Below are positions 1 through 64,000 of a stretch of 64,000 bases of DNA, in pieces. Within the stretch, counting starts at the first letter, position 1; each line of letters starts with the position of its first letter. The translations under genes were made by a program, and so were the position numbers. The notes beneath the pieces were generated by a model that was not told where the DNA came from, made no database searches, and saw only the letters and a list, made by a program, of their open reading frames with translations. This DNA is from Streptantibioticus silvisoli (GTDB lineage: Bacteria > Actinomycetota > Actinomycetes > Streptomycetales > Streptomycetaceae): NCBI RefSeq assembly GCF_027947535.2, contig NZ_JAAGKO020000001.1:310001-374000 (forward strand), given 5' to 3'.

Positions 1-3000
1 GCAAGGCCATCGGCGGCGGCTACCCGATCGGCGCGATCGCGGGGAGCGCCGACATCATGGACGGCGTCGACGGCGGTTTCTGGAGGTACGGCGACGACAG
101 CCACCCCCCGCGCGACACCACCTTCTTCGGCGGCACGTACATCCAGCACCCGCTGGCCATGGTCGCCGCCGAAGCCGTGCTCAGCCACCTCAAGGAGCAG
201 GGCCCGCAGCTCCAGGAGCGCCTGAACGCGACTACCGAGCACCTGGTCGGCACCCTCAACCGGTTCTTCGCCGACGAGGAGTTCCCGGTGCGGATCGCGC
301 ACTTCGGCTCCCAGTTCCGCTTCGAGTACCGGGGCAACCTCGAACTGTTCTTCCACCACCTGCTGCTGCGCGGGGTGTACGTGTGGGAGTGGCGCAACTT
401 CTTCCTGTCCACCGCGCACACCGGGCAGGACGTGGAGTTCCTCGTCCACGCCGTCAAGAACGCGCTGTGGGACATGCGCCGCGGCGGCTTCCTCCCGGCC
501 CCCGGAACGCCCCGACCTGTCCCGCCGTACGCCGACCGACTCCCCGTACCGGCCCCGCCGCCCGCTCCGGCTCCGGCCCCCGAACCCGCCCCGGCTCCGC
601 TCCCGCGGTCCCGGCCGGTCGAGGACCGTACGATCGCGCACCCGCAGCCCTCACCGCAGCCCTCCGCCGCCCGGCCCCGCGCCGCCGGTTCGCCCGACTT
701 CAGCCTGTACTTCTTCGGCGACTACCCCCACCAGGGCGATGAGGCGGACAAGTACCGGATCGTCCTGGAGGGCGCCCGCTTCGCCGACCGGCACGGCTTC
801 CACGCGGTGTGGCTGCCCGAGCGCCACTTTCACTCGTTCGGCGGTGTCTTCCCCAACCCCGCCGTGCTGGGGGCCGCGCTCGCCCAGGAGACCAGCGGCA
901 TCCGCATCAACGCCGGCTGCGTCGTCCTGCCGCTGCACAACCCCATCCGCGTCGCCGAGGAGTGGTCGGTCATCGACAACCTCTCCGGCGGCCGGGTGGG
1001 CATCGGCTGCGCCAGCGGGTGGCACCCCGACGACTTCGTCCTCCAACCGGACAACTACGGCCGGCACAAGCAGGTGATGTACGAACACCTGGACACCGTG
1101 CGGCAGTTGTGGCGCGGCGATGCGGTGGCCGGCCGCAACGGGCACGGTGACGAGACCGGGGTGCGGCTCTTCCCGCGCCCGGTCCAGCGGATGCCGCCGT
1201 TCTACACCGCGATCGTCGGCAACCCGGACAGCTACCGCGAGGCCGCCCGCCACGACATCGGCGTCATCACCAACCTGATGACGCAGTCGGTGGAGGACCT
1301 GGCCGGCAACATCGCGCTGTACCGCTCGGAGCGTGCCGCCGCCGGCCTCGACCCGGCGGCCGGGCGCGTCGTGGTCCTGGTGCACAGCTACCTCGGCGAC
1401 GACCTGGAACGGGTACGGGCCGAGGCACTGCCCGCCTTCAGCCGCTACATGCGCTCCTCCCTCTCGCTGTTCGGCCAGGTCGGCAACAGCCTCGGCATGG
1501 AGATCGACTACGACAACACCCCCGAGGACGACCTGGAGTTCCTGCTGGAGAGCGCCTACGAACGCTACTGCCGCTCCCGCGCCCTGATCGGCACCCCGGA
1601 CAGCGCCGCCCCGGTGGTGGACGCGCTGCTGCGAGCCGGTGTGGACGAGATCGCCTTCTTCGTCGACTTCGGCGTCACCCCCGAGCAGGCCGCCGCCGGA
1701 CTGCCCCACCTCGACCGACTGCGCCGGCGCTACCAGGAACCCGCCGATCCCGCCGATCCCGTTGCCGATCCCGCTGAACGCGCCGATCCCGCTGAACGCG
1801 CCGCCGGGTCCGTCGCATCAGCCGAACCAACCGGATCCATCGGATCAGCCGGATCCATCGGATCAGCCGGACCCGCCGCCGTTCCGCAGGCGCGGACCGA
1901 GGCGGAGCCGCCGGGTGAGCCGCTGACCTTCGCCCAGCAGCGCCTGTGGTTCCTCGACCGGCTCCACCCCGGCAACACCTCCTACAACGAGTGCACGGCG
2001 GTGCGGCTGGAAGGCCCGTTGGACGTCGCCGCGCTGACCACCGCCGTACGGCGTGCGGTCGAACGCCATCCGGCGCTGCGCACGGTGTTCCGGGAGACGG
2101 GCGGACAGGCCCGCCGGGTGGTGCTCGACGCGCCGTTCGACGGGCCCGAACTGCTCCACCTCGGCGGGCAGGACGAGGACGAGGCACTGGCCCGGGTGGT
2201 GGGGGAGGAGAACACCCACCGGTTCGACCTGGCGCACGGGCCGCTGCTGCGCACCCGGCTGCTGTCCTTCGCCCCGAAGCGGCACATCCTGGTGCTGACC
2301 GCGCACCACATCGTCTTCGACAGCGTCTCGGCCGCGGTCCTCACCCATGACCTCAACGAGCTGTACGCCGCGGCCCGCGAGAGCCGCCCGGACCGGTTGC
2401 CGGTGCGTTCCGGCGGCGGTGCCGGGCACGCCGAGCGGGAGCGGCGGGCCGCCGACAGCGAACAGGGACGCCTCAGCCTCGACCACTGGCGGCAGCGGCT
2501 GGCCGGTGCCCCGCCGGCCCTGGAACTGCCCGCCGACCGGCCCCGGCCCCCGGTGCCCAGCGGCCGTGGCGCCTCCGTCCACCGCACGCTCGACGCCCAA
2601 CTCACCACGTCGGTCCGCGACTTCGCACGCCGCCGGCGCGCCACCGCGTTCATGGTGCTGCTGACCGCCTTCTACGCCACCCTCCAGCGCCTCACCGGCT
2701 GCCACGACCTCGTCGTGGGCACTCCGGTGGCGAATCGCCCGGCCGGCACGGAGGAGGAGGTCGGCTTCTTCGTCAACACCCTCGCGCTGCGCACCGACCT
2801 CAGCGGGGACCCGTCGTTCGAGGAGGCGCTGCGCACGGTCCGCACGACCGCCCTGGACGCCTACGATCACCAGGAACTGCCGTTCGAGAGGCTGGTGCGC
2901 GAGCTGAACCCGCCGCGCGATCCTTCCCGGTCCCCGATCGTGCAGGTGGTCATGGTGCACGACAGCGAGTCCCCGCTGGGACTGGAACTGCCCGGTGTCC

Positions 3001-5198
3001 GCGCCACGGTCCTCGATCTCCCCACCCGGAAGGCGCCGTTCGACCTCGCGCTGTTCCTCATCGACCTCGACGACGGACTGCGGTGCCGCGTCGAGTACAG
3101 CACCGACCTGTTCGAGGAGGGGACCGCGCGCCGGTTCCTGGAGTACTTCGCGCAGACGCTGACCGCCGGGGTGGGGGAGCCGGGCCGGCGCCTGTCGGAA
3201 CTCACCGGACTCACTGGCGCCGACCGGGAGTTGCTCGCCCGCACCGAGTGCGCCGCCCCCTACGGTGACCGGCCCGACGCGCCCCGGCCGGGCGAGCCGG
3301 TGCACCTGCGGGTGGCCCGCCGGGCCGCGGCCGAGCCGGACGCGGTCGCGGTGGCGCAGGACGGTACGACGCTCACCTACCGGCAGTTGGACGAACGCGC
3401 GGCCGTGCTGGCCGGCCGGCTGCGCGAGTTGGGCTGCGGACGCGGCGGCGTCGTCGGTGTCCTGCTGCCGCGCGGCCCCGAACTCGCCGTCGCCGCACTG
3501 GCGGTGGTCCGCACCGGTGCGGCGTACCTGCCGTTGGACCCGGCGCACCCGCAGGACCGGCTGGCCTTCATGCTGACGGAGAGCACGGCGTCGGTGCTGA
3601 TCACCACGCCCCCGCACACCGCGGTCCCGGTCACGGGGATCACGGTGCTCGACGTGAACGGCGCCGGTGAGGATGCTTCGGCGCCGGGCCCGGCGCCCGT
3701 GGACGCGGACGAGGTGAACGGTGAGGGCGATGTTCCGGCGTCGGAGGCGGCCCCCGTGGACGGCGGCGCCGGGACCCCGCACCCGGCCCCCGTGGACGCC
3801 GGCGCCGGCCCGGACGACCTGATCTGCGTTCTCTACACCTCGGGTTCGACCGGCCGGCCCAAGGGCGTCGAGATCCGGCACGGCGCGATGGCGAACCTGG
3901 TCGACTGGCACCACCGGGAGTTCGGCACCGGGCCGTCCGACCGGGCGAGCTGGATCTCCAGCCCCGGCTTCGACGCCTGCGCGCTGGAGTTGTGGGCCCA
4001 CCTCGCCGCAGGGGCGAGCCTGCATCCCGTGCCCGATCCCGTGCGCGCCTCCCCGGAGCCGCTGCGCGACTGGCTGCTCGCCGAGCGCGTCTCCAGCTCC
4101 TTCTTCACCACGCCGCTCGCCGAACTGCTGCTGGCCGTGGAATGGCCCGCCGACGCCCCGCTGCGGCTGGTGCTCACCGGTGGCGACCGGCTGCGCGGCT
4201 GGCGGCCGGCGGGAGCGCCGTTCCGCCTGGTCAACCTGTACGGTCCGACGGAGAACACCGTCGCGTCGACCTGGTCCGAGGTGCCCGAGCAGAACGGCCG
4301 GGCGGGGATGCCGCCGATCGGACGACCGGTCCCCGGCACCGGCGCCCTCGTCCTCGACGCGGCGCTGCGCCCGGTGCCGGTGGGCGCTGTCGGCGAACTG
4401 TACGTCAGCGGCGCGCACTTGGCGGCCGGGTACGTCGACCGGCCCGGGCTGATGGCGGAGCGCTTCCTCACCGACCCCGCCGGGCGGATCGCCGGGAGCC
4501 TGTACCGCACCGGCGACCTGGCCAGGCGCCGCAACGACGGTGAGCTGGAGTTCATCGCCCGCGCGGACCGGCAGGTGAAGATCCGCGGGCACCGCGTCGA
4601 ACCCGGCGAGGCGGAAGCGGCCCTGCTGCGCGTAGCGTCGGTGCGCGACGCCGCCGTGATCGCCCGCACCGATCACGGCGACCAGCCCTACCTGGCCGGC
4701 TACGCCGTCCTCGACGACGACGTGCCGCAGGGCGGTGCCGAGCGGGCCGCGCGCGAGCGGCTCACCGCAGAACTCGCCCGGTGGCTGCCGGACTACCTCG
4801 TCCCGCGTGCCTGGGTCTTCCTCGACGCCCTGCCGAAGAGCGCCAACGGCAAGGTCGACCGGTCGGCGCTTCCCCGCCCCGACTTCTCCTCGGACGCCGC
4901 CGACGCACCGCCCGCGACCGCGCTGGAGCAGCGGCTGCACGACCTGTGGGCGGCCGAACTCGCAGTGGAGCGGATCGCGGTCGAACGCTCCTTCTTCGAA
5001 CTGGGCGGCCACTCGCTGAACGCGGTCCGCCTGCTGAACCGGATACGGGCCGAACTGGGCGTCGAACTGGCGGCGTTGGACTTCTACCGGGCCCCCACGA
5101 TCCGGGCCACCGCCGCACACCTGGCGGCAGCCGAACCCGTTGCCGCCGCGTCCGCGTCCGCGCCCGCCTCCGAGGACCGGGTGAGGGGATCGCTGTGA
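1..5198 (+). CDS. Hybrid synthetase, 3' part: aminotransferase-monooxygenase-C-A-PCP
   Basis: The reading frame is open at the left edge, so this is the C-terminal part of a larger protein. Domains in order: (1) nt 3 to about 500, the end of a class III PLP aminotransferase; the motif KAIGGGYPIGA at nt 3-35 probably carries the PLP lysine; (2) a Pro/Ala linker; (3) about 690-1737, a luciferase-like FMN monooxygenase of the type embedded in assembly lines; (4) about 1917-3200, a condensation domain with HHIVFDS in place of HHxxxDG; (5) about 3290-4890, an adenylation domain with YTSGSTGRPKG, NLYGPTEN and SANGKVD; (6) a PCP with its phosphopantetheine Ser at codon 5013-5015 (FELGGHSL). Puwainaphycin-type synthetases carry the same AMT-oxygenase pair and make 3-amino-2-hydroxy acyl units, so the same is inferred here. 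By eye the A pocket reads roughly D-A-L-L-L-G-L-V-A, suggesting a hydrophobic residue. The next gene starts inside the stop codon. Confidence 0.9.
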   Translation, partial: KAIGGGYPIGAIAGSADIMDGVDGGFWRYGDDSHPPRDTTFFGGTYIQHPLAMVAAEAVLSHLKEQGPQLQERLNATTEHLVGTLNRFFADEEFPVRIAHFGSQFRFEYRGNLELFFHHLLLRGVYVWEWRNFFLSTAHTGQDVEFLVHAVKNALWDMRRGGFLPAPGTPRPVPPYADRLPVPAPPPAPAPAPEPAPAPLPRSRPVEDRTIAHPQPSPQPSAARPRAAGSPDFSLYFFGDYPHQGDEADKYRIVLEGARFADRHGFHAVWLPERHFHSFGGVFPNPAVLGAALAQETSGIRINAGCVVLPLHNPIRVAEEWSVIDNLSGGRVGIGCASGWHPDDFVLQPDNYGRHKQVMYEHLDTVRQLWRGDAVAGRNGHGDETGVRLFPRPVQRMPPFYTAIVGNPDSYREAARHDIGVITNLMTQSVEDLAGNIALYRSERAAAGLDPAAGRVVVLVHSYLGDDLERVRAEALPAFSRYMRSSLSLFGQVGNSLGMEIDYDNTPEDDLEFLLESAYERYCRSRALIGTPDSAAPVVDALLRAGVDEIAFFVDFGVTPEQAAAGLPHLDRLRRRYQEPADPADPVADPAERADPAERAAGSVASAEPTGSIGSAGSIGSAGPAAVPQARTEAEPPGEPLTFAQQRLWFLDRLHPGNTSYNECTAVRLEGPLDVAALTTAVRRAVERHPALRTVFRETGGQARRVVLDAPFDGPELLHLGGQDEDEALARVVGEENTHRFDLAHGPLLRTRLLSFAPKRHILVLTAHHIVFDSVSAAVLTHDLNELYAAARESRPDRLPVRSGGGAGHAERERRAADSEQGRLSLDHWRQRLAGAPPALELPADRPRPPVPSGRGASVHRTLDAQLTTSVRDFARRRRATAFMVLLTAFYATLQRLTGCHDLVVGTPVANRPAGTEEEVGFFVNTLALRTDLSGDPSFEEALRTVRTTALDAYDHQELPFERLVRELNPPRDPSRSPIVQVVMVHDSESPLGLELPGVRATVLDLPTRKAPFDLALFLIDLDDGLRCRVEYSTDLFEEGTARRFLEYFAQTLTAGVGEPGRRLSELTGLTGADRELLARTECAAPYGDRPDAPRPGEPVHLRVARRAAAEPDAVAVAQDGTTLTYRQLDERAAVLAGRLRELGCGRGGVVGVLLPRGPELAVAALAVVRTGAAYLPLDPAHPQDRLAFMLTESTASVLITTPPHTAVPVTGITVLDVNGAGEDASAPGPAPVDADEVNGEGDVPASEAAPVDGGAGTPHPAPVDAGAGPDDLICVLYTSGSTGRPKGVEIRHGAMANLVDWHHREFGTGPSDRASWISSPGFDACALELWAHLAAGASLHPVPDPVRASPEPLRDWLLAERVSSSFFTTPLAELLLAVEWPADAPLRLVLTGGDRLRGWRPAGAPFRLVNLYGPTENTVASTWSEVPEQNGRAGMPPIGRPVPGTGALVLDAALRPVPVGAVGELYVSGAHLAAGYVDRPGLMAERFLTDPAGRIAGSLYRTGDLARRRNDGELEFIARADRQVKIRGHRVEPGEAEAALLRVASVRDAAVIARTDHGDQPYLAGYAVLDDDVPQGGAERAARERLTAELARWLPDYLVPRAWVFLDALPKSANGKVDRSALPRPDFSSDAADAPPATALEQRLHDLWAAELAVERIAVERSFFELGGHSLNAVRLLNRIRAELGVELAALDFYRAPTIRATAAHLAAAEPVAAASASAPASEDRVRGSL
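1738..1880 (+). repeat. Repetitive inter-domain linker DNA
   Basis: Between the monooxygenase and condensation domains the coding DNA contains short tandem units: repeated gccgatccc(g) blocks, a doubled cgccgatcccgctgaa unit, then a doubled ggatccatcggatcagcc unit. They encode a flexible linker of Asp-Pro-Ala, Ala-Glu-Arg and Gly-Ser-Ile-Gly-Ser-Ala repeats. The frame is kept, so this looks like slippage-generated linker expansion rather than a disrupted gene. Confidence 0.75.
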
Positions 5199-6733
5199 GG
5201 AACGACAGCCGCGGCGGTGCGATCGGTACCGAACCGCCGGCCGACCTCGTCGAACTCATCGGTGACGTACGGGCGTTGGACATCCGCCTCAGCCAGGTGG
5301 ACGGCAGCCTGCGCTACGACGCCCCGCCGAACGCCGTCGGCGACGATCTGCTGGCACGGCTGCGGCAGCACAAACCCGCCCTGCTGGCATGGCTCGCGGA
5401 CGGTCCGGTCGTGGAGAGCAGCGGCCCGGCGACCTACTCCCAGCGGCGCATGCACGCCCAGTGCCTGGCCAGCGCGGCACCTGCCGGATTCAACGTGGCC
5501 CAGCGCATCGCGATCACCGGTGCGCTGGACGTGGACGCCCTGCGCCGGGCCGTGACCGCGTCGACCGGGCGGCAGAGCGCCCTGCGCAGCCGCCTCGTGG
5601 CGTACGGCCGTGAACTCGTCCAGGAGGTGATGCCGGTCGCACCGGTCGGGCTGCCCCTCACCGACCTGCGCGAACTGCCGCCCGGCGAGCGGTCGCGGAC
5701 CACCGCCGACCACCTGCGGCGTCACGCGGCGGAACCCTTCGACCTGGCCGTGGCACCGCTGCTGCGTACCGTCCTGCTCCGCCAGGGCGAGCAGGAATGG
5801 GTCCTGCTCCTGGTGGTCCACCACATCGTCGTCGACGGGTGGGGGCTGGACGTGCTGTTGCGTGAGCTGGGCCGGTTCTACCGGGCCGCGGTGCGCGTAC
5901 CCGGACCCCGGTTGCCGACCGAGGCGGAAGCCGGGCTGGTACCGCTCGCCGTCACCTACGCCGACGTCGGCCGCTGGCAGCGCGAACACCTGTCCGGAAC
6001 GCGACGGGACCAGCTGCGGGCCTACTGGCGCGCGGCGCTGGCGGACGCGCCGATGAGCCTGGCCCTGCCCTACGACCGTCCCCGCCCGCAGCGGCTGTCC
6101 GGCCGCGGAGGACACGTGTCGGTGCGGATTCCGCAGGAGCTGACGGCCGAGGTGGACGCGCTGGCGAGGGAGTGCGGCGCCACGTCCTTCACCGTGCTGC
6201 TGAGCGCCTTCGGCAACCTGCTGACCCGGCTGACCGGCCAGCGGGAGACCGTCATCGCGTGCAACATCGCCGGCCGCGTACGCCGCGAGCACGAGGCGGT
6301 CGTCGGCGCCTTCACCAACAACGTCGCCCTGCGCCTGGGCCGGGGAGCGGGCGGCACCTTCGCCGAGGCGGTCCAGGAGACGTCGCGCACGTTCTTCGGC
6401 GCGCTCGACCACCAGGAATACCCGCTCTCCCTGGTCCTGGCCGACCGGGCGGGGCTCGAACCGGCCGGCGTGCCGCCGTTCCCCCAGGTGGTCGTGGTCA
6501 TGCAGACGCAGGGCGCACCCGTGCTGGAACTGCCGGGGCTGGTGACGCGGGTCCAGGACATCGTCCTCGACACCACCACCACCGACCTCTTCCTGATCCT
6601 GACGCCGGACCCCGACGGCATCGAGGTCCTGCTGGCCTTCTCCACGGACCTGTTCGACACCGCCACGATGGAACGCTGGGCCACCGCGTACGTCGAGTCG
6701 CTGTCCCAGGCGGTCAGCCCGCGCACGTCGTAG
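5195..6733 (+). CDS. Stand-alone condensation protein with TubC-type docking domain
   Basis: A 512-aa protein starting at GTG 5195, which overlaps the stop of the upstream synthetase by GTGA; gaggggatc just upstream serves as RBS. Residues about 16-67 look like a TubC-type N-terminal docking domain (amphipathic Leu pattern with SLRYDAP and RLRQHKPALLAWL). Residues about 80-500 are one condensation domain with an intact HHIVVDG (His209, His210, Asp214). There is no A, PCP or TE domain. The family joins a carrier-bound acyl donor to an amine or alcohol acceptor. Here the docking domain probably receives the chain from the preceding PCP, so the enzyme may condense it with a soluble acceptor or with a carrier from another protein. 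A release role is inference. No same-strand biosynthetic gene follows. Confidence 0.87.
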   Translation: MRNDSRGGAIGTEPPADLVELIGDVRALDIRLSQVDGSLRYDAPPNAVGDDLLARLRQHKPALLAWLADGPVVESSGPATYSQRRMHAQCLASAAPAGFNVAQRIAITGALDVDALRRAVTASTGRQSALRSRLVAYGRELVQEVMPVAPVGLPLTDLRELPPGERSRTTADHLRRHAAEPFDLAVAPLLRTVLLRQGEQEWVLLLVVHHIVVDGWGLDVLLRELGRFYRAAVRVPGPRLPTEAEAGLVPLAVTYADVGRWQREHLSGTRRDQLRAYWRAALADAPMSLALPYDRPRPQRLSGRGGHVSVRIPQELTAEVDALARECGATSFTVLLSAFGNLLTRLTGQRETVIACNIAGRVRREHEAVVGAFTNNVALRLGRGAGGTFAEAVQETSRTFFGALDHQEYPLSLVLADRAGLEPAGVPPFPQVVVVMQTQGAPVLELPGLVTRVQDIVLDTTTTDLFLILTPDPDGIEVLLAFSTDLFDTATMERWATAYVESLSQAVSPRTS

Positions 6734-6964
6734 CCGCCGGGGAACCGCGGCCGGGCCCGTGCGGCGGTGGGAGCCCGCACCCCGCCGCCGACCGGCACCG
6801 CCCGCCCCGCCCGCCGGAACCGGGACGGACGGCGCACGGTCAACAGCTCGGTGAGCGCGGCCCGTTGAGCCGATGGCGCCGGCGCGAACGGCTCGACGCC
6901 CACCGGTCCACCGGGATGCCCACCGGCTCACCGGGGCACGGGACGACCTCTAACGGGACGGCCT

Positions 6965-8167
6965 TCAGTTGAACGGGTCGAGCGTGAGGTAGGCGCGCGT
7001 CGGGTTGGCGTCGTTGACCAGCGACTCGAAGTTGCCGACGTCGTCGAAGGCGAACGCGTACGCCTTGCCGTCCGCCATCTGCTCGTGGATCTTGCGGGCG
7101 TACTGGTTGGTCACCGTGTCCTGGTAGAAGTCCGCGGAGTTGGTGTCCGGCTGGTTGGCGTCCGTCAGCAGGGTGGAGCGGTTGTAGCCGGCGCACAGCG
7201 TGCGGGAGATCGGGCCGCGCACCTGGTCGTTGGGTGCGTCCAGCAGGTTGTCGCAGCCGAAGATGCTGGCGGAGTCCGGCTTCTGGAAGCTGGTGACGAC
7301 GGCGCCGGTGCTGTCGGTGAAGTTCATGGTGTTGCCGGACACCGTGCCGAAGTACTTGGTGTTCGGCTGGTCGGCGAAGGGCGTCACCGTCAGCTTGCTG
7401 GTGCTGTACTTCGTCCACACCCGGTTGACGTAGTCACTCATGGCCGAGGCGGACAGCGTGCCGGCCTCGATGCCGTGGCCGGGGGCGAGGGCGCGCAGGA
7501 TCGTGCCGGAGGAGTTGGTCTGGATCAGGTTGCCCCAGCCGCCCGGCTGGGCCTTGAGCGAGGTGAAGAACCCGTTGTAGCCGCCGGACTTGAGGTGCCC
7601 GGTGGACTGGGTGGTGCCGGCGGTGTTCTTGACCCCGACCGCGTAGGGGGCCGAGAACATATCGACCTGCGTGCTGTTGAGCCACAGCCCCGAGCTGTTG
7701 AGCGTGTACTCCGACCAGTTGAACAGGATGTTGTGGTTCGGGTCGGTCGGGTTCTGGACGGCCGGCTGGACGAGGCCGCCGGTGGCCAGCTTGAAGACCA
7801 GCTTCTGGCCGTAGGAGAAGTAGATGCGGCCGGAGAACTGCGGGATGTTGATCGTCGCCGTCTGCCCGTTGGCCGGACCGGCGATGGAGGCGTCCGGGGC
7901 GGCGGTGGGCGGGTTCGCGCCGGCCGGCCAGGCGTGGAACGTGCCGCCGGCGTCGGCCCAGCCCTGCTGACCGGTGCTGAGCAGGGTGCCGATGTCGTAG
8001 ATGTAGACCTGGTCCGACCGCCCGGAGTTGTTGGTGACGGTCATGGGCAGGGTGCTCGGCACGGCGGCCTGGGCCTGCGGGGCGGCCTGGGTCAGGAACG
8101 GCCCGAAGGACAGGGCGAGGGCCGCCAGCACGGTGGCCAGGGATCTCCGCTTCGCGGAGGCGCGCAT
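6965..8167 (-). CDS. Secreted GH64 beta-1,3-glucanase
   Basis: A 400-aa exported protein. The start at 8167 (MRASAKRRSLATVL) is preceded by an AGGAG at good spacing; an upstream in-frame ATG at 8311 would add 48 residues without secretory character. Residues 1 to about 35 are a Sec signal peptide (KRRS, hydrophobic Ala/Leu stretch, AQAA cleavage region). The mature part has the thaumatin-like beta-1,3-glucanase (GH64) pattern: VTNNSGRSDQVYIYDIG near its start, FSGRIYFSYGQKL, a Cys pair around FGCDNLLDAP and LCAGYNRSTL, and a C-terminal YLTLDPFN. Members hydrolyse long beta-1,3-glucans to pentasaccharides. It stands alone, with its own promoter and a TGGTCT-ACCA inverted repeat upstream. Confidence 0.88.
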   Translation of the reverse strand: MRASAKRRSLATVLAALALSFGPFLTQAAPQAQAAVPSTLPMTVTNNSGRSDQVYIYDIGTLLSTGQQGWADAGGTFHAWPAGANPPTAAPDASIAGPANGQTATINIPQFSGRIYFSYGQKLVFKLATGGLVQPAVQNPTDPNHNILFNWSEYTLNSSGLWLNSTQVDMFSAPYAVGVKNTAGTTQSTGHLKSGGYNGFFTSLKAQPGGWGNLIQTNSSGTILRALAPGHGIEAGTLSASAMSDYVNRVWTKYSTSKLTVTPFADQPNTKYFGTVSGNTMNFTDSTGAVVTSFQKPDSASIFGCDNLLDAPNDQVRGPISRTLCAGYNRSTLLTDANQPDTNSADFYQDTVTNQYARKIHEQMADGKAYAFAFDDVGNFESLVNDANPTRAYLTLDPFN

Positions 8168-8297
8168 GTGGTGCTCCTTGTCGTCGGTGGAGCAGGAGAC
8201 GGTGCTCGTGCGGTACGACGTGGGCCGGTCCGCTGTCGGCGGACCGACGGGGCGGTGACGGGAGCGTGCGGGACCGGCCCGTGGAGGTTCCGGGCCG

Positions 8298-8327
8298 ACC
8301 ATAGCCAGCACGAAATGAACGGGTCAA
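8298..8327 (-). promoter_or_regulatory. Predicted promoter of the GH64 gene
   Basis: Read on the - strand, TTGACC (8327-8322) is followed after 18 bases by TATGGT (8303-8298), a good match to a vegetative streptomycete promoter. The start codon lies about 130 bases downstream. Confidence 0.5.
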
Positions 8328-8339
8328 TGGTCTGAACCA
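8328..8339. promoter_or_regulatory. TGGTCTGAACCA inverted repeat next to the GH64 promoter
   Basis: The 12-mer TGGTCTGAACCA abuts the predicted -35 box. It resembles the TGGTCTAGACC-type elements found upstream of streptomycete chitinase and other polysaccharidase genes and may be an operator for substrate control. Confidence 0.45.
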
Positions 8340-8488
8340 AGCCGTTCACAGGAAAGGGCGGGGAGCGCGAACCACGCGGGTTCCGGTCGGCGCCGGGGGC
8401 CGTCTCCTCGGCGCCGGCCGCCCGGCTCCTCGCGGCGCCACCGTGCGTGCCCTGGGTGCCGCCGCCGGCGCCTCCGGCCGCGGCACCC

Positions 8489-8560
8489 GGTTCGATCGAG
8501 GCGGAGGAGCACGCCAGGCCCCGGTGCTCGGTTCGATGGAGGCGGAGAGGTACGCAGGCC
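8489..8560. repeat. Imperfect direct repeat of about 32 bp
   Basis: ggttcgatcgaggcggag at 8489 recurs as ggttcgatggaggcggag at 8529, and the copies run on in parallel to ccaggcc/gcaggcc. This lies in the roughly 700-bp gap between the GH64 gene and the micro-ORF. Apart from the GH64 promoter, the micro-ORF promoter and a leader hairpin, nothing else is seen in that gap. Confidence 0.6.
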
Positions 8561-8703
8561 ACGGCGTCGCACGGGAGGGGTGAGCTGCTGAAGGTCTCCC
8601 GGGCGACCGCCGCGCCCGCCGTACCGGAACTCCCGTTGCCGCATGGTCCGCGCTGCCACGGGATCCGACCTTTCGTCCCCTGTGGCCGTCCTCATCAGCC
8701 CTA

Positions 8704-8733
8704 TTGAGTGATCATCTGATGATGAATCAGAAT
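8704..8733 (+). promoter_or_regulatory. Possible promoter for the 20-codon ORF
   Basis: TTGAGT (8704-8709) and CAGAAT (8728-8733) are 18 bases apart in a conspicuously AT-rich patch, unlike the surrounding DNA. A short inverted repeat (tcatc-tgat-gatga) sits between the boxes and could be an operator. Confidence 0.4.
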
Positions 8734-8793
8734 GATGTGTGCAGAGTGACGGGTGGTGCACATGGTGCGGCGGGGGCGGGTCAGATATCCAGT

Positions 8794-8813
8794 GCGCCCC
8801 CGTGAAGGGGCGC
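8794..8813 (+). other. 5' leader hairpin upstream of the micro-ORF
   Basis: GCGCCCC (8794-8800) pairs with GGGGCGC (8807-8813) around a six-base loop, between the possible promoter and the micro-ORF RBS. It could stabilise the transcript or regulate it. Confidence 0.4.
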
Positions 8814-8866
8814 TCCCGGCCCCCAGGTGTCGGGGTGGGAAGTTGATTGCTACAGGAGAGATCATC

Positions 8867-8929
8867 ATGGTTGCTATCGCCGTCTTCGCCCACATCAGCG
8901 TCGTCCTCGGCCACTTCGGCTGGCTCTGA
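8867..8929 (+). CDS. 20-residue hydrophobic micro-protein
   Basis: ATG at 8867 is preceded by a strong RBS (acaggaga, six bases away) and opens a 20-codon frame, MVAIAVFAHISVVLGHFGWL, ending TGA at 8929. All wobble bases except one are G, C or T in the usual GC-rich pattern. The peptide is almost entirely hydrophobic and long enough to span a membrane once. Only 13 bases after the stop begins a perfect terminator hairpin, so the unit looks like a complete tiny transcript: promoter, leader hairpin, RBS, ORF, terminator. I recognise no family. A membrane-active peptide (type I toxin-like) or a leader peptide are possibilities, but no structural gene follows on this strand. Confidence 0.55.
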   Translation: MVAIAVFAHISVVLGHFGWL

Positions 8930-8942
8930 CCCATACCCTGTT

Positions 8943-8972
8943 CGTGGCCCACCAGGAGACTGGTGGGCCACG
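8943..8972. terminator. Perfect 12-bp terminator hairpin
   Basis: CGTGGCCCACCA (8943-8954) and TGGTGGGCCACG (8961-8972) form a perfect 12-bp stem with loop GGAGAC; one more T-A pair can form outside. No U-tract follows, as is common in Streptomyces. It lies between the micro-ORF and the convergent GNAT gene and could end transcripts from both sides. Confidence 0.8.
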
Positions 8973-9089
8973 AGCATGTCCGGCGGCGTGCGGTGGACGT
9001 TCCGCCGGGGCGCGGAGGACGTTCCCTCGGGGTGCGGGGTGCGGAGTACAGGGCGCGGAGTACGGAGTACAGGGTGCGGGGCGAGCCGG

Positions 9090-9704
9090 TCAGGAAGTGC
9101 CGCGCCCCAGATAGGTCAGCGGTCCGGGGTCCGGGACGGGAATCTCGTGAAAACCGAGGCGGTCGTAGAACTCACGGGCCGCTGTGTTGGTGCTGACCAT
9201 GCCGAGGTGGACGCCCGTGACGCCCCGGAGATGAAGCGCCGCGAGGAACGTCTCCATCAACTTCCGCCCGAATCCGGCCCGTTGATGGCTCGGCAGCAGG
9301 TCGATGTGCAAGTGCGCCGGGTAGGGCTCCAATTCCGGAAGCAGTAGCCGTTCCGGACGGTGCATCAGGTCGACCATCACCTCGGTCGGTGTGGTCGGTG
9401 CTTGCGTGGGTGCCGGATAGCGCGTGGACAGCCGCGGAAGCCACTCGGTGCGGAAGCGCGACACGAAGGACGGGGTGTCGGCCGTGCCCACGATGTAGCC
9501 GACGGTACGCCCTCCGTCCGCCACCACGAAAGCCAGTTCCGGTTCGAGGACCGCGTACGGCGCCGCGAAAATGCTCGGCAGCAGTTCCAGGTCGGGGTAG
9601 ATCCCCCGGGAGTCCCCGCCGCCGTGCCCGGTGCGAACGCAGATGTCGAAGAGCGCTTCCCGATCCTCGGGCCGGTAAGGGCGAAGCGTTGCCGCAGATG
9701 TCAT
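9090..9704 (-). CDS. GNAT-family N-acetyltransferase
   Basis: A 204-aa cytosolic protein whose ATG at 9704 follows AGGATGGGG. It shows the GNAT pattern: an N-terminal LRPYRPEDREALFDIC start, a central beta-strand AFVVADGGRTVGYIVG, acetyl-CoA-binding motif A as HIDLLPSHQRAGFGRKLM (Q/RxxGxG/A type), and a C-terminal NTAAREFYDRLGFHE. The family transfers acetyl from acetyl-CoA to amines; the substrate cannot be read from sequence. It is monocistronic and convergent with the micro-ORF. Confidence 0.88.
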   Translation of the reverse strand: MTSAATLRPYRPEDREALFDICVRTGHGGGDSRGIYPDLELLPSIFAAPYAVLEPELAFVVADGGRTVGYIVGTADTPSFVSRFRTEWLPRLSTRYPAPTQAPTTPTEVMVDLMHRPERLLLPELEPYPAHLHIDLLPSHQRAGFGRKLMETFLAALHLRGVTGVHLGMVSTNTAAREFYDRLGFHEIPVPDPGPLTYLGRGTS

Positions 9705-9908
9705 GGCCCCATCCTTCGCCGCAGGGAGCGCCCCCTCAAGCCCCGACTCCGGCCCGTATCCATGGCGGCCTGCGGCCTGCGCCCGCGGAGGAGTGGCTCG
9801 CGCCCGCGGATGTGTGGCTCGCGGAGGTGTGGCCGGTGTGGCGCGCGGCGGCGTCGGTCGCCGGTGGCGCGTCCGGCGCGGTACGTCCCGCAGGGCGAAC
9901 CGCTCGCG

Positions 9909-11057
9909 TCACCGCTGGGCCGGGCCGGACCGCTGGACGTCGTCGAAGCCGGGGACGGACAGCAGATGCTCGGCGCCGCCTTCGAGCAGTTGGGCGAAGT
10001 GGCCGGAGCGGGGGATCATCGACGTCTCGTAGCGCTGCACGGCGTCGTCGATGGTGGGGGAGTGGGCGAGTGCGAGGGCGAGTTCGCAGGCGTCGAGCAT
10101 GGCGAGGTTGACGCCCACGCCGAGCGGCGGCATGAGGTGTGCGGCGTCGCCGAGGAGCGTCACGCCGGGCGAGTGCCGCCAGGTGTGCGGTGCCGGCAGG
10201 GCGAAGAGCGGGCGGTCGACGTAGGCGCCGTCGTTGTCGGTGATCAGCCGGAGCAGGCGCGGTGACCAGTGCGCGTACTCGCCGAGGAGCTGCGCGCGGA
10301 CGCCCCCGGTGTCTTCGAGCCGAAGCCCGGTCGCGTCCGCCCAGTCCACCGGGACGCGCCGCATGAAGTAGACACGCAGGTGGCCGCCGCTGTTCCGCTG
10401 CGCGAACAGGCCGCGCTCGCCGTCGGCGGCATGGAGGCTGCCGTTGCCGACGAGCGCGGAGACTTCGGGGTGCGCGCGCTCGATGTCGTCGAACCATGCC
10501 TCAAGGAAGCCGACCCCGGTGTAGCGGGGCGTCGCGGGGGACACGGCGGCACGGACGCGGGAGAAGGCGCCGTCCGCGCCGATCACGAGATCGGTCTCCA
10601 CGGTCGTCCCGTCGGTGAACGTCAGCGTCCGCGGCCCGTCGGCCGGTCCGCTCACCGACACCAGTGCGCGTCCCCACCGCACCGTTCCCCCGGCGAGCGA
10701 GCGCAGCAGCAGGTCGCGGAGCTGCCCGCGGTCGATCTCGGGGCTGTCCGTCGCGCCCTCGTCCGGCAGATGGTGGGCGAGCAGCCTCCCCGCCCGGTCC
10801 AGCCGGCGCGTTTCCTGCCCTTCGCACCGGGCGAGCGCGAAGAACTCCTCCAGCAGGCCGGCCTCACGCAGTGCGAGCTGGCCGTCGTCCTCGTGCAGGT
10901 CGAGCGATCCTCCCTGGTTGCGGGAGTCCGCGTCCGTATCGCGGTCGTACACGGTCGCCGCGATCCCGTGCCGCCGCAGGATGCGTGCGCACGTGAGGCC
11001 TCCGGGGCCGGCGCCGATGATGCTGATCCGCGCTCTTGCGGGCGGAGGAGAGTCCAC
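9909..11057 (-). CDS. FAD-dependent monooxygenase, TetX/PHBH type
   Basis: A 382-aa flavoprotein. GTG at 11057 with gaaaggaa upstream is preferred over an in-frame ATG at 11153, which would cover the operator region. Residues about 8-35 hold the FAD Rossmann motif (IIGAGPGGLTCARIL). DLVIGADGAFSRVR is the DG motif and VTLLGDAAHLMPPLGVGVN the GD motif. These class A flavoprotein hydroxylases act on aromatic or polyketide substrates; relatives such as TetX inactivate tetracyclines. The gene is divergent from a TetR-type regulator across a palindromic operator, which suggests induction by its substrate and a detoxification role. Confidence 0.88.
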   Translation of the reverse strand: MDSPPPARARISIIGAGPGGLTCARILRRHGIAATVYDRDTDADSRNQGGSLDLHEDDGQLALREAGLLEEFFALARCEGQETRRLDRAGRLLAHHLPDEGATDSPEIDRGQLRDLLLRSLAGGTVRWGRALVSVSGPADGPRTLTFTDGTTVETDLVIGADGAFSRVRAAVSPATPRYTGVGFLEAWFDDIERAHPEVSALVGNGSLHAADGERGLFAQRNSGGHLRVYFMRRVPVDWADATGLRLEDTGGVRAQLLGEYAHWSPRLLRLITDNDGAYVDRPLFALPAPHTWRHSPGVTLLGDAAHLMPPLGVGVNLAMLDACELALALAHSPTIDDAVQRYETSMIPRSGHFAQLLEGGAEHLLSVPGFDDVQRSGPAQR

Positions 11058-11173
11058 GGGGGTTCCTTTCGTCGGTGGGGTTCCCGGTGGCGCGACGGCG
11101 TCGACGACGGCCGGTGCCGCGCACTGCACGGCGGCGACCCCTGCGGTCTCCACTAAAGCAGGAACGAGTCAAT

Positions 11174-11192
11174 AACTGCAACCATTGCAGTT
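11174..11192. promoter_or_regulatory. TetR-type operator, 8-bp inverted repeat
   Basis: AACTGCAA-CCA-TTGCAGTT is a perfect 8-bp inverted repeat with a 3-base spacer, centred on 11183, in the gap between the monooxygenase and the TetR gene. It lies 35 bases upstream of the TetR start, so it is well placed to control both divergent genes. Confidence 0.75.
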
Positions 11193-11226
11193 TCTGCCTC
11201 GCTCCAGTTTGCGGTACGATGCCGCC

Positions 11227-11799
11227 ATGCCCGACTCACCGCCCGTCGGCCGCCGCGAGCGCAAGAAGGCCGCCACGAGGCAGGCCATCGCCGACGCCGC
11301 CCTGGAGCTCTTCCTGGCGCAGGGTTTCGAGCAAGTGAGCGTCCGTGACATCGCCGAGAAGGCCGATGTGTCGACCACGACTCTCTTCGCGCACTTCCCG
11401 GGCAAGGAGGCGCTGGTCTTCGACCGCGACGAGGAAGTCGAGGCGGAGCTGATCGCCGCCGTCCGCGAACGCCCCGAGGGCCAGAGCGTGATCGAGGCGC
11501 TCCGCGCCCACGCGCTGAAGTCCTGGGTGCCGATCGCCTCGGACCCCCGCCTGCGTCAGCTCACCGAGCTGGCGAACCGCACGCCCGCGCTCCGCGAGTA
11601 CGCGGAACGCATGTGGATGCGACACGCGGGGGCGCTCGCCACCGCGATCGCGGCGGAACTCGGCCGGGAGGCGGACGATCTCGCCTGCGCGGCACTCGCG
11701 CGGTTCGTCCTGGAAGTGCCCACCTTGACCAAGGGCCGGCCCGACCCCCGCGCGGTGGTGGACACGGTCTTCGACCTCCTGCTCCACGGCTGGCGGTAA
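11227..11799 (+). CDS. TetR/AcrR-family transcriptional regulator
   Basis: A 190-aa regulator starting at ATG 11227 (MPDSPPVGRRERKK). The TetR N-terminal HTH is clear at about residues 14-58: AIADAALELFLAQGFEQVSV, then DIAEKADVSTTTLFAHFPGK. The remainder is the helical ligand-binding/dimer domain. It is divergent from the flavin monooxygenase and shares the palindrome at 11174-11192. It most likely represses both genes until a ligand binds; the ligand is unknown. Confidence 0.92.
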   Translation: MPDSPPVGRRERKKAATRQAIADAALELFLAQGFEQVSVRDIAEKADVSTTTLFAHFPGKEALVFDRDEEVEAELIAAVRERPEGQSVIEALRAHALKSWVPIASDPRLRQLTELANRTPALREYAERMWMRHAGALATAIAAELGREADDLACAALARFVLEVPTLTKGRPDPRAVVDTVFDLLLHGWR

Positions 11800-11950
11800 C
11801 GGCACGCCGACGGTGCGGTCATGGGGCTTCGCGCCGACCCGCGTCCGCGCTCGGAACGGCGGTTGTCCGGCCGCCGGCCTACCGGCTCACCAGCCCACCG
11901 GCACACGGCATGCCGGGAGTCGCGGACCGGCGCCGACGCCAACGTTCGCC

Positions 11951-12117
11951 GGAAGAGCCCAGGGGCGGAGGGTGCTCGACGGTGGGTGTGGAACGGGAGG
12001 TTGGCGCTGATGCCGGCTGACCTGGACGCGCAGGCGGCGATCGTGGAAGAGCCCAGGGCACGGAGGATGCCGGCATCGGGTGCCGAACGGGCGTGTTGGC
12101 GCTGATGCCGGCTGACC
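11951..12117. repeat. Two direct repeats of about 72 bp
   Basis: 11951-12022 and 12045-12117 are imperfect copies. Each opens with ggaagagcccaggg, continues with a diverged middle, and ends with the identical gttggcgctgatgccggctgacc. The copies are spaced 94-95 bases apart. They fill most of the non-coding gap between the TetR gene and the winged-helix regulator; no gene is seen there. Confidence 0.7.
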
Positions 12118-12136
12118 GCGGAGTCGACTCGGCCGC

Positions 12137-12523
12137 TCAGCCGCTGTCCCACAGTTGCCGCAGTACGCGGTGTGGCTGGTCGCGGTCGCCGGGGAGAGGG
12201 GGGTCTGCCTGCTGCTCGTCCCGGGCGCCGGCGGAGAACGCCTCCTCCAGCTGGGCCAGCCAGGCCAGATGGCCCTCCACCGCCCGGCGGCCTTCCGCGG
12301 TGAGCCGGAACCAGGTGCGCGGCCGCCGGCCGACCGCACCCTTGCGGACGTCCACGTACCCGGCGTCCTCGAGTACGCGGGACTGCTTCGACAGCACCGA
12401 ATCGCTGATCCCGGCCGCGTCACGCAGCGCCGCGAACTCGATCCAGTCCGCGCCGGCCGCCAGCAGTCCGCAGATCGACAATCGGGTGATCGGGTGAATG
12501 AGCGGGTCCGGCTTTGCGGTCAC
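12137..12523 (-). CDS. Winged-helix transcriptional regulator
   Basis: A 128-aa DNA-binding protein. Residues about 8-85 form a winged helix of MarR/PadR-like type (TRLSICGLLAAGADWIEFAA, LRDAAGISDSVLSKQSRVLE as recognition helix, then wing KGAVGRRPRTWFRLTAEGRR). Its ATG overlaps the stop of the upstream membrane-protein gene by ATGA, so the two are translationally coupled. Such pairs are common in Streptomyces, the regulator probably repressing its own operon through the near-palindrome at 13006-13021. Confidence 0.85.
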   Translation of the reverse strand: MTAKPDPLIHPITRLSICGLLAAGADWIEFAALRDAAGISDSVLSKQSRVLEDAGYVDVRKGAVGRRPRTWFRLTAEGRRAVEGHLAWLAQLEEAFSAGARDEQQADPPLPGDRDQPHRVLRQLWDSG

Positions 12524-12993
12524 GCCGTCCCTCCTCCGGTTCGCAGGGTCCGGCGGATGGCCCGCAGCCGGGTCCGCAGGCCGATCAGCTCCGCCACGAC
12601 CGCGAGGGCCGCGACGGCGATCGCGGCCACGAGGAGGCTCCGGTCGATCAGGAAGGCTTCGGCCGCCAGAGCGGCGATGCTCAGCCCGATCGTAGCGATC
12701 GCTGCGGGACGGCCCGAGCGGTCACGCAGGCTCCGGGTGGCCACTGCTATGCCGGTGGCCCGGGCCAGGCCCCATTGCAGCAGGCAGATCACCGCCAATG
12801 CGGCGACCAGGACGGGCCAGATGCGTACCCCCTGGGGAAGGAACCGTGCGCTGAAGGGGCAAGCGAAGATCAGTGACCACACGACAGCGAAACCGGACAT
12901 GTACCACCACGGCGGCCGCATCCGGTCCGCCAGCCGGCTCCGCTGCACCCGCAGCCGCTCCAGCGCCGCCGGATCTCCTGCCACATCGCGCAT
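12520..12993 (-). CDS. Four-TM membrane protein of unknown function
   Basis: A 157-aa integral membrane protein; ATG 12993 has an excellent RBS (AGAAGGAG). A basic N-terminus (RLRVQRSRLADRMR) precedes four hydrophobic helices at about residues 28-46, 58-80, 98-114 and 119-138, with a basic C-terminal tail (RTRLRAIRRTLR). No catalytic motif is visible. It is the first gene of a two-gene operon with the winged-helix regulator. Function unknown; a sensor or small transporter-like role is possible. Confidence 0.8.
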   Translation of the reverse strand: MRDVAGDPAALERLRVQRSRLADRMRPPWWYMSGFAVVWSLIFACPFSARFLPQGVRIWPVLVAALAVICLLQWGLARATGIAVATRSLRDRSGRPAAIATIGLSIAALAAEAFLIDRSLLVAAIAVAALAVVAELIGLRTRLRAIRRTLRTGGGTA

Positions 12994-13005
12994 TTGAACT
13001 CCTTC

Positions 13006-13021
13006 TGGAATCTAGTTTCCA
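13006..13021. promoter_or_regulatory. Near-palindromic operator GGAATCTAGTTTCC
   Basis: TGGAA-tctagt-TTCCA, nearly symmetric about CTAG, lies directly upstream of the RBS of the membrane-protein/regulator operon, where a repressor would block initiation. It is the probable autoregulatory site. Confidence 0.5.
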
Positions 13022-13132
13022 TGAAGAAAGTCGATGACGGATCGACGGAAGGGAAGTCCCGCACCTCGCACGCCGGCGACAACCCGTGGCCCGCCAGGGA
13101 GGGGAGCGGCGCAGTACGTGGGGCGGTCAGGC

Positions 13133-13429
13133 TCATCCGGGCGCGTCGGCTTCGGCGGTACGCAGCAGTTGGTCGAGCGATTCCCGCAGGCGTTCGAGCA
13201 GTTGGTCGAACGGGATCGCCACCAGGCGCTCATGCCGGCGCCGGTGTTCGGCGGCCGGCCCGCTGCTCCCGGGCCCGCTGCTCCCGGGGTCGGCGGCGCA
13301 CGGTGACGCCCGCCCCGCCGAGACCTCGTCAGCCCCTACGGTGAAACGATCGCCGCAGGTCAGAGCGTTCGCCGACCGCGTTCGGGGGCGCTGAACGGGC
13401 CGATCTGCCGACCGGGGGGTGTCACCCAT
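13133..13429 (-). CDS. Possible small hypothetical protein
   Basis: A 98-codon frame with ATG 13429 and a reasonable RBS (aggggaga, nine bases away). The C-terminal third (ERLVAIPFDQLLERLRESLD) has strongly GC-biased third positions and a Leu/Glu helical, coiled-coil-like pattern, which looks coding. The N-terminal part is low-complexity Pro/Gly/Ser with a repeated SSGPGSSGP. It may be a genuine small protein or a remnant. I do not recognise it. Confidence 0.35.
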   Translation of the reverse strand: MGDTPRSADRPVQRPRTRSANALTCGDRFTVGADEVSAGRASPCAADPGSSGPGSSGPAAEHRRRHERLVAIPFDQLLERLRESLDQLLRTAEADAPG

Positions 13430-13515
13430 TCGGGGGGTCTCCCCTCGCGGGGATGGCTGCCGCGACGGAAGCTGAGCGGGTCCCCCGAGCTTGCTCCGTC
13501 TTCGAAAGGACCGAT

Positions 13516-14082
13516 ATGTCGGAACGCAATACGGCTCTGCGCAGCATGCATGACCTGGGTCTCGCCGCGTGGTTGGGCGGTTCGTTGATGGGAGCCGTCG
13601 GAGTGAACGGCGTCGCCGCGCAGGAGGGGCGGACCGAGCTGAGCACGGCGCGGATGGCCGGTATCGGCTGGTCGAAGTGGGCGCCGATCGGCGCTGTGGC
13701 GGTCGGTGCCCACCTCATCGGTGCCAGTGGCCTGCTCGCAGCCAACAGCGACCGGGTCAAGAACCAGGCGGGGGTCGGGGTCTCCTCCGCGGCGAAGGTG
13801 GCGCTGACCGCCGCTGCTCTCGCGGCGACCGTCTACACCCGGGCTCTGGGCAAGAAGGTGGACCTGGTCTCCTCCGACGACCCCGAGGACCAGGAGACCG
13901 CCGCCCAGATGCCCGTCGACTTCACCCAAGCCCGGCGGCAGTTGTCCGTCATGCAGTGGATCGTTCCCGGTCTGACTGCCGGCCTGGTCGTCCTCGGTGC
14001 TCTCCAGGGCGAACAGCAGCGCCCCTCGCAGCAGGGCGCGGGCGTGCTGCTGCGTGCGGCGAGGGAGCGCCTGCCGCTGTGA
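13516..14082 (+). CDS. Conserved-looking membrane protein of unknown function
   Basis: A 188-aa protein; ATG 13516 follows aaagga. Hydrophobic segments at about residues 15-35 (LAAWLGGSLMGAVGVNGVAA), 52-72, 86-106 and 150-165 (IVPGLTAGLVVLGAL) predict about four membrane spans. A hydrophilic loop lies near KKVDLVSSDDPEDQETAA. The N-terminus MSERNTALRSMHDLGLAAW resembles a group of streptomycete membrane proteins without assigned function. Monocistronic. Confidence 0.8.
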   Translation: MSERNTALRSMHDLGLAAWLGGSLMGAVGVNGVAAQEGRTELSTARMAGIGWSKWAPIGAVAVGAHLIGASGLLAANSDRVKNQAGVGVSSAAKVALTAAALAATVYTRALGKKVDLVSSDDPEDQETAAQMPVDFTQARRQLSVMQWIVPGLTAGLVVLGALQGEQQRPSQQGAGVLLRAARERLPL

Positions 14083-14242
14083 GACGCGCGGTAACGATGC
14101 GTGCGGCATCGGTGCCGCGCGGTAACGACGCGTGCGGTACCGGTGCCTGCGTCGGGTGCCACGACTTCGTCCTCACCCGCGGCCTCTGCGTCTGTCGACC
14201 ACCCGTCCGCCGACCAACCGTCAGGCGGACGGGCCGAGTTGG

Positions 14243-14614
14243 TCAGACGGTTCGGCCGTCGTCGCGCGTGACCGCGGCGGCGACCGCCTCGGCCCGGCTG
14301 TCGTAGACGTTGAAGACCTCCTGCGTGCCGGTGAGGGCGAGAAGCCGGCCGATCTGGTACGGCATGGCGGCCAGCGCGAGTCGGCCGCCGGCCTCAACAG
14401 CGCGGCGGTGCAGGCGCAGCAGGGCGTTGAAGCCGGTGGAATCGCAGAAGGAGACCCCCGCGAGATCCAGGACCTGGCGGGGGGACTCCGCCATGGCGCG
14501 GGTGACCCGCTGGTACAACAGCGAGGCGGTGTCGATGTCGAGCTGTCCGGAGACTTCGACGACGGCCAGGTCGTCGTGACGTTCGACGGTGGCCACATGG
14601 AGCTGATCGCTCAT
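14243..14614 (-). CDS. STAS-domain anti-sigma factor antagonist
   Basis: A 123-aa single-domain protein starting at ATG 14614 (aggag upstream). It has the SpoIIAA-like fold signature: a beta-strand start LAVVEVSGQLDIDTASLLYQ and the phosphorylation loop VLDLAGVSFCDSTGFNALL, where the Ser of DST is the usual kinase target. These proteins bind an anti-sigma factor kinase and free a SigB/SigF-type sigma factor when dephosphorylated. No partner kinase or sigma gene is adjacent, as is common for orphan antagonists in Streptomyces. Confidence 0.9.
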   Translation of the reverse strand: MSDQLHVATVERHDDLAVVEVSGQLDIDTASLLYQRVTRAMAESPRQVLDLAGVSFCDSTGFNALLRLHRRAVEAGGRLALAAMPYQIGRLLALTGTQEVFNVYDSRAEAVAAAVTRDDGRTV

Positions 14615-14832
14615 GGTGGGACTCCTCGCAATGCGGGTGACCTCGGCGGTGGTCCGGCCCGGCACCGTCGCAGCGCCGGACCACCGCGGTCCGGTGGAAC
14701 GCGGCTTCCGATCGTGTGCCCACGCCCACGGATTTCACGTACGGTTCACCGCGCCGCGGCTGTACTCGCCCCTGTCGCGTTCCGTGTTGGACGTCGCGAT
14801 CCCGCCAAGATCCGCCGGGCCCGGCCCAGGAG

Positions 14833-16095
14833 TCAGCTGGACACGGCCGTGGTGACCAGGGGATGCGGCGCGAGGAGAAGGTTCTCGTAGGTGTGGTGGT
14901 GGCGGGTGGTGGTGCGGTGGCGGAGCAGACCGGCGGCGCGGGCGGGTTCGCCGGCGTCGGCGAGGGCACGGGCGAGGGTGTCCTGGATGATCTCCCGCTC
15001 CACCCGTACGCCGCCGATCCGTTCCGCCTGCTCGCCCAGCGCGGTCAGCAGGCCGACTGCCGCGCGGGGGCGTCCCGCGGTGACTTCCGCCAGCGCCCGC
15101 ACGACGGGGGCGAGAACCTCACGGTAGTCGGTGCGGTCGTCGGCGTCCGCGGTGCGGGCCAGGGCGTGCAGGTCGTCGGTGGCGGCCTCCACGGCCAGCG
15201 CGAGGGCGAGGTTGAAGGTGTGGAAGATCTCCGCCATCCCGCCCGGCGCGGCCAGCAGTTCGCGTACCTGCGCCGGGTCGCTGCGGCCGGCGGGTTCCTG
15301 TCCGGCCAGCAGCAGGCGCCAGTTCGTCGCGGCGCGCATTCCGACATCGGTGCGTGCCAGTGCCGTGTCCGCCCGCCGGCGGGCGTCGGAGAAGTCGCCG
15401 CAGGCGATGGACTGAAGGGCCGCGTGCCAGTTCAGGTGCCGCGTCTGCACCGCCTGCGGGTCCGCCGAGAGCCACTGGTCCAGGAAGCCGATCGCGCCGG
15501 GGCCGGTCCCGAGTTCGTGTTCGGCGTGGGCGAGGGCGTGCGCGGCCACGCCCGAGCGGGGGTGCAGGGCCAGGGCCCGCTCGGCCAGCCCGTGCGCCTC
15601 CCGTACCCGGCCCTGCTCCGCCCGGGTCGCGGCCAGCCAGGCCGTCCAGGGCCAGTTGTCCGGCCCGGCCGTCGCCGCCTGCCGCTCCACCAGGTCGTCG
15701 CCCTGCGTGCGGTAGGCGGGGTCGCCGCAGGCGGAGAAGGCGCCCACCATGAGCCCGGCCATCTCGTCGGCGGGCCAGCGGGCGAAGTGGCCCACCAGGT
15801 GGTCGGCCGTCAGCCGGTACTGCCGGTGGGTGTGCAGGAAGACCGCGTACGCGAGGCTCGCCTCACGTTCACCGGCTGCCAGCGCGTCCCGGTGCGCGAT
15901 CACCAACTGCTCCTTGAGCACGGCGTCACCCAGCCGGTCGCCGGTCGCCAGGGTCAGCAGCGCCCGCGCCACACCACAGGCCGGATCACGGGACACCCAC
16001 GCTCTCAGCAGGGGCAGCGCCCGCCCGCTCAGGGCCAGCAACTCGCCCACCGCCTGTTCCGCCACCCGCGCACCCGCCACCGCACTCACCTTCAC
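14833..16095 (-). CDS. Tetratricopeptide-repeat protein
   Basis: A 420-aa, Ala/Leu-rich, all-helical protein with successive TPR-like helix pairs such as AWLAATRAEQGRVREAHGLA, AAHALAHAEHELG and IIQDTLARALADAGEPARAA. No signal peptide, membrane span or fused effector domain was seen. GTG 16095 is the likely start but lacks a strong RBS. TPRs act as protein-binding scaffolds, so function is not predicted. It lies 51 bp downstream of the chaplin-like gene on the same strand. Confidence 0.75.
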   Translation of the reverse strand: MKVSAVAGARVAEQAVGELLALSGRALPLLRAWVSRDPACGVARALLTLATGDRLGDAVLKEQLVIAHRDALAAGEREASLAYAVFLHTHRQYRLTADHLVGHFARWPADEMAGLMVGAFSACGDPAYRTQGDDLVERQAATAGPDNWPWTAWLAATRAEQGRVREAHGLAERALALHPRSGVAAHALAHAEHELGTGPGAIGFLDQWLSADPQAVQTRHLNWHAALQSIACGDFSDARRRADTALARTDVGMRAATNWRLLLAGQEPAGRSDPAQVRELLAAPGGMAEIFHTFNLALALAVEAATDDLHALARTADADDRTDYREVLAPVVRALAEVTAGRPRAAVGLLTALGEQAERIGGVRVEREIIQDTLARALADAGEPARAAGLLRHRTTTRHHHTYENLLLAPHPLVTTAVSS

Positions 16096-16146
16096 CCGGC
16101 CGAACCCCCGTCGCTCACTCCCACTTCGTCACCCTCTCGACGCGCC

Positions 16147-16455
16147 TCACACGCTGGACCCGAACACCGCGGTGCAGACGATGCCGCTGTTGCCGCAGTG
16201 GTTGCGCGGCAGATCCAGCGGCAGGCCGACCTGGTTGCCGCCCGTGACCCCGCTGCCGGCCACGGTGGAGCCCGCGGCCCGCGCACCGCTGTCCTGGCCG
16301 GCACAGCTGTTGCCGAACACCGCGTTCCCCACCCCGATGACGCTCGCGTGAGCGGCTCCTGCCGGAAGCAACGCCATGCCGGCCACCGCACCGAACACCG
16401 CGGCCCGGGCGCCCGCGCGTCCCGCACCACCACGGCCCGACGTCTCCATGCCCAT
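16147..16455 (-). CDS. Chaplin-like small secreted protein
   Basis: A 102-aa protein with ATG 16455 and a good RBS (atggagga). Residues 1 to about 38 form a signal peptide (basic start, hydrophobic AAVFGAVAGMALLPAG, AHA cleavage site). The mature part of about 64 residues is Gly/Val-rich with four Cys and the segment GNQVGLPLDLPRNHCGNSG, close to the VPVxVPxNxCGNS core of chaplins, the amphipathic hydrophobins that coat aerial hyphae. It differs from a textbook short chaplin in having a second Cys pair (NSCAGQ and GIVCTAVF), so the assignment is by resemblance. Confidence 0.65.
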   Translation of the reverse strand: MGMETSGRGGAGRAGARAAVFGAVAGMALLPAGAAHASVIGVGNAVFGNSCAGQDSGARAAGSTVAGSGVTGGNQVGLPLDLPRNHCGNSGIVCTAVFGSSV

Positions 16456-17050
16456 CGTGTTCCTCCATCCATCGGGCACCGCGGCCCGGTGCCCGTACTC
16501 GTATCCGGCCGGCCGATCCCGGCCCGCACCCGGACCAACGAGCGACCCCGGCTCCCGACACGCGACCGACACGACAGCACCGGGATCCCACCTCGGCCAC
16601 GGTTCGTTCGCGATATCCAACGCCCCGGAACCAAGACAACGGGGGCACGGACGCGGACGGAAGCGCGGCTCGACCGCGCAGTTACCTCGGTGAAGTGCCG
16701 GCATACGAAGGCGCTGGCCTGGAGAGGCGTCTCGGCCGCTGACGTCACGTGGTTGTCTTGAACGCCCGCGTCAGACACGGCGGCGAACCCAACGGGGAAC
16801 GTCTTGCATCGTGGTGAACGGCCGGAAGCCAGTCCGGTCTCAGAAGTCCCGGATCAGGATGGGTAGTTGAAACGGTGCGTCCCGAGGGGCGCGGGGAGCA
16901 GGGCGCCCCGCCGCGGCCTACGAGTCGGTGGTCCCCGCCGCAATGCTCATCGGCCCGCCCCGGTTCGTCCTGGAGTGGAATTCTCCGCGAACTGGAATCC
17001 TGACGCTCACGAACACCCATCCAACGAGTGACCAGGAGCGGAGAACCTTG
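16456..17050. other. Non-coding gap of about 600 bp
   Basis: This region separates the divergent chaplin-like and GRAM-like genes and must hold both promoters, but no box pair stands out. Short direct repeats of TGGAAT occur at about 16974-17000 ahead of the GRAM-like gene. No convincing gene is seen. Confidence 0.5.
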
Positions 17051-17605
17051 ATGGCATCACGGGGATCGCGGGGGACGCGGCGGTTGACGGGGGCGGGCCT
17101 GTTGCCCGGTGAGCGGGTGGTGTTGGGGCGGAACGCTCGGATGCTGCCGGGCACCGACGAGGCGGAAGCCGGTGAGGTGGTCGCCGGGCGGCTGTATCTC
17201 ACCGATTACCGGCTCGTCTTCCGGGCCCGCACCGCCCACGTGCCGTACCGGACCGTCAGCGTCCTGCTGCCCACCGTCAAGGACATCCGCCGCACCGCCG
17301 CCGGCCGTAAGTGGCGTGTTGACTTCGTCACCGGGACCCAGTGCTTCACCTTCGTCGTCCGAGGCGTGCTGCGACTGATCGCGGAAACCGTCCTGCGCGT
17401 CGACGCCGACCCCGCCCAGGTCAAGCGCCTGGCCGGCCTCGCCCTCGCCGACGTCACCGCAGCCTGCGGCGACCCCACCGTCCTCCACCGCATCCACGCC
17501 GAGACCCCGGCTCCGTCCGGCCTGACCCCCGGCGACGCCCACCTCATCGAATCCGCCGGCGCCACCAACCTCGCCGAACTCCTCCGCGACGAGCGGTGCG
17601 GTTGA
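17051..17605 (+). CDS. GRAM/PH-like domain protein
   Basis: A 184-aa cytosolic protein; ATG 17051 lies downstream of aggagcggag. Residues about 15-110 match the GRAM/PH-like pattern (LLPGERVVLGRNARML, GRLYLTDYRLVFRA, then alternating strands through WRVDFVTGTQCFTFVV). The C-terminal part (HRIHAETPAPSGLTPGDAHL) is helical. GRAM domains bind membranes or proteins; bacterial members are uncharacterised. Monocistronic. Confidence 0.65.
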   Translation: MASRGSRGTRRLTGAGLLPGERVVLGRNARMLPGTDEAEAGEVVAGRLYLTDYRLVFRARTAHVPYRTVSVLLPTVKDIRRTAAGRKWRVDFVTGTQCFTFVVRGVLRLIAETVLRVDADPAQVKRLAGLALADVTAACGDPTVLHRIHAETPAPSGLTPGDAHLIESAGATNLAELLRDERCG

Positions 17606-17903
17606 CCACACCGGCCGCCCGCTGGCGTTGCCCGGCCACGGCCCCGGGCGCGACGCAGCCCCCGCCGAACGTGGCAGGCAGCACTGCTGGATGGTCGGCG
17701 GCCCGGGCGCGTTCGGCGCCGGTGGGGAGGGGCCCCGCACAGAGCCCCCGGGGCGGTGGGAACGGTCCGGAGCGGGACGGAACGGAGCGCTCCGGCAAGT
17801 GGTGGGGCGAGTTCCGGACGATCCACCGGAAAACGGACGCGATGCGGCCCCGGCGGTCGGACGATGGTCCGCGTAGCGGTTCCCCGCGTCCGAGAGGATC
17901 TCC

Positions 17904-18524
17904 ATGCGTCGTCCCGTCATCGCCCTCGCCACCCTGGGGCTCACCGCCTCCGCCGTGCTCATCACGGTGCCCACCGCCCAGGCGGCCCCGGTCGGGCTGA
18001 GGACCAGGCTGGCCTGCTCGCTGGAGGGCTACCAGAACGTCCTCGAGTGCGCGGCGGAGCCCCACGGCGGCACCGGGCCGTACGCCTACTCCTGGAACGG
18101 CGACGCCAGCGGCGAGTACAACACCCAGTTCAGCGACGAGTGCACGGGGACATCGGTCACCGAGAGCGTCACCATCACCGACGCCACCGGGGCCACGGTG
18201 ACCAGGCGCACCACGCTGCGGTGCGCCGCGCCGGCACCGGGGCCCACGTCCAAGCCGCTGAAGGCCAGGGCCGCCTGCATCGACACACCGCTCGACCAGT
18301 GGGGCGGCTACGTCATCTGCGCCACTCAGCCCTCGGGCGGTACGGCGCCGTACACGGTGGACTGGACGGCCGCCACCAAACAGGGCGTCTACGACGACCA
18401 GGCGCTGACCATCCCGGACTTCTTCTGCGCCGGCGGGAAGGCCACCTTCGTGATGACCGTCACCGACGCCGCCGGGGCGACGGTGACCTCCACCGACAAG
18501 CTCCTGTGTGCCGACGCCGTCTGA
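17904..18524 (+). CDS. Secreted protein with duplicated PKD-like domain
   Basis: A 206-aa exported protein; ATG 17904 follows gaggatctcc. A Sec signal peptide (MRRPVIALATLGLTASAVLI, AQA cleavage site) precedes two tandem homologous domains, about 35-110 and 120-205. Both share a Cys, then GGTGPYAYSW / GGTAPYTVDW, then TITDATGATVT / TVTDAAGATVT, and end in LRC / LLC, giving paired cysteines in each. The fold resembles a PKD/Ig-like beta-sandwich. There is no enzyme domain or wall anchor, and I do not recognise a named family. The non-coding gap 17606-17903 upstream shows no clear element. Confidence 0.75.
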   Translation: MRRPVIALATLGLTASAVLITVPTAQAAPVGLRTRLACSLEGYQNVLECAAEPHGGTGPYAYSWNGDASGEYNTQFSDECTGTSVTESVTITDATGATVTRRTTLRCAAPAPGPTSKPLKARAACIDTPLDQWGGYVICATQPSGGTAPYTVDWTAATKQGVYDDQALTIPDFFCAGGKATFVMTVTDAAGATVTSTDKLLCADAV

Positions 18525-18807
18525 GTCCGCGCCGGACCATCCACCACGTGGTCGTAGCGGGTACGGCCGGGGCGAGGCAGGCGTTCCGGCGAGACTGCCG
18601 CCGTCGGCAACCTCGCCGAGGCCGCCCGTCGCTTCGCCGTCGCCCCCACTCCGCCGGCCCCGAGGGCGCGGCGTCGACTCACGCATCGCCGCCGTCGCCA
18701 CCGCCGGCGAACTCGGCCTCAGCGGGCGCCGCTGAGTCGCACATCACGCTGAAGCCCGTCCGTACGAGGGAACATCGACCCGGCCGCCGCAACAGGACCC
18801 AACGCGG

Positions 18808-19266
18808 TCACGGCGCGTCCCGCACGGTGCCGGCCCGGGCGCGGCGGGGCGGCCTTCGGGTGATCAGCAGGTAGGAGGCGGCGGCGACCGACACGACTTG
18901 GGCGACGGCGCTGATCACCTTGTCGGTGGACCAGATCGGCTCGTACATGTCGGGCAGCGGACCGAGGGCGCCGACGTCGATGTAGCGGTAGAGCAGGATC
19001 GCCGCCAGGCCGCCCGCGGCGACGAGCCAGGCGAAGGAGCCGGTGAGCCGGTTGGGCCGGACGAGGACCAGAAGTGCGGCGAGGCAGGCGAGCCCCGCCT
19101 CGACCCGGAAGAGCATGCCCTGGCCGATGGTCGCGATGACCGCGTCGTACTGGTCGGCGAGCTTGGCGTGGACGTAGGCGTCCACCGCCAGGCCGGCCGC
19201 GGTCAGGAGCCGGGCGGCGCTGTGGAGGATGAAGGCACTGGGGAAACGCTGTTCGGCCATCGGCAT
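18808..19266 (-). CDS. Four-TM membrane protein near the cupredoxin gene
   Basis: A 152-aa membrane protein; the ATG at 19266 (aaggagaaggc upstream) or the one at 19260 could be used. Four hydrophobic helices appear at about 15-33, 50-70 (FRVEAGLACLAALLVLV), 77-94 and 118-138. His/Tyr-rich soluble positions (HSAARLL, DAYVHAKLADQYDAV) sit near the first span. It is co-directional with the plastocyanin-like gene 65 bp upstream and is probably co-transcribed with it. Function unknown; a link to envelope redox or metal handling is inferred from context only. Confidence 0.75.
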   Translation of the reverse strand: MPMAEQRFPSAFILHSAARLLTAAGLAVDAYVHAKLADQYDAVIATIGQGMLFRVEAGLACLAALLVLVRPNRLTGSFAWLVAAGGLAAILLYRYIDVGALGPLPDMYEPIWSTDKVISAVAQVVSVAAASYLLITRRPPRRARAGTVRDAP

Positions 19267-19330
19267 GCCTTCTCCTTCGTGGACGTGGCACGTACGGCCG
19301 TGTCCGGGACCCGGCGGGCGCAGCCCGGTG

Positions 19331-19765
19331 TCAGCTGACGGTGAGACTGCCCTTCATGAACTGGTGGATCGAGCAGATGTAGCTGTAACTCCCGGCTTTG
19401 GAAGGGGCCTTGAAGGTCGCCGACTTGCCGGGGGCGATGTTGCCCGTGTCGAAGAGCCTGGCTCCGTCGCTGGTCACCGTGTGGGGTGTGGAGTCGTTGT
19501 TCTTCACCGTGACGGTGGCGCCGGGTTGCACGGTCAACCTGGCCGGGCTGAAGGCGAAGTTGCCGATGACGATGGTGGACGCGCCCGCGCCCGCACCCGC
19601 GCCGGAGTGCGGCGCGGTGCTGGCGGACGGCGTCGGGGTGGCCCCGGAGCCGCCGCCGGAGCCGGAGCAGCCGGTCAGGGCGATGAGCGCGCCGGTCAGG
19701 GCGACGCCGGCCACGTAACGGCGGCGGGCCGAAAGGGGAGTTCGGGTGCTGTGTGTGGTGGTCAA
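19331..19765 (-). CDS. Plastocyanin-like cupredoxin lipoprotein
   Basis: A 144-aa lipoprotein. The N-terminus has a basic run (SARRRYVAGVALTGALIALT) and lipobox LTGC, so the mature protein should be membrane-anchored on the outside through that Cys. After a Ser/Thr/Pro linker comes a cupredoxin fold (about 60-144) with the type 1 copper ligands visible: His in STPHTVTSD, then Cys, His and Met in SYICSIHQFMKG. Such proteins are small electron carriers or copper-binding proteins. It lies just after the ferritin-like pair on the same strand. Confidence 0.9.
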   Translation of the reverse strand: MTTTHSTRTPLSARRRYVAGVALTGALIALTGCSGSGGGSGATPTPSASTAPHSGAGAGAGASTIVIGNFAFSPARLTVQPGATVTVKNNDSTPHTVTSDGARLFDTGNIAPGKSATFKAPSKAGSYSYICSIHQFMKGSLTVS

Positions 19766-19837
19766 TGCCGGCCTCGCAGGGGGAGAGGTGTCCGGGGACG
19801 GCCCGTCGCAGGGAGGGGCCGTCCCCGGACGCGGGGT

Positions 19838-20656
19838 TCAGACCGTCAGCAGGGCCGGATTGGCGGCCTTGTCGGTGGGCAGGAAGTCGTCCGGCACCGG
19901 GTACTGGCCGAGGACGAAGTTGAGGATGGCGGCGTGCATGGCCTCGACCGGGGCGATGGAGGCGGCGGTGGCGATGCCGGCCGCACTGGTGACGTTGTAG
20001 GTCGCGAAGAGGTAGGTCTGCGCGGCCTGGTCCTCCAGTTCCAGGGCGAGCTTGGCCACGTCGCCGACGCTGGCGGCCTTGCCCAGGGCGGCGGTGGTGG
20101 CCGCCTGGTTGGAGAGCGGCACGCCGGTGATCGCGGACTTGCCGGCGCCGGTCAGCACCGCGTTCCACGCCTTGGCGTGGTCGGTGTGCTGGGCCATGGC
20201 GGTGGTGACGAAGGTGGCGACCGCCGGGGGCACCGTGCCGAGCTTGCCGGCCTTCGCCGCGCCCAGGGCGGCCTGGTAGGCGCCGACCGCCTGGTTCTCC
20301 AGGGCCACCGCCAGGGCGACGACCTTCAGGTCCCCGGTGTAGGGGCTGGACGCCGCCGACGCCGAACCGGACGGCGTGGCCGAGGACTTGGCCGAGGAGG
20401 TGTCCTTGCCGGAGCAGGCGGCCAGGGCGAGAGCGGTGGCCGCGGCGCCGGCGCCGATCAGGAACCGGCGCCGGCCCGCGTTCCGCGGCCCGCCGTCGCC
20501 GACCGCGGCGCGGTCGCGGATCTCCGCGGCCAGGTCCACCGCACCGGCCCGCATGACGGGCAGCGTCTCGCGGTGGGCGGCTTCCATGTCCCGGGTCAGG
20601 CGGGTGAGCTGCGCCTCGCTGATCGGCAGGTCCCACTCGTCGCGTGTCGCGGTCAC
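19838..20656 (-). CDS. Ferritin-like exported lipoprotein with Tat motif
   Basis: A 272-aa protein starting at GTG 20656, which overlaps the upstream ferritin-like gene by GTGA. The first 60 or so residues are hydrophilic; only then comes RRRFLIGAGAAATALALAAC, combining a twin-arginine motif with a lipobox (LAAC), an unusually long cytosolic extension for a Tat lipoprotein. Residues about 105-272 form a ferritin-like four-helix domain (VALAVALENQAVGAYQAAL, MAQHTDHAKAWNAV, LALELEDQAAQTYLFA, IAPVEAMHAAILN) with Glu and His pairs positioned as in di-iron or ferritin-like DUF4439-type proteins. Export suggests an extracytoplasmic metal or redox role. Confidence 0.8.
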   Translation of the reverse strand: MTATRDEWDLPISEAQLTRLTRDMEAAHRETLPVMRAGAVDLAAEIRDRAAVGDGGPRNAGRRRFLIGAGAAATALALAACSGKDTSSAKSSATPSGSASAASSPYTGDLKVVALAVALENQAVGAYQAALGAAKAGKLGTVPPAVATFVTTAMAQHTDHAKAWNAVLTGAGKSAITGVPLSNQAATTAALGKAASVGDVAKLALELEDQAAQTYLFATYNVTSAAGIATAASIAPVEAMHAAILNFVLGQYPVPDDFLPTDKAANPALLTV

Positions 20657-21447
20657 TTCACGGCCCCCTCGGTGATCGGCGAAGCGCTCCTGGTCGGGTA
20701 GAACGCGGCGGGGAACCCGACACTGCCCGCGGCCGACGGCAGCTTCGCCGCGTTCGTCGGGATGGCGACCAGGTCGCCCAGGCTTCCGGCGAGCAGTGCC
20801 TGCACGGCGAGCAGCGTCGCGCGGTGCTGCGCCTCGACGGGCGCTACGGAGGCGAACAGCCGGCGCAACTGCGTGCTGCTGACCTGCGCGACGTTCTTGG
20901 CGTAGGTCTGGGCCGCGACGTCCTCCAGCGTGATGGCCAACTGCACCACGTCCGCGGGGGTCTTGATCTTCGGCAGGGCCTTTTGCACCACGGCGGCGTA
21001 CTTGGCGTCCGGGGCGGTCTGCGCCTTCCCGCCGGCCTGGGTCGCGGCGGCGTTGAACGCCTTCGCGTGCGCCTGGTGCTGCGTGGTGGTCTTGGCGATG
21101 AACGCCGCGATCGTCTTGTTGCCGTCCTTGATGAACGGCAGCCCGGCAGCGGTCCGGTAGACGCTGATCGCCAGGTTCTCGATCGACGCCGCCGTCTGCA
21201 ACGCCATGACGTCGTTGCTCGACGTGGCCGCCGTGGCCCGCAGCTGCGTCAGCACGGCGGCGGCACCCGCCACTCCGGCCACCGCCCCGCCCCGCTGCCA
21301 CCAGCGGCGCGACTGCCTCTGCTCCTGGCTGACCTCGGTGAAGTCCCCCAGGGCCCCGGTGGTGATCCGTACGGCGTCGCTGTTGAGGTCCTGGGACTGC
21401 TCGGTAAGTTCTTCCAGCAGCCGGGTGTCGATGTGATCCGTGGCCAT
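20653..21447 (-). CDS. Ferritin-like domain protein, paralogue of the next gene
   Basis: A 264-aa protein; ATG 21447 chosen, with a GTG one codon earlier also possible. A hydrophilic N-terminus (about 45 residues) precedes SRRWWQRGGAVAGVAGAAAV, a Tat-like signal or anchor. The rest is a ferritin-like helical domain (AASIENLAISVYRTA, QHQAHAKAFNAAA, LAITLEDVAAQTYAK, VAPVEAQHRATLLAV). It shares architecture with the downstream coupled gene (GTGA overlap), so the two may form a hetero-oligomer at the membrane. It is divergent from the CHRD gene across a tandem-repeat region. Confidence 0.8.
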   Translation of the reverse strand: MATDHIDTRLLEELTEQSQDLNSDAVRITTGALGDFTEVSQEQRQSRRWWQRGGAVAGVAGAAAVLTQLRATAATSSNDVMALQTAASIENLAISVYRTAAGLPFIKDGNKTIAAFIAKTTTQHQAHAKAFNAAATQAGGKAQTAPDAKYAAVVQKALPKIKTPADVVQLAITLEDVAAQTYAKNVAQVSSTQLRRLFASVAPVEAQHRATLLAVQALLAGSLGDLVAIPTNAAKLPSAAGSVGFPAAFYPTRSASPITEGAVK

Positions 21448-21559
21448 CACGCCCCATCTCTCCGCGCACCCGCCGGTCGACGAGCACTCACGGTGCCCGC
21501 CGACCGACGGGCACTCACGAGGACCTTCGGCACCGGAGGCGAGGCGGATTGGTCGCGGT

Positions 21560-21829
21560 GCGGATCGGTTGCCGTGGGGTGGACGACCCTACGGATGGGG
21601 CGCGGTGCGGACCGGTTCCCGTACGTGTTGGGGTGTCTTCATCCAGGTGAGGCGGATCGGTTGCCGGGGGAGGAGCCTACGGAGGAGACGCCGTGCGGAC
21701 CCGTTCCCGCACGTATTGGGAGCCTCGACCCAGGCCGTGCGGATCGGTTGCCGTCAGGGTGGACGACCGTACGGAGGAGGCGCCGTGCGGACCGGTTCCC
21801 GCACGGATGGGAATCCCGCACCCATCCGA
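21560..21829. repeat. Three tandem repeats of about 90 bp
   Basis: Units begin with gcggatcggttgccg at 21560, 21652 and 21739 (periods 92 and 87). Each continues with a gaggagcctacgga-like stretch, then gtgcggaccggttcccg, then a variable tail. They lie in the 480-bp gap between the divergent ferritin-like and CHRD genes. They may be multiple regulator sites or simply a slippage array. Confidence 0.75.
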
Positions 21830-21929
21830 ACAGGTGCCCGGTCCGAATACCCGGCGGAGACTCCCCCTCCTGCTGTTGAGCCGGCCGCCGGCCGGCCCCG
21901 CGGTACACGTGAGCGAAGGGCGGACCAGC

Positions 21930-22730
21930 ATGCGTTCCCTCCCCGTACGGATTCTCGCGGCCACAGCGGTGGCGGCCGCACCCCTGGCCCTGCCGGCGAC
22001 GGCGTGGGCGGCGCCGTCCGACACGACCGTCCCGTGGACCACCTACCAGGCGACGCTCAACCCGGTCACCGCCAACCACGTGACCGGCAGCGGCAAGGCG
22101 ATGCTCCAGCTGTCCGGCAACACCGCGAAGATCACCGTCACCGCCGCCGGCCTCGTCGGCGGCGCGTCCCCGCACGCGATGCACATCCACGTCGACGGGG
22201 CCGGGGTGTGCCCCAAGCCGTCGGAGGCCAAGGACCACAACGGGCACAGCTCCACCGACGTGGCCGACGCCATGAAGGACTACGGCATGATCGGCACGTC
22301 GCTCACCACCAGCGGCGACAGCAGCGCCAAGAGCGCGCTCGACGTCAAGCGGTTCCCGGCCGGCTCCCGGATCAACTACAGCCGCACCCTGGAGGTCAGC
22401 GACGACGTCGCCGCCAACCTCAAGTCCGGCAAGGCCGTTCTGGTCGTCCACGGCATCGACTACAACGGCAACGGCAAGTACGACAGCGTGCTGGGCGCCA
22501 GCGAACTCGACAAGTCCCTGCCCGCCGAGGCCACCGACCCGGCCCTGTGCGGTGCGTTCACCACCGCGCAGATGTCCTCGATGCCCGCCGGCGGCGCGGA
22601 CACCGGCGACGGCGCCACCCAGGGCCGCCCCGCCGACAGCGGCATGATCGCGGGCGGCAGCGCCGCCGCGCTGATCGGCCTCGGCGCCGGCGGCTACGCC
22701 CTGCGCCGCCGGAGCACCGCCACCCGATGA
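21930..22730 (+). CDS. Secreted CHRD-domain protein with sorting-like tail
   Basis: A 266-aa protein from ATG 21930. A Sec signal (MRSLPVRILAATAVAAAPLA, WAA cleavage) is followed by a CHRD domain at about 30-215 (TYQATLNPVT, VTAAGLVGGASPHAMHIHVD, KAVLVVHGIDYN). The C-terminus has a tripartite sorting-like tail: RPADSG, a hydrophobic span MIAGGSAAALIGLGAGGYA, then LRRRSTATR. No canonical LPxTG or LAxTG is present. The stop overlaps the start of a sortase gene by ATGA, so this is a plausible dedicated sortase substrate with an altered motif. CHRD proteins bind or organise extracellular components; bacterial functions are largely unknown. Confidence 0.82.
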   Translation: MRSLPVRILAATAVAAAPLALPATAWAAPSDTTVPWTTYQATLNPVTANHVTGSGKAMLQLSGNTAKITVTAAGLVGGASPHAMHIHVDGAGVCPKPSEAKDHNGHSSTDVADAMKDYGMIGTSLTTSGDSSAKSALDVKRFPAGSRINYSRTLEVSDDVAANLKSGKAVLVVHGIDYNGNGKYDSVLGASELDKSLPAEATDPALCGAFTTAQMSSMPAGGADTGDGATQGRPADSGMIAGGSAAALIGLGAGGYALRRRSTATR

Positions 22731-23431
22731 CGGACTCCGCACTGCACGCGGGCCACTCGCGACGCACGACGGTCATCCTCCTCGTGCTCGCGGTGGCCTG
22801 CGTCGCCGCAGGCGTCACCGCCGTCCTGGCCGGCACCGGCCGCTCCGGCACGCCGCCGCCGCAGCCGTCCCGCGCCGCCGCCGGCCGGCCGTCGCACGCG
22901 GCCGGTGCGCCGGTGCCCGCGCCGTCGGCCGGCCGGACCGCCGCGCCCTCCGCGTCCGCGAGCGCCGCCGGCGTCACGGCGCTGCCCGCCTCCCGGCCGA
23001 CCACCCTCGACATCCCGGCGATCGGCGTCCACACGGCCCTGCTGGACCTCGGCCTCAACAAGGACGGCAGCCTCCAGGTCCCCGGCAAACCACTCCAGGC
23101 CGGCTGGTTCCACGGCTCACCCACCCCCGGCCGCCCCGGCCCGGCGGTCATCCTCGGCCACGTCGACTCCTACGCCACCGGCCCCGCGGTCTTCTACCGC
23201 CTCGGCGCGATGAAACCCCACGAGCAGATCCGGGTCACCCGCGCCGACCACATCACCGCCGTCTTCACCGTCGACGCCGTCCACTCCTACGACAAGAAGT
23301 CCTTCCCCACCCCCGACGTCTACGGCAACACCCCCGACCCCGAACTCCGCCTCATCACCTGCTCGGACTGGAACGCCCGCACCCGCGCGTACGACGGCAA
23401 CACGGTCGTCTTCGCCCACCTGACCCGCTGA
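22727..23431 (+). CDS. Class F-type sortase
   Basis: A 234-aa membrane-anchored transpeptidase. The ATG at 22727 overlaps the CHRD stop (ATGA). One N-terminal span (TTVILLVLAVACVAAGVTAV) precedes a Pro/Ala/Ser linker to about residue 88, then the sortase beta-barrel: LDIPAIGVHTALLDLGL, the catalytic His in VILGHVDSY, Cys in LRLITCSDW, and the downstream Arg in NARTRAYDG. The short domain and single N-terminal span match class F sortases of actinobacteria. It should attach proteins to the cell wall; the neighbour CHRD protein is the obvious candidate. Confidence 0.88.
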   Translation: MTDSALHAGHSRRTTVILLVLAVACVAAGVTAVLAGTGRSGTPPPQPSRAAAGRPSHAAGAPVPAPSAGRTAAPSASASAAGVTALPASRPTTLDIPAIGVHTALLDLGLNKDGSLQVPGKPLQAGWFHGSPTPGRPGPAVILGHVDSYATGPAVFYRLGAMKPHEQIRVTRADHITAVFTVDAVHSYDKKSFPTPDVYGNTPDPELRLITCSDWNARTRAYDGNTVVFAHLTR

Positions 23432-23458
23432 CCACGGCGGCAGCGGCACGCCCCGGCA

Positions 23459-23515
23459 CCGCACACCGGTGCGGACGGTGCGGTCACCTCGGACGGCCGG
23501 CGACGCGGGCCGTCC
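23459..23515. terminator. Two hairpins between convergent genes
   Basis: CCGCAC-accg-GTGCGG (23459-23474) and GGACGGCC...GGCCGTCC (23491-23515, perfect 8-bp stem, nine-base loop) lie between the sortase and the convergent 2-hydroxyacid dehydrogenase gene. They probably end transcription on both sides and mark the left boundary of the biosynthetic cluster. Confidence 0.6.
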
Positions 23516-23605
23516 GCCGGCGGCGATAGCGGCGTGCGGTCCGGCACCGAAGGCTTCACCCGACCGCACCGGCCCGGGGTCCGACGGAGCCCGGGCCGCG
23601 GCGTG

Positions 23606-24529
23606 TCAGCCCGCCGGGTGGACGACGTTGCCGGGCCGGCCTCCGCGCGCGAACTGGGTGATCTGGTCCACGGCGACGGACCAGGCGCGGCGTTCGTGGT
23701 CCCCGGCGCCGCCGGCGATGTGCGGGGTGATGAGCACACCGGGGACCGACCACAGGGGGTGTCCCGGCGGGAGTGGCTCGGGGTCGGTGACGTCCAGAGC
23801 GGCCCGCAGACGGCCCCGGCGCAGCCGGTCGACCAGGGCGTCGGTGTCGACGACCGCCCCCCTGGCGGCGTTCACCACGATCGCGCCGGGCGGCAGCAGA
23901 TCGAGGAACCGCGCGTCGGCCATGCCCCGGGTGCGCTTGTCGAGGGGGACCGCCAGCACCACGGCGTCGTGCGCGGGCAGCAGCCCGGGCAGTTCGCCGG
24001 TGCCGTGCACCCCCGGCCGGGCCGTCCGGCCGACCAGGGTGGCGATCGCCCCGCAGGCCGCCAGGCGCACCCGCAGTTCGCGGCCGATGGCGCCGGCGCC
24101 GACGACCAGCACCCGCTTACCCGACAGCGTCTCGCCGGCGGGCACACGGCCCCAGACGCCGGACGCCTGCGCGGCGGCGGCCGCTGGAAACTCGCGCAGC
24201 ACGGCGAGCAGCGCCGCGAGCGCCCACTCCGCGGTGGAGGCCGCCTGCGCGCCGCGGGCGTTCGACAGCAGGATGTGCCCGGGCAGCCGGCCGCTCCACA
24301 ACTCGACGCCCACGTAAAGCAGTTGGACGAGCCGCAGGTCCGGCAGCCCCGCCATCAGGTCGAGGTGGTGATCGACCGGTCCCCGGCCGGGGACGAGGAC
24401 CCCCGCGGTCGCGGCCGGCGGCGGCAGCGGCTCGCCGAGCGCGTACCGGACGGGGGTGAGCCCGTCGGCCGCGCGGACCATCGCCTCCCCCAGCTCGTCG
24501 GGCACCAGCACCCCGAGGGGCTCGGCCAT
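23606..24529 (-). CDS. D-2-hydroxyacid dehydrogenase, NAD(P)-dependent
   Basis: A 307-aa enzyme starting at ATG 24529 (gggagaga upstream). It shows the family's split catalytic domain, then the Rossmann motif GKRVLVVGAGAIGREL (GxGxxG) and the catalytic trio: Arg in VVNAARGAVVDTDALV, Glu in DVTDPEPLPPGHPLW, His in ITPHIAGG. It reversibly reduces a 2-keto acid to a D-2-hydroxy acid. It is the last gene of the - strand run, 61 bp after the methyltransferase, so it may act on a hydroxy- or keto-acid precursor or intermediate. The precise substrate is unknown. Confidence 0.88.
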   Translation of the reverse strand: MAEPLGVLVPDELGEAMVRAADGLTPVRYALGEPLPPPAATAGVLVPGRGPVDHHLDLMAGLPDLRLVQLLYVGVELWSGRLPGHILLSNARGAQAASTAEWALAALLAVLREFPAAAAAQASGVWGRVPAGETLSGKRVLVVGAGAIGRELRVRLAACGAIATLVGRTARPGVHGTGELPGLLPAHDAVVLAVPLDKRTRGMADARFLDLLPPGAIVVNAARGAVVDTDALVDRLRRGRLRAALDVTDPEPLPPGHPLWSVPGVLITPHIAGGAGDHERRAWSVAVDQITQFARGGRPGNVVHPAG

Positions 24530-24590
24530 GCGTCTCTCCCTTCCTGTGCGGTTCCCCCGCCGGCGGGTGCCGGCTGCCGCCGGTCCCGGG

Positions 24591-25229
24591 TCACGCCTGG
24601 CGGGCCGCCTCACGACGGCGGAAGAGGCCGAACCAGTGCCACTGGTCGGGCCGCACCTGGGTGGGCAGGTTGCGGAACCGGCGGAACTCCTCGACCTCGA
24701 AGTGCCGCATGAACGGGTCGAGCACGTCGTCGGAGGTCAGCCGGATCGGGCCGCTGCCGGGCGTCATGCGGTCGGAGAAGCCCACCACCACCATCAGCCC
24801 GCCCGGCTTGAGGATGCGGGCCGACTCGGCGACATAGGCGTCCCGGGCCTCGGGCCGGACGTTGTGGTAGATGAAGGAGTCGTTGACCACGTCGGCGTGG
24901 CCGTCGGGCAGGGTGGTCTCCAGGATGTCGGCCTGGACGAGGTCGAGTTCGACGCCGAACAGCTCGATGAGCCGGCGGGCCGCCTCCAGCGCGGCCGGTG
25001 AGCTGTCGACACCGGTGACGTCCATACCGTGCTTGGCCAGGAACGCGGCCTGGACGCCGGCGCCGCAGCCGAGGTCCACCACCTTCTGGCCGGGCTGGAG
25101 GGTCCCGTCGATGACCAGCTGCGACAGCATCGGGCTGACCGCGCCGGTGAACCAGGAGATCTCCGCCAAGGGCACGTCCGTGTAGAGCTTCGCGAAGTTC
25201 TTCGTCCAGCGCTCGGTGAATGCTTCCAC
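24591..25229 (-). CDS. Class I SAM-dependent methyltransferase
   Basis: A 212-aa enzyme starting at GTG 25229 with aggag upstream. Motif I VVDLGCGAGVQAAFLAKHG (SAM-binding Gly loop), the acidic end of beta-2 VTGVDSSPAAL, and motif post-I/II VQADILETTLPDGHADVV with NDSFIYHNVRPE are clear. It is of the general small-molecule (Methyltransf_25) type. O-, N- or C-specificity cannot be read. It is the only methyltransferase in the cluster, so it could supply the methylation step otherwise missing from the hydroxymalonyl-ACP set, or tailor the product. Confidence 0.88.
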   Translation of the reverse strand: MEAFTERWTKNFAKLYTDVPLAEISWFTGAVSPMLSQLVIDGTLQPGQKVVDLGCGAGVQAAFLAKHGMDVTGVDSSPAALEAARRLIELFGVELDLVQADILETTLPDGHADVVNDSFIYHNVRPEARDAYVAESARILKPGGLMVVVGFSDRMTPGSGPIRLTSDDVLDPFMRHFEVEEFRRFRNLPTQVRPDQWHWFGLFRRREAARQA

Positions 25230-25297
25230 GTCAAGGACTCCTCGTCGTCGGGGTGGGGCGGGGGACGGAGCGGAACGCGGGGGCGCGCCGCCGTGGT

Positions 25298-28200
25298 TCA
25301 GTCCGGGTCCTGCCGGGTCTCCAGCCATCGCTGGACGGCGGCGGCCATCCGGGACAGCACGGCCGACTCGAAGACGACCTTCGCCGGGACGGCCGCGCCG
25401 AGGGAGGACTCGAGCATCGCGATCAGGCGTACCCCCATGAGGGAGTCGCCGCCGAGGTCGAAGAAGTGGTCCGCCGGGTCCACGTCGGCCACGCCGAGTA
25501 CGTCCCGCCAGATGCCGGCCAGCAGTTCCCGGGTTCCGGGCGGCGGTGTGCCGCAGGAATCGGACGGCAGCGGCGCCGGCCCGGTCGCGGGGCGGCCGGA
25601 CGGCTCGTGACCGCTGCCGCCACCGACGCCTTGGGCGTCGTCGCCGGCCGTGCGGGGCCGCGCGCCCAGCAGGCCGGAGCCGGCCCGGAACGGGCGGTCG
25701 TCGCAGGCGTTCGGGGGCAGCGGCACGCCCGGTGCGGCCGGGGTGCCGCGCAGCGCGGCCCAGTCGATGTCGGCGCCGCGCTCCCACAGCCGGCCCAGCG
25801 CCCGGGCCAGGAAGACATCGTCGCGGGCGACCTCGTAGCGTCTGCGCACGGTCGCCAGGGCCACCGTGCCGGGCTTGACGATCCCCGACTGGTGGGCGAT
25901 CGAGCGCAGTTGGCCCGGTCCGGCCTCCAGCAGGGCGGCGCAGCGGTCGGACAGCCGCACGACGCCGGCGCCGAAGTGGACCGTCGAGGACAGCTGACGC
26001 GCCCAGAACTGCGGCCGGGTGATCTCGGAGCCCACCCAGTCGGCGGTCACACCGGTCACCATCGGGATCTTCGGCGGGCGCAGGGTCAGCGACGCCAGCA
26101 GTTCGCGCAGTTCTTCGGCGGCCTCGTGGAGCATGGGCGTGTGGAACGCGTGCGAGACCGGCATGGCGCGGGTCTGCACGCCGCGGCGGGCCAACCGGGC
26201 CGCGACGGCGGCCAGGGCCGGGCGTTCGCCGCCCAGGACGCAGCTGTTCGGGGTGTTGACGGTGGACAGCCATACGCCGGGACCGGTCAGTTCGGCCGTG
26301 TCGTCGGCGGGCAGCGAGACGGCGAGCATGCCGCCCTCGGGCTGGGCGGCGACCAGTTGGGCCCGGCGGACCAGGACGCGGTAGGCGTCGCGGGGTTCGA
26401 AGACGCCGGCGACCGTGGCCGCGACGAGTTCGCCGAGGCTGTGTCCCATGACGGCGGCGGGCACCACGCCGACGCCGGCGAGGGCCGCGGTGAGGGCGGT
26501 CTGCACGCAGAAGGTCACCACGTGGGCGTTGACCGGGTCGGACAGCGCCGCGCCGCCCGGGGTGCCGCGGACCATGGCCCGCAGGTCGACCGACGCGCCG
26601 GTCCCACGCCCGCCCTTGGCCGCCGGCCCGGGGGACAGCGCCCGGTGGAAGTCGCGGCCGGCGACCTCACCGGCCTCGTCGAGCGCCCGGGTCAGCAGGT
26701 CGCGGAAGCCGGGAAGATAGTCCGTCAGGCCTTCGGTCATACCGGCGTAGTGGTCGCCGATGCCCGGGTAGACGAAGCCCGTCGGGCAGCCGTCCGCCGC
26801 GGCCGGCTCCGTGTTCCGGGGGCCGTCGGCCAGTTCGTCCGACCACTCCTGCGGTTGTACGGCGGCCACCGCCCAGCGGTGCGGCAGGTGCTCCCTGCGG
26901 TGCTGGAGCGTGGCGGCCACCGCCGCCAGCGGGATGTGCGCGGTGGGGCCGGCGGGGGCCAGCAGGCGTTCGGCGGTCGCGCGCAGCGCTTCGGCGGTGT
27001 GCGCCGAGATCGTCAGCACCTCGGCCCGGCCGCTCCCGGCGGGCAGCTCGCGGGCCGGCGGCTCCTCCATCACGAGGTGCACGTTGGTGCCGCCCAGGCC
27101 GAACGAGCTGACCCCGGCGCGGCGCGGTCCGCCCCCGGCGGCGTGCCAGTCCTCGGCGGCGGTCGCGAGGCGGGGTCCGGGGCCGTTCGTCGCGTAACGG
27201 GCCGGGCTGCCGCCGTTCAGGCTCGGCGGGATGCGGCCCTCGCGCAGCACGGCGATCGTCTTGAGCAGGCCGGCCATGCCGGACGCCTCGCGCAGGTGGC
27301 CGAGCTGGGACTTGGCGGAGCCCACCACGACCCCGTCCTTGAAGACCCGGCCCAGGGCGGTCCACTCCGTCTCGTCACCGAGCGCGGTGCCGGAGCCGTG
27401 GGCCTCCACGTAGCCGATGTCGCGCGCGGTGACCTCGGCGAAGTCCAGGGCCGTCTCGATCACGGCGACCTGCGCCGCGGCGCTCACCGAGGCGAACCCG
27501 TCCTTGGTCCCGTCGTTGTTGACCGCGGAGCCGCGGATGACGGCGAGCAGCGGATCGCCGTCGGCCAGCGCGTCGTCGAGCCGCCGCAGCACCACGCACC
27601 CCACCCCGTCGCCCGGTACCGATCCGTCCGCCTCGGCGGCGAAGGGGCGGCAGAAACCGGTGGGCGAGCCGATGCCGCCGGGGCCGAAGACGTACCCGTA
27701 CTCCAGGGGCAGCCGGACGGTGGAGGCGCCGGCGAGGGCGACGTCGCATTCGTAGTTGGCCAGTGCCAGGCACGCCTGGTGGACCGCCAGGAGTCCGGTG
27801 GAGCACGCGGACTGCACCACGACGCTCGCCCCGGTCAGCCCCAGCCGGTAGGAGACCTTGGTGGCGAAGTAGTCCTTCTCGTTGCCGATTTCGAGGGTCA
27901 GGTCCTCCACGTCCGGGTCCGGGAGGGTCGCACGGACCATGTCCTCGTGGCGGTTGCGGCCCACCCCGCCGAAGACGGCGATCTGGCCGGCCCGCCGGGG
28001 CAGCACGCCGGCGTTCTCCAGCGCCTCGCGGGCGACGTGCAGGAACAGCCGGTGCTGCGGGTCGGTGATCACCGCCTCGCGGGGCGAGATGCGGTAGCGG
28101 CCGGGGTCGAAGTCGAAGACGTCGTCGATCAGCCCCGAGGCGGCCACGAACCTGGGGTTGCCGAGCCGGGCCTGGGGCACCAGCCCGGCCAGGTCGGCGC

Positions 28201-28312
28201 GTGGCGCGCGGTGGATGCTGTCGCCGTCGGCCAGCAGCCCGGCCCAGTAGGCCGCCGGGTCGGCGGCGCCGGGGAAGCGGCACGCCTGGCCGACGACGGC
28301 TATGCCGGTCAC
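25298..28312 (-). CDS. Type I PKS module, KS-AT-ACP
   Basis: A 1004-aa protein starting at GTG 28312, overlapping the A-PCP gene by GTGA. Residues 1 to about 420 are a ketosynthase with Cys170 (SACSTG), His305 in EAHGSGT (Ser where Thr is usual) and His339 in KSQLGHL. Residues about 510-810 are an acyltransferase with Ser625 (GHSLGE) and HAFH at 721-724; the usual FPGQGSQ entry reads VYPGIGDHY. Residues about 925-995 are an ACP with Ser957 (DLGGDSL). No KR, DH, ER or TE is present. HAFH usually means malonyl, but this is the only AT in the cluster, so it may instead take hydroxymalonyl from the neighbouring ACP system. It should extend the aminoacyl chain from the A-PCP protein to a beta-keto acyl-ACP. 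Confidence 0.92.
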   Translation of the reverse strand: MTGIAVVGQACRFPGAADPAAYWAGLLADGDSIHRAPRADLAGLVPQARLGNPRFVAASGLIDDVFDFDPGRYRISPREAVITDPQHRLFLHVAREALENAGVLPRRAGQIAVFGGVGRNRHEDMVRATLPDPDVEDLTLEIGNEKDYFATKVSYRLGLTGASVVVQSACSTGLLAVHQACLALANYECDVALAGASTVRLPLEYGYVFGPGGIGSPTGFCRPFAAEADGSVPGDGVGCVVLRRLDDALADGDPLLAVIRGSAVNNDGTKDGFASVSAAAQVAVIETALDFAEVTARDIGYVEAHGSGTALGDETEWTALGRVFKDGVVVGSAKSQLGHLREASGMAGLLKTIAVLREGRIPPSLNGGSPARYATNGPGPRLATAAEDWHAAGGGPRRAGVSSFGLGGTNVHLVMEEPPARELPAGSGRAEVLTISAHTAEALRATAERLLAPAGPTAHIPLAAVAATLQHRREHLPHRWAVAAVQPQEWSDELADGPRNTEPAAADGCPTGFVYPGIGDHYAGMTEGLTDYLPGFRDLLTRALDEAGEVAGRDFHRALSPGPAAKGGRGTGASVDLRAMVRGTPGGAALSDPVNAHVVTFCVQTALTAALAGVGVVPAAVMGHSLGELVAATVAGVFEPRDAYRVLVRRAQLVAAQPEGGMLAVSLPADDTAELTGPGVWLSTVNTPNSCVLGGERPALAAVAARLARRGVQTRAMPVSHAFHTPMLHEAAEELRELLASLTLRPPKIPMVTGVTADWVGSEITRPQFWARQLSSTVHFGAGVVRLSDRCAALLEAGPGQLRSIAHQSGIVKPGTVALATVRRRYEVARDDVFLARALGRLWERGADIDWAALRGTPAAPGVPLPPNACDDRPFRAGSGLLGARPRTAGDDAQGVGGGSGHEPSGRPATGPAPLPSDSCGTPPPGTRELLAGIWRDVLGVADVDPADHFFDLGGDSLMGVRLIAMLESSLGAAVPAKVVFESAVLSRMAAAVQRWLETRQDPD

Positions 28313-30720
28313 GCCGTCCCCCCGGTGCCGCCGCGGGTACGCGACCGGGTGGCGGCCAGGGCGGCCCGGCGGGCCTGTTCGCGGCCACGGGCCTCCTCCC
28401 GCGCCGTCGGCGTGCCGGGGTGCCGGGTGCCGCCGGTGTCCGGGGCGAACAGCCCGCACTGGGCGCGTACCGTCGGCCGGTCGAAGAGGTCGGCGACGGG
28501 CACGGTCGTGGCGAACTCCTGCTCCAGCGTCGAGCGCAGCACCAGCACGCGCAGCGAGTCGCCGCCGAGGTCGGTGAAGCCGTCGTCGAGGCCGACCCGG
28601 GCGACGCCCAGCACCCGGGACCACACCCGCGCCAGCCGCTGTTCCAGTTCGGTGCGGGCGGGCGCGTACGGGACCTGGAGGGCCGGGCGGTCGCCGAAGT
28701 CGGGCGACAGCGCGGAGCGGTCGACCTTCCCGCTCAGCAGCATGGGCATCCGGTCGAGGAAGACGAAGTAGGAGGGCACCATGTGCTCCGGCACCCGCTC
28801 GGCCAGGTGGGCGCGCAGGCTCTCCACGGAGGGCGCGGTGTCGCCCGGCCGGACGAATCCGAAGAGCCGGGCGCCCTGCTCGGCGTCGGCGTACCCGACC
28901 ACCACCGCCTCGCGGACCTGCGGGTGTTCGCGCAGCACCGCCTCGATCGCGGTCGGCTCCACCCGCAGGCCGCGGATCTTGACCTGGAGGTCGGCGCGGC
29001 CGATGTACTCCACCTCGCCGCCCGGCAGGAAGCGCGCCAGGTCGCCGGTGCGCAGCAGCAGGGGGACGCGGTCGTCGAAGGGGTTGGGCACGAAGCGTTC
29101 CGCGGTCAGGTCGGGGCGTCCCACGTAGCCGGCGGCCAACCCGGGGCCGCCGGTGTGGATCTCGCCGACGACGCCCGGCGGCACCCGGCGGCCCACCGGG
29201 TCGCACAGGTAGACCCGCATGTCCAGCGCCCTGCCGACGACGCTACCGGTGCAGGGCTCCGCGGTGGGGCCCGAGCGGTGCAGTACGTAGTCCGCCTCGG
29301 TGAGCGTGTAGGTGTTGTGCACCGCGTGGCCCCAGCCGATCAGCCGGTCCTCCAGGTCGCGGGCGAGCTTCTCGCCGCCGACGAAGACGTGGCGCAGGCG
29401 GGTCAGCCCGGGAAAGGACGGGTGCCCCGACAGCAGCCGGAGCATGGACGGCACGAAGCTCACGACCGTCAGTTCCTCGTCGCGCATGAGGCGCACCAGG
29501 TACTGGTCGTCGCGTTCGCCGCCCTCGCGGGCGATGACCGCGGTGGCGCCGACCGCCAGCGGCCACAGGAACTCGCGGAACGATATGGGGGATTTCAGCA
29601 GGACCCGGTCGCCGGGGCCGAGGTGGTACATCCGCTGTTCGAGCCGGATGCGCGAGGTGTGCATGCGGTGCGGGCGCAGCACCCCCTTGGGCTGGCCGGT
29701 GGTCCCGGAGGTGAAGATCACGTAGGCCGGGTCCTCGGGTCCGGCCCCGGCCCGCGGCGCGGGGGTGCGGTCGGTCCACGCCAGGACGTCGTGGATCGGC
29801 ACGCCCTGCGGGGCGTGCTCGCCCGCGGCCGGTACGCTCCCGCCCGGGGAGACCAGCACCACCCGCACGCCGGCGGCCTCGACCAGTGCGGCGAGGTGCG
29901 CGTCGGGGTGGGCGGGGTCGAGGTGGACGATGGCGCCGCCGGCCTTGAGGATGCCGAGCAGCCCGACGAACAGCTCCAGGGTGCGCGTCCCCGTCGCCCC
30001 CACCAGGGAGCCGGTGCGCACCCCGTGTTCGGCCAGCACGCGTGCGACCGCGTCGCTGGCCTCGTCCAGGGTGCGGTAGTCCAGCACCGCGTCCCCGTGC
30101 TGGAGCGCGACGGCGTCCGGGGTCGCCCGGGCCTGCCGGGAGAACATCTCATGGAGGGTGAGCGGCGGCGCGGGCTCGGGGGTTCCGCCGTGCCGCTCCA
30201 GGAAGGCGGCCTCCGCCTCGGTGAGCAGTTCGATGCCGGCGGCCGGGACCGCCGGGTCGGCGGCCGCCGCGTGCAGCGCCAGGTCGAGGTGGTCGCGCAG
30301 TTGGCGCAGCGCCTCGGCGTCGAAGGCCGCCGGGTTGGCCTCCAGGACGAGGTCGCCGTCGACGCGCACCGCGAGGTCGTCGCGCAGCGGGTCGAGCGCT
30401 TCCCCGACGGCCACCACGGGCTGCGCGGATTGCTCGCCGCCGGCCGCGGCGGCTGACGGCACGTCACCGGGTGCGGGCAGCAGGTCCGCGAGGCGGGCGC
30501 CGGGGGACAGCGGCGCGGGGGTGACCGGCCGGTCCCGCAGCCGCCAGCGCCACGGCTGCCGGAACCGCTCGGCCAGCAGGGCGAGGGCCGCCAGCAGGGC
30601 CTGCTCGACGGGCATCCCCAGCGCCGCCGCGGCGCGTTGCGCGGTCTCGGCGGGCCCCCGCAGCACCACCGGGGCCGTTCCGGGGGCCGGAGCGGCGGTT
30701 CGTTCTGGCAACACGAGCAC
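28309..30720 (-). CDS. NRPS loading protein, A-PCP with C-domain stump
   Basis: An 803-aa protein from GTG 30720. Residues about 20-180 look like the leftover C-terminal part of a condensation domain; no HHxxxDG is present. Residues about 185-675 are an adenylation domain: A3 FTSGTTGQPKG (336-346), A5 region NTYTLTEADY (469-478), A7 LRTGDLARF, A8 GRADLQVKIRG, A10 SGKVDRSAL with Lys664. In A4 the usual SFD-x(4)-E segment reads SFREFLWPL (380-388): about four residues are missing and the amino-group-binding Asp is absent, so the substrate may lack a normal alpha-amino group. The PCP has Ser722 (DLGGDSL). It most likely loads the starter for the KS-AT-ACP protein. The tail is rich in Arg. Confidence 0.88.
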   Translation of the reverse strand: MLVLPERTAAPAPGTAPVVLRGPAETAQRAAAALGMPVEQALLAALALLAERFRQPWRWRLRDRPVTPAPLSPGARLADLLPAPGDVPSAAAAGGEQSAQPVVAVGEALDPLRDDLAVRVDGDLVLEANPAAFDAEALRQLRDHLDLALHAAAADPAVPAAGIELLTEAEAAFLERHGGTPEPAPPLTLHEMFSRQARATPDAVALQHGDAVLDYRTLDEASDAVARVLAEHGVRTGSLVGATGTRTLELFVGLLGILKAGGAIVHLDPAHPDAHLAALVEAAGVRVVLVSPGGSVPAAGEHAPQGVPIHDVLAWTDRTPAPRAGAGPEDPAYVIFTSGTTGQPKGVLRPHRMHTSRIRLEQRMYHLGPGDRVLLKSPISFREFLWPLAVGATAVIAREGGERDDQYLVRLMRDEELTVVSFVPSMLRLLSGHPSFPGLTRLRHVFVGGEKLARDLEDRLIGWGHAVHNTYTLTEADYVLHRSGPTAEPCTGSVVGRALDMRVYLCDPVGRRVPPGVVGEIHTGGPGLAAGYVGRPDLTAERFVPNPFDDRVPLLLRTGDLARFLPGGEVEYIGRADLQVKIRGLRVEPTAIEAVLREHPQVREAVVVGYADAEQGARLFGFVRPGDTAPSVESLRAHLAERVPEHMVPSYFVFLDRMPMLLSGKVDRSALSPDFGDRPALQVPYAPARTELEQRLARVWSRVLGVARVGLDDGFTDLGGDSLRVLVLRSTLEQEFATTVPVADLFDRPTVRAQCGLFAPDTGGTRHPGTPTAREEARGREQARRAALAATRSRTRGGTGGTA

Positions 30721-30751
30721 GGTAGGTTCCTCCCTTCGTACGGTGCGGTGC

Positions 30752-32197
30752 CTAGCGGGCCAGTGCGGCGCGGGCCGCGACGCGTCCGGTGACGGCGCCG
30801 TAGGTGACGCCGATGATCTTCGAGGAGGAGTCGCCCACGAAGTACAGGCCGGGGACGCTCGATTCCAGGTCGTCCGACAAGGTGATCGACGGATAGATGC
30901 GTTCCACCACGGGGGCGGCGACCTGCGCGTGCCCGGCGATCATGCCGGGGCTGAAGTCGTTGAGCCGCTCGACCATGCCGGCCACGTCGGCCACCCGTTC
31001 CGGGCCGAGGACGGCGGCCAGGTCGCCGCGCACGGCGCCGGGCAGGCTCGATCCGATGTCGCGGCCGGGCCGCGCGGACCAGCCGAGGAACTCCGCGACG
31101 CTCTGCACCAGCGCCCCGGCGCCGGACGCCTTGTTCACCCGGCGCGCGAAGTCCAGGGCGTACTCGGTCCCGCCGGTGCCGTCCGGCGCGTTCACCGTGG
31201 TGACCACGCCGAAGTTGGTGCGCCGGGTGGGCGCGCTCAGGCAGTGCTGGCCGTCGAGGACGACGGTGTCGAGGAACTGGTACTGCATGATGCGCCCGCC
31301 GACGCACACGCAGAAGGTGCGCACGGACTCGCCCGCCGCGTTGAAGTAGCTGAGCTTGGGGTTGTGGCAGGACGCGGTGAGCGGGGCGGCCTCCGGCGCG
31401 GCCGTCTCCAGGCGCACCCCGACCTCGACGCGGCGCGGCGACTCGTGCTCGACGTGCAGTTCGGCCAGCACCTCGCGGACCCACCCCAGGCCCAGCTTGC
31501 CGACCGCCACGATGACCGAGCGGGCGGTGTGGGTGCCGCCCTGCGCGCCCTCGGTGTGCACGGTGAACCGCTCGCCGGACCGGGTGACGCGGGTGACGCG
31601 GTGCCGCAGCAGGATGCGCCCGGAGTTGCTGGTGATCTCGTCGCACATCCGGCCGATGACCACCAGCGCCTCGTCGACCGTGATCGACTGCGAGGGAGCG
31701 GTGTCCGCCAGGACGAAGCCGTCCGCCTGCCGCTGCTCGGCCGCGCTCTCGTGCGGCTCCTGCACCCGGCTCAACCCCAGCCGGTAGAAGGTGTCGTAGA
31801 CGTCGCGGGTGCCGTGCTCCGCCCGCTCGAAGCTGCCGAGCGCCCGCTCCAGGCCGCTGTACTTGCGCAGGGCGCCGTTCTCGTCCTTCTCCACCTTCGA
31901 CCTGGTCAGGCCCTTGATGTAGCCGAGGTTGGTGTCGAAGTGGAAGGCGGCGCCGCCGATGCCGGTCAGACACGTGCAGCGCGCGCACTGCAGGCGGAAC
32001 TTCTCCGCCTCCCGGATCTGCCGGCCGCGGGCCACCGCCTTCACCCGGGGGCACAGGCTGTCGAACATGCCGTCGCCGGCCTCCACCAGCAGCACGTCGC
32101 GCCCGGCGCGGGCGATCTCGTGGGCGGCGAACAGGCCGGACGGTCCGCCGCCGATCACGATGGTCTCCCACTCGCGCGACAAGGTCTCCTCGGTCAT
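30752..32197 (-). CDS. FAD-dependent oxidoreductase, COG2509-like
   Basis: A 481-aa flavoprotein from ATG 32197. The N-terminal Rossmann motif is IVIGGGPSGLFAAHEIARAG, and the C-terminal FAD-closing motif reads LYFVGDSSSKIIGVTYGAVT. A Cys cluster CARCTCL follows at about residue 70, and further Cys (TFCVCVGG) lie near residue 280. The overall shape resembles the uncharacterised FAD dehydrogenases of COG2509. It should oxidise or reduce a pathway intermediate; substrate unknown. It lies 31 bp upstream of the A-PCP gene in the same operon. Confidence 0.75.
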   Translation of the reverse strand: MTEETLSREWETIVIGGGPSGLFAAHEIARAGRDVLLVEAGDGMFDSLCPRVKAVARGRQIREAEKFRLQCARCTCLTGIGGAAFHFDTNLGYIKGLTRSKVEKDENGALRKYSGLERALGSFERAEHGTRDVYDTFYRLGLSRVQEPHESAAEQRQADGFVLADTAPSQSITVDEALVVIGRMCDEITSNSGRILLRHRVTRVTRSGERFTVHTEGAQGGTHTARSVIVAVGKLGLGWVREVLAELHVEHESPRRVEVGVRLETAAPEAAPLTASCHNPKLSYFNAAGESVRTFCVCVGGRIMQYQFLDTVVLDGQHCLSAPTRRTNFGVVTTVNAPDGTGGTEYALDFARRVNKASGAGALVQSVAEFLGWSARPGRDIGSSLPGAVRGDLAAVLGPERVADVAGMVERLNDFSPGMIAGHAQVAAPVVERIYPSITLSDDLESSVPGLYFVGDSSSKIIGVTYGAVTGRVAARAALAR

Positions 32198-32315
32198 CGA
32201 CTACTCCGATCAGGCCGGTGGGTGTGCTCGGAAGGCGGTTCATGGGCGGGTTCGGGAAAGACCGTCCGCAATGGCCCGGGCCGGGCACCTGATTCCGCAC
32301 ACCCGTCCGGCGCGG

Positions 32316-33548
32316 TTATACGACCTCCTCCTGCGACTGGTGTTCCATTACCAGTTGGGCGGTGCCCAGTTTCCGCACGCTGGGAGAGGCGATCGTCGTG
32401 AGCGTCGCGCAGAGGGTGAATACGGCCAGCAGGAGGAAAACCCCTCCGTAGGACAGGTGGCGGTGCGCCAGGACCACCAGGGCGGAGGCCAGCGGAGTAC
32501 TCCCGTAATTCACCAGCGTGGGATAGGACGTGACGCGCGAGAGCATATCCACGTCGATGCGCAGCTGAATGTTGGTCTGCCAGACGACCTGGAAGTACTC
32601 CGACGCCACCCCCTCCGCGGCGATCGCCACCAGCAGGACCGTGAAGGGCGCGGACAGGCCCATGAGCGCGAGGATCGCGGCCTGGACGGCCAGGCCGGCC
32701 TGCGCGGGGTACAGCCGCATGCTCCTGGCCCTCATCGCCATGACCGCGCCGACCACCGACCCCAGCGCCCGGGCGGCCATCAGCAGGCCCAGGCCCGCGG
32801 CGCCGTCGAGCCGCTGGGAGGCGACCGCCGGGCCGAGCACCTGGAAGCCCGCCGCGACGCAGACGCTGTAGACGAGCGTCTGCGCCAAGGTGACGGTGAG
32901 CCATCTGTGCCCCCAGAACTCCTGCCACCCGTCCCGCAGCGAACCGGCGAGCGAGCTGCAGACGGCCCGGCTCGCGCCGGGTGCCACGACCATCATCAGC
33001 AGCGGCGCGCTGGCGGCGTACAGCAGCCCGTTGACCAGCAGCGCGGGCGCCGTGCCCAGGAAGCCGACCATCACACCGCCCGCCGCGGCCCCCACCACCA
33101 TCAAGGTGGTACGGGTGACCGACAGCAGCGCCTGCGCCTGCCCCACCTCCGCCGGGGCCACGATCTGGGCGACGAACCCGCCACCGGCCGGCAGCGCCAC
33201 CGCGGTCGCCATGCCCCCGACGGCGGCCGCCACCGCGAGCGTCGTCACCGTGGCGGTACCGGTCAGCAGCAGCACCATCATGGCGATCTGGGAGAGCCCG
33301 GAGATGACGTTGGCGCCCGCCAGCATCGACATCCGCCCGTACCGGTCGCCCAGCACACCGCCGATCAGGACGAAGACCATGATCGGTAACTGCGAGGCCG
33401 TCACCACCGTGGCCACCGCGCCGACGGAGTGGTCGACCCGCAGTACCGCGAACGCCATCACCGTGGGGCCGATCGCGAGGGTCAGCGCGGTGATGCAGCG
33501 GGCGAGCAGATAGAGGCGGAAATTGCGATTGCGCCGGACCAGGTTCAC
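32316..33548 (-). CDS. MFS exporter
   Basis: A 410-aa integral membrane protein starting at GTG 33548 (gagggg upstream). About twelve hydrophobic spans are seen, with the MFS loop 2-3 motif GGVLGDRYGRMSML. It resembles MFS_3-type (enterobactin exporter-like) permeases. As the first gene of the downstream run (MFS, flavoprotein, A-PCP, PKS, methyltransferase, dehydrogenase), it probably exports the product and gives self-resistance. Confidence 0.9.
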   Translation of the reverse strand: MNLVRRNRNFRLYLLARCITALTLAIGPTVMAFAVLRVDHSVGAVATVVTASQLPIMVFVLIGGVLGDRYGRMSMLAGANVISGLSQIAMMVLLLTGTATVTTLAVAAAVGGMATAVALPAGGGFVAQIVAPAEVGQAQALLSVTRTTLMVVGAAAGGVMVGFLGTAPALLVNGLLYAASAPLLMMVVAPGASRAVCSSLAGSLRDGWQEFWGHRWLTVTLAQTLVYSVCVAAGFQVLGPAVASQRLDGAAGLGLLMAARALGSVVGAVMAMRARSMRLYPAQAGLAVQAAILALMGLSAPFTVLLVAIAAEGVASEYFQVVWQTNIQLRIDVDMLSRVTSYPTLVNYGSTPLASALVVLAHRHLSYGGVFLLLAVFTLCATLTTIASPSVRKLGTAQLVMEHQSQEEVV

Positions 33549-34017
33549 CGGCGAACCCCTCGGGCCCCCTGGCGAGAAGAATTCTCACGGAATCCACCGC
33601 CGTTCGAGGCGGGGGCGGAATCCACCGGCGGGGATTGCGGCCGGACACAGGAGTCGCCGCGCGGGCCGGCGTCTCCGTTTTCGAACAACATTACCAGTAC
33701 CACCTGTTTGTCCGCCTTGCGGCGGAACACATCGACATGAGGCGGGCCCGCCCAGGCGGTTCACGGTTGTCGCCGCTCCCACGCCTGTCGGCCTCAGCCC
33801 TTCCGACGACAGAGGGTACCGGCCCGCAACGGCCGCCCGTCCGGTGAACCGCGGGAATCCGGCTGCCGCCGCACCGCGGTCGCCCCCGGAATCAAATCCG
33901 CGCGCGGGCCCCGCCGGTGCCGCCGGGAATTCCCCGAATTCCGCGGAACGCCCGCCCGAATACGACCGGCCCGGCGGCGTACGTCGCGGTGCCGCCGCTG
34001 TGCGGTCCGGATGCCGG
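33549..34017. other. Gap upstream of the MFS gene with two inverted repeats
   Basis: GAGAA-gaa-TTCTC (33574-33586), just upstream of the MFS start, could be an operator. TCCGCC-ttgc-GGCGGA (33711-33726) could end the dioxygenase transcript. The gap splits the cluster into two transcription units on the same strand. No gene is seen. Confidence 0.5.
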
Positions 34018-34350
34018 TCAGCCATTCCCGCTCTCCTCGTGCCGCGGAGCCCGGACCGCGCCGGCCATCCGGTGCCCGTACGTCTCGGCGTCCAGGCCGA
34101 ACAGGCCGAAGGTGGCCAACCGCACGAGCAGCACGGGGTGCGCGCCGTTCGCGTAGAGCGCCGCGACGTCGCCGGCCAGCAGCTGCGCGCGCTCGGTGCC
34201 GGTCAGCGGCAGGGTGCGCAGCTCCGCCTCCGCGTCCCGGGCCAGCCGCGCGCGGAACTCGGTGTCCCGGCCCACCCGGTGGCAGATCTCGTTGATCCGG
34301 TGGGTGCGCAACAGCCCCGCCACCTCACCGGGTCCAGGCCGCGAAAGCAT
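34018..34350 (-). CDS. LigA-like small subunit of extradiol dioxygenase
   Basis: A 110-aa helical protein from ATG 34350, overlapping the LigB-like gene by 26 bp. The sequence (HRINEICHRVGRDTEFRARL, LPLTGTERAQLLAGDVAALY, ANGAHPVLLVRLATFGL) has the pattern of the alpha subunit of protocatechuate 4,5-dioxygenase, which caps the active site of LigB. Size and order LigB-LigA in one operon support a two-subunit enzyme. Confidence 0.8.
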   Translation of the reverse strand: MLSRPGPGEVAGLLRTHRINEICHRVGRDTEFRARLARDAEAELRTLPLTGTERAQLLAGDVAALYANGAHPVLLVRLATFGLFGLDAETYGHRMAGAVRAPRHEESGNG

Positions 34351-35146
34351 GGGCCTCTCCTTCACGGTGGTCGAGACGGGCCAGGGTGAGGCCGTCGACG
34401 GCTCCGGCAGTGGCGATCCAGCTGAGCAGTTCACCGGCGACCGTTCCGGCGTCCGCGAGCAGCGGCGGGGTGGCCTCGCGCACCAGCGACTCCAGGTCGC
34501 CGGCGCGCAGCAACTGCACCACCCGGGCCGCCCAGTCCGCCCGGGGCACGGCGTAACCGGCCCCCGGGGGCACCCGCGGACCGCCGACCTCCAGGGAGAA
34601 ACTGCCGCTGGCCACGACGGCGACCCGCACGTCCGCCGCCCAGTCCGCCACCGCCTCCGCCACGACGCGGCCCAGGGCGAGGCAGCGGCGCGCCGAGGGG
34701 AACGGGGCCACCATGCCGTTGATGTGCAGCGGGACGACGGGCAGGCGGTGCCGCGGGTCCAGGAAGTGCAGCGGGACCGCCAGCCCGTGGTCCGCGCCGG
34801 CCCGCATCACCAGCGACGGGTCGAACTCCCGCCGCACCGCGTGCTCGTAGAGGCGGACCGACAGGCCGGTGTGCACGGCGACGTCCGTCTGCGGCACCCG
34901 CGGCACCTCGTCGACCGGGCAGCGCACGGTCTCGGCGGCGACCACGGCGAACGTCGGCCAGTTGTCCAGGAAGAAGGCGTTGATGTGGTCGCAGTGGAAG
35001 ACGCACAGCACGTCCGGGCGGGCGGCCGCCAGCAGGTCGGCCACCGCCGAGTAGCGGGCCCGCAGGTCCGCCCCCGCCGGCTCCGCGGCCAGTCGCGGGA
35101 AGACAGGGGTGTGCGGCACCCCCACCGCGGCGACGATCCGCCCCAT
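34325..35146 (-). CDS. LigB-type extradiol ring-cleavage dioxygenase
   Basis: A 273-aa class III extradiol dioxygenase large subunit from ATG 35146. Likely Fe(II) ligands are His12 in VGVPHTPVF and the histidines of VFHCDHINAFF (51 and 54); the catalytic His region appears as ASGSFSLEVGG, where many members read SGGLSH, so the active site is somewhat altered. The family cleaves catechol-type rings next to the two hydroxyls. Two bases separate it from the Gfo/Idh/MocA gene upstream, and it overlaps LigA downstream. In a biosynthetic cluster this suggests that an aromatic or enediol intermediate is opened. Confidence 0.83.
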   Translation of the reverse strand: MGRIVAAVGVPHTPVFPRLAAEPAGADLRARYSAVADLLAAARPDVLCVFHCDHINAFFLDNWPTFAVVAAETVRCPVDEVPRVPQTDVAVHTGLSVRLYEHAVRREFDPSLVMRAGADHGLAVPLHFLDPRHRLPVVPLHINGMVAPFPSARRCLALGRVVAEAVADWAADVRVAVVASGSFSLEVGGPRVPPGAGYAVPRADWAARVVQLLRAGDLESLVREATPPLLADAGTVAGELLSWIATAGAVDGLTLARLDHREGEAHAFAAWTR

Positions 35147-35148
35147 GG

Positions 35149-36201
35149 TCAGGCCCCGCCGGCAGCCGGGACCCGGGGCAGTCCCGCGGCGTCGTACAGC
35201 CCGGTGATCAGCCGCACCATCGCGAGCCCCGACCGCGCGTCCGCGGCCATCTGCTTGCCGGAGGCGATGGCCGCCGTGAAGTCCGCGGCCTGCCGGCGGT
35301 GCGAGATGCCGTAGTAGTCGGTGCCCGGCGGCGCCTCCTCGGCGGCCGGGTCCAGCGCGGCCGCGCGGCGCTCCAGCTCCGGGTTGCCCCAGGCGCGGTG
35401 CAGCTTGCCCGGGTGGTCCAGGTCGAGCTCCACCGTGCCCGCGGTGCCGACGAACTCCAGCCGGGTGCGCCAGGTGACCGTGCTGCCCACGGTGACGGCG
35501 AAGGACACCGGGACCGGCCCGGCGGCGAGCAGGGCGCACAGGGTGTCCTCGGTCCGCATGGTGCCGAAGAGTTCACCGGCCCTGGCCATCGCGGACACCA
35601 CGGTCAGCTCACCGCAGACGGCACGGGTGACGTCGAGGCAGTGGTAGCCCTGGTTGATCAGCGCGGAGCCGCCCTCGCCCTCCCAGGTGCCGCGCCAGTA
35701 GCTGTCCTTGTAGTACGACTCGTCGCGGCTGGCCTCCAGGACGGACCGTACGTACAGCAGCCGGCCGAGCAGCCCGGCGCTGAGCCAGTCGGACAGGCCG
35801 ACGACCAGCGGGTCGTAGCGGTGCTGCGAGACCACCGACAGCACGCGGCCGCACTCCTCGGCGATCCGCAGCAGGCGCTCGCCCTCTTCGACGGACAGCG
35901 CGAGGGGCTTCTCCACCAGGACGTGCTTGCCGGCCCGCAGCGCCCGCTCCACCAGGCCGGCGTGCTGGGCGTGGTCGACCACGATGCTGACGCTGACGAC
36001 GTCCGGATCGGCCAGCACGTCGTCGATCGTGCCGGTGACCCGGGGTATGCCGTACTCGCTGGCGAACGCGGCGGCCGTGGCGGGGTCGCGGTCGCACGCC
36101 CAGGCGACCGTCCACCCGTCGAGGGCACGGAAGGCGTCGACGTGGTTGGGGGCGACCCGGCCGCAGCCGACGACGGCGTGGGCGGAGGGGGGACGGGGCA
36201 T
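35149..36201 (-). CDS. Gfo/Idh/MocA-family dehydrogenase
   Basis: A 350-aa NAD(P)-dependent oxidoreductase from ATG 36201. The N-terminal Rossmann domain (HAVVGCGRVAPNHVDAF) is followed by the family's EKP motif (HVLVEKPLALS) with the catalytic Lys and by NQGYHCLD with the conserved His. Substrates of the family are sugars, inositols and aldehydes. LigC of the protocatechuate 4,5-cleavage pathway is also a member and oxidises the LigAB product. Its tight coupling to LigB/LigA here makes a LigC-like or a sugar-oxidising role both plausible. Confidence 0.87.
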   Translation of the reverse strand: MPRPPSAHAVVGCGRVAPNHVDAFRALDGWTVAWACDRDPATAAAFASEYGIPRVTGTIDDVLADPDVVSVSIVVDHAQHAGLVERALRAGKHVLVEKPLALSVEEGERLLRIAEECGRVLSVVSQHRYDPLVVGLSDWLSAGLLGRLLYVRSVLEASRDESYYKDSYWRGTWEGEGGSALINQGYHCLDVTRAVCGELTVVSAMARAGELFGTMRTEDTLCALLAAGPVPVSFAVTVGSTVTWRTRLEFVGTAGTVELDLDHPGKLHRAWGNPELERRAAALDPAAEEAPPGTDYYGISHRRQAADFTAAIASGKQMAADARSGLAMVRLITGLYDAAGLPRVPAAGGA

Positions 36202-36236
36202 CAGCTCTCCTTCGGATGTGGCACGTCGTACGGGGA

Positions 36237-37007
36237 TCAGACGTAGCCGTTGACGAGCCAGCCGCCGTCGACCGTGAGGGTGTGGCCGTGGATGTAGTCG
36301 GCGGCGTCGGAGCACAGGAACAGCACCGGCTGGGCGATGTCGTCGGGGACACCGCGGCGTCCCGCGGGGATGCGGCCGACGATCTCGTCCTCGGCCAGCC
36401 GCCCGGCCGCGATCGCCGGGTGCGGCGTCTCGATCTGGATCATGCCGGGCGCCACCGCGTTGACGTTGACCCCGTGGCGGGCCCACTCCACCGCCCACGC
36501 CTTGGTGAGCTGGAGGACCCCGCCCTTGCTGGCGGCGTACGCGGCGCGGCCGGGGAAGGCGGTGAAGGACAGCAGGGAGGCGAAGTTGACGACCTTCCCG
36601 CCGCCCCGCTCGATCATGGCCGGGACCACGCGCTGGGTCACCAGGAACGTGCCCATCACGTTGGTCTCCAGCAGCCGCCGCGCCCGGTCGGCGGAGAAGT
36701 CGGCGGTGGGGCCGAGGTCGAACGCCCCGGCGCAGTTGACCAGCACGTCGACGGGGCCGTTCGCGGCGGACGCCGTCGCGACCAGGCGGTCGACGTCCTC
36801 CTCCACCCCGGCGTCGAAGGTGACCGGCAGGCAGGTGCCTCCATCAGCGGTGATCTCGGCGGCCACCGCCTCGGTCTGCGCGGTGGTGCGGCTGGCCACC
36901 GTGAGCGTCGCGCCCTCGGCCGCGAACGCCTTGGCCACCACGCGTCCGATGCCGCGTCCGCCACCGGTCACCAGTACATGGCGGCCCTTGAACCGTTGTG
37001 CGTTCAC
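36237..37007 (-). CDS. SDR-family oxidoreductase
   Basis: A 256-aa classical short-chain dehydrogenase/reductase from ATG 37007. The cofactor motif TGGGRGIG is at 14-21, NCAG at 91-94, Ser144, and the catalytic Tyr157-x3-Lys161 (YAASK). The C-terminal VDGGWLVNGYV is typical of SDRs acting on small alcohols or ketones. It probably reduces or oxidises a hydroxyl on a sugar or polyketide intermediate. Confidence 0.92.
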   Translation of the reverse strand: MNAQRFKGRHVLVTGGGRGIGRVVAKAFAAEGATLTVASRTTAQTEAVAAEITADGGTCLPVTFDAGVEEDVDRLVATASAANGPVDVLVNCAGAFDLGPTADFSADRARRLLETNVMGTFLVTQRVVPAMIERGGGKVVNFASLLSFTAFPGRAAYAASKGGVLQLTKAWAVEWARHGVNVNAVAPGMIQIETPHPAIAAGRLAEDEIVGRIPAGRRGVPDDIAQPVLFLCSDAADYIHGHTLTVDGGWLVNGYV

Positions 37008-37118
37008 CGTCCCACCTCCAGGTCGCTCGGATCTCGTCGTGCCGGGAAAGCCGTGCCGGCGCGGCGGTGCGCGCGGGGCAGCGGCAGCCGCGGGCCGGTG
37101 CCGGTCGGGCGCGGCGGG

Positions 37119-38177
37119 TCACCGTACGCGGTCATCGGCGACCAGGGTCAGGAAGGCGGGCCGGGTGCGGGGCGCGTCGGGTTTGAGGAACAGCCGCATG
37201 ACCGGCCCGTCGTGCTGTTCGTCGCCGAAGCCGGCCAGCCGGTAGACCATGTACATGGGCCGGTTGACGTCGGTGCGCCGGAAGTCCGCGCTGAGCCGCA
37301 GCCCGCGCCGGTCGGCCTGTTCTGCCAGGTACGCCAGCACCGCTCCGCCGACGTTGCGGCCCATCACCCGGCAGGACATCAGGAACAGCCGGATGCGCAG
37401 TTCGCCGGCCTCCTCGGCGGCCAGGACCAGCCCGGTGGTGCCGTAGTCGCCGAAGGTGTCGCGCAAGGAGACCACCAGCAGGGTGTTCTCCGGGCGGGTC
37501 ATCAGCCGCAGCAGCTGCTCGCGCGAGAAGGTCAGCCCGGTGGTGTTCAACTGGTTGGTGCGCACGGTCAGTTCGGAGGCGCGGTCCAGGTCGTCCGCGG
37601 TGGCGGCCCGGATGGACAGCCGCATGTCCAACGAGCGCAGGAACTCGTTGCGCGGACCGGCGAACTGCTCCTCGTACGCCTTGCGCCGGCCGTCCTCCTG
37701 GTAGCGGACCCGGCGGCGGGCGGCGTCCGCGGTCGGCGCCGCGGTGGGCAGGCCCGGGTGGGCGAGCAGGGTGTCGATGTCGGCGGAGTCCACGCAGCGC
37801 ACCGGGAGTTCGGAGGCGACCTCGGCGCGCTCGAACGGCGAGTCGTCCACGAACAGCAGGGTGTCGGCGCCGATGTTGAGGTCCTCGGCGATCCGGCGCA
37901 GCAGGACCGACTTGGCGTCCCAGGACGCCTTGGGGAACAGGAAGTAGTCGCTGAGGCCGAGTTCGTCGAGCTTCGCGCGGACCGCGTCGGGCTGGTTCTT
38001 GCTGGCGATCGACTGGAGCACGCCCAGCGCGTCGAGCCGGCGCACCGCGTCCGCGGCGCCGGGGCGCAGCACCACCTTGCCGTCCTCCGCCAGCACCCCG
38101 TCCCACAAGGTGTTGTCCAGGTCCCACACCACGCACTTGACCAGGGGCAGGGCCGCGGATGGCTCGCTCGCCGTCAC
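37119..38177 (-). CDS. FkbH-like HAD protein, glyceryl-ACP formation
   Basis: A 352-aa protein from GTG 38177, overlapping the acyl-CoA dehydrogenase gene by GTGA. The HAD motif VVWDLDNTLWDG (Asp19, Asp21) is followed by the FkbH-type LAEDG, DDSPFERAEV, and a C-terminal GNAT-like half (ELTVRTNQLNTTG, LMSCRVMGRNVG). Proteins of this family take 1,3-bisphosphoglycerate, dephosphorylate it and load D-glyceryl onto an ACP. With the three following genes it forms the known extender-unit set. Confidence 0.93.
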   Translation of the reverse strand: MTASEPSAALPLVKCVVWDLDNTLWDGVLAEDGKVVLRPGAADAVRRLDALGVLQSIASKNQPDAVRAKLDELGLSDYFLFPKASWDAKSVLLRRIAEDLNIGADTLLFVDDSPFERAEVASELPVRCVDSADIDTLLAHPGLPTAAPTADAARRRVRYQEDGRRKAYEEQFAGPRNEFLRSLDMRLSIRAATADDLDRASELTVRTNQLNTTGLTFSREQLLRLMTRPENTLLVVSLRDTFGDYGTTGLVLAAEEAGELRIRLFLMSCRVMGRNVGGAVLAYLAEQADRRGLRLSADFRRTDVNRPMYMVYRLAGFGDEQHDGPVMRLFLKPDAPRTRPAFLTLVADDRVR

Positions 38178-39328
38178 TGAACGCCTCCTCGGGAGGTCGC
38201 CCGCCAGCGGGCGATCGTCTGGTCGGCCAGCAGGTCCTGGACGAGCTGGGTGTTGCCCTCGATGATCTCCATCACGCGGGCGTCGGCGAGCCGGCGCTGC
38301 ACGGGGCTGTCCTCCACCAGGCCCTGGGCGCCGTGGATCTGGGCGCAGACCCCGGCCGCCAGGGTCGCCGCCCGGCTGGCCGCCAGCTTGGCGGCCAGCA
38401 CCTCGTCCATCAGCCACTGCGAGGCGGTGTCGGAGGCGGTGGCGGCCTGCCGGGCGAGCAACCGGGCGGAGCGCACGGCGAGTTCGGTGTCGCTGACCAG
38501 TCCGCGCACGAGCTGGAAGTCCTTCAGGGGCTGACCGAACCGGCTCTGCGTGGTGATCCGCTCCAACGTGGCGCGGTGGCAGGACTCGGCGAGGCCGACG
38601 GCGCCGAAGGCGACCCACAGCCGGCCGTAGGTCAGGGCCCGGCCACCGATCTGGGTGAGCGCGAACCCCGGGCGGCCGACGAGGCGTTCACCGGGGACGG
38701 TGCAGCCGTCGAGTTCGAGCACCGCCAGCCGGGCGGCCCGCAGTCCGGCGGTCCGCGCTTCCGGCGACACGGTGACACCGCGGTCGTCGCGCCGCACGAG
38801 GAAGGCGGCGTCCCCAGCCGCTGTCCTGGCGAACACCAGGAAGGCGTCGGCGAGTTGGCCGAAGCTGATCCAGCGCTTGACGCCGGTCAGCCGCCAGCCG
38901 CCGTCGACCTGCTCGGCGGTGCTGGCCAGTTGCCGCACATCGCTGCCGGCGTCGGCCTCGCTCAGCGCGAAGGCGGCGACCGCGTGACCGCCGGCGAACC
39001 GCGGCAGCAGGGCGCGCAGCGGCGCCGAACCCCACCGGGCCAGGGCCTGGGTGACCATGCCGTGCACGGTCAGCAGGCTCTGCGCGGACGGCGACAGCGC
39101 GCCGAGCACCCGGTTGGCCTCGCCGTAGTCGCGGTGACTCCAGCCGGTGCCGCCCGACGCGGTCGGTACCAGGGCGCCGAGCAGGCCGGCGCCGGCCAGC
39201 AGCGGCACGATCTCCCGCGACACCGCGCCGGCCCGCTCCCAGTCCTCGGCCAGCGGCGCGAGCTTGTCGGCGGCCAGCGCCTCGAACGCGGCCAGGTGCT
39301 CCGGTTCCCCCGTGGCGGGGCCGCTCAT
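38174..39328 (-). CDS. Acyl-CoA (ACP) dehydrogenase of the extender-unit set
   Basis: A 384-aa flavoprotein from ATG 39328, overlapping the ACP gene by ATGA. It has acyl-CoA dehydrogenase fold segments (AAFALSEADAGSDVRQLAST for FAD binding, GVKRWISFGQLADAF, and the C-terminal QIHGAQGLVEDSPVQRRLAD). In methoxymalonyl-ACP loci the equivalent enzyme oxidises the aldehyde form of the ACP-bound C3 unit to the carboxylate, giving hydroxymalonyl-ACP. Confidence 0.9.
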   Translation of the reverse strand: MSGPATGEPEHLAAFEALAADKLAPLAEDWERAGAVSREIVPLLAGAGLLGALVPTASGGTGWSHRDYGEANRVLGALSPSAQSLLTVHGMVTQALARWGSAPLRALLPRFAGGHAVAAFALSEADAGSDVRQLASTAEQVDGGWRLTGVKRWISFGQLADAFLVFARTAAGDAAFLVRRDDRGVTVSPEARTAGLRAARLAVLELDGCTVPGERLVGRPGFALTQIGGRALTYGRLWVAFGAVGLAESCHRATLERITTQSRFGQPLKDFQLVRGLVSDTELAVRSARLLARQAATASDTASQWLMDEVLAAKLAASRAATLAAGVCAQIHGAQGLVEDSPVQRRLADARVMEIIEGNTQLVQDLLADQTIARWRATSRGGVQ

Positions 39329-39585
39329 GCGCGGCCCCGCTTTCGCTCGACGAAGGCGACGACGCGGTTGACCGAGTCGAAGTTGGCGATCTCCAGGTCC
39401 TCGTCGTCGACGGTGACACCGAACCGGTTCTGGATGAAGTCGATGAGCTGGACGGCGACCAGGGAGTCGAGCAGGCCGCCGCTGATCAGGTCGACGTCCT
39501 CCATGCCGTCCATGTCGTCGAGGAACCGGCCCAGATAGGCCTTGACCGCGTCCCGCACCTGATCGGCTGAAACCTCGACGGCCAT
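39325..39585 (-). CDS. Free acyl carrier protein of the extender-unit set
   Basis: An 86-aa ACP from ATG 39585. The phosphopantetheine attachment motif is GGLLDSLVAVQLIDF with Ser41; the surroundings are acidic (DDMDGMEDVD) as in discrete ACPs. It should carry the glyceryl unit while it is oxidised and deliver it to the AT of the KS-AT-ACP protein. Confidence 0.93.
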   Translation of the reverse strand: MAVEVSADQVRDAVKAYLGRFLDDMDGMEDVDLISGGLLDSLVAVQLIDFIQNRFGVTVDDEDLEIANFDSVNRVVAFVERKRGRA

Positions 39586-39586
39586 C

Positions 39587-40441
39587 TCAGTGCTCTCCCT
39601 CGGCTGTGTAGACGTAGAAACCCTGGCCGGTCTTGCAACCCAGCCGGCCGGCGTCGATCATGCGCAGCAGCACGGGCGCCGGGGTGAAGCGCGCCGGGCC
39701 GTAGTAGCGTGCGAGCACTTCCAGCGTCCGCACGATGGTGTCGATGCCGATGAGGTCGGCGGTGCGCAGCGGTCCCGACTTGTGGCCGAGGCAGCCGCGG
39801 AAGAGCCGGTCGGCCTCGGCGGGCGTCGCGACGCCGGACGCACACAGGTCGGCGGCCTCGTTGATGAACATCATCAGGCAGCGGTTGATGACGAACCCGG
39901 CCATGTCGGCGACCACGACGCTGGCCTTGCCCATCCGCTCCAGCAGCGCCTGGAGCGTCTTGACCGCGTCGTCGTCGGCGTACTCGGGCCGGATCACCTC
40001 GACGGTGTCGATGAGGGAGACCGGGTTCATGAAGTGGGCGCCGACCATCCTGCCGGGGTGCCCGGTGGCCAGCGCGAGGCGGGTGACCGGCACGGCCGAG
40101 GTGTTCACCGCCACGACGCACTCGGGCGAGATGACGGCGTCCAGCGCCCGGTGGACCTCCTCCTTGAGCGTGATGTCCTCGGTGACGTTCTCGATCACCA
40201 GGTCGCAGCCGGCCAGGTCGGCGAGCGTGCCGGTGAAGGTGACCGGCGCCTGCTGCCCGGGGCCCTTGCGCAGCCGGGCGAGACGTTCGCCGGTGGCCAT
40301 CGAGCGCCGCGCGGTCGCCAGCGCCTCCGGCGAGGCGTCCTGCAGGACGACCTCGATCCCGCTGCGGGCGACCGCCTGGGCGACGCTGCTGCCGATGACT
40401 CCGGCGCCGACCACCCCGACGCGGTTGACGTACCCGTTCAC
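39587..40441 (-). CDS. 3-hydroxyacyl-CoA dehydrogenase-like enzyme of the extender-unit set
   Basis: A 284-aa enzyme from GTG 40441 (agagggg upstream), one base before the ACP gene. It has Rossmann motif GVVGAGVIGSSVAQAVA and the family His in GAHFMNPVSLIDTVEV, then the C-terminal helical domain with GHKSGPLRTADLIGIDT. In methoxymalonyl-ACP pathways the homologue oxidises the glyceryl-ACP primary alcohol to the aldehyde. With FkbH, acyl-CoA dehydrogenase and ACP it completes a hydroxymalonyl-ACP pathway; no dedicated O-methyltransferase gene is in the set. Confidence 0.92.
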   Translation of the reverse strand: MNGYVNRVGVVGAGVIGSSVAQAVARSGIEVVLQDASPEALATARRSMATGERLARLRKGPGQQAPVTFTGTLADLAGCDLVIENVTEDITLKEEVHRALDAVISPECVVAVNTSAVPVTRLALATGHPGRMVGAHFMNPVSLIDTVEVIRPEYADDDAVKTLQALLERMGKASVVVADMAGFVINRCLMMFINEAADLCASGVATPAEADRLFRGCLGHKSGPLRTADLIGIDTIVRTLEVLARYYGPARFTPAPVLLRMIDAGRLGCKTGQGFYVYTAEGEH

Positions 40442-40507
40442 TTCGGCCCCTCTTCCTTGTCGGCGTGGGTTGCGCGCCGGCGCCCCGGGCGGCGGCGCGG
40501 CGACGGA

Positions 40508-41476
40508 TCAGTCATCGAGGGCTCCGATCCAGTCCGGCTCCGCACGCAGGAAGTACTCGGTCAGCGGCCGGTAGAACAGGTGGTCCGCCGGCCTGCCCTG
40601 CTTCTCGATCCGGCGGTGCAGCCACAGGCAGCACACCGGCACCAGGCGGGCCAGCGCGGCGGCGGACTGCCCGGTGGCGCCGGCGTAGCGGCGCAGCGCG
40701 GCCCGCATCGCGGTGCGGAACGGTCCGTCGAGCCCGAACATCTGCTCGCCCAGCCAGCCGAAACCGCGCTGCTGGTAGTCGGGAAACACCACCAGCGCGC
40801 TGGTCAGCACGGTGTTGAGCAGGTCGATCGTGGTGATGCCGCTGTCGTGGTAGTCCTCCCAGTCGATCAGCGCCAACCGCCCGTCCGAGGCGTCCCAGCG
40901 GATGTTCCACGGCCCCAGGTCGCCGTGGCTCGGTCCGATCCAGGTGTGGCTCAGCGCGTCGAGGGCCGCCGGGCCGGCCTGTTCCAGCAGGTCGCCGAGG
41001 TAGGCCCGGGCGATGGGCGTCGCGTCGCCGGGGCCGGCCGCCGGGTCGCCGGTGTGCAGCGGGAGCATCAGGTCCACGGCCTGCTCCAGCAGGACCCGGG
41101 CCCGGTCCGTGCCGCCCTCGCCGAAGGCGTGCGGGAAGTCGCGGTCGGGGACCCAGTCCATGACGAAGCCGCGGTCGAACTCGCACGCCACCCCGGGCCG
41201 GGCCACCCCGGCGGGAGCGGGCGCGCGCAGGATGCCGCGCTCCTTGACGACCATGGTGTCCAGCGGGTCCAGCGGGATCTTGGCCACGTAGACCGGCCGG
41301 TCCCGCGCACCGCCCGACACGAACAGCCGGCGGCGCTGCTTGCGGGCGCTGTTGGGCACCCAGGAGCGGAAGCGGACCTCGTCCTCGGGGATGCCGTCGA
41401 GCACGCACAGCCGGCCGAGGGTGTCCTGGACCCGGTCCATCAGCTGCGGGGGGACCGGTGGGGCCTGGGAGGTCAT
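40508..41476 (-). CDS. APH-like phosphotransferase
   Basis: A 322-aa kinase from ATG 41476, overlapping the glycosyltransferase stop by four bases. Brenner motif SHGDLGPWNI (Asp186, Asn191) and the metal-binding Asp205 in LALIDWEDY place it in the aminoglycoside/choline kinase superfamily. Such enzymes phosphorylate hydroxyls. In this cluster it may phosphorylate a sugar intermediate or protect the host by modifying the product. Confidence 0.9.
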   Translation of the reverse strand: MTSQAPPVPPQLMDRVQDTLGRLCVLDGIPEDEVRFRSWVPNSARKQRRRLFVSGGARDRPVYVAKIPLDPLDTMVVKERGILRAPAPAGVARPGVACEFDRGFVMDWVPDRDFPHAFGEGGTDRARVLLEQAVDLMLPLHTGDPAAGPGDATPIARAYLGDLLEQAGPAALDALSHTWIGPSHGDLGPWNIRWDASDGRLALIDWEDYHDSGITTIDLLNTVLTSALVVFPDYQQRGFGWLGEQMFGLDGPFRTAMRAALRRYAGATGQSAAALARLVPVCCLWLHRRIEKQGRPADHLFYRPLTEYFLRAEPDWIGALDD

Positions 41477-42747
41477 CGCCGCCCTCCCGTCGCGATGGCG
41501 CCCTGCGCTCCCGCCGGCGTGCCGAACAGCGACTCGGTGATCTGCGAGATGGGGTTGGCCGCCAGCCGGGCGCGTAACTCGGCCACGCCGTCCGCCCGTT
41601 GCCGCTCGTCGAACCCGACCAGCTGCTCGATGCGGCTGTTGAGCATGTGGCGGAACCGCTTGTACAGCTCCTCCTCCTCCAAGATCCGCTCCGCCAGCGC
41701 CACGATGGCCGCGGTGCCGGTGAAGTCGTCCTGGGGGACCGGGTGTTCGGGTGCGACGTCGGTCAGGCGGACCCCGCAGGAGTGGAACAGCGTGCCGTCC
41801 AGGCTCCGCAGGTTGAACACGTGCCCGTAGTGCTGCTCGGGCAGGGCCATGGGCAGCCGGCCGATGCTGATGGCCTCGTGGATGCTGGTCAGCCCGGGGG
41901 TGAGCATGTAGTGGGGCACGGTGCCGACCTGCTGGAGCAGTTCGTTGTGCGGCAGCATGCGGAACGAGGCGTGCCGGCCGCGGACTTCCACCTGGTGCTC
42001 GCGGCCCTCGCTGAACGCGCCGCCGCAGACCGTGAGCCGGTCGAAGCGCTCCCAGTCCTTGAGCAGGTCGGGGATCCAGCGGTCGAAGAGCTTGAGGTAG
42101 GCGTTGTTGACGTCGTAGTCGAGCAGGAAGTTCTTGAACCCGCCGATGTTGATCAGCAGGTCGCAGTCGGCCTCGGCCTGCGGGGAGATGCCGTCCAGCA
42201 CCTGGGTGTCGATGATGGAGCCGGTCAGGTGCATGGGGCCCGCGCCCAGTTCCCGGAACCGGGCCATCCGCTCCGGCACCCCGCGCAGGTTCTGCACGAT
42301 GCTGTGGTCGCACAGCAGGTGGGCGGCGAGGATCTGCTCGTGCGGCCGCAGCGGCGCCAGGCGCTCCAGGACCGCCTCGGCCCGGCCGCGCGGCATGTCC
42401 CGGCACAGTTCGGCCAGCCGGTCGAGCTCCACCTCGTGCTGCCAGAAGCTGAAGAGGCTGTCCACCATGACGACGGGCCGGCCGGCCGCGTAGGCCCGGC
42501 AGACCAGTTCGGCGTCCATCACCGACACCACGCAGTCGCTCTGCTCGATCAACTCGTCGAGCAGCCCGGCCCGTTCCGCCCCGGTGTCGTGGAGCCGGTC
42601 GAACATGGCCGCGTTGCGCCGGGCGTAGACGACGGCCACGGTGTCCCCGCAGAAGACGCGTTCGTGCTGCGGGATCAGCCGGGAGATCGCCGCCAGCTTG
42701 GCCACCGGTCCGAAGCCGCAGCTCTGCGCGCCCATGAGGATCCTCAT
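41473..42747 (-). CDS. GT-B glycosyltransferase-like protein
   Basis: A 424-aa protein from ATG 42747, coupled by ATGA to the transketolase gene upstream and by four bases to the kinase downstream. Features: MRILMGAQSCGFGPVAKLAA (Gly-rich start of the acceptor half), VVMVDSLFSFWQHE, the donor-half strand DLLINIGGFKNFLLDY, LTVCGGAF, and the nucleotide-sugar-binding-like stretch YMLTPGLTSIHEAISIGRLP. The pattern recalls cytosylglucuronate-synthase-type enzymes of nucleoside antibiotics (VDSL near residue 95, then TPGLT), but the similarity is only what can be seen by eye. It should transfer a sugar to a cluster intermediate. Confidence 0.65.
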   Translation of the reverse strand: MRILMGAQSCGFGPVAKLAAISRLIPQHERVFCGDTVAVVYARRNAAMFDRLHDTGAERAGLLDELIEQSDCVVSVMDAELVCRAYAAGRPVVMVDSLFSFWQHEVELDRLAELCRDMPRGRAEAVLERLAPLRPHEQILAAHLLCDHSIVQNLRGVPERMARFRELGAGPMHLTGSIIDTQVLDGISPQAEADCDLLINIGGFKNFLLDYDVNNAYLKLFDRWIPDLLKDWERFDRLTVCGGAFSEGREHQVEVRGRHASFRMLPHNELLQQVGTVPHYMLTPGLTSIHEAISIGRLPMALPEQHYGHVFNLRSLDGTLFHSCGVRLTDVAPEHPVPQDDFTGTAAIVALAERILEEEELYKRFRHMLNSRIEQLVGFDERQRADGVAELRARLAANPISQITESLFGTPAGAQGAIATGGRR

Positions 42748-43706
42748 CGCGCTTCACTCCTTCGTCCCAGGGACGCCAGCAGGCAGGCGGCGACCGCCTC
42801 CGCCGTGATCCCGAAGTGGTCGAGCAGTTCGGCGCGGTCGCCCAGCGGCGGATAGGAGTCGTCGACGGCGTGCGGCAGGAAGGCGCCCTGCCACCGCCCC
42901 ACCAGCGCCCGTGCGGTGTGCTGGGTGATCCCCGTGCTGTCGAGGTGCTCCTCCACCACCGCGACCGCCCGCAGCCCGGTGGCGAGTTCGCGGACCCGTT
43001 CGGCCGGGAAGGGCTTGACGACGGGCAGCGCCAGCACGCCCAGCCGGACACCGTGGCCGGCGAGCAGCCCGGCGGCGTCCAGGGCCACCGGCACCCCGAC
43101 GCCGGTGGCCACCGCCAGCGCCTCGCCGGGTTCGGCCAGCAGCAGGCCGTCCGCCCGGAACTCCCGGTCGGCCGGATGCACCACCCGGTCCTCCCGCGCG
43201 CCCAGCCGCACGTACGCCGGGCCGGGCCAGGCGAGTGCCTCGCGCACCGCCCAGGCGGCGTCGACCACGTCGGTGGGGCAGAACACCCGGGTGTTGGGCA
43301 GGCCGCTGAAGAAGCCCAGGTCCTCCGGTACGTGGTGGGTGGGGCCGAGCGTGCCGTAGCTGACGCCGCCGCCCACCCCCAGGAAGGTGACGTTCAGACC
43401 GGGGTTGCACACGTCGTTGCGGATCTGCTCCGCGGCCCGCCGCACCAGGAAGGGAGCCATGGTGCCGACCACGACGGGCCGCCCGGAGCGGGCCAGCCCG
43501 GACGCGACGCCCACCAGGTTCGCCTCCGCGATCCCGACGTCGATGTAGCGCCGCGGATGGCGGTCGCGCACCTGCGTGGCCAGTCCGTACCCGTCGGCCC
43601 CCAGCACCACCAGCGCCGGGTCGGCGTCCGCCGCCTCGCCGAGCACCTGGGCGACGGCGGGCCGCATCGGGGCGTACGCGGGACGCCGCGCGGCCGGGGC
43701 GGTCAC
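42744..43706 (-). CDS. Transketolase, C-terminal subunit
   Basis: A 320-aa protein from GTG 43706, overlapping the N-terminal subunit gene by GTGA. It has the pyrimidine-binding domain (GADGYGLATQVRDRHPRRYI, then DVGIAEANLVGVASGLA with the conserved Glu that activates thiamine diphosphate) and the C-terminal domain (LLAGHGVRLGVLALPVVKPF). Split transketolases of this kind act as a heterodimer with the next gene and move a two-carbon ketol unit between sugars or onto aldehydes. Confidence 0.92.
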   Translation of the reverse strand: MTAPAARRPAYAPMRPAVAQVLGEAADADPALVVLGADGYGLATQVRDRHPRRYIDVGIAEANLVGVASGLARSGRPVVVGTMAPFLVRRAAEQIRNDVCNPGLNVTFLGVGGGVSYGTLGPTHHVPEDLGFFSGLPNTRVFCPTDVVDAAWAVREALAWPGPAYVRLGAREDRVVHPADREFRADGLLLAEPGEALAVATGVGVPVALDAAGLLAGHGVRLGVLALPVVKPFPAERVRELATGLRAVAVVEEHLDSTGITQHTARALVGRWQGAFLPHAVDDSYPPLGDRAELLDHFGITAEAVAACLLASLGRRSEAR

Positions 43707-44518
43707 CGGGCCACCGCCGGGCGCGGGTCCAGCGCGGCGACGGCCTCACGGTGCTGCCGCTCGGTCAGTTGCAGGTGGTGGAAGCGCGGTTCGCCCTCCA
43801 TGTAGGGCACCCCCCGCCCCTTGACGGTGTGGGCGACGAGCACGGTCGGCCGGTCCGTCGGGGCGGACGGCCGCGTCAGGGTGTCGACGAGCAGCCCGCA
43901 GTCGTGCCCGTCGACCTCCGCCACCCGCCAGCCGAAGGACTCCCACTTCGCCGCCAGCGGCTCCAGGGCGAGCACCTGCTCGGTGGGGCCCTCCTGCTGG
44001 AGGGTGTTGCGGTCGACGACGGCGACGAGATTGCCCAGCCGGCGGTGGGCGGCGAACATCGCGGCCTCCCACACCGAGCCCTCGTTCAGCTCACCGTCGC
44101 CGAGGACCACCGCGGTCCGCCGGTCGCTGCCGTCCAGCCGGGCGGCCTCCGCCAGTCCGGCGCCGATGGACAGGCCGTGCCCGAGCGCCCCGGTCGCCGC
44201 CTCCACCCCGGGGGTGCCGTCCAGCGGGTGCCCGGCGCGCGGGTCGTCGAGTCCCGGCATGCCGAGTTCGGCGAGCACGCAGTACAGCGCCCAGACCGAA
44301 TGCCCCTTGCTCAGGACGAGGCGGTGGCGGTCGGGGTCGGCGGACCGGGCCGGGGTGAACCCGAAGGCACGGTGCACGGCGACCAGGATGTCGACGACGC
44401 TGAGCGATGCCCCCAGGTGCACCGGGCGGGAGACGGCCAGGTCCAGCAGGCGTCTGCGGGCACGAGCGGCAAGGGCCGCCGGCGCGTCCGAAAGCTCATC
44501 AGATGCGTTGGCAAACAA
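43703..44518 (-). CDS. Transketolase, N-terminal subunit
   Basis: A 271-aa protein. TTG 44518 is the likely start, preceded by aaagg at seven bases; the frame further upstream lacks coding character. The ThDP/Mg site is visible as LGDGELNEGSVWEAAMFA with the later NTLQQEG, and LGASLSVVDILVAVHRAFGF plus GALGHGLSIGAGLAEAARL are typical. With the C-terminal subunit it forms a ThDP enzyme that may build a ketose-like or high-carbon chain for the cluster product. It is the first gene of the long - strand operon. Confidence 0.9.
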   Translation of the reverse strand: MFANASDELSDAPAALAARARRRLLDLAVSRPVHLGASLSVVDILVAVHRAFGFTPARSADPDRHRLVLSKGHSVWALYCVLAELGMPGLDDPRAGHPLDGTPGVEAATGALGHGLSIGAGLAEAARLDGSDRRTAVVLGDGELNEGSVWEAAMFAAHRRLGNLVAVVDRNTLQQEGPTEQVLALEPLAAKWESFGWRVAEVDGHDCGLLVDTLTRPSAPTDRPTVLVAHTVKGRGVPYMEGEPRFHHLQLTERQHREAVAALDPRPAVAR

Positions 44519-45368
44519 GGCTGACCTTTCGTGGACGGATGCCTGACGGCACCGCAGGCAAGGCCGAAGGAAGGTCCGTATGCGCGCTCTCACCGTGACC
44601 GGACTTCCCGGGTCCGACGCGTGGCTCGACGACCCCACGCCGAGATCCGTCCGATTCCGATGGGCATCGGCGAAGGAATGGGGCTGCAAGAAACAAGGAA
44701 GAGGGAAATGCGGCTGATATGTGGGGGCTGAACCGTCGGCGAACTCTTTAGCGGTATTCGCGGGAGCGCTTTTCGCGAGTGCGGGCGTACCGGTGGGGAG
44801 AATTGCGGCCGTACGTTTCGCAAAGCTATCCGGACATCTGGCGGCGCGCAAGACCCGTGCATGATCCGGCCGCCGGACCCCGCCCGGCCGGAGCGGACCG
44901 CCCGATCCGCGGCAGGCGGTGTCCGGTTGCGGATGCGACCGGTCCGCAGGGACGTGGCGGCGGGCGGGGCCTCGTCCGGGCGTGTCCGACGCAGGCGGAC
45001 AGGGCGCGGGCGCACGGTATATGGCCAGCTCAGCGCGGTCCGCCGACCGCGGGTGGCCGCCGCCGGTGCGGCGGCCGACGCGGGGCGGTCCCGGGCGTTC
45101 CGGCGGCTGCGGCCTGTCCGGCGGGCGGCGCATACCTACCGCGGTGGCCCTCGCACGCACCGCCTGCGTACCGGCCGAACGCATGTTTCCAGCCGCACCA
45201 AGGGGAATTTCGGTCACTCGGCAGCAGGCTGGAATTTCCCGTCGATCTGCCGGGTACGCAATCCGGGGACCCCATGTACAGTCGTGCGGTGAAAGTCTGA
45301 TCCGCCGGTGCGGAAACTCGCTCCGCCTAGTTCGATGTCGTCAGGGAACCCACGGCAAGGGAGCGGAG
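44519..45368. other. Divergent intergenic region of about 850 bp
   Basis: This region separates the transketolase-led - strand operon from the + strand DUF4254-like gene and should hold the main promoters of the cluster. Seen: an imperfect hairpin near 44541-44559, an AT-richer patch at about 44690-44770, two direct copies of GGAATTTC (45204-45211 and 45231-45238), and TACAGT at 45277-45282 as a possible -10 box. No cluster-specific regulator gene is present. No credible ORF was found. Confidence 0.5.
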
Positions 45369-45911
45369 ATGAACTTGGGTCGAACAGCGGATGAGGTGCC
45401 CTCCGCCGCAGCCATAATCGAAACCTTCGCTCTCCCCGGCCCGCGAAACACCGAGAAGCCGAATGAATCGGTGTTCATCGGCACGTCCCGCCGGTTGTGC
45501 GCCCACCACGGCCGCCAATGGGACGCCGAGGACGAGGCACGGGAACTCGCCGCGGAACCCGAGAAGCTGGCCGCCGTGAAACGCGAGATCGACGCGATGA
45601 ACATGCGGCGCAGCGGCCTGATCGACCTGCTCGACACCTGGGTGCACGACCACATCACCCAGGAGCACGCGGCCCCGCTGCACACCGAGACGCTCGGCAG
45701 CATCGTCGACCGGCTGTGCATCGCCTGGATCCGCTCGCAGAAGCTGAGCGCCAAGGCCCGCGGCGACGACGATCCGGTACTCGCCGGCAAGGGCGCGCTG
45801 GCGGCGCGTCAGCTGACGGAACTCGGCCACGCCTACGACGTCCTGGTCGCCGAGGTCACCTCCGGCCGGCGCCGGGTCCCCGACTGGCGCGCGCTGAAGT
45901 CCTACGGGTAG
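45369..45911 (+). CDS. DUF4254-like protein
   Basis: A 180-aa cytosolic protein from ATG 45369 (gagcggag upstream). It is helical and charged, with WDAEDEARELAAEPEKLAAV, KREIDAMNMRRSGLIDLLDT and NQ-like ends, then SIVDRLCIAWIRSQKLSAKA. The pattern of paired short helices with an RSGLIDLLD-type core recalls DUF4254 proteins, which often sit beside GT9 (heptosyltransferase-like) genes, as here. Its role is unknown; a partner of the following glycosyltransferase is inferred. Confidence 0.65.
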   Translation: MNLGRTADEVPSAAAIIETFALPGPRNTEKPNESVFIGTSRRLCAHHGRQWDAEDEARELAAEPEKLAAVKREIDAMNMRRSGLIDLLDTWVHDHITQEHAAPLHTETLGSIVDRLCIAWIRSQKLSAKARGDDDPVLAGKGALAARQLTELGHAYDVLVAEVTSGRRRVPDWRALKSYG

Positions 45912-45975
45912 GAAAGGACCGCCCGGGCCCGGCACCCACGGGACCGGCGGGCGAGCGCACGAAGGAGCGACGGAC

Positions 45976-47193
45976 GTGTGGAGCATTGACGGTGTGAAGT
46001 TCCAGCCCGGCGGCCGGCTGGTCGTCCCGCGGCGGGCGGCCCCGCTGGGGGTGCGTCTGCCCTACCGCCGCGCCAAGGGGGAGGCGCCCGACGGCCCGAC
46101 CCGGCTGCTGGACGCCGTGGCCGCGAACGGCTGGTCCGTGCGGTTCGTCGCCGACCCGGGCGGCGGCTTCAGCGCGGGGACGTCCGCGGTCCCGTTCGGC
46201 GACCTGCTGCTGGAACTGACCGTCGCCCGCGCCCTTCTCGACGCGTCGGCCGTCACCGGGGCCGCGCCCGCCGAGGTGGTCTACCGCGGCCCGCGCCACC
46301 GCCTGATGGAACGGTGCGACCTTCCCTTCGCCGCCTGCGAGGACGGCCCGCAGCACACCGTGTCCACCCCGGCGGCGGCCGTGTCCGCCACGGTCCCGCC
46401 CACCGGGCCCCCGTCCTGGGCCGGCGCCGGCCAGGACCCGTCGCCCGGGGCCCCGCGGACCCACGTCCCGCCGTGGCTCGACCCGGTCGACGACGAGGTC
46501 GAGGTCCACTCCGCCCTCCCCATGCGGTACTACCTGGAGGTCGAACAGCGCCTGGGCGTGCGCCTGCCGCTGGACGGCGCCCCCGCCCCGCGCTTCCGGT
46601 CGCGCACCGCGAACACCGACCCGCGGCACGTCGTGCTGGTCTCCACCTCCAGCGCCTACGGCAGCAGGCAGGACTACGGCGTCGACGGCCTGCTCGACGT
46701 CGCCCGCTCCCTGACCGAACTCGCCCCCGGCGCCTGGCGGTTCACCCTGCTCACCAACGATCCGGCCCGGCAGGCCGCCGGAGCGCGGCTGGACTGCCCC
46801 CTCGACGTCGTCGTACGGCCCGACGCGACGGACTGCGTCGACCTGTTCGGCAGCTGCGCGCTCGTCGTGGGCAACGACACCGGGCTGACCCACCTGGCGG
46901 CCCTGACCGCCCGCCCCGACGGCACCGGCCCGCAGGTCGTCGCGCTGCACGGGCGCTTCAGCCACCTCAAGTGGGTGACCGGCTCCACCCGCCACCACTC
47001 GGTGGCCACCCCGCTGTCGCAGATGATGGCCTTCGCCGACGTCGGGCTCTACATCAACTCCTACGGCCTGCCCATCGACGACACCGTATGGGGCACCGGC
47101 GACGTCACGGCGATCGCACCGTCCCTCATCGCGCGGTACGCCTACGGGTGTTTGACGGGGGAGGTGCCGCACGCCGATGAGCCGCAGGCCTGA
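45976..47193 (+). CDS. GT9/heptosyltransferase-like glycosyltransferase
   Basis: A 405-aa protein from GTG 45976 (gaaggagcga). The N-terminal half is less conserved. The C-terminal half has the family motif LVVGNDTGLTHLAALTA preceded by FTLLTNDPARQAAGARL and DLFGSCAL, as in ADP-heptose:LPS heptosyltransferases (donor-binding NDTGxxHLA). Actinomycetes lack LPS, so the acceptor here is presumably a cluster intermediate. It follows the DUF4254-like gene by 64 bp and is probably co-transcribed with it. Confidence 0.72.
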   Translation: MWSIDGVKFQPGGRLVVPRRAAPLGVRLPYRRAKGEAPDGPTRLLDAVAANGWSVRFVADPGGGFSAGTSAVPFGDLLLELTVARALLDASAVTGAAPAEVVYRGPRHRLMERCDLPFAACEDGPQHTVSTPAAAVSATVPPTGPPSWAGAGQDPSPGAPRTHVPPWLDPVDDEVEVHSALPMRYYLEVEQRLGVRLPLDGAPAPRFRSRTANTDPRHVVLVSTSSAYGSRQDYGVDGLLDVARSLTELAPGAWRFTLLTNDPARQAAGARLDCPLDVVVRPDATDCVDLFGSCALVVGNDTGLTHLAALTARPDGTGPQVVALHGRFSHLKWVTGSTRHHSVATPLSQMMAFADVGLYINSYGLPIDDTVWGTGDVTAIAPSLIARYAYGCLTGEVPHADEPQA

Positions 47194-47208
47194 CGGGGAC
47201 GGTGCCGT

Positions 47209-47226
47209 CCGCCGACATACCGGCGG
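47209..47226 (+). terminator. Hairpin after the GT9-like gene
   Basis: CCGCCG-acatac-CGGCGG, a perfect six-bp stem, begins 15 bases after the stop. Confidence 0.55.
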
Positions 47227-47343
47227 CTGACGGCCGCGCACCGCGCGGGGTTCGTGGCCGTCGGCTTCGTGCGGGTCGGGAAGGGCGTGCGTTCCCCCCT
47301 GGCGGTTGGTGCGGACGGTGAGGGGACGACCCCCGTGGTGTTC

Positions 47344-47381
47344 CGGCCCCCGGAGCGGACATCACAGCGCTTCGGGGGCCG
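47344..47381. terminator. Strong 14-bp hairpin at the cluster's right edge
   Basis: CGGCCCCCGGAGCG (47344-47357) and CGCTTCGGGGGCCG (47368-47381) pair over 14 bases with one G-U-type mismatch and a ten-base loop. It probably ends transcription from the biosynthetic side and marks the boundary before the IS element. Confidence 0.75.
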
Positions 47382-47447
47382 TGTCGAGACCCGCGGCCCA
47401 CTCCGGGGCCGGGGAGTTGTGATGGGGCTGAACGCCGGTGTGAGGGC

Positions 47448-48404
47448 CTAGGTGCTGTCCGGCGGATCATGGTCGGAGCCATAAGCGGATGGCGGCTGTG
47501 GTGACGGTGCCGTGGAAGAGGTAGGCGCGTTTGTCGTAGCGGGTGGCGACGGCCCGGAAGTTCTTGAGCCGGTTGATCGTGCGTTCGACCTCGTTGCGGC
47601 GCCGGTAGATCTCCTTGGTGAAGCCGGTGGGTCGGCCGCCGTGGCTGCCGCGGCGTTTGCGGTGGGCCCGCTGGTCCTTCGGTTCGGGGATGGTGTGCTT
47701 GATATGCCGTCTTCGCAGGTAGCGGCGGTTGCGGCGGGAGCTGTATGCCTTGTCGCCGCCCACGTGGTCCGGGCGTGTGCGCGGCCTGCCGCCGAGCGGC
47801 CGGGCTACCCGGATGCGGTTCAGGACCTCGACCAGCTGGGGTGCGTCGCCCCACTGGCCGGGGGTGAGCAGGAAGGCCATCGGGCGGCAGCCGCCCTCGC
47901 CGGCGAGGTGGATCTTGCAGGTCAGACCGCCCCGGGACCGTCCGAGTCCCTCGTCGGCGCGATGGTGCCGGGGCGTCGACCTTTTTTCGGGACGCGGGGT
48001 GCTTTCCTGCGTGCGCCGGCCGCGTGCTGGTGGGCCCGGCAGGACGTCGAATCGACGCTCACCATCGACCAGTCGATGCGGCCGGCCAGGTCGGCGTCCG
48101 CCTGGACCGCCTGAAGGATCCGGTCCCAGGTGCCGTCCGCCGACCAGCGCCGGTGCCGCTCATAGACCGTCTTCCAGGACCCGTACCGCTCCGGCAAGTC
48201 CCGCCACGGAACCCCGGTCCGCACCCGGAACAAGATCCCGTCGATCACCCGCCGGTGGTCACTCCAGCGGCCACCGCGCAGCCCGACTACCGGCAGATGC
48301 GGCTCCAGCCGGGCCCACTCCGCGTTTGTCAGATCACCCCGTCCCATGGCCAGCACAACGAACCGATCATGCAATGGTCACAAGATCCACCGGACAGTGC
48401 CTAG
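47448..48404. mobile_element. Complete IS5-family insertion sequence
   Basis: The element proper is 47452-48400 (949 bp). Its ends are imperfect inverted repeats: gtgctgtccggcggatcatg on the left against gcactgtccggtggatcttg read inwards from the right. It is flanked by a direct CTAG on both sides (47448-47451 and 48401-48404), the usual target of IS5-type elements. It carries one transposase split over two frames on the - strand. The right CTAG contains the TAG stop codon of the neighbouring HAD gene. Confidence 0.92.
47467..48374 (-). CDS. IS5-type transposase, two ORFs joined by -1 frameshift
   Basis: OrfA (48374-47922, 150 aa) holds the N-terminal DUF4096-like region (WARLEPHLPVVGLRGGRWSD, GVPWRDLPERYGSW) and the first catalytic Asp region (SVDSTSCRAHQ). 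OrfB (47880-47467, 137 aa from its own Met) holds the second Asp (GGDKAYSSRRNRRYL) and the Glu region (RRRNEVERTINRLKNF). Between them the - strand sequence CCGAAAAAAGGT (six A, at 47982-47987) allows a -1 slip that restores the usual ADEGLGRSRGGLTCKIHL junction. All three DDE residues appear, so the element looks functional. Confidence 0.9.
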
Positions 48405-49030
48405 ACCTCGTGGGTGAGTCGCAGGCCGAGGTGCGTCTCCAGCTGCGCGATCGTGTCGCCCGGGTCTCTGGCGAGGACGGTCGCGATGCCGAGTTCCCGG
48501 GCCGGCGGAAGATTGCGGGCGGTGTCGTCCACGAAGACGCACGCCTCGCCGGGCAGATCCATCAGCCCGAGCATCGTCCGGTACAGCACCGGGTCGGGCT
48601 TGCGGGCCCTGTAGTGCTCGGAGATCAGGACGGCGTCGTAGTGCGCGGCGAGGTCGTGGCCCAGGTAGGGGTCGCACGGCTCCAGGCCGATGCTGTTGGA
48701 GAAGATCCCGACCTTGATCCCGGCCGCGCGGGCGACCTGGGCGGCGGCGATCAGCCTCGGTTCGAGATGGAGGTCCTCCAGCACCGTGCCGAGCAGGCCG
48801 GTGCCGTCGACGCCGAGCAGGGCGCCGGTGCGCTCGTTCCACTCGGTCTGAGTGATCGCCCCGCGCTCCAGGTCGGCCCAGAGGGCGGCGCCCTCGGGAT
48901 TCTTCGCGATCACCGACAAGAAGGTGCCCTCGGGCAGGCCGGCCCGGCGGTCGAAGGCGGCCGCGCAGGCGGGCACGCTGGTGGTCAGCACCCCGCCGAA
49001 GTCGAGGATGAGTCCCGTGCGGTGGTTCAT
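48401..49030 (-). CDS. HAD-family hydrolase
   Basis: A 209-aa haloacid dehalogenase-like protein from ATG 49030. Motif I is LILDFGGVLTTS (nucleophile Asp), motif II IFSNSIG, motif III the Lys in RARKPDPVLY, motif IV VFVDDTARNLPPA. The cap and length suggest a small phosphatase. The stop codon TAG is contributed by the CTAG target site of the adjacent IS element; the target duplication means the original stop is probably kept. Substrate unknown. Confidence 0.9.
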   Translation of the reverse strand: MNHRTGLILDFGGVLTTSVPACAAAFDRRAGLPEGTFLSVIAKNPEGAALWADLERGAITQTEWNERTGALLGVDGTGLLGTVLEDLHLEPRLIAAAQVARAAGIKVGIFSNSIGLEPCDPYLGHDLAAHYDAVLISEHYRARKPDPVLYRTMLGLMDLPGEACVFVDDTARNLPPARELGIATVLARDPGDTIAQLETHLGLRLTHEV

Positions 49031-49269
49031 GCGGCGCTCCCAGCGGTCTTGAGGAAGGTCCCAGTGTCGATCATGTGCCCGCCCCGCGTTCGCACGGCCG
49101 CCGTGCGGTGCGGACGAAGGCGGAACCTGAACGGACCAGTTGCGAGGGCGGAGATCCCGCCGGCCCTGCGCCCGAAGCGAACGGCGCCGCCGGATCGCGG
49201 GTGCCTGGGTACGGTGAAGGTGACGAGGCCAGGAGTGCCGTGGCGGCGACAGGGCGGGAGTGCGGGCTG

Positions 49270-49695
49270 ATGGCGGAGGCGGAAGCGGCGGCAGCAGCGG
49301 GGCAGGGTGAGCCCGACCCCGACATCGCGGTGGTATTGCGGTCCTACGCGGCCTACGCGCGCGGTGACATCGACGAGGCGATCACCGCGCTCGACCCCCG
49401 GGTGGAGTGGATCGAACCCGACGAGTTCCCCGACGGCGGGCTCCGGGTCGGCCCGGAGGCGGTGGCCGCGTACCTGCGCGGATCGCGGGCCCGCTGGGCG
49501 CGGTTGCGCTCCGAACCGGTCGCCCACCGCAGGGGCGCCGACATCGTGGTCGTCCACCACGTGACCGGCACGATGACCGACGGCACCGAGCACCGGATGA
49601 CGGTCGCCGACGTCTACACCCTCCACGACGGCCGGGTGATCCGCATGCAGGCCTACGCCGACCCCGCCCGGGTACCCGGCGAACCCGCGGGCTGA
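49270..49695 (+). CDS. SnoaL/NTF2-like protein
   Basis: A 141-aa protein; ATG 49270 (gggag upstream) is chosen, and an in-frame GTG at 49240 is an alternative. It shows the cone-shaped NTF2-like fold pattern: VVLRSYAAYARGDIDEAITA, DPRVEWIEPDEFP, RVGPEAVAAYLRG, then strands ending MTVADVYTLHDGRVIRMQAY. Members are small cyclases, isomerases or ligand-binding proteins; here the function is open. Confidence 0.88.
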   Translation: MAEAEAAAAAGQGEPDPDIAVVLRSYAAYARGDIDEAITALDPRVEWIEPDEFPDGGLRVGPEAVAAYLRGSRARWARLRSEPVAHRRGADIVVVHHVTGTMTDGTEHRMTVADVYTLHDGRVIRMQAYADPARVPGEPAG

Positions 49696-49803
49696 GCCGC
49701 GACCGCCCGCCGTGACGCGGCGGTCCTCGCCTCGCCCGCCGAGTGCTCACGCCCCGCCGGCGAAGGCATCGGGCGGGACGCGGGCAGGCTCCAGAATGCG
49801 CGG

Positions 49804-50200
49804 TCAAGGCCGATGGCTCGGCCCACCGTCGTATCCCGCCCCGGGCGTGTGATGGGTGGAGTACCGGGCCAGGATGCCGCCGAGCTCGTCGTCCCGCATC
49901 GCCGGTGCGGTCATTGGGACCTCAGTGCACCGCGAGTTCGGACCGGTGTGCCGGGCCGACCCGACCATCTTCGGCGACGGGTTGACGCCGAGGCCGGACA
50001 CCCCCAGCCCGGCCAGGTGCGCCGTCACGTGTCCGGGGCCGCACCCCCAGGTCCGCCACCGGCCCCAGACCGGCCGCCCCCACCAGTTCGGTGTACCCCG
50101 CCAGCATCGCGCGTGACAGCGGGTCCATCTCGGCTGGAGGCGGGACGCGTTCGACGTAATCGGCAGCGATCGTGTCGTACGACTCGCGGACGGCGGTCAG
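49804..50200 (-). pseudogene. Truncated, frameshifted SAM methyltransferase
   Basis: Read leftwards from about 50200: SYDTIAADYVERVPPPAEMD, LSRAMLAGYTELVGAAG and PVADLG in one frame, then, after a five-G run at 50044-50048 (one G too many), the expected GCGPGHVTAHLAGLGVSGL, the motif I region and LGVNPSPKMV, MRDDELGGILARYSTHHTP in the next frame. The homology stops near 49820, well short of a complete enzyme (about 210 aa expected). No convincing start remains. A dead methyltransferase gene. Confidence 0.8.
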
Positions 50201-50558
50201 AAGGCAGAGCTCAGCCGTGCGGGCGACCCCGGACCGGGCAACCGACGCACCGTGGCACGACCTTCAGCTGACGTGCGCGGCATCCGTCGCTGCCGACACC
50301 CGGCCGTCACACCACGCCGCTGATCGTTTGCGGTCACGCCAGTTGCAACGGGTTGCCGACAGCGGATCAGCGGCCCGAGCCGTCCGTGCGGACCTGTTCC
50401 GATCCTGCGCCAAGAGGCGTCGTCGGTGTGCCCCCCGCGACCCGCCGGACTGCGCACCCGGATCGGCGGGGTCGCCAAGGCGCGGTTGCGGGCGCGTGTC
50501 CGGGCCGCGCCCACCGGGCGTTCAGACGGGGCCGACGCAGCCGACGCAGCCGACGCGA
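50201..50558. other. Non-coding gap of about 360 bp
   Basis: No credible gene or strong hairpin is seen; the region probably includes decayed sequence upstream of the methyltransferase pseudogene and the 3' flank of the SDR gene, including a short gccgac-type run at about 50533-50557. Confidence 0.5.
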
Positions 50559-51275
50559 CTACGCGCCGATCCCCATGCCTCCGCTGACGATGAGGTTGTC
50601 GCCGGTGATGTAGCCGGCGGCGTCGGAGGCGAGGAAGGCGACGGCTTCGGCGACGTCGGCGGGGAGTCCGACGCGGCCGAGAGGGATACCTGCACTCCAG
50701 GACTGCACGGTTTCGCGCGCGATGCCCAGGCCGCTGTAGACGGGGGTGTCGATCGCACCGGGGCTGACGGCGTTGACCCGGATGCGGCGGGGCGCCAGTT
50801 CCAGGGCGGCGCTCCGCATCAGCGGGAGGAGGGAGCCCTTGGCGGCGACCATGGCGGGGGCCGCTGTGCCGGTGCCGGCGCCGATGGTGAAGATGACGGA
50901 CGCGCCGTCGTTGAGGAGGGGGAGCGCCTTTTGCAGGGTGAAGAAGTTGCCCTTGACGTTGATGTCGAACAGCGCGTCGAAGTCCGCCTCTTCTGTGTCG
51001 GCCAGTGGCTTGGGCCGTGAGACGCCGGCGTTGAGGAAGAGCACGTCGAGGGTGCCGAAACGTTCGCGTACCTGGTCCATGGCGTGGTCGATCCCGGTCA
51101 GGGAACGGGCGTCGGCCCGCACCGCGTGGATTCCCGCGGGGAGGTCGTTGTGTGCCTCGGCTACGCTCGCGCGTCCGGTGACCATCACGCGGTATCCGCG
51201 CTCGAAGAGCAGTTCGGCGGTCGCCCTGCCGATGCCGCTGGTTCCGCCGGTGATCAGGGCTGCGGGTGCGGGCAT
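50559..51275 (-). CDS. SDR-family protein lacking the catalytic Tyr
   Basis: A 238-aa SDR from ATG 51275 (aaggagaaacacc). Cofactor motif TGGTSGIGRA (residues 9-18), NAG at 82-84 and the C-terminal VSGGMGIGA are present. The YxxxK motif reads M142-V-A-A-K146, so the catalytic Tyr is replaced by Met while Lys is kept. The Ser position is also not Ser (FTIGAGTG). Otherwise the length and fold are normal. It may bind NAD(P)H without classical catalysis, or use another residue. It is divergent from a LysR regulator. Confidence 0.88.
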   Translation of the reverse strand: MPAPAALITGGTSGIGRATAELLFERGYRVMVTGRASVAEAHNDLPAGIHAVRADARSLTGIDHAMDQVRERFGTLDVLFLNAGVSRPKPLADTEEADFDALFDINVKGNFFTLQKALPLLNDGASVIFTIGAGTGTAAPAMVAAKGSLLPLMRSAALELAPRRIRVNAVSPGAIDTPVYSGLGIARETVQSWSAGIPLGRVGLPADVAEAVAFLASDAAGYITGDNLIVSGGMGIGA

Positions 51276-51292
51276 GGTGTTTCTCCTTGCGT

Positions 51293-51319
51293 GCGTATGC
51301 GTATGCGTATGCGTATGCG
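51293..51319. repeat. Hexanucleotide microsatellite (GCGTAT)x4
   Basis: Four perfect copies of GCGTAT (51293-51316) followed by GCG, just upstream of the SDR RBS. It lies in the leader or promoter of the SDR gene, where copy-number change could alter spacing. Confidence 0.9.
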
Positions 51320-51427
51320 GCGCGGGTGACGGCGTGTGGCGTACCGCGTGACGCACCGGCGAGCTGAGGCCCTCAGGACCATGAGCACGCTAGGAGCCGG
51401 TGGTGGACCGCGTCCAAGGCCCATGCC

Positions 51428-51441
51428 GTATATCGATATAC
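51428..51441. promoter_or_regulatory. LysR-type operator, 14-bp palindrome
   Basis: GTATATCGATATAC is a perfect 14-bp palindrome within TGCCGTATATCGATATACAG...GGCA. It contains the T-N11-A signature of LysR sites and lies between the divergent SDR and LysR genes. Confidence 0.8.
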
Positions 51442-51514
51442 AGAACAGGCATCGCCCCAGCTCATGACCGCTCACGGTGGACCGGCGCCGAATGAACAGG
51501 GTTACGCTTTCGGA

Positions 51515-52429
51515 GTGACCGAACCGATTTCTGCCGCGGACCTCGACCTTCGGCTGCTGCGGTACTTCGTCGGCCTCGCCGAGCATCGGACCTTCGCGCG
51601 GGCCGCCGACGCCCTGAAGATCACTCAGCCCTCCTTGAGCCGACAGATCCTGCGCCTGGAGCAGCAGGTGGGAGCCCGCCTGCTGGACCGCACTCCGCAC
51701 GGCAGCCGACTCACCCCGGCGGGCGAGGTCCTCCTGCCCCGCGCCAAGGCACTGCTGCGCACCGCCGCCCGGACGATCGCCCTCACCCGGGCCGCCGCCG
51801 AGCCCGTACGCGTCACGGTCGGCTACACCACCGGCATCATCGTCACTCCCGCGGTGCGAGAACTGCGCCGCCGGCATCCGGACGCCGAGGTCGACACCGT
51901 GCACCTGGGGTGGAGCGATGTGCGCCCCGCACTGCTGGACCGCCGCGTGGACGCCGTGGTCACCCGGCTGCCGCTGCACACCGCACGCCTGAACGTGACC
52001 GTCCTGTACGAGGAGCCACGCGTCCTGGTGGTCTCCAGCGACCACCGGCTGGCCGGCAAGGACTGCGTCGGCCTCGCCGACTTCGCCGATGAGCCCCTGA
52101 TCCGTGCGAGCGACCCGGCCCGTGACGCCTTCTGGCGCATCGACCCCCGTCCCGACGGAAGCCGCGCCCCCGACGGTCCCCTCGTGGAGGACCTGGAGGA
52201 CAAACTCGAACTCATCGCCTCCGGACGGGCCGTGGCCATCGTCCCGGCCCTGGACGGCAGGAGCCGCCCCTACCTCAACGCCGTCCCGCTGCGTGACGTC
52301 GAACCCAGTCACGTGGTGCTGGCCGTGCGGGCGGACGACCGCAGCCGGCTCGTCGCCGCTTTCCGCACGCTCGCCCAGTCCTTCCTGACGGGCCCCGTCC
52401 CCGCCGGCCCGGCGGACGGGGCGCCCTGA
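51515..52429 (+). CDS. LysR-family transcriptional regulator
   Basis: A 304-aa regulator with GTG 51515 as start; an ATG at 51464 would add 17 residues. The N-terminal LysR HTH is clear (LRLLRYFVGLAEHRTFARAA, DALKITQPSLSRQILRLEQQ, GARLLDRTPHGSRLTPAGE) and the C-terminal half is the periplasmic-binding-protein-like effector domain (VRVTVGYTTGIIVTPAVREL to HVVLAVRADDRSRLVAAFRT). It most likely controls the divergent SDR gene through the palindrome. Confidence 0.92.
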   Translation: MTEPISAADLDLRLLRYFVGLAEHRTFARAADALKITQPSLSRQILRLEQQVGARLLDRTPHGSRLTPAGEVLLPRAKALLRTAARTIALTRAAAEPVRVTVGYTTGIIVTPAVRELRRRHPDAEVDTVHLGWSDVRPALLDRRVDAVVTRLPLHTARLNVTVLYEEPRVLVVSSDHRLAGKDCVGLADFADEPLIRASDPARDAFWRIDPRPDGSRAPDGPLVEDLEDKLELIASGRAVAIVPALDGRSRPYLNAVPLRDVEPSHVVLAVRADDRSRLVAAFRTLAQSFLTGPVPAGPADGAP

Positions 52430-52925
52430 CCCGGTTCCGACCGGAGGGCACGGGCGCGTACCTGGCCCGGGGCCGGGCGGAAGCGGCCCCGGTGCGAAGT
52501 GGCGGGGGCCTTCGGGCCGCGCCCTGCGGGTCCTGGCCCGTCGGATGCCACGGATCGGGAAGGTCACACCTCCGGCAGTCCCTTCTCCCGCCCGGAGCCC
52601 GCCGGCGTCGTCAAGCAGCGGATGCGGCCGCATCCCGTGTGGGGTGCGCGAGCCGGGGCGGGCGGTGATCAGCAGGTCTCGGTGGCCACGCCGGGAGAGG
52701 CTCTTGCGCCCGTCGCGTCCGCCGTCGTCGCGGCGGGGCGGTGGCTCGGGCGGGAACGGCGGCCGGGTTGGCGGCAGGTCGCGCGGCGATCGGGATCCGG
52801 CGGCGGGAGCGGCCCCGGGCCCGGACGATGGGGGGACGGGCGCGGTTGCCCCGCCTCGGCGCCCCACGTTCCGCCGACGCCGAGGCCGACGCCGACGCCG
52901 ACGCGGATCGCGATGCGGTGGTCGC
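52430..52925. other. Non-coding gap of about 500 bp
   Basis: This region lies between the LysR gene and the convergent UvrA-like gene. It contains a run of gccgac(gcc) repeats at about 52872-52906 and no convincing gene. Confidence 0.5.
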
Positions 52926-55229
52926 CTATCGGGTGGCCGCGGTCAGAGCACGTCCGGTGAGCGAGTCCTTCTGCCGCATCAGTTCGGACGGGGTGCCGGC
53001 GAAGATCAGGCGGCCGCCATCGGTGCCGGCGCCGGGGCCGATGTCGATCACGTGGTCGGCCTGGGCCACGACGCGGAGATCGTGCTCGACGACGACCAGC
53101 GTCGCGCCGGCGTCGACGAGTTCGGCGAAGAGCAGGTCGAGCCGCTCCACGTCGCTGGGGTGCAGGCCGGTCGTCGGCTCGTCGAGCACGATCCGCTCCT
53201 CGGCGAAGTCGGGGGAGCCGCTGAGGTGCCGGGCCAGCAGGAGGCGCTGCTTCTCGCCGCCGGAGAACGTGTCGAGCGACTGGCCGACGGCGACGTAGCC
53301 GAGCCCGACGCGCTCCAGCCATCCCATCGTTGCCACAATGTCGGGGCGGTCCGGGAAGAGAGCCGCCACGGGGCCCGCCGACATCTTCAGCACATCCGCG
53401 ATCGTGTGGCCCTCGAGCCTGACGTTCAAGGCCGTGTGGTTGAAGCGTTCACCCCCGCAGACTTCGCAAGCCGTCGCGACGTCGTCGAGGAAGGCGAGCT
53501 CGGTGGTGACGTAGCCCTTGCCCTTGCAGTTAGGGCAGGCCCCCTTGGAGTTGAAGCTGAACCAGGCCGGTTCGAGTCCGGACGAGGCGCTGAACGCGTC
53601 GCGCACGCTGTCGGCGACGCCGAGGATGCTCAGCGACATCGACCGTACTCCGCCGCGCAGCGGGTCCTGCCCGACCACCGTGAACTCGGGGTGCTGGCAG
53701 GGAAGTTCATTGGTCGCGAGCGAGCTCTTGCCAGAACCCGCGACGCCGGTGACCGCGGTGAGCACGCCGATCGGGATATCGACGTCGAAACCGGTCAGGT
53801 TGTGTGCCGAGGCGTTTTCGACCCGGACGCGGGCGCGCGGCTCGCGGACGGCCCGCGTCAGCTTCAACGGCGTCGAAAGCAGCCGTCCGGTGACCGTGTC
53901 GCTGCCACGCAGTGCCTTCGGTGTCCCCTGGAACTGCACCAGTCCGCCCTGCGATCCCGCTCCCGGCCCCATGTCGATCACCTGGTCGGCGATGCGGATC
54001 ACCTGGGGATGATGCTCGACGACCAGCACGGTGTTCCCCGCGTCGCGCAGTCGTAGCAGAAGGTGGTTGAGGCGCTGCACATCCGCGGGATGCAGCCCGG
54101 TCGAGGGCTCGTCGAAGACGTAGGTGATGTCGGTGAGGGCGCTGCCGAGGTGCCGGACGATCTTCACCCGCTGTGCCTCTCCGCCCGACAGCGTCGACGA
54201 TTCGCGGTCGAGCGAGAGGTATCCGAGTCCGACGGAGAGCAGCGCGTCCACAGTGCGGCGGATACCGACGAGGGCCGGTTCCACCCGCGGGTCCTTCACC
54301 TTCTCCAGCAGTGCGCGCAGCTCGGCCACCGGCATGGCCGACCAGTCCACGATCGAAAGTCCGTCGATGAGGCTGGTCCGGGCCGCGGCATTCAGCCGCG
54401 CTCCGTCGCACGCCGGGCAGACCCGGTGCGTCGTCAGGCGATCCAGCTCTTCGCGTACCTGCGAAGAGATCTTGGCCGGGCGGTTCTTCACGTAGACGTC
54501 GCGCATCCGGGTGACGACGCCGTCGAAGCGAGCGGTCTTGGGAAACCGCGGGTCCGGATTCGGCAGTTTCATCTGATCCGCGTAGAGGAAAAGGTTCATC
54601 TCCTCGTCCGTGTAGTCCTTCAACGGCTTTTCCCGGTCGAACAGCCCGCAGTAGGCGAAGCGCTTCCAGCGATAGACGCCGGGCCGGAACTGGCTGAACC
54701 GTACGGGCCCCTCGTTGATGTTCTTCTGCGGGTCGATCAACTCCGCCACGTCGATGTCGACGACGCTGCCGAGACCTTCGCAGTCAGGGCACATGCCCGC
54801 CGGATCGTTGAAGGAGTACGCGGGCGAGTACCCGGCGGATGGCTCGGCGATCCGGGAGAACACCAGCCTGATCAGCGGAGCGAGATCGGAAGCCGTCGAT
54901 ACGGTCGACCGGGCGTTGCCGGTGAAGCGGCGCTGGTCGATGATGGCGGTGAACGTGAGGCCGCTCATCGACTGCACTTCGGGCGCCGGCATGTGCGGGA
55001 GCCGGTTCCGTACGAAGGATGAATACGAATCGTTCACCAGGCGCTGCGCCTCGGCGGCGATCGTGTCGAGCACGAGTGAGGACTTGCCCGAGCCGGAAAT
55101 TCCGGTGACGACCGTCAGCGCCTTCTTCGGCACATCGACCGTGATATTTCTGAGGTTGTTGGTGGCTGCACCGACGACGCGGATGACGGCTTCGCCTGCG
55201 GCGGCGTGAGGGTCCATGGCCGCCATCAT
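52926..55229 (-). CDS. UvrA-like ABC ATPase
   Basis: A 767-aa protein; ATG 55229 or the next at 55226 or 55217 are possible starts without a strong RBS. Two ABC cassettes: Walker A TGISGSGKSS and TGVAGSGKSS, signature STLSGGEAQRVKI and DTFSGGEKQRLLL, Walker B FDEPSTGLHP and LDEPTTGLHP. Zinc-type Cys pairs: CPDCEGLG, CPACDGARL, CPNCKGKG, CEVCGGERF. At 767 aa it is shorter than repair UvrA (about 950 aa) and lacks much of the UvrB-binding/insertion region. Such UvrA-like proteins often confer tolerance to DNA-binding antibiotics (DrrC type). Monocistronic. Confidence 0.92.
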   Translation of the reverse strand: MMAAMDPHAAAGEAVIRVVGAATNNLRNITVDVPKKALTVVTGISGSGKSSLVLDTIAAEAQRLVNDSYSSFVRNRLPHMPAPEVQSMSGLTFTAIIDQRRFTGNARSTVSTASDLAPLIRLVFSRIAEPSAGYSPAYSFNDPAGMCPDCEGLGSVVDIDVAELIDPQKNINEGPVRFSQFRPGVYRWKRFAYCGLFDREKPLKDYTDEEMNLFLYADQMKLPNPDPRFPKTARFDGVVTRMRDVYVKNRPAKISSQVREELDRLTTHRVCPACDGARLNAAARTSLIDGLSIVDWSAMPVAELRALLEKVKDPRVEPALVGIRRTVDALLSVGLGYLSLDRESSTLSGGEAQRVKIVRHLGSALTDITYVFDEPSTGLHPADVQRLNHLLLRLRDAGNTVLVVEHHPQVIRIADQVIDMGPGAGSQGGLVQFQGTPKALRGSDTVTGRLLSTPLKLTRAVREPRARVRVENASAHNLTGFDVDIPIGVLTAVTGVAGSGKSSLATNELPCQHPEFTVVGQDPLRGGVRSMSLSILGVADSVRDAFSASSGLEPAWFSFNSKGACPNCKGKGYVTTELAFLDDVATACEVCGGERFNHTALNVRLEGHTIADVLKMSAGPVAALFPDRPDIVATMGWLERVGLGYVAVGQSLDTFSGGEKQRLLLARHLSGSPDFAEERIVLDEPTTGLHPSDVERLDLLFAELVDAGATLVVVEHDLRVVAQADHVIDIGPGAGTDGGRLIFAGTPSELMRQKDSLTGRALTAATR

Positions 55230-56039
55230 AGATTTGACCGGCACGGCAAACAGGTGACACACGTGGTGACCGACAGCGGCTTCCGCCGGTCACCCTCGAC
55301 GGCGGGACCAACTACGGCCGGCCTCCCCATGGGATAAATGACGCTCCGTGGCGCGCCCGGCTTTCGCAGCGGCTGATACGGTCCCGGGCCCGACTTATCC
55401 ATCGCATACCGATCGGGTCAGGACAGGCTGGTCACGGTGAAGGACGGGAGAGGAGATCCGGTTGAGGAATTCCCGGGCCGCGTTCATGGCCACGGGTATG
55501 GAGAAATCGATCGCGGTCATCCCGGTAGGCCGTGTGCTGGCGTTCTGTCGAGCCGGTGACGGGATGGTGGGACGTGGAGTGACCTGACGGACGGATGGGC
55601 GGAGCGCCCTGAGCCGCCTCAGCCGGTGAGCCATGGCCGTGGTGACGGGTGATGGTGTGACCGGTGATGGTGTGATCGGCGGGGGGTCGACGGCAGGGTG
55701 TACCGAGATCCGTCCGGGTGTGCGGTGGCGTGACCTGCCCGGACGGTACGGGCCCGCGGAAGGCGGTTCACGAGCGGCATCGCCGCTGATCGGCGGCCGG
55801 GCCCCGGAGCACACCGTCCGACCGCGTGCTACGGTCCGTCGCTGATCACGGGTCGCCGGCGATCACGGTCCTCCGACGGTCCGGGCCCGTCGGGGACGTC
55901 CGGGCGGCCGGACCGGTGCGCGGCGCCGTCACGGCTCCCGGTGGTCGAAGCGGTGGGACGGGAATTTCAGTTGCCCCGGTGGGCGGCGGGCTCAAGACTC
56001 GCCGTAGCACCTGCGGCGGAATCAGGTTCGGGGGAGAAC
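55230..56039. other. Intergenic region of about 800 bp with transposase relic
   Basis: This region separates the divergent UvrA-like and ABC exporter genes. Its only recognisable content is the IS5 transposase relic at about 55690-55800; the rest shows no gene. Confidence 0.5.
55690..55800 (+). pseudogene. IS5-type transposase relic
   Basis: A + strand frame reads TEIRPGVRWRDLPGRYGP, matching the conserved (I)RTGVPWRDLPERYGSW of IS5 transposases. After a one-base shift near 55753 it continues as RKAVHERHRR with a stop. Neither end nor inverted repeats were found. It is a fragment, unrelated in position to the complete element at 47.4 kb. Confidence 0.65.
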
Positions 56040-57923
56040 ATGCGTGTGCCGGCCGGTTATCGCACCAGATGGGCGAGTCTGCGCCTGTTATGGGGCTCCT
56101 CGCGCGGGCTGGCGCTGGGCGCGATGGTCATGCTCGTCGCCGACGCGGCGCTGCCCAGCCTGACGTTGGTGTCGATGGGCCGTGCCGCCGGGCACATACC
56201 CGGCGCCGTCGCCGACGGGGTCTCCTCGGCGGCCGGGCACGCGCTGTGGTGGGCGCTGGCACTGGCGGCCGGGTGCTTCACGTTGTCGATGCTGCGCGGG
56301 CCGGTGGAGGACGTACTGTCGGCCGCCGCGCGGGCCAGGCTGACGGCGGTGCTCCAGGAACGGCTGGTGCGCGCGGTCTCGGCGCCGCCGGGGATCGCGC
56401 ACCTCGAGGACCCGGCGGTGCTGGACCGGCTGTCCTTCGCGCAGGGCGAGGTGATGGGCCAGCAGCCCGCCGACGCCCCGATGACCCTGCTGCAGACCGC
56501 GGGCGGCAGGCTGGGCGGGCTGGTGGCCTGCGGGGTGCTGAGCGGCTACCACTGGTGGCTCGGGCTGACGCTGCTCGCCGCCTGGCTGGTGGTGCGCCGG
56601 CCGCTCGGGGCGCTGGTGCGCTCCCGGGTCGGCACGTTCCGCGCGGCCGGCGAGCCGCTGCGCCGCAGCTGGTATTTCCTGGGGGTGGCCTGGCGGCCGC
56701 AGTTCGCCAAGGAGGTACGGGTCTTCGGGCTCGGCGAGTGGGTGCTCGACTCCTACCAGCGCTGGTACACCGAGGCGATGCGGCCCTCCTGGCGCACCGT
56801 CGGTCGGCTGAACCTGCGGGTCGCCGGTGCGGGGCTGCTGGTGCTCGCGGCGTACGGGCTCGGGGCGGGCACCTTGTCGTGGGACGCCTACCACCACACG
56901 GTGGGGCTGCGGACCCTGGCGACCATGCTGCCCATGCTGCTGGCCACCATGCCGGTCGGCAGCGTGACGGCGACCGACTTCGCCCTGGAGTCGATGCTCT
57001 CCGCGCTGCCGGATCTGGACGGCCTGGAGGCCGCTCTGGCCCCGCCCGCCCTGCCTGCCCCGGCCGACCCGGCCGACCCGGAGGCCCTTGCCCCGGCAGC
57101 CGTCGCCCCGGCGGACGCCGCAGGGCTGCCGCGTGCGGCCATCCGGCTCGAAGGCGTCGGATTCCGCTACCCCGGCGGCCAGCAGGACGTACTGCACGGC
57201 CTCGACCTCGAACTGCCCGCCGGTACCTCGCTCGCCGTCGTCGGCGTCAACGGCGCGGGCAAGACCACGCTGGTCACCCTGCTGGCCCGGCTGCGCGAAC
57301 CGACGGCCGGGCGCATCACGGTGGACGGCCACGACCTCGCCGACCTCGACCCGGCCGCGTGGCAACGTCAACTGGCCGTCGTTTTTCAGGACTTCACCCG
57401 CTATCCGCTCACCGCCGCCGAGAACGTCTCGCTGGCGCTGCGCCACGACCCGCCCGATCCGGGGGCGTTGAGCCGGGCCGCGGAACGGGCGGGGGCGGCC
57501 GAGTTGGTCGAGGGCCTGGCGAACGGCTGGCAGACGGTACTGTCCCCGCACTACACCGGCGGCACCGATCTGTCCGGCGGCCAGTGGCAACGCCTCGCGC
57601 TGGCACGGGCGTTGTACGCGGTGGAGCGTGGCGCGCGGGTGCTCGTGCTGGACGAGCCGACCGCGCAACTCGACGTGCGCGCCGAGGCGGCGTTCTACGA
57701 CCGCTTCCTGCAGATCACCGAGGGCACCACCAGCATCGTCATCTCGCACCGCTTCTCCACCGTCCGCAAGGCCGACCGGATCGCGGTGCTGGACGCCGGA
57801 CGCATCACCGAACTCGGCGGCCACGACGAGCTGTTGGCGACCGGCGGACAGTACGCGGAACTCTTCCGCACCCAGGCGGCCCGCTTCACCGGGCCCGCCT
57901 CGACCCGGCGCGGGAGGCAGTGA
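56040..57923 (+). CDS. ABC transporter half-molecule, permease-ATPase (first)
   Basis: A 627-aa exporter half-transporter from ATG 56040 (ggggagaac). Residues 1 to about 330 form the membrane domain with about six spans (LALGAMVMLVADAALPSLTL, ALWWALALAAGCFTL, GLTLLAAWLVV). Residues about 365-600 form the nucleotide-binding domain: Walker A GVNGAGKTT, Q-loop FQDFTRYPL, signature DLSGGQWQRLALARAL, Walker B VLVLDEPTAQLD, H-loop ISHRFSTV. The next half-transporter starts in its stop codon, so they probably form a heterodimer. Confidence 0.92.
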   Translation: MRVPAGYRTRWASLRLLWGSSRGLALGAMVMLVADAALPSLTLVSMGRAAGHIPGAVADGVSSAAGHALWWALALAAGCFTLSMLRGPVEDVLSAAARARLTAVLQERLVRAVSAPPGIAHLEDPAVLDRLSFAQGEVMGQQPADAPMTLLQTAGGRLGGLVACGVLSGYHWWLGLTLLAAWLVVRRPLGALVRSRVGTFRAAGEPLRRSWYFLGVAWRPQFAKEVRVFGLGEWVLDSYQRWYTEAMRPSWRTVGRLNLRVAGAGLLVLAAYGLGAGTLSWDAYHHTVGLRTLATMLPMLLATMPVGSVTATDFALESMLSALPDLDGLEAALAPPALPAPADPADPEALAPAAVAPADAAGLPRAAIRLEGVGFRYPGGQQDVLHGLDLELPAGTSLAVVGVNGAGKTTLVTLLARLREPTAGRITVDGHDLADLDPAAWQRQLAVVFQDFTRYPLTAAENVSLALRHDPPDPGALSRAAERAGAAELVEGLANGWQTVLSPHYTGGTDLSGGQWQRLALARALYAVERGARVLVLDEPTAQLDVRAEAAFYDRFLQITEGTTSIVISHRFSTVRKADRIAVLDAGRITELGGHDELLATGGQYAELFRTQAARFTGPASTRRGRQ

Positions 57924-59845
57924 TGGCGCGGACCTCGAAGCAGGCGGCACAGATGGCGGATACCTCGAAGCGGTCGGCCGCGAGCCGTCCGAGCGGTCTG
58001 TACGGCGTGCGGGCGCTGACGCTGCTGGGCGGTTCGGGATTCCGGGCGGCGCCGCTGCTGATGACGGCGACGACCGTGCTGCTGATCGTCGGCGCGGCCG
58101 CCTCGGTGAGCGGGACGGTCGGCTACCGGGTGGTCATCGACTCCGCCGCGCACCACGACGCCCGGCAGGCAGTGACCGGTGCCGTGCTGGTGGCGGCGCT
58201 GTTCACCGTGGCGTGGGTGTGCGGGATCGTCGGCGCGATGCAGAACTCGATGCTCACCGACCGGGTCGCGCTGCTGATCAACACCCGCGTCGGCCGGCTG
58301 GCGACCGCCGCGAACGGACTCGAACTGCTGGAACACCCCGACAAGTTGAGCGGCCTCGACCAGGTGCGCGACAACCGCCGCGCCATCGCGGGCGCGTCCC
58401 GGCAGTTCCTGCGCGGCCTGCAGACGGTGATCCGCGGCGGCGGCATCCTGGTGCTGCTGATCACCGTCTACCCGCCGATCCTCATCGTCCCGCTGCTCGG
58501 CGTGGTGCCCGCGCTCGCCGGCCGCCGCGCCTCCCGGTTGCAGAAGGAGACGGACGACGACCTGGCGCAGGACCGCCGGCTGCTGGCCGACCTCTTCCGG
58601 CTCACCACCACCGCCGAGACCGCCAAGGAGCTGCGGATCTGCGGGGTGACCGGTGATCTGGCGCAGCGGCACGCGGAGTTGGGCGAACGCATCCGTACCC
58701 GCACGGTGCGGGCGGCGTGGCGCAGCGCCGGGTGGGAGGCGGCCGGCTGGCTGGTGTACGCGATCGGCTTCAGCGGGGCGATCGCGCTGCTGGTGTGGCG
58801 CGCGGCGCACGGCCACACCAGTCCGGGCCAGGTCGTGATGGCGGTCAGCCTGCTGCGTCGCGCGCAGAGCCAGGTCTCCGGTGCGAGCGACACCGCGGGG
58901 GCGATGGGCACCGCGTTCCGCTCCGCGCGGCTCCTGCTGGAGTTGGAGGACGGCATCGCCGCGGAACGCGTTCCGCCGGAGCGTTCGGCCGCCGCGCCGC
59001 ACCGGCTGGACGACGGCATTCGGCTGGAGGGCGTGTCGTTCGGCTACCACGGCGCGAGCACCCCGGTGCTGCGCGAGGTGGATCTGCGGTTGCCCGCGGG
59101 GGCCACGGTGGCGATCGTCGGGGACAACGGCGCGGGCAAGACGACCCTGGTCAAGCTGCTCACCGGGATGTACCGGCCGACCGAGGGCCGGATCACGGTG
59201 GACGGCACGGACCTGGCCGACATCGAGCCGGCCGCCTGGCGGGAGCAGACCTCGGCCGCCTTCCAGGACTTCGTCCGCTACCAGTGGACCGCCCGCCAGA
59301 CCGTCGGGGCGGGCGACCTGCCCCGGATGCCGGACGAGTGCGCGGTACGCGGTGCGGTGGCCCGCGCCGACGCCGACGACGTGCTGGCCCGGCTGCCCGA
59401 CGGCCTCGACTCGCAACTCGGCCGGTTCTTCACCGGCGGCACCGAGTTGTCCGGCGGACAGTGGCAACGCCTGGCGCTGGCACGGGCGTTGATGCGTGAA
59501 CGCCCGCTGCTGACGGTGCTCGACGAACCGACGGCGGCGCTCGACGCGGCCACCGAGAGCGCGCTGTACGCCCGTTGGGGCGAGGCGGCCCGGGCGGGCG
59601 CGGCCGACCGCGGCGCGGTGACGCTGCTGGTCTCCCACCGCTTCTCCACGGTGCGCACGGCCGACCTGATCGTCGTCCTGGACGGCGGCCGGGTCACCGA
59701 GGTGGGCGGCCACGAGGACCTGATGGCCGCCGGCGGCCCCTACGCGCGGCTGTTCGCCCTCCAGGCCCGCGGCTACCTGGACGGCGGCCCGAAACTGCCC
59801 GCCCAGCCGACCGGCAGCCGGGCCGCGGAGCCCGACCGCGGGTAG
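57923..59845 (+). CDS. ABC transporter half-molecule, permease-ATPase (second)
   Basis: A 640-aa half-transporter from ATG 57923, overlapping the previous stop by one base (TGATG). The membrane domain spans residues about 35-335 (LLMTATTVLLIVGAAASVSG, AVLVAALFTVAWVCGIV, ILVLLITVYPPILIVPLLG). The NBD has Walker A GDNGAGKTT, signature ELSGGQWQRLALARAL, Walker B LTVLDEPTAALD and H-loop VSHRFSTV. It is probably the partner of the preceding gene in a heterodimeric drug or lipid/peptide exporter. Substrate unknown; no regulator is adjacent. Confidence 0.92.
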   Translation: MARTSKQAAQMADTSKRSAASRPSGLYGVRALTLLGGSGFRAAPLLMTATTVLLIVGAAASVSGTVGYRVVIDSAAHHDARQAVTGAVLVAALFTVAWVCGIVGAMQNSMLTDRVALLINTRVGRLATAANGLELLEHPDKLSGLDQVRDNRRAIAGASRQFLRGLQTVIRGGGILVLLITVYPPILIVPLLGVVPALAGRRASRLQKETDDDLAQDRRLLADLFRLTTTAETAKELRICGVTGDLAQRHAELGERIRTRTVRAAWRSAGWEAAGWLVYAIGFSGAIALLVWRAAHGHTSPGQVVMAVSLLRRAQSQVSGASDTAGAMGTAFRSARLLLELEDGIAAERVPPERSAAAPHRLDDGIRLEGVSFGYHGASTPVLREVDLRLPAGATVAIVGDNGAGKTTLVKLLTGMYRPTEGRITVDGTDLADIEPAAWREQTSAAFQDFVRYQWTARQTVGAGDLPRMPDECAVRGAVARADADDVLARLPDGLDSQLGRFFTGGTELSGGQWQRLALARALMRERPLLTVLDEPTAALDAATESALYARWGEAARAGAADRGAVTLLVSHRFSTVRTADLIVVLDGGRVTEVGGHEDLMAAGGPYARLFALQARGYLDGGPKLPAQPTGSRAAEPDRG

Positions 59846-59887
59846 GCCGTCGCGGCCCGGGCGGCCGGGGCCGTTCCTGACGCGGAA

Positions 59888-59922
59888 GACGCACGGGCCG
59901 CCGGCCGCCGTCGCGGTGCGTC
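59888..59922. terminator. Hairpin between convergent ABC and VOC genes
   Basis: GACGCAC (59888-59894) and GTGCGTC (59916-59922) pair around a GC-rich internal loop that can fold further. The position between convergent genes fits a bidirectional terminator. Confidence 0.55.
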
Positions 59923-59976
59923 AGGGCCCGGGCCGGCGAGGACGACTCCGCGGTCGCCCGGCGCAGGGCGAGGGCG

Positions 59977-60321
59977 TCACGGCTGCTGGCGGAGCCCGAT
60001 GACGTTGCCGTCGGTGTCCTTGACGGAGCCGACCAGCAGGCCGCCGCCGACATCGTGCGGCTCCTCGTGGGACTCGGCACCGGCGGCGACGAGGGCCTGG
60101 TGGGCGGCGGCGATGTCGGGCACGTCGCGGAAGCAGACCGGGCCGTTGGTACCGCCCTGCTGGCCGTCGGGGACGAGGCCGATCTGCTGACCGTCGAGCT
60201 CGAAGCCGACGTAGTACGGCGAGTCCGTCGACGGTTCGGCGCCGAGGAACGTGCTGAAGAGCGCCTTGGACCGGGCGAGGTCCTGGACGTGGTAGATGAT
60301 CACATTGATGCCGCTGCTCAT
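59977..60321 (-). CDS. VOC-superfamily (glyoxalase-like) protein
   Basis: A 114-aa single-domain protein from ATG 60321. The pattern (INVIIYHVQDLARSKALFST, YYVGFELDGQQIGLVPDGQ, FRDVPDIAAAHQALVAAGAE, VKDTDGNVIGLRQQP) is the beta-alpha-beta-beta-beta module of glyoxalase/bleomycin resistance/extradiol dioxygenase proteins. Metal ligand positions are only partly seen. Function could be ligand sequestration or a small metalloenzyme. Confidence 0.9.
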   Translation of the reverse strand: MSSGINVIIYHVQDLARSKALFSTFLGAEPSTDSPYYVGFELDGQQIGLVPDGQQGGTNGPVCFRDVPDIAAAHQALVAAGAESHEEPHDVGGGLLVGSVKDTDGNVIGLRQQP

Positions 60322-60799
60322 GGCGGGGTACTCCTGCGTCTCGTGGTGCTGCGGCGGTCCTGCGGAGCCGCCGGTGATTCCACGGTAGACGTGAGGCCGG
60401 ACGGCCGCTTCTCCAAAACTGATCGATCGGCCGTCGACCCCGAAGAGGAATCACGCCCCCGGCCGGGCCTGCCCGAGAGCCCGGCTCGCGCCCGCACACC
60501 ACCGTCGTCCGGGCGGCCATCGGCGCTGACACCTCGGCACGTTCTCGCTCCGACGCTCCGACGCTCCGACGCTCCGACGCGGCGGTCGCGCGGACCGCGC
60601 CGGAGCCCCGGGCGGCGGGGAGCCTGCGGTGCCGGCCGCGTGGTGGTGCCCGCCGCAAGCGGTGGCGCTGCATCGCCACCCGTTACGGGACGGCGGTCGG
60701 CGTGCGCGTGCGCATCAGGGCCCCCGTGCGCCGCCCCGCGGCGGCCTGGCGTCGGCCGCGGACGGACCGCGGACGATGCCGCCCGCGGGTGCGGTCCGG
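60322..60799. other. Non-coding gap of about 480 bp
   Basis: The only structured element is the octamer array at 60547-60578. The region holds the VOC promoter (read leftwards) and the 3' flank of the arabinofuranosidase gene; no gene is seen. Confidence 0.5.
60547..60578. repeat. Octanucleotide array (GCTCCGAC)x4
   Basis: Four perfect tandem copies of GCTCCGAC, followed by GC. Probably a slippage-prone array without coding role. Confidence 0.9.
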
Positions 60800-62296
60800 T
60801 CAGGGAGCGATGGCCCACTGCTGGCAGGCGTTGTCGAGCTGGGCCCACTGCCGCACCGCGGTTGCGTCGGCGGTGCCGCAGTCGGCGGCGTCGAGCACCA
60901 TGCCGTTGCCCACGTTGGTGATGGTGTAGCGGCTGCCGGCCCTGGTCACGTCCCACTGCTGGCAGGTGTTGCCCAGCGCGGTCCACAGCCGCACCGCCGT
61001 CCCGTTCGACGCGCCGCAGTTCTCCGAGTCCAGCACCGTGCCGCTGTTGACGTTGGTGATGGTGTAGTGGCCGTTGCCCGCGCTGGCGAATTTCCACTGC
61101 TGGCAGGTGTTGCCCAGGGATGACCACAGGTCGACCGGCGTGCCGTCGGCGCTGCCGCAGTCGACGGCGTCGAGGAGCGTGCCGCTGTTGGCGTTGGTCA
61201 GCCGGTACGCGGTGCCGGGGACCGGGACGGCGGCGCCGGCCTTCGTGTAGCCGACGGAGACGATCTCGGCCTGGACCGCGTTGTCGGCGGCGTCGGTCGG
61301 GTAGCCGGCGGTGATGGCACCTTCGAAGAACGAGCCGTCGGAGCCGTTGCTGTCGTCACCCCCGGTCCCCAGGACGATGGCGCCCTCCTGGTGCATCGGG
61401 GCGTAGCCGCCGGTGTCCGGCAGGGCTCCGCTGTACTCGGTGGTCAGGCCGCCCGATTGCGCGTTGCCGTCCTTGATGGCGTAGGCCGTGGTGCCGTTGT
61501 TCTTCAGCAGCGCGGTGACGAAGGTGCTGGCGTTCCCCTTGTTGCCCGGATCGGAGCCGTTGCCGCCGGCGAACAGGCCGTTCTCCAGGTCGGCCTGGAC
61601 CCAGGGCCCGGCGCCGGTGCAGGGGGCGAACCAGCACTCCGTACCGAAGTTGATCGCGTCCATATGCCCGTTGCCGGTGTCGTCGTTGGACGTCTCCGCG
61701 TTGCCGTAGTCGAAGCAGCAGCGGTTGTCGACGTGCTGGCCGCCGGTCACCAGGTAGGCGCCCTGTGCCGCGCTGCCGGTCGGGATGCCGGAGGTGCTGT
61801 CGTTGCGATAGCCGACGCCCGCCTGGACGGAGATTCCGTAGACCGCGTGGCCGCCGACCGTCGCGGGCAGCGCGTCGGCGATCGCGCCGACATCCGCTCC
61901 GCCGTTGCCGCCGGCGCCCTCGACGGTCAGGTTGTTGCCCCGGGGGCTCTGGTCGTAGACCTCCGTGATGGCGCACACCGTGCCGGAGCAGAAGGAGTCC
62001 TGCGCGGCGGCGTCGGCGTAGCCGCCGGCGGCGAGCGTGCCGATGTCGGCCGAGGTGCCGTCGGAGGCGCGTCGGACCCGGTAGAGCCTGCCGCTGTAGG
62101 AGGCGTAGAGCGCCCGCACCGTGCTGTGCGCGGCGACGCAGGGCGTGCCTGCGGAGGCGTAGATGTCGCAGGGCAATGGCGTGGCGGCCTGCGCGGTGCC
62201 GGCCGTGCCGATGAGCGTGCCGAGCATGAGCACGATGGCGGCGAAGGCCGGCCACAGGGCTTTTCGCAGCATTCGACGTCGCGTCCTGACGTTCAC
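60800..62296 (-). CDS. Secreted alpha-L-arabinofuranosidase (GH54-like) with ricin-type lectin domain
   Basis: A 498-aa exported enzyme. GTG 62296 with ggagag upstream is the likely start; the ATG eight codons later is also possible. The signal peptide (LRKALWPAFAAIVLML, AQA cleavage) is followed by a catalytic domain at about 35-365 resembling the GH54 arabinofuranosidase B fold: PCDIYASAGTPCVAAHSTVR, AAQDSFCSGTVCAITEVYDQ, NRCCFDYGNAETSNDDTGNG, TECWFAPC, ending QAEIVSVGYT. Residues about 370-498 form a beta-trefoil with repeated QQW (CQQWKFASAG, CQQWDVTRAG, CQQWAIAP), a CBM13/ricin-type carbohydrate-binding module. It should release L-arabinose from plant arabinans. It is divergent from the LacI gene and shares its operator motif. 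Confidence 0.88.
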   Translation of the reverse strand: MNVRTRRRMLRKALWPAFAAIVLMLGTLIGTAGTAQAATPLPCDIYASAGTPCVAAHSTVRALYASYSGRLYRVRRASDGTSADIGTLAAGGYADAAAQDSFCSGTVCAITEVYDQSPRGNNLTVEGAGGNGGADVGAIADALPATVGGHAVYGISVQAGVGYRNDSTSGIPTGSAAQGAYLVTGGQHVDNRCCFDYGNAETSNDDTGNGHMDAINFGTECWFAPCTGAGPWVQADLENGLFAGGNGSDPGNKGNASTFVTALLKNNGTTAYAIKDGNAQSGGLTTEYSGALPDTGGYAPMHQEGAIVLGTGGDDSNGSDGSFFEGAITAGYPTDAADNAVQAEIVSVGYTKAGAAVPVPGTAYRLTNANSGTLLDAVDCGSADGTPVDLWSSLGNTCQQWKFASAGNGHYTITNVNSGTVLDSENCGASNGTAVRLWTALGNTCQQWDVTRAGSRYTITNVGNGMVLDAADCGTADATAVRQWAQLDNACQQWAIAP

Positions 62297-62353
62297 GGTG
62301 AACCACTCTCCGTGCGGCTCGGTGGAATGGGGGACATCCGACCGGACGCCGAC

Positions 62354-62365
62354 GTTAGCGTTAAC
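62354..62365. promoter_or_regulatory. Predicted LacI-type operator upstream of arabinofuranosidase
   Basis: GTTAGCGTTAAC, 58 bases upstream of the arabinofuranosidase start. The same core (GTTAGCGTTMAC) recurs in inverted orientation in front of the LacI gene. Confidence 0.65.
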
Positions 62366-62670
62366 ATTCACGGGTCGGCGGAACGCCGCTGCTTCCTCGG
62401 GGGAGCGGCGTGCGGCTCGCGGTGGGATGGCCATCACTATGGATACGCCTCCCGGGCGCGTCAAGACATCGGACCGGGCCCGATGTGAGCGTTCCCCCCG
62501 GCCTACCGCGCACGGCGGGGCGAGAAGGCGGCCGGTCCGCCGCGCTTCCCGCGCGGCGTCCGCGTACCCGGCGGCCTGCGTGAGCCTCGCCGGCGCCCCC
62601 GGTGGACAGGCGGAACCTTCCGCTGCCGGGTGCCGGGGGCACGCGATCCGGTGGCGGGTGGTCCGGTGCC

Positions 62671-62699
62671 TTGACGCCCGAGTCTGTGAACGCTAACAA
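62671..62699 (+). promoter_or_regulatory. LacI gene promoter overlapping its operator
   Basis: TTGACG (62671-62676) and TAACAA (62694-62699) are 17 bases apart. The spacer and -10 overlap TGTGAACGCTAACA (62685-62698), whose complement is TGTTAGCGTTCACA, matching the operator at 62354. The layout predicts autorepression. Confidence 0.7.
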
Positions 62700-62724
62700 T
62701 AATCGCATCACAGATCGGAGAACC

Positions 62725-63783
62725 ATGTCACAGGCTGCCGAGAACGCCACCCCGCACCGGGCGCCCACCATGGCGGACGTGGCCCAGGTGGCGGGCGTGT
62801 CGCATCAGACGGTGTCACGCGTGCTGAGCAGCCATCCGAACGTGCGGGACACCACCCGGGCCGAGGTGCTGCGGGCCATCGAGCAGCTGGGATACCGGCG
62901 CAACAGCTCGGCCCGGGCGCTGGTGACCCGCCGCACGCTCACGCTCGGGGTGGTGGCGTGCAACCCGACGCTCTTCGGCCCGGCGAGCACGCTGTTCGGC
63001 CTGGAGGAGGCGGCGCGCGACGAGGGGTACATGGTGTCGGCCGTCACGCTGCGCCAGTACACCGCCAGTGCGCTGGAGGACGCCATCGACCACCTCAGCA
63101 ACGGGGGGGTGGAGGGCATCGTGGTCATCGTGCCGAAGCGGGAGGCGGTCGCCGCGCTGGCCGGGCTCAGGCTGCCGTTCCCCGTGGTGACGGTGGAGGG
63201 CGGGCACGACCTGCCGATCCCGGGCGTGTCGGTGGACCAGGACCTGGGGGCGCGCATGGTCACCGAGCACCTGCTGGCCGGCGGGCATCCCACGGTGTGG
63301 CACGTCGCGGGGCCGCAGGACTGGCTGGAGGCCGAGGCCCGGATCAAGGGGTGGCGCGCGACGCTGGAGGAGGCCGGCGCCGAGGTGCCGCCGCCGCTGG
63401 TGGGGGACTGGACCGCGCTGTCGGGCTACCGGGCGGGCCAGGAGCTGGCCGGCCGGGTCGCGGTGGGCTCCGCACGGCGTCGTTCCGCACCGGTCTCCGC
63501 GGTCTTCGTGGCCAACGACCAGATGGCCCTGGGCGTGCTGCGCGCCTTCCGCGAGGCCGGCCTGTCGGTGCCGGGTCAGGTCGCCATCGCCGGCTTCGAC
63601 GACATTCCGGCCGCGGAGTACTTCGCCCCGCCCCTGACCACCGTCCGGCAGGACTTCGCCGCGGTCGGCAAGGCCAGCATCCGCCTGCTGCTGGACCGGG
63701 TGGAGTCCGGCGCCACCCGGCCCGACGAGCGCGTCGTCATCGATCCGCAGCTGATCATCCGCAACAGCAGCACACCGTCCTGA
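62725..63783 (+). CDS. LacI-family regulator of arabinose utilisation
   Basis: A 352-aa repressor from ATG 62725 (cggagaacc). The LacI HTH is textbook: TMADVAQVAGVSHQTVSRVL, then HPNVRDTTRAEVLRAIEQLG. The C-terminal effector domain (LTLGVVACNPTLFGPASTLF, VEGIVVIVPKREAVAALAGL, VFVANDQMALGVLRAFREAG, IAGFDDIPAAEYF, PPLTTVRQDF) is complete. Position between an arabinofuranosidase and ribulokinase indicates it senses L-arabinose or a derivative. Confidence 0.92.
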   Translation: MSQAAENATPHRAPTMADVAQVAGVSHQTVSRVLSSHPNVRDTTRAEVLRAIEQLGYRRNSSARALVTRRTLTLGVVACNPTLFGPASTLFGLEEAARDEGYMVSAVTLRQYTASALEDAIDHLSNGGVEGIVVIVPKREAVAALAGLRLPFPVVTVEGGHDLPIPGVSVDQDLGARMVTEHLLAGGHPTVWHVAGPQDWLEAEARIKGWRATLEEAGAEVPPPLVGDWTALSGYRAGQELAGRVAVGSARRRSAPVSAVFVANDQMALGVLRAFREAGLSVPGQVAIAGFDDIPAAEYFAPPLTTVRQDFAAVGKASIRLLLDRVESGATRPDERVVIDPQLIIRNSSTPS

Positions 63784-63855
63784 GCACGGCGTACCCGCAT
63801 CGGGGTTCCGGCGGCCCGCACGGGTGCCGGAACCCACCGCACCCATGGAGACACG

Positions 63856-64000
63856 ATGAGCACCGATCCACCCGCCGTCACCCTCGGTGTCGACTTCGGG
63901 ACCCTGTCCGGCCGGGCCCTCGTCGTGGCCGTCGACGACGGCAGGGAACTGGGCAGCGCGGTCCACGACTACACCCACGCCGTGCTGGACCGGGCCCTGC
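63856..64000 (+). CDS. araB: L-ribulokinase, 5' part (cut by window end)
   Basis: ATG 63856 follows ggagacacg. Only 48 residues are inside the window. [20 protein letters not shown], then [20 protein letters not shown], is the N-terminal FGGY-kinase pattern characteristic of AraB (VDFGTxSxRAL, then the YxHxV region). AraB phosphorylates L-ribulose in the arabinose pathway. It lies 72 bp after the LacI gene on the same strand. Confidence 0.85.

Follow-up and report, generated by a model that had tools for sequence, protein, structure and literature searches.

The gene cluster at positions 23606-47193 of the window, the 64,000-nucleotide stretch of DNA analysed here, is very probably (we estimate 0.85) a non-peptidyl variant of the miharamycin/amipurimycin type of cluster for high-carbon-sugar nucleosides, and sequence comparison indicates as its likely product a nucleobase-glucuronate-derived, C2-branched high-carbon-sugar nucleoside. 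Relative to the family, the variant has a few additional genes and none of those that normally attach an amino acid. A previous, sequence-only reading of this DNA knew of no described cluster that combines these genes; judged by homology, the cluster belongs to an already described kind rather than an unrecognised one, of which it is a variant distinctive in gene content and order.

Genes were called by codon-position GC, and the cluster proteins were assigned to families by Pfam and NCBIfam scans. Every gene named in the sequence-only reading was recovered in this way, on the strand it had implied. The tight coupling of the genes was likewise seen, as minus-strand neighbours are separated by -4 to 177 bases as called, except for 469 bases between the exporter and LigA genes, and neither a thioesterase nor a cluster-specific regulator family was matched among the cluster proteins scanned, as that reading had also said. 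The DUF4254 gene on the plus strand (45369-45911; PF14063, E 6e-28; start set by alignment with L003, 53% identity), which adjoins the GT9 gene, was absent from the earlier gene list.

The core of the cluster lies on the minus strand. It contains a split transketolase with a ThDP half (TKN, 43703-44590, start between 44422 and 44590; PF00456, GDGELNEG motif) and a C-terminal half (TKC, 42744-43667; PF02779 and PF02780), a putative nucleobase glucuronosyltransferase resembling cytosylglucuronate synthase (41473-42747), an APH-like kinase (40508-41476; PF01636, E 2e-6, with HGDLGPWN and IDWED motifs), a COG2509/VP0956-type flavoprotein (30752-32197), an A-PCP protein with an atypical adenylation pocket (28309-30669, start possibly at 30720; PF00501, PF13193 and PF00550) and one KS-AT-ACP PKS module (25298-28312; PF00109, PF02801, PF00698 and PF00550). 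To these are added the hydroxymalonyl-ACP set, consisting of FkbH, predicted to act in glyceryl-ACP formation (37119-38177; TIGR01686, 273 bits against a cut-off of 146.65), an acyl-CoA dehydrogenase-like protein (ACAD, 38174-39328; PF00441, PF02770 and PF02771), a stand-alone ACP (39325-39558, start possibly at 39585; PF00550, E 8e-7, LLDSL motif) and a 3-hydroxyacyl-CoA dehydrogenase-like protein (HBD, 39587-40441; PF02737 and PF00725), together with a SAM-dependent methyltransferase (24591-25229; PF13649, E 3e-20), an SDR oxidoreductase (36237-36941, start possibly at 37007; PF13561, E 2e-57) and a Gfo/Idh/MocA oxidoreductase (35149-36201; PF01408).

Apart from small gaps, the same core is found in 14 other clusters from actinobacteria (15 including the window), two of which, G396 and G870, were covered only in part. 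Since the gene set recurs in these other genomes as conserved blocks, a chance origin is excluded. The transferase, the kinase, the A-PCP and the KS proteins have counterparts in 15 of 15 clusters, and both transketolase halves are found in 13 (none in G289 and G933). The Gfo/Idh protein has homologues of 53-69% identity in 12 of the 14 other clusters, again none in G289 or G933, and the methyltransferase (50-76%) in 13, the exception being G870, whose contig ends before the gene. Blocks common to the window and its relatives are TKN-TKC-transferase-APH, flavoprotein-A-PCP-KS, HBD-ACP-ACAD-FkbH and Gfo-LigB-LigA. The order of the window is rearranged compared with the relatives: the methyltransferase gene comes after FkbH in 10 of them, and in the window the flavoprotein, A-PCP, KS and methyltransferase genes sit behind LigA. 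In a tree of four concatenated core proteins from 13 clusters, three groups have full support, and one of them consists of the window, Streptomyces tailanensis and Catenulispora pinistramenti.

The placement in the family derives from two of the relatives. Beside the same core, G159 encodes matches above the NCBIfam cut-off to AmcB, AmcC, AmcE, AmcF, AmcG and AmcH, and is hence of the amipurimycin type; five of these six genes have close homologues in G824 and G870. The 14-gene core of G159 is the same in the window, at only 39-60% identity, and G159 has cispentacin genes, an ATP-grasp ligase, an aminotransferase and LOG and gave no LigAB match. As a stand-in for the miharamycin cluster (mih/mhr) we used G857, which bears YqcI and is miharamycin-like as judged by gene content. 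It shares with the window both transketolase halves, the cytosylglucuronate-synthase-like transferase, the kinase, flavoprotein, A-PCP, KS-AT-ACP, HBD, ACP, ACAD, FkbH, methyltransferase, SDR, Gfo/Idh, LigA and LigB proteins, with homologues 39-63% identical and in another order. Of the two, only G857 has an ATP-grasp ligase, an aminotransferase, YqcI/YcgG and a PheS/PheT pair, in place of which the window holds a 2-hydroxyacid dehydrogenase, GT9 and DUF4254. G159 with its six Amc matches refutes the claim of a combination unlike any described cluster, and G857, with the core, LigA-LigB, ATP-grasp and YqcI/YcgG expected of miharamycin, also counters it. The hybrid NRPS/PKS character with a sugar- or nucleoside-like product, which the same reading had proposed, held up. 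An anisomycin-type origin, considered for the transketolase and glycosyltransferase, was dropped once the amc match appeared.

A divergent PheRS pair occurs in 6 of the 15 clusters. No such copy was found in the genome of the window, which gave one pheT match only, and a literature search for phenylalanyl-tRNA synthetase in nucleoside antibiotic gene clusters returned no match on the miharamycin/amipurimycin family as far as titles and the beginnings of abstracts go.

Two glycosyltransferase-like proteins had been reported, and both are present. The first (41473-42747) has no Pfam match and aligns with the cytosylglucuronate synthase model TIGR04467 over 258 residues (E 6e-10) with a score of 38.8 bits, far short of the cut-off of 300; it is thus not that equivalog, although the same type of reaction, joining a base to UDP-GlcA, may be proposed for it. 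Its AF2 model (pLDDT 90.8) has the GT-B fold of UDP-sugar transferases. According to a review, MihI converts GMP and UDP-GlcA into guanylglucuronic acid (PMC11188666), and we propose from its sequence that the window protein is a guanylglucuronate synthase. Homologues also occur at six loci outside a cluster context (L004-L009), and the transferase alone is hence not diagnostic. Since these are 52-53% identical to the window protein and that of G159 only 41%, the window protein may use another base or sugar donor than the miharamycin pathway does. The second protein is the GT9 (heptosyltransferase-like) protein, encoded on the plus strand (45994-47193, start possibly at 45976; PF01075, E 1e-4, 21.7 bits against a cut-off of 22). 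It has a homologue of 55% identity in Catenulispora, and among the 15 clusters only that one and the window have DUF4254 alongside GT9.

For the Gfo/Idh protein, the best PDB matches are 3q2k and 3q2i, and the glucuronide 3-dehydrogenase 8tdi was matched too. Because it belongs to the core in clusters free of LigAB and resembles uronate dehydrogenases, we assign it to the sugar core and propose that it may be a 3′-dehydrogenase of a nucleoside uronic acid. Its earlier pairing with ring cleavage is not supported, and a LigABC-style LigAB-Gfo cassette was rejected on the same grounds. The AF2 model of the flavoprotein (pLDDT 73.3) is closest in fold to 3nlc. Its eight cysteines are invariant across 13 sequences; since the cysteine-rich stretch (residues 42-89) is modelled with a pLDDT below 50, no Fe-S cluster was assigned.

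The assembly-line proteins keep the KS, AT and carrier-protein active-site residues, with QSAC170STG, EAHGSGT, KSQLGH, GHSLG and GGDSL in KS-AT-ACP, and A-PCP keeps the A10 lysine (LSGKVDR). The A4 stretch of the A domain reads KSPISFREFLWPL, and the equivalent of Asp235 is missing from the alignment. With small changes this stretch is common to 10 of 10 relatives aligned, and the pocket is conserved with G159. Work by Wang from 2020 is said to have found that the A domain of such clusters activates a nucleoside uronic acid. The atypical A-PCP, KS-AT-ACP and the four hydroxymalonyl-ACP genes are all present in the window.

Genes for an ATP-grasp ligase, a class IV aminotransferase, LOG, YqcI and cispentacin are all absent from the window, which therefore lacks the peptidyl side of the family's chemistry. 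When AmcB, C, E, F and G were compared with it, only AmcF matched, on the KS domain at 27%. The cluster might nonetheless belong to a true peptidyl nucleoside pathway that draws its amino-acid ligase and aminotransferase from other loci of the genome, as would suit the core, LigA and LigB that it has in common with the miharamycin-like G857. We consider this unlikely: a cluster-type ATP-grasp relative was not found at E<=1e-30 in the genome, which is 98.11% complete and so may lack a part, and S. tailanensis and Catenulispora gave only partial ATP-grasp matches of 36-39%. The class IV aminotransferase, present in G159, G356, G857, G289, G933, G824 and G870, was not found in the clusters of the window, S. 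tailanensis or Catenulispora, and YqcI/YcgG (PF08892, the arginine hydroxylase of miharamycin) had no match in the window's genome. The D-2-hydroxyacid dehydrogenase-like protein (23606-24529, minus strand, start possibly at 24613; NAD-binding domain PF02826, E 8e-43) is found in the window cluster only, with no homologue in the fetched stretches of the other clusters at the thresholds used.

The proposed extradiol dioxygenase pair stands as far as its domains go: a LigA-like small subunit (34018-34323, start possibly at 34434; PF07746, E 3e-6) and a LigB-like protein (34325-35146; PF02900, E 1e-26) are encoded on the minus strand. Residues H54, H120 and E239 of the latter align with 1b4u and, like H12, which precedes the aligned stretch, are conserved in the homologues reaching these positions. 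Together the four occupy the places of the LigB metal ligands, whose numbering in the reference we assume, and of the catalytic acid His127, as in the LigAB protocatechuate 4,5-dioxygenase and gallate dioxygenase. These enzymes have His195, the catalytic base by correspondence with His179 of MhpB according to a passage of PMC3962378, whereas this histidine is absent from the window protein and its five aligned relatives (Leu in 4/6 including the window, Gln in 2/6), and the setting is a sugar-nucleoside cluster. Leucine at this position makes aromatic ring cleavage doubtful. The scans of the cluster proteins recognised no family that typically supplies aromatic precursors. Of the sugar and dioxygenase genes that had been taken together as parts of the cluster, the former proved to be core and the latter optional: LigA relatives occur in G394, G395, G857, G289 and G933, and 9 of the 15 clusters, the partly covered G396 and G870 among them, gave no intact LigA/LigB. 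An unrelated new class, in which the A-PCP loads an amino or aryl acid that is extended once and glycosylated and LigAB-Gfo cleaves a ring in the LigABC manner for an aromatic-derived starter, draws on the adjacency of LigA, LigB and Gfo and on the alignment of LigB to protocatechuate 4,5-dioxygenase, and is very improbable given the same A-domain type in LigAB-free clusters, the core, sugar-type Gfo, the missing base and the amipurimycin matches of a same-core cluster.

For the non-peptidyl nucleoside cluster that we favour, we infer each reaction from homology and synteny. The transferase would couple UDP-glucuronic acid with a nucleobase, probably the guanine of GMP, and Gfo/Idh would oxidize C3′ of the nucleoside uronic acid. 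The split transketolase could then place a two-carbon hydroxyacetyl branch on the resulting ketone; addition of hydroxyacetyl to a keto sugar by a split-gene transketolase has been proposed for both pathways, and the family's branching step is still unproven (PMC12247030). The kinase and the flavoprotein may serve sugar preparation or deoxygenation. The atypical A domain would activate the C6′ carboxylate and load it onto its own PCP, FkbH/ACP/ACAD/HBD would supply a hydroxymalonyl unit, and KS-AT-ACP would extend the chain once with it. SDR and methyltransferase could adjust the chain, which would be released without a thioesterase, and the 2-hydroxyacid dehydrogenase would leave a hydroxy acid at the point for which the relatives have an aminotransferase. 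LigAB may carry out a non-canonical oxidation, GT9/DUF4254 a possible glycosylation, and the predicted MFS pump (32316-33548, minus strand; PF07690, E 1e-18) export. As a tentative conjecture, the clade of the window might make a non-peptidyl, possibly GT9-glycosylated hydroxy-acid member of the family, and its LigAB, lacking the catalytic base, might act as an iron oxygenase not on an aromatic ring but on the enediol of a PKS-made alpha-hydroxy-beta-ketoacyl chain or on the branched sugar, with LigAB inherited from the family's ancestor and decaying in clusters of the amipurimycin type. If true, the extradiol dioxygenase fold would here have been put to a new use.

An apparently orphan cluster is now placed in a small antibiotic family, and the comparison of 15 clusters separates its core from optional modules, namely amino-acid attachment, LigAB, the PheRS-like pair and GT9/DUF4254. 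The clade of the window suggests that the family may also yield compounds without the amino-acid arm.

Genes in the window were called from codon-position GC and their proteins scanned against Pfam and NCBIfam, which recovered all of the enzymes that the sequence-only reading had named between 23606 and 47193. The 2-hydroxyacid dehydrogenase through transketolase genes form a run on the minus strand, with a DUF4254-GT9 pair divergent from it. Motif searches and alignment revealed that the catalytic residues of the KS, the AT and both carrier domains are present, as is the A10 lysine, the aligned KS motif being QSACSTG. At the cluster edge (47467–47880) lies a short, possibly fragmentary frame resembling a DDE transposase.

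When named genomes were scanned with the window's cytosylglucuronate-synthase-like transferase (424 residues; 41473–42747, minus strand), nine loci emerged, three of which, from S. tailanensis, Catenulispora pinistramenti and Cellulomonas phragmiteti, harbor the same core. The other six, all from Streptomyces (L004–L009, around 9150–11270), encode a transferase of 52–53% identity and lack the remainder of the cluster. Reading frames were listed for four of these loci (L004, L006, L007 and L008), and in each the transferase is preceded by a gene of 252–281 codons, by eye resembling an alpha/beta hydrolase. The flavoprotein (30752–32197, minus strand) had matches in 8 of the 394 genomes sampled from the window's family, its own genome counted, in 6 of 392 from the genus of G159, in 3 of 70 from the genus of G133 and, among 394 genomes drawn from the class, in the window's own genome only; these samples overlap. 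Surroundings were fetched for seven matches of the family sample and four further ones from the G159 genus, and each lies inside such a cluster. The flavoprotein is a good marker of this cluster type. Altogether, 15 clusters were compared: those of the window, S. tailanensis (G394), Catenulispora (G395), Cellulomonas (G396, two contigs taken as halves of one cluster), G133, G164, G083, G065, G159, G356, G857, G289, G933, G824 and G870, the contig of the latter stopping within the KS.

In G159, six proteins score above the curated cut-offs of the NCBIfam cispentacin/amipurimycin models AmcB, AmcC, AmcE, AmcF, AmcG and AmcH, and their genes lie next to an ATP-grasp gene as well as the core known from the window. 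Homologs of AmcB, C, E, F and G are also found in G824 and G870. G857 contains an ATP-grasp gene, LigA-LigB-Gfo adjoining the transketolase, and a YqcI/YcgG protein directly after a PheT-like gene. Because the YqcI/YcgG family includes Mhr24 of miharamycin (PMC8976061), G857 is probably a miharamycin-type cluster. This gene combination, initially regarded as undescribed, thus belongs to a known family, the miharamycin/amipurimycin high-carbon-sugar nucleosides.

The transferase, the APH-like kinase, the flavoprotein, A-PCP and KS are present in all 15 clusters, and the four hydroxymalonyl-ACP genes in all 13 whose contigs reach them. All 14 clusters covered at that point contain the methyltransferase, which lies at another location in G289 and G933. 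In these same two clusters neither the transketolase halves, found in the other 13, nor an SDR homolog of at least 50% identity was detected; in G356 the SDR was detected as a 41-residue fragment only. Gfo/Idh homologs of at least 53% occur in 12 of the 14 other clusters. LigA together with LigB was found in six of the 15 (window, G394, G395, G857, G289 and G933), and in the amipurimycin-type cluster G824 Gfo is separated from a 321-aa-type gene by remnants of LigB and LigA (L057, 11518–11977) that correspond to their C termini; LigAB thus looks ancestral and in decay in G824. Only the window and Catenulispora share GT9 and DUF4254, and only in the window was the 2-hydroxyacid dehydrogenase seen. 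The relatives' order is transketolase, transferase, APH, flavoprotein, A-PCP, KS, HBD, ACP, ACAD, FkbH, methyltransferase and SDR, Gfo and LigAB being placed at one end or the other. These blocks are preserved in the window, except that flavoprotein-A-PCP-KS-methyltransferase is relocated behind LigA. A LOG-type nucleotide phosphoribohydrolase gene lies beside several clusters (L029, 10857–11447; homologs in G083, G065, G394 and G824) and is absent from the window. One of two neighboring ferritin-like genes in the window (19838–21450) has a 75% identical homolog also near the G083 cluster, hinting at a shared chromosomal site.

The top matches of the Gfo/Idh protein are 3q2k and 3q2i, both WlbA-type enzymes, the glucuronide 3-dehydrogenase 8tdi ranking further down the list. 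The window A domain carries KSPISFREFLWPL where the usual A4 stretch lies, with close variants in 10 aligned relatives, and hence appears to be without Asp235. For this family, Wang (2020) reportedly found that the A domain recognizes a nucleoside. The flavoprotein matches VP0956 (3nlc), of the COG2509 type. Eight cysteines are invariant in 13 of 13 homologs, four of them spaced C-x21-C-x2-C-x-C, and possibly form a metal or Fe-S site. The 41473–42747 protein was modeled as GT-B (pLDDT 90.8), its fold matches being UDP-sugar transferases, and would be the counterpart of MihI, which forms guanylglucuronic acid from GMP and UDP-GlcA according to a review (PMC11188666). As for the split-gene transketolase, another review (PMC12247030) gives hydroxyacetyl addition to a keto sugar as a proposed, unproven step. 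The order of the remaining pathway steps is one that we infer.

Window LigB was aligned with protocatechuate 4,5-dioxygenase (1b4u) and five cluster relatives. H54, H120 and E239 are kept in all six cluster sequences and H12 in all five rows reaching it. At the site of the catalytic base His195, which corresponds to the residue proposed as base in MhpB (PMC3962378), leucine stands in four sequences and glutamine in two; aromatic cleavage by LigB is hence doubtful.

Four core proteins from 13 clusters were concatenated, and the resulting tree contains three fully supported groups (ultrafast bootstrap 100): the PheRS-bearing G133, G164, G083, G065 and Cellulomonas; the window, S. tailanensis and Catenulispora; and G857, G356, G289 and G933 together with G159 on the amipurimycin side. 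The clusters of the window, S. tailanensis and Catenulispora lack the aminotransferase and ATP-grasp genes, and the window's draft genome contained no ATP-grasp relative at E ≤ 1e-30; given these absences in a draft genome, the window group probably represents a non-peptidyl variant. S. tailanensis encodes a GH3-family protein and a protein without Pfam match (L041, 7069–10575) and, beside them, what appears by eye to be an adenylating/condensation-type protein (L002, 4703–8074); together they would constitute a different tailoring arm in this close relative.

A divergent PheS/PheT pair is encoded in six of the 15 clusters (G133, L024, 9985–13566; G164; G083; G065; G857; Cellulomonas, L042, 10663–13593). 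Their PheS proteins share 24–33% identity with three housekeeping PheS and 34–92% with one another, and the G133 PheT had no editing-domain family match at E ≤ 0.001. A class I lysyl-tRNA synthetase gene adjoins two PheRS-bearing clusters (L024, 6138–7811; G083 region, 790–2457). The PheS/PheT pair would serve either in self-resistance or as a biosynthetic ligase, and provides a lead to the target or the chemistry of this family.
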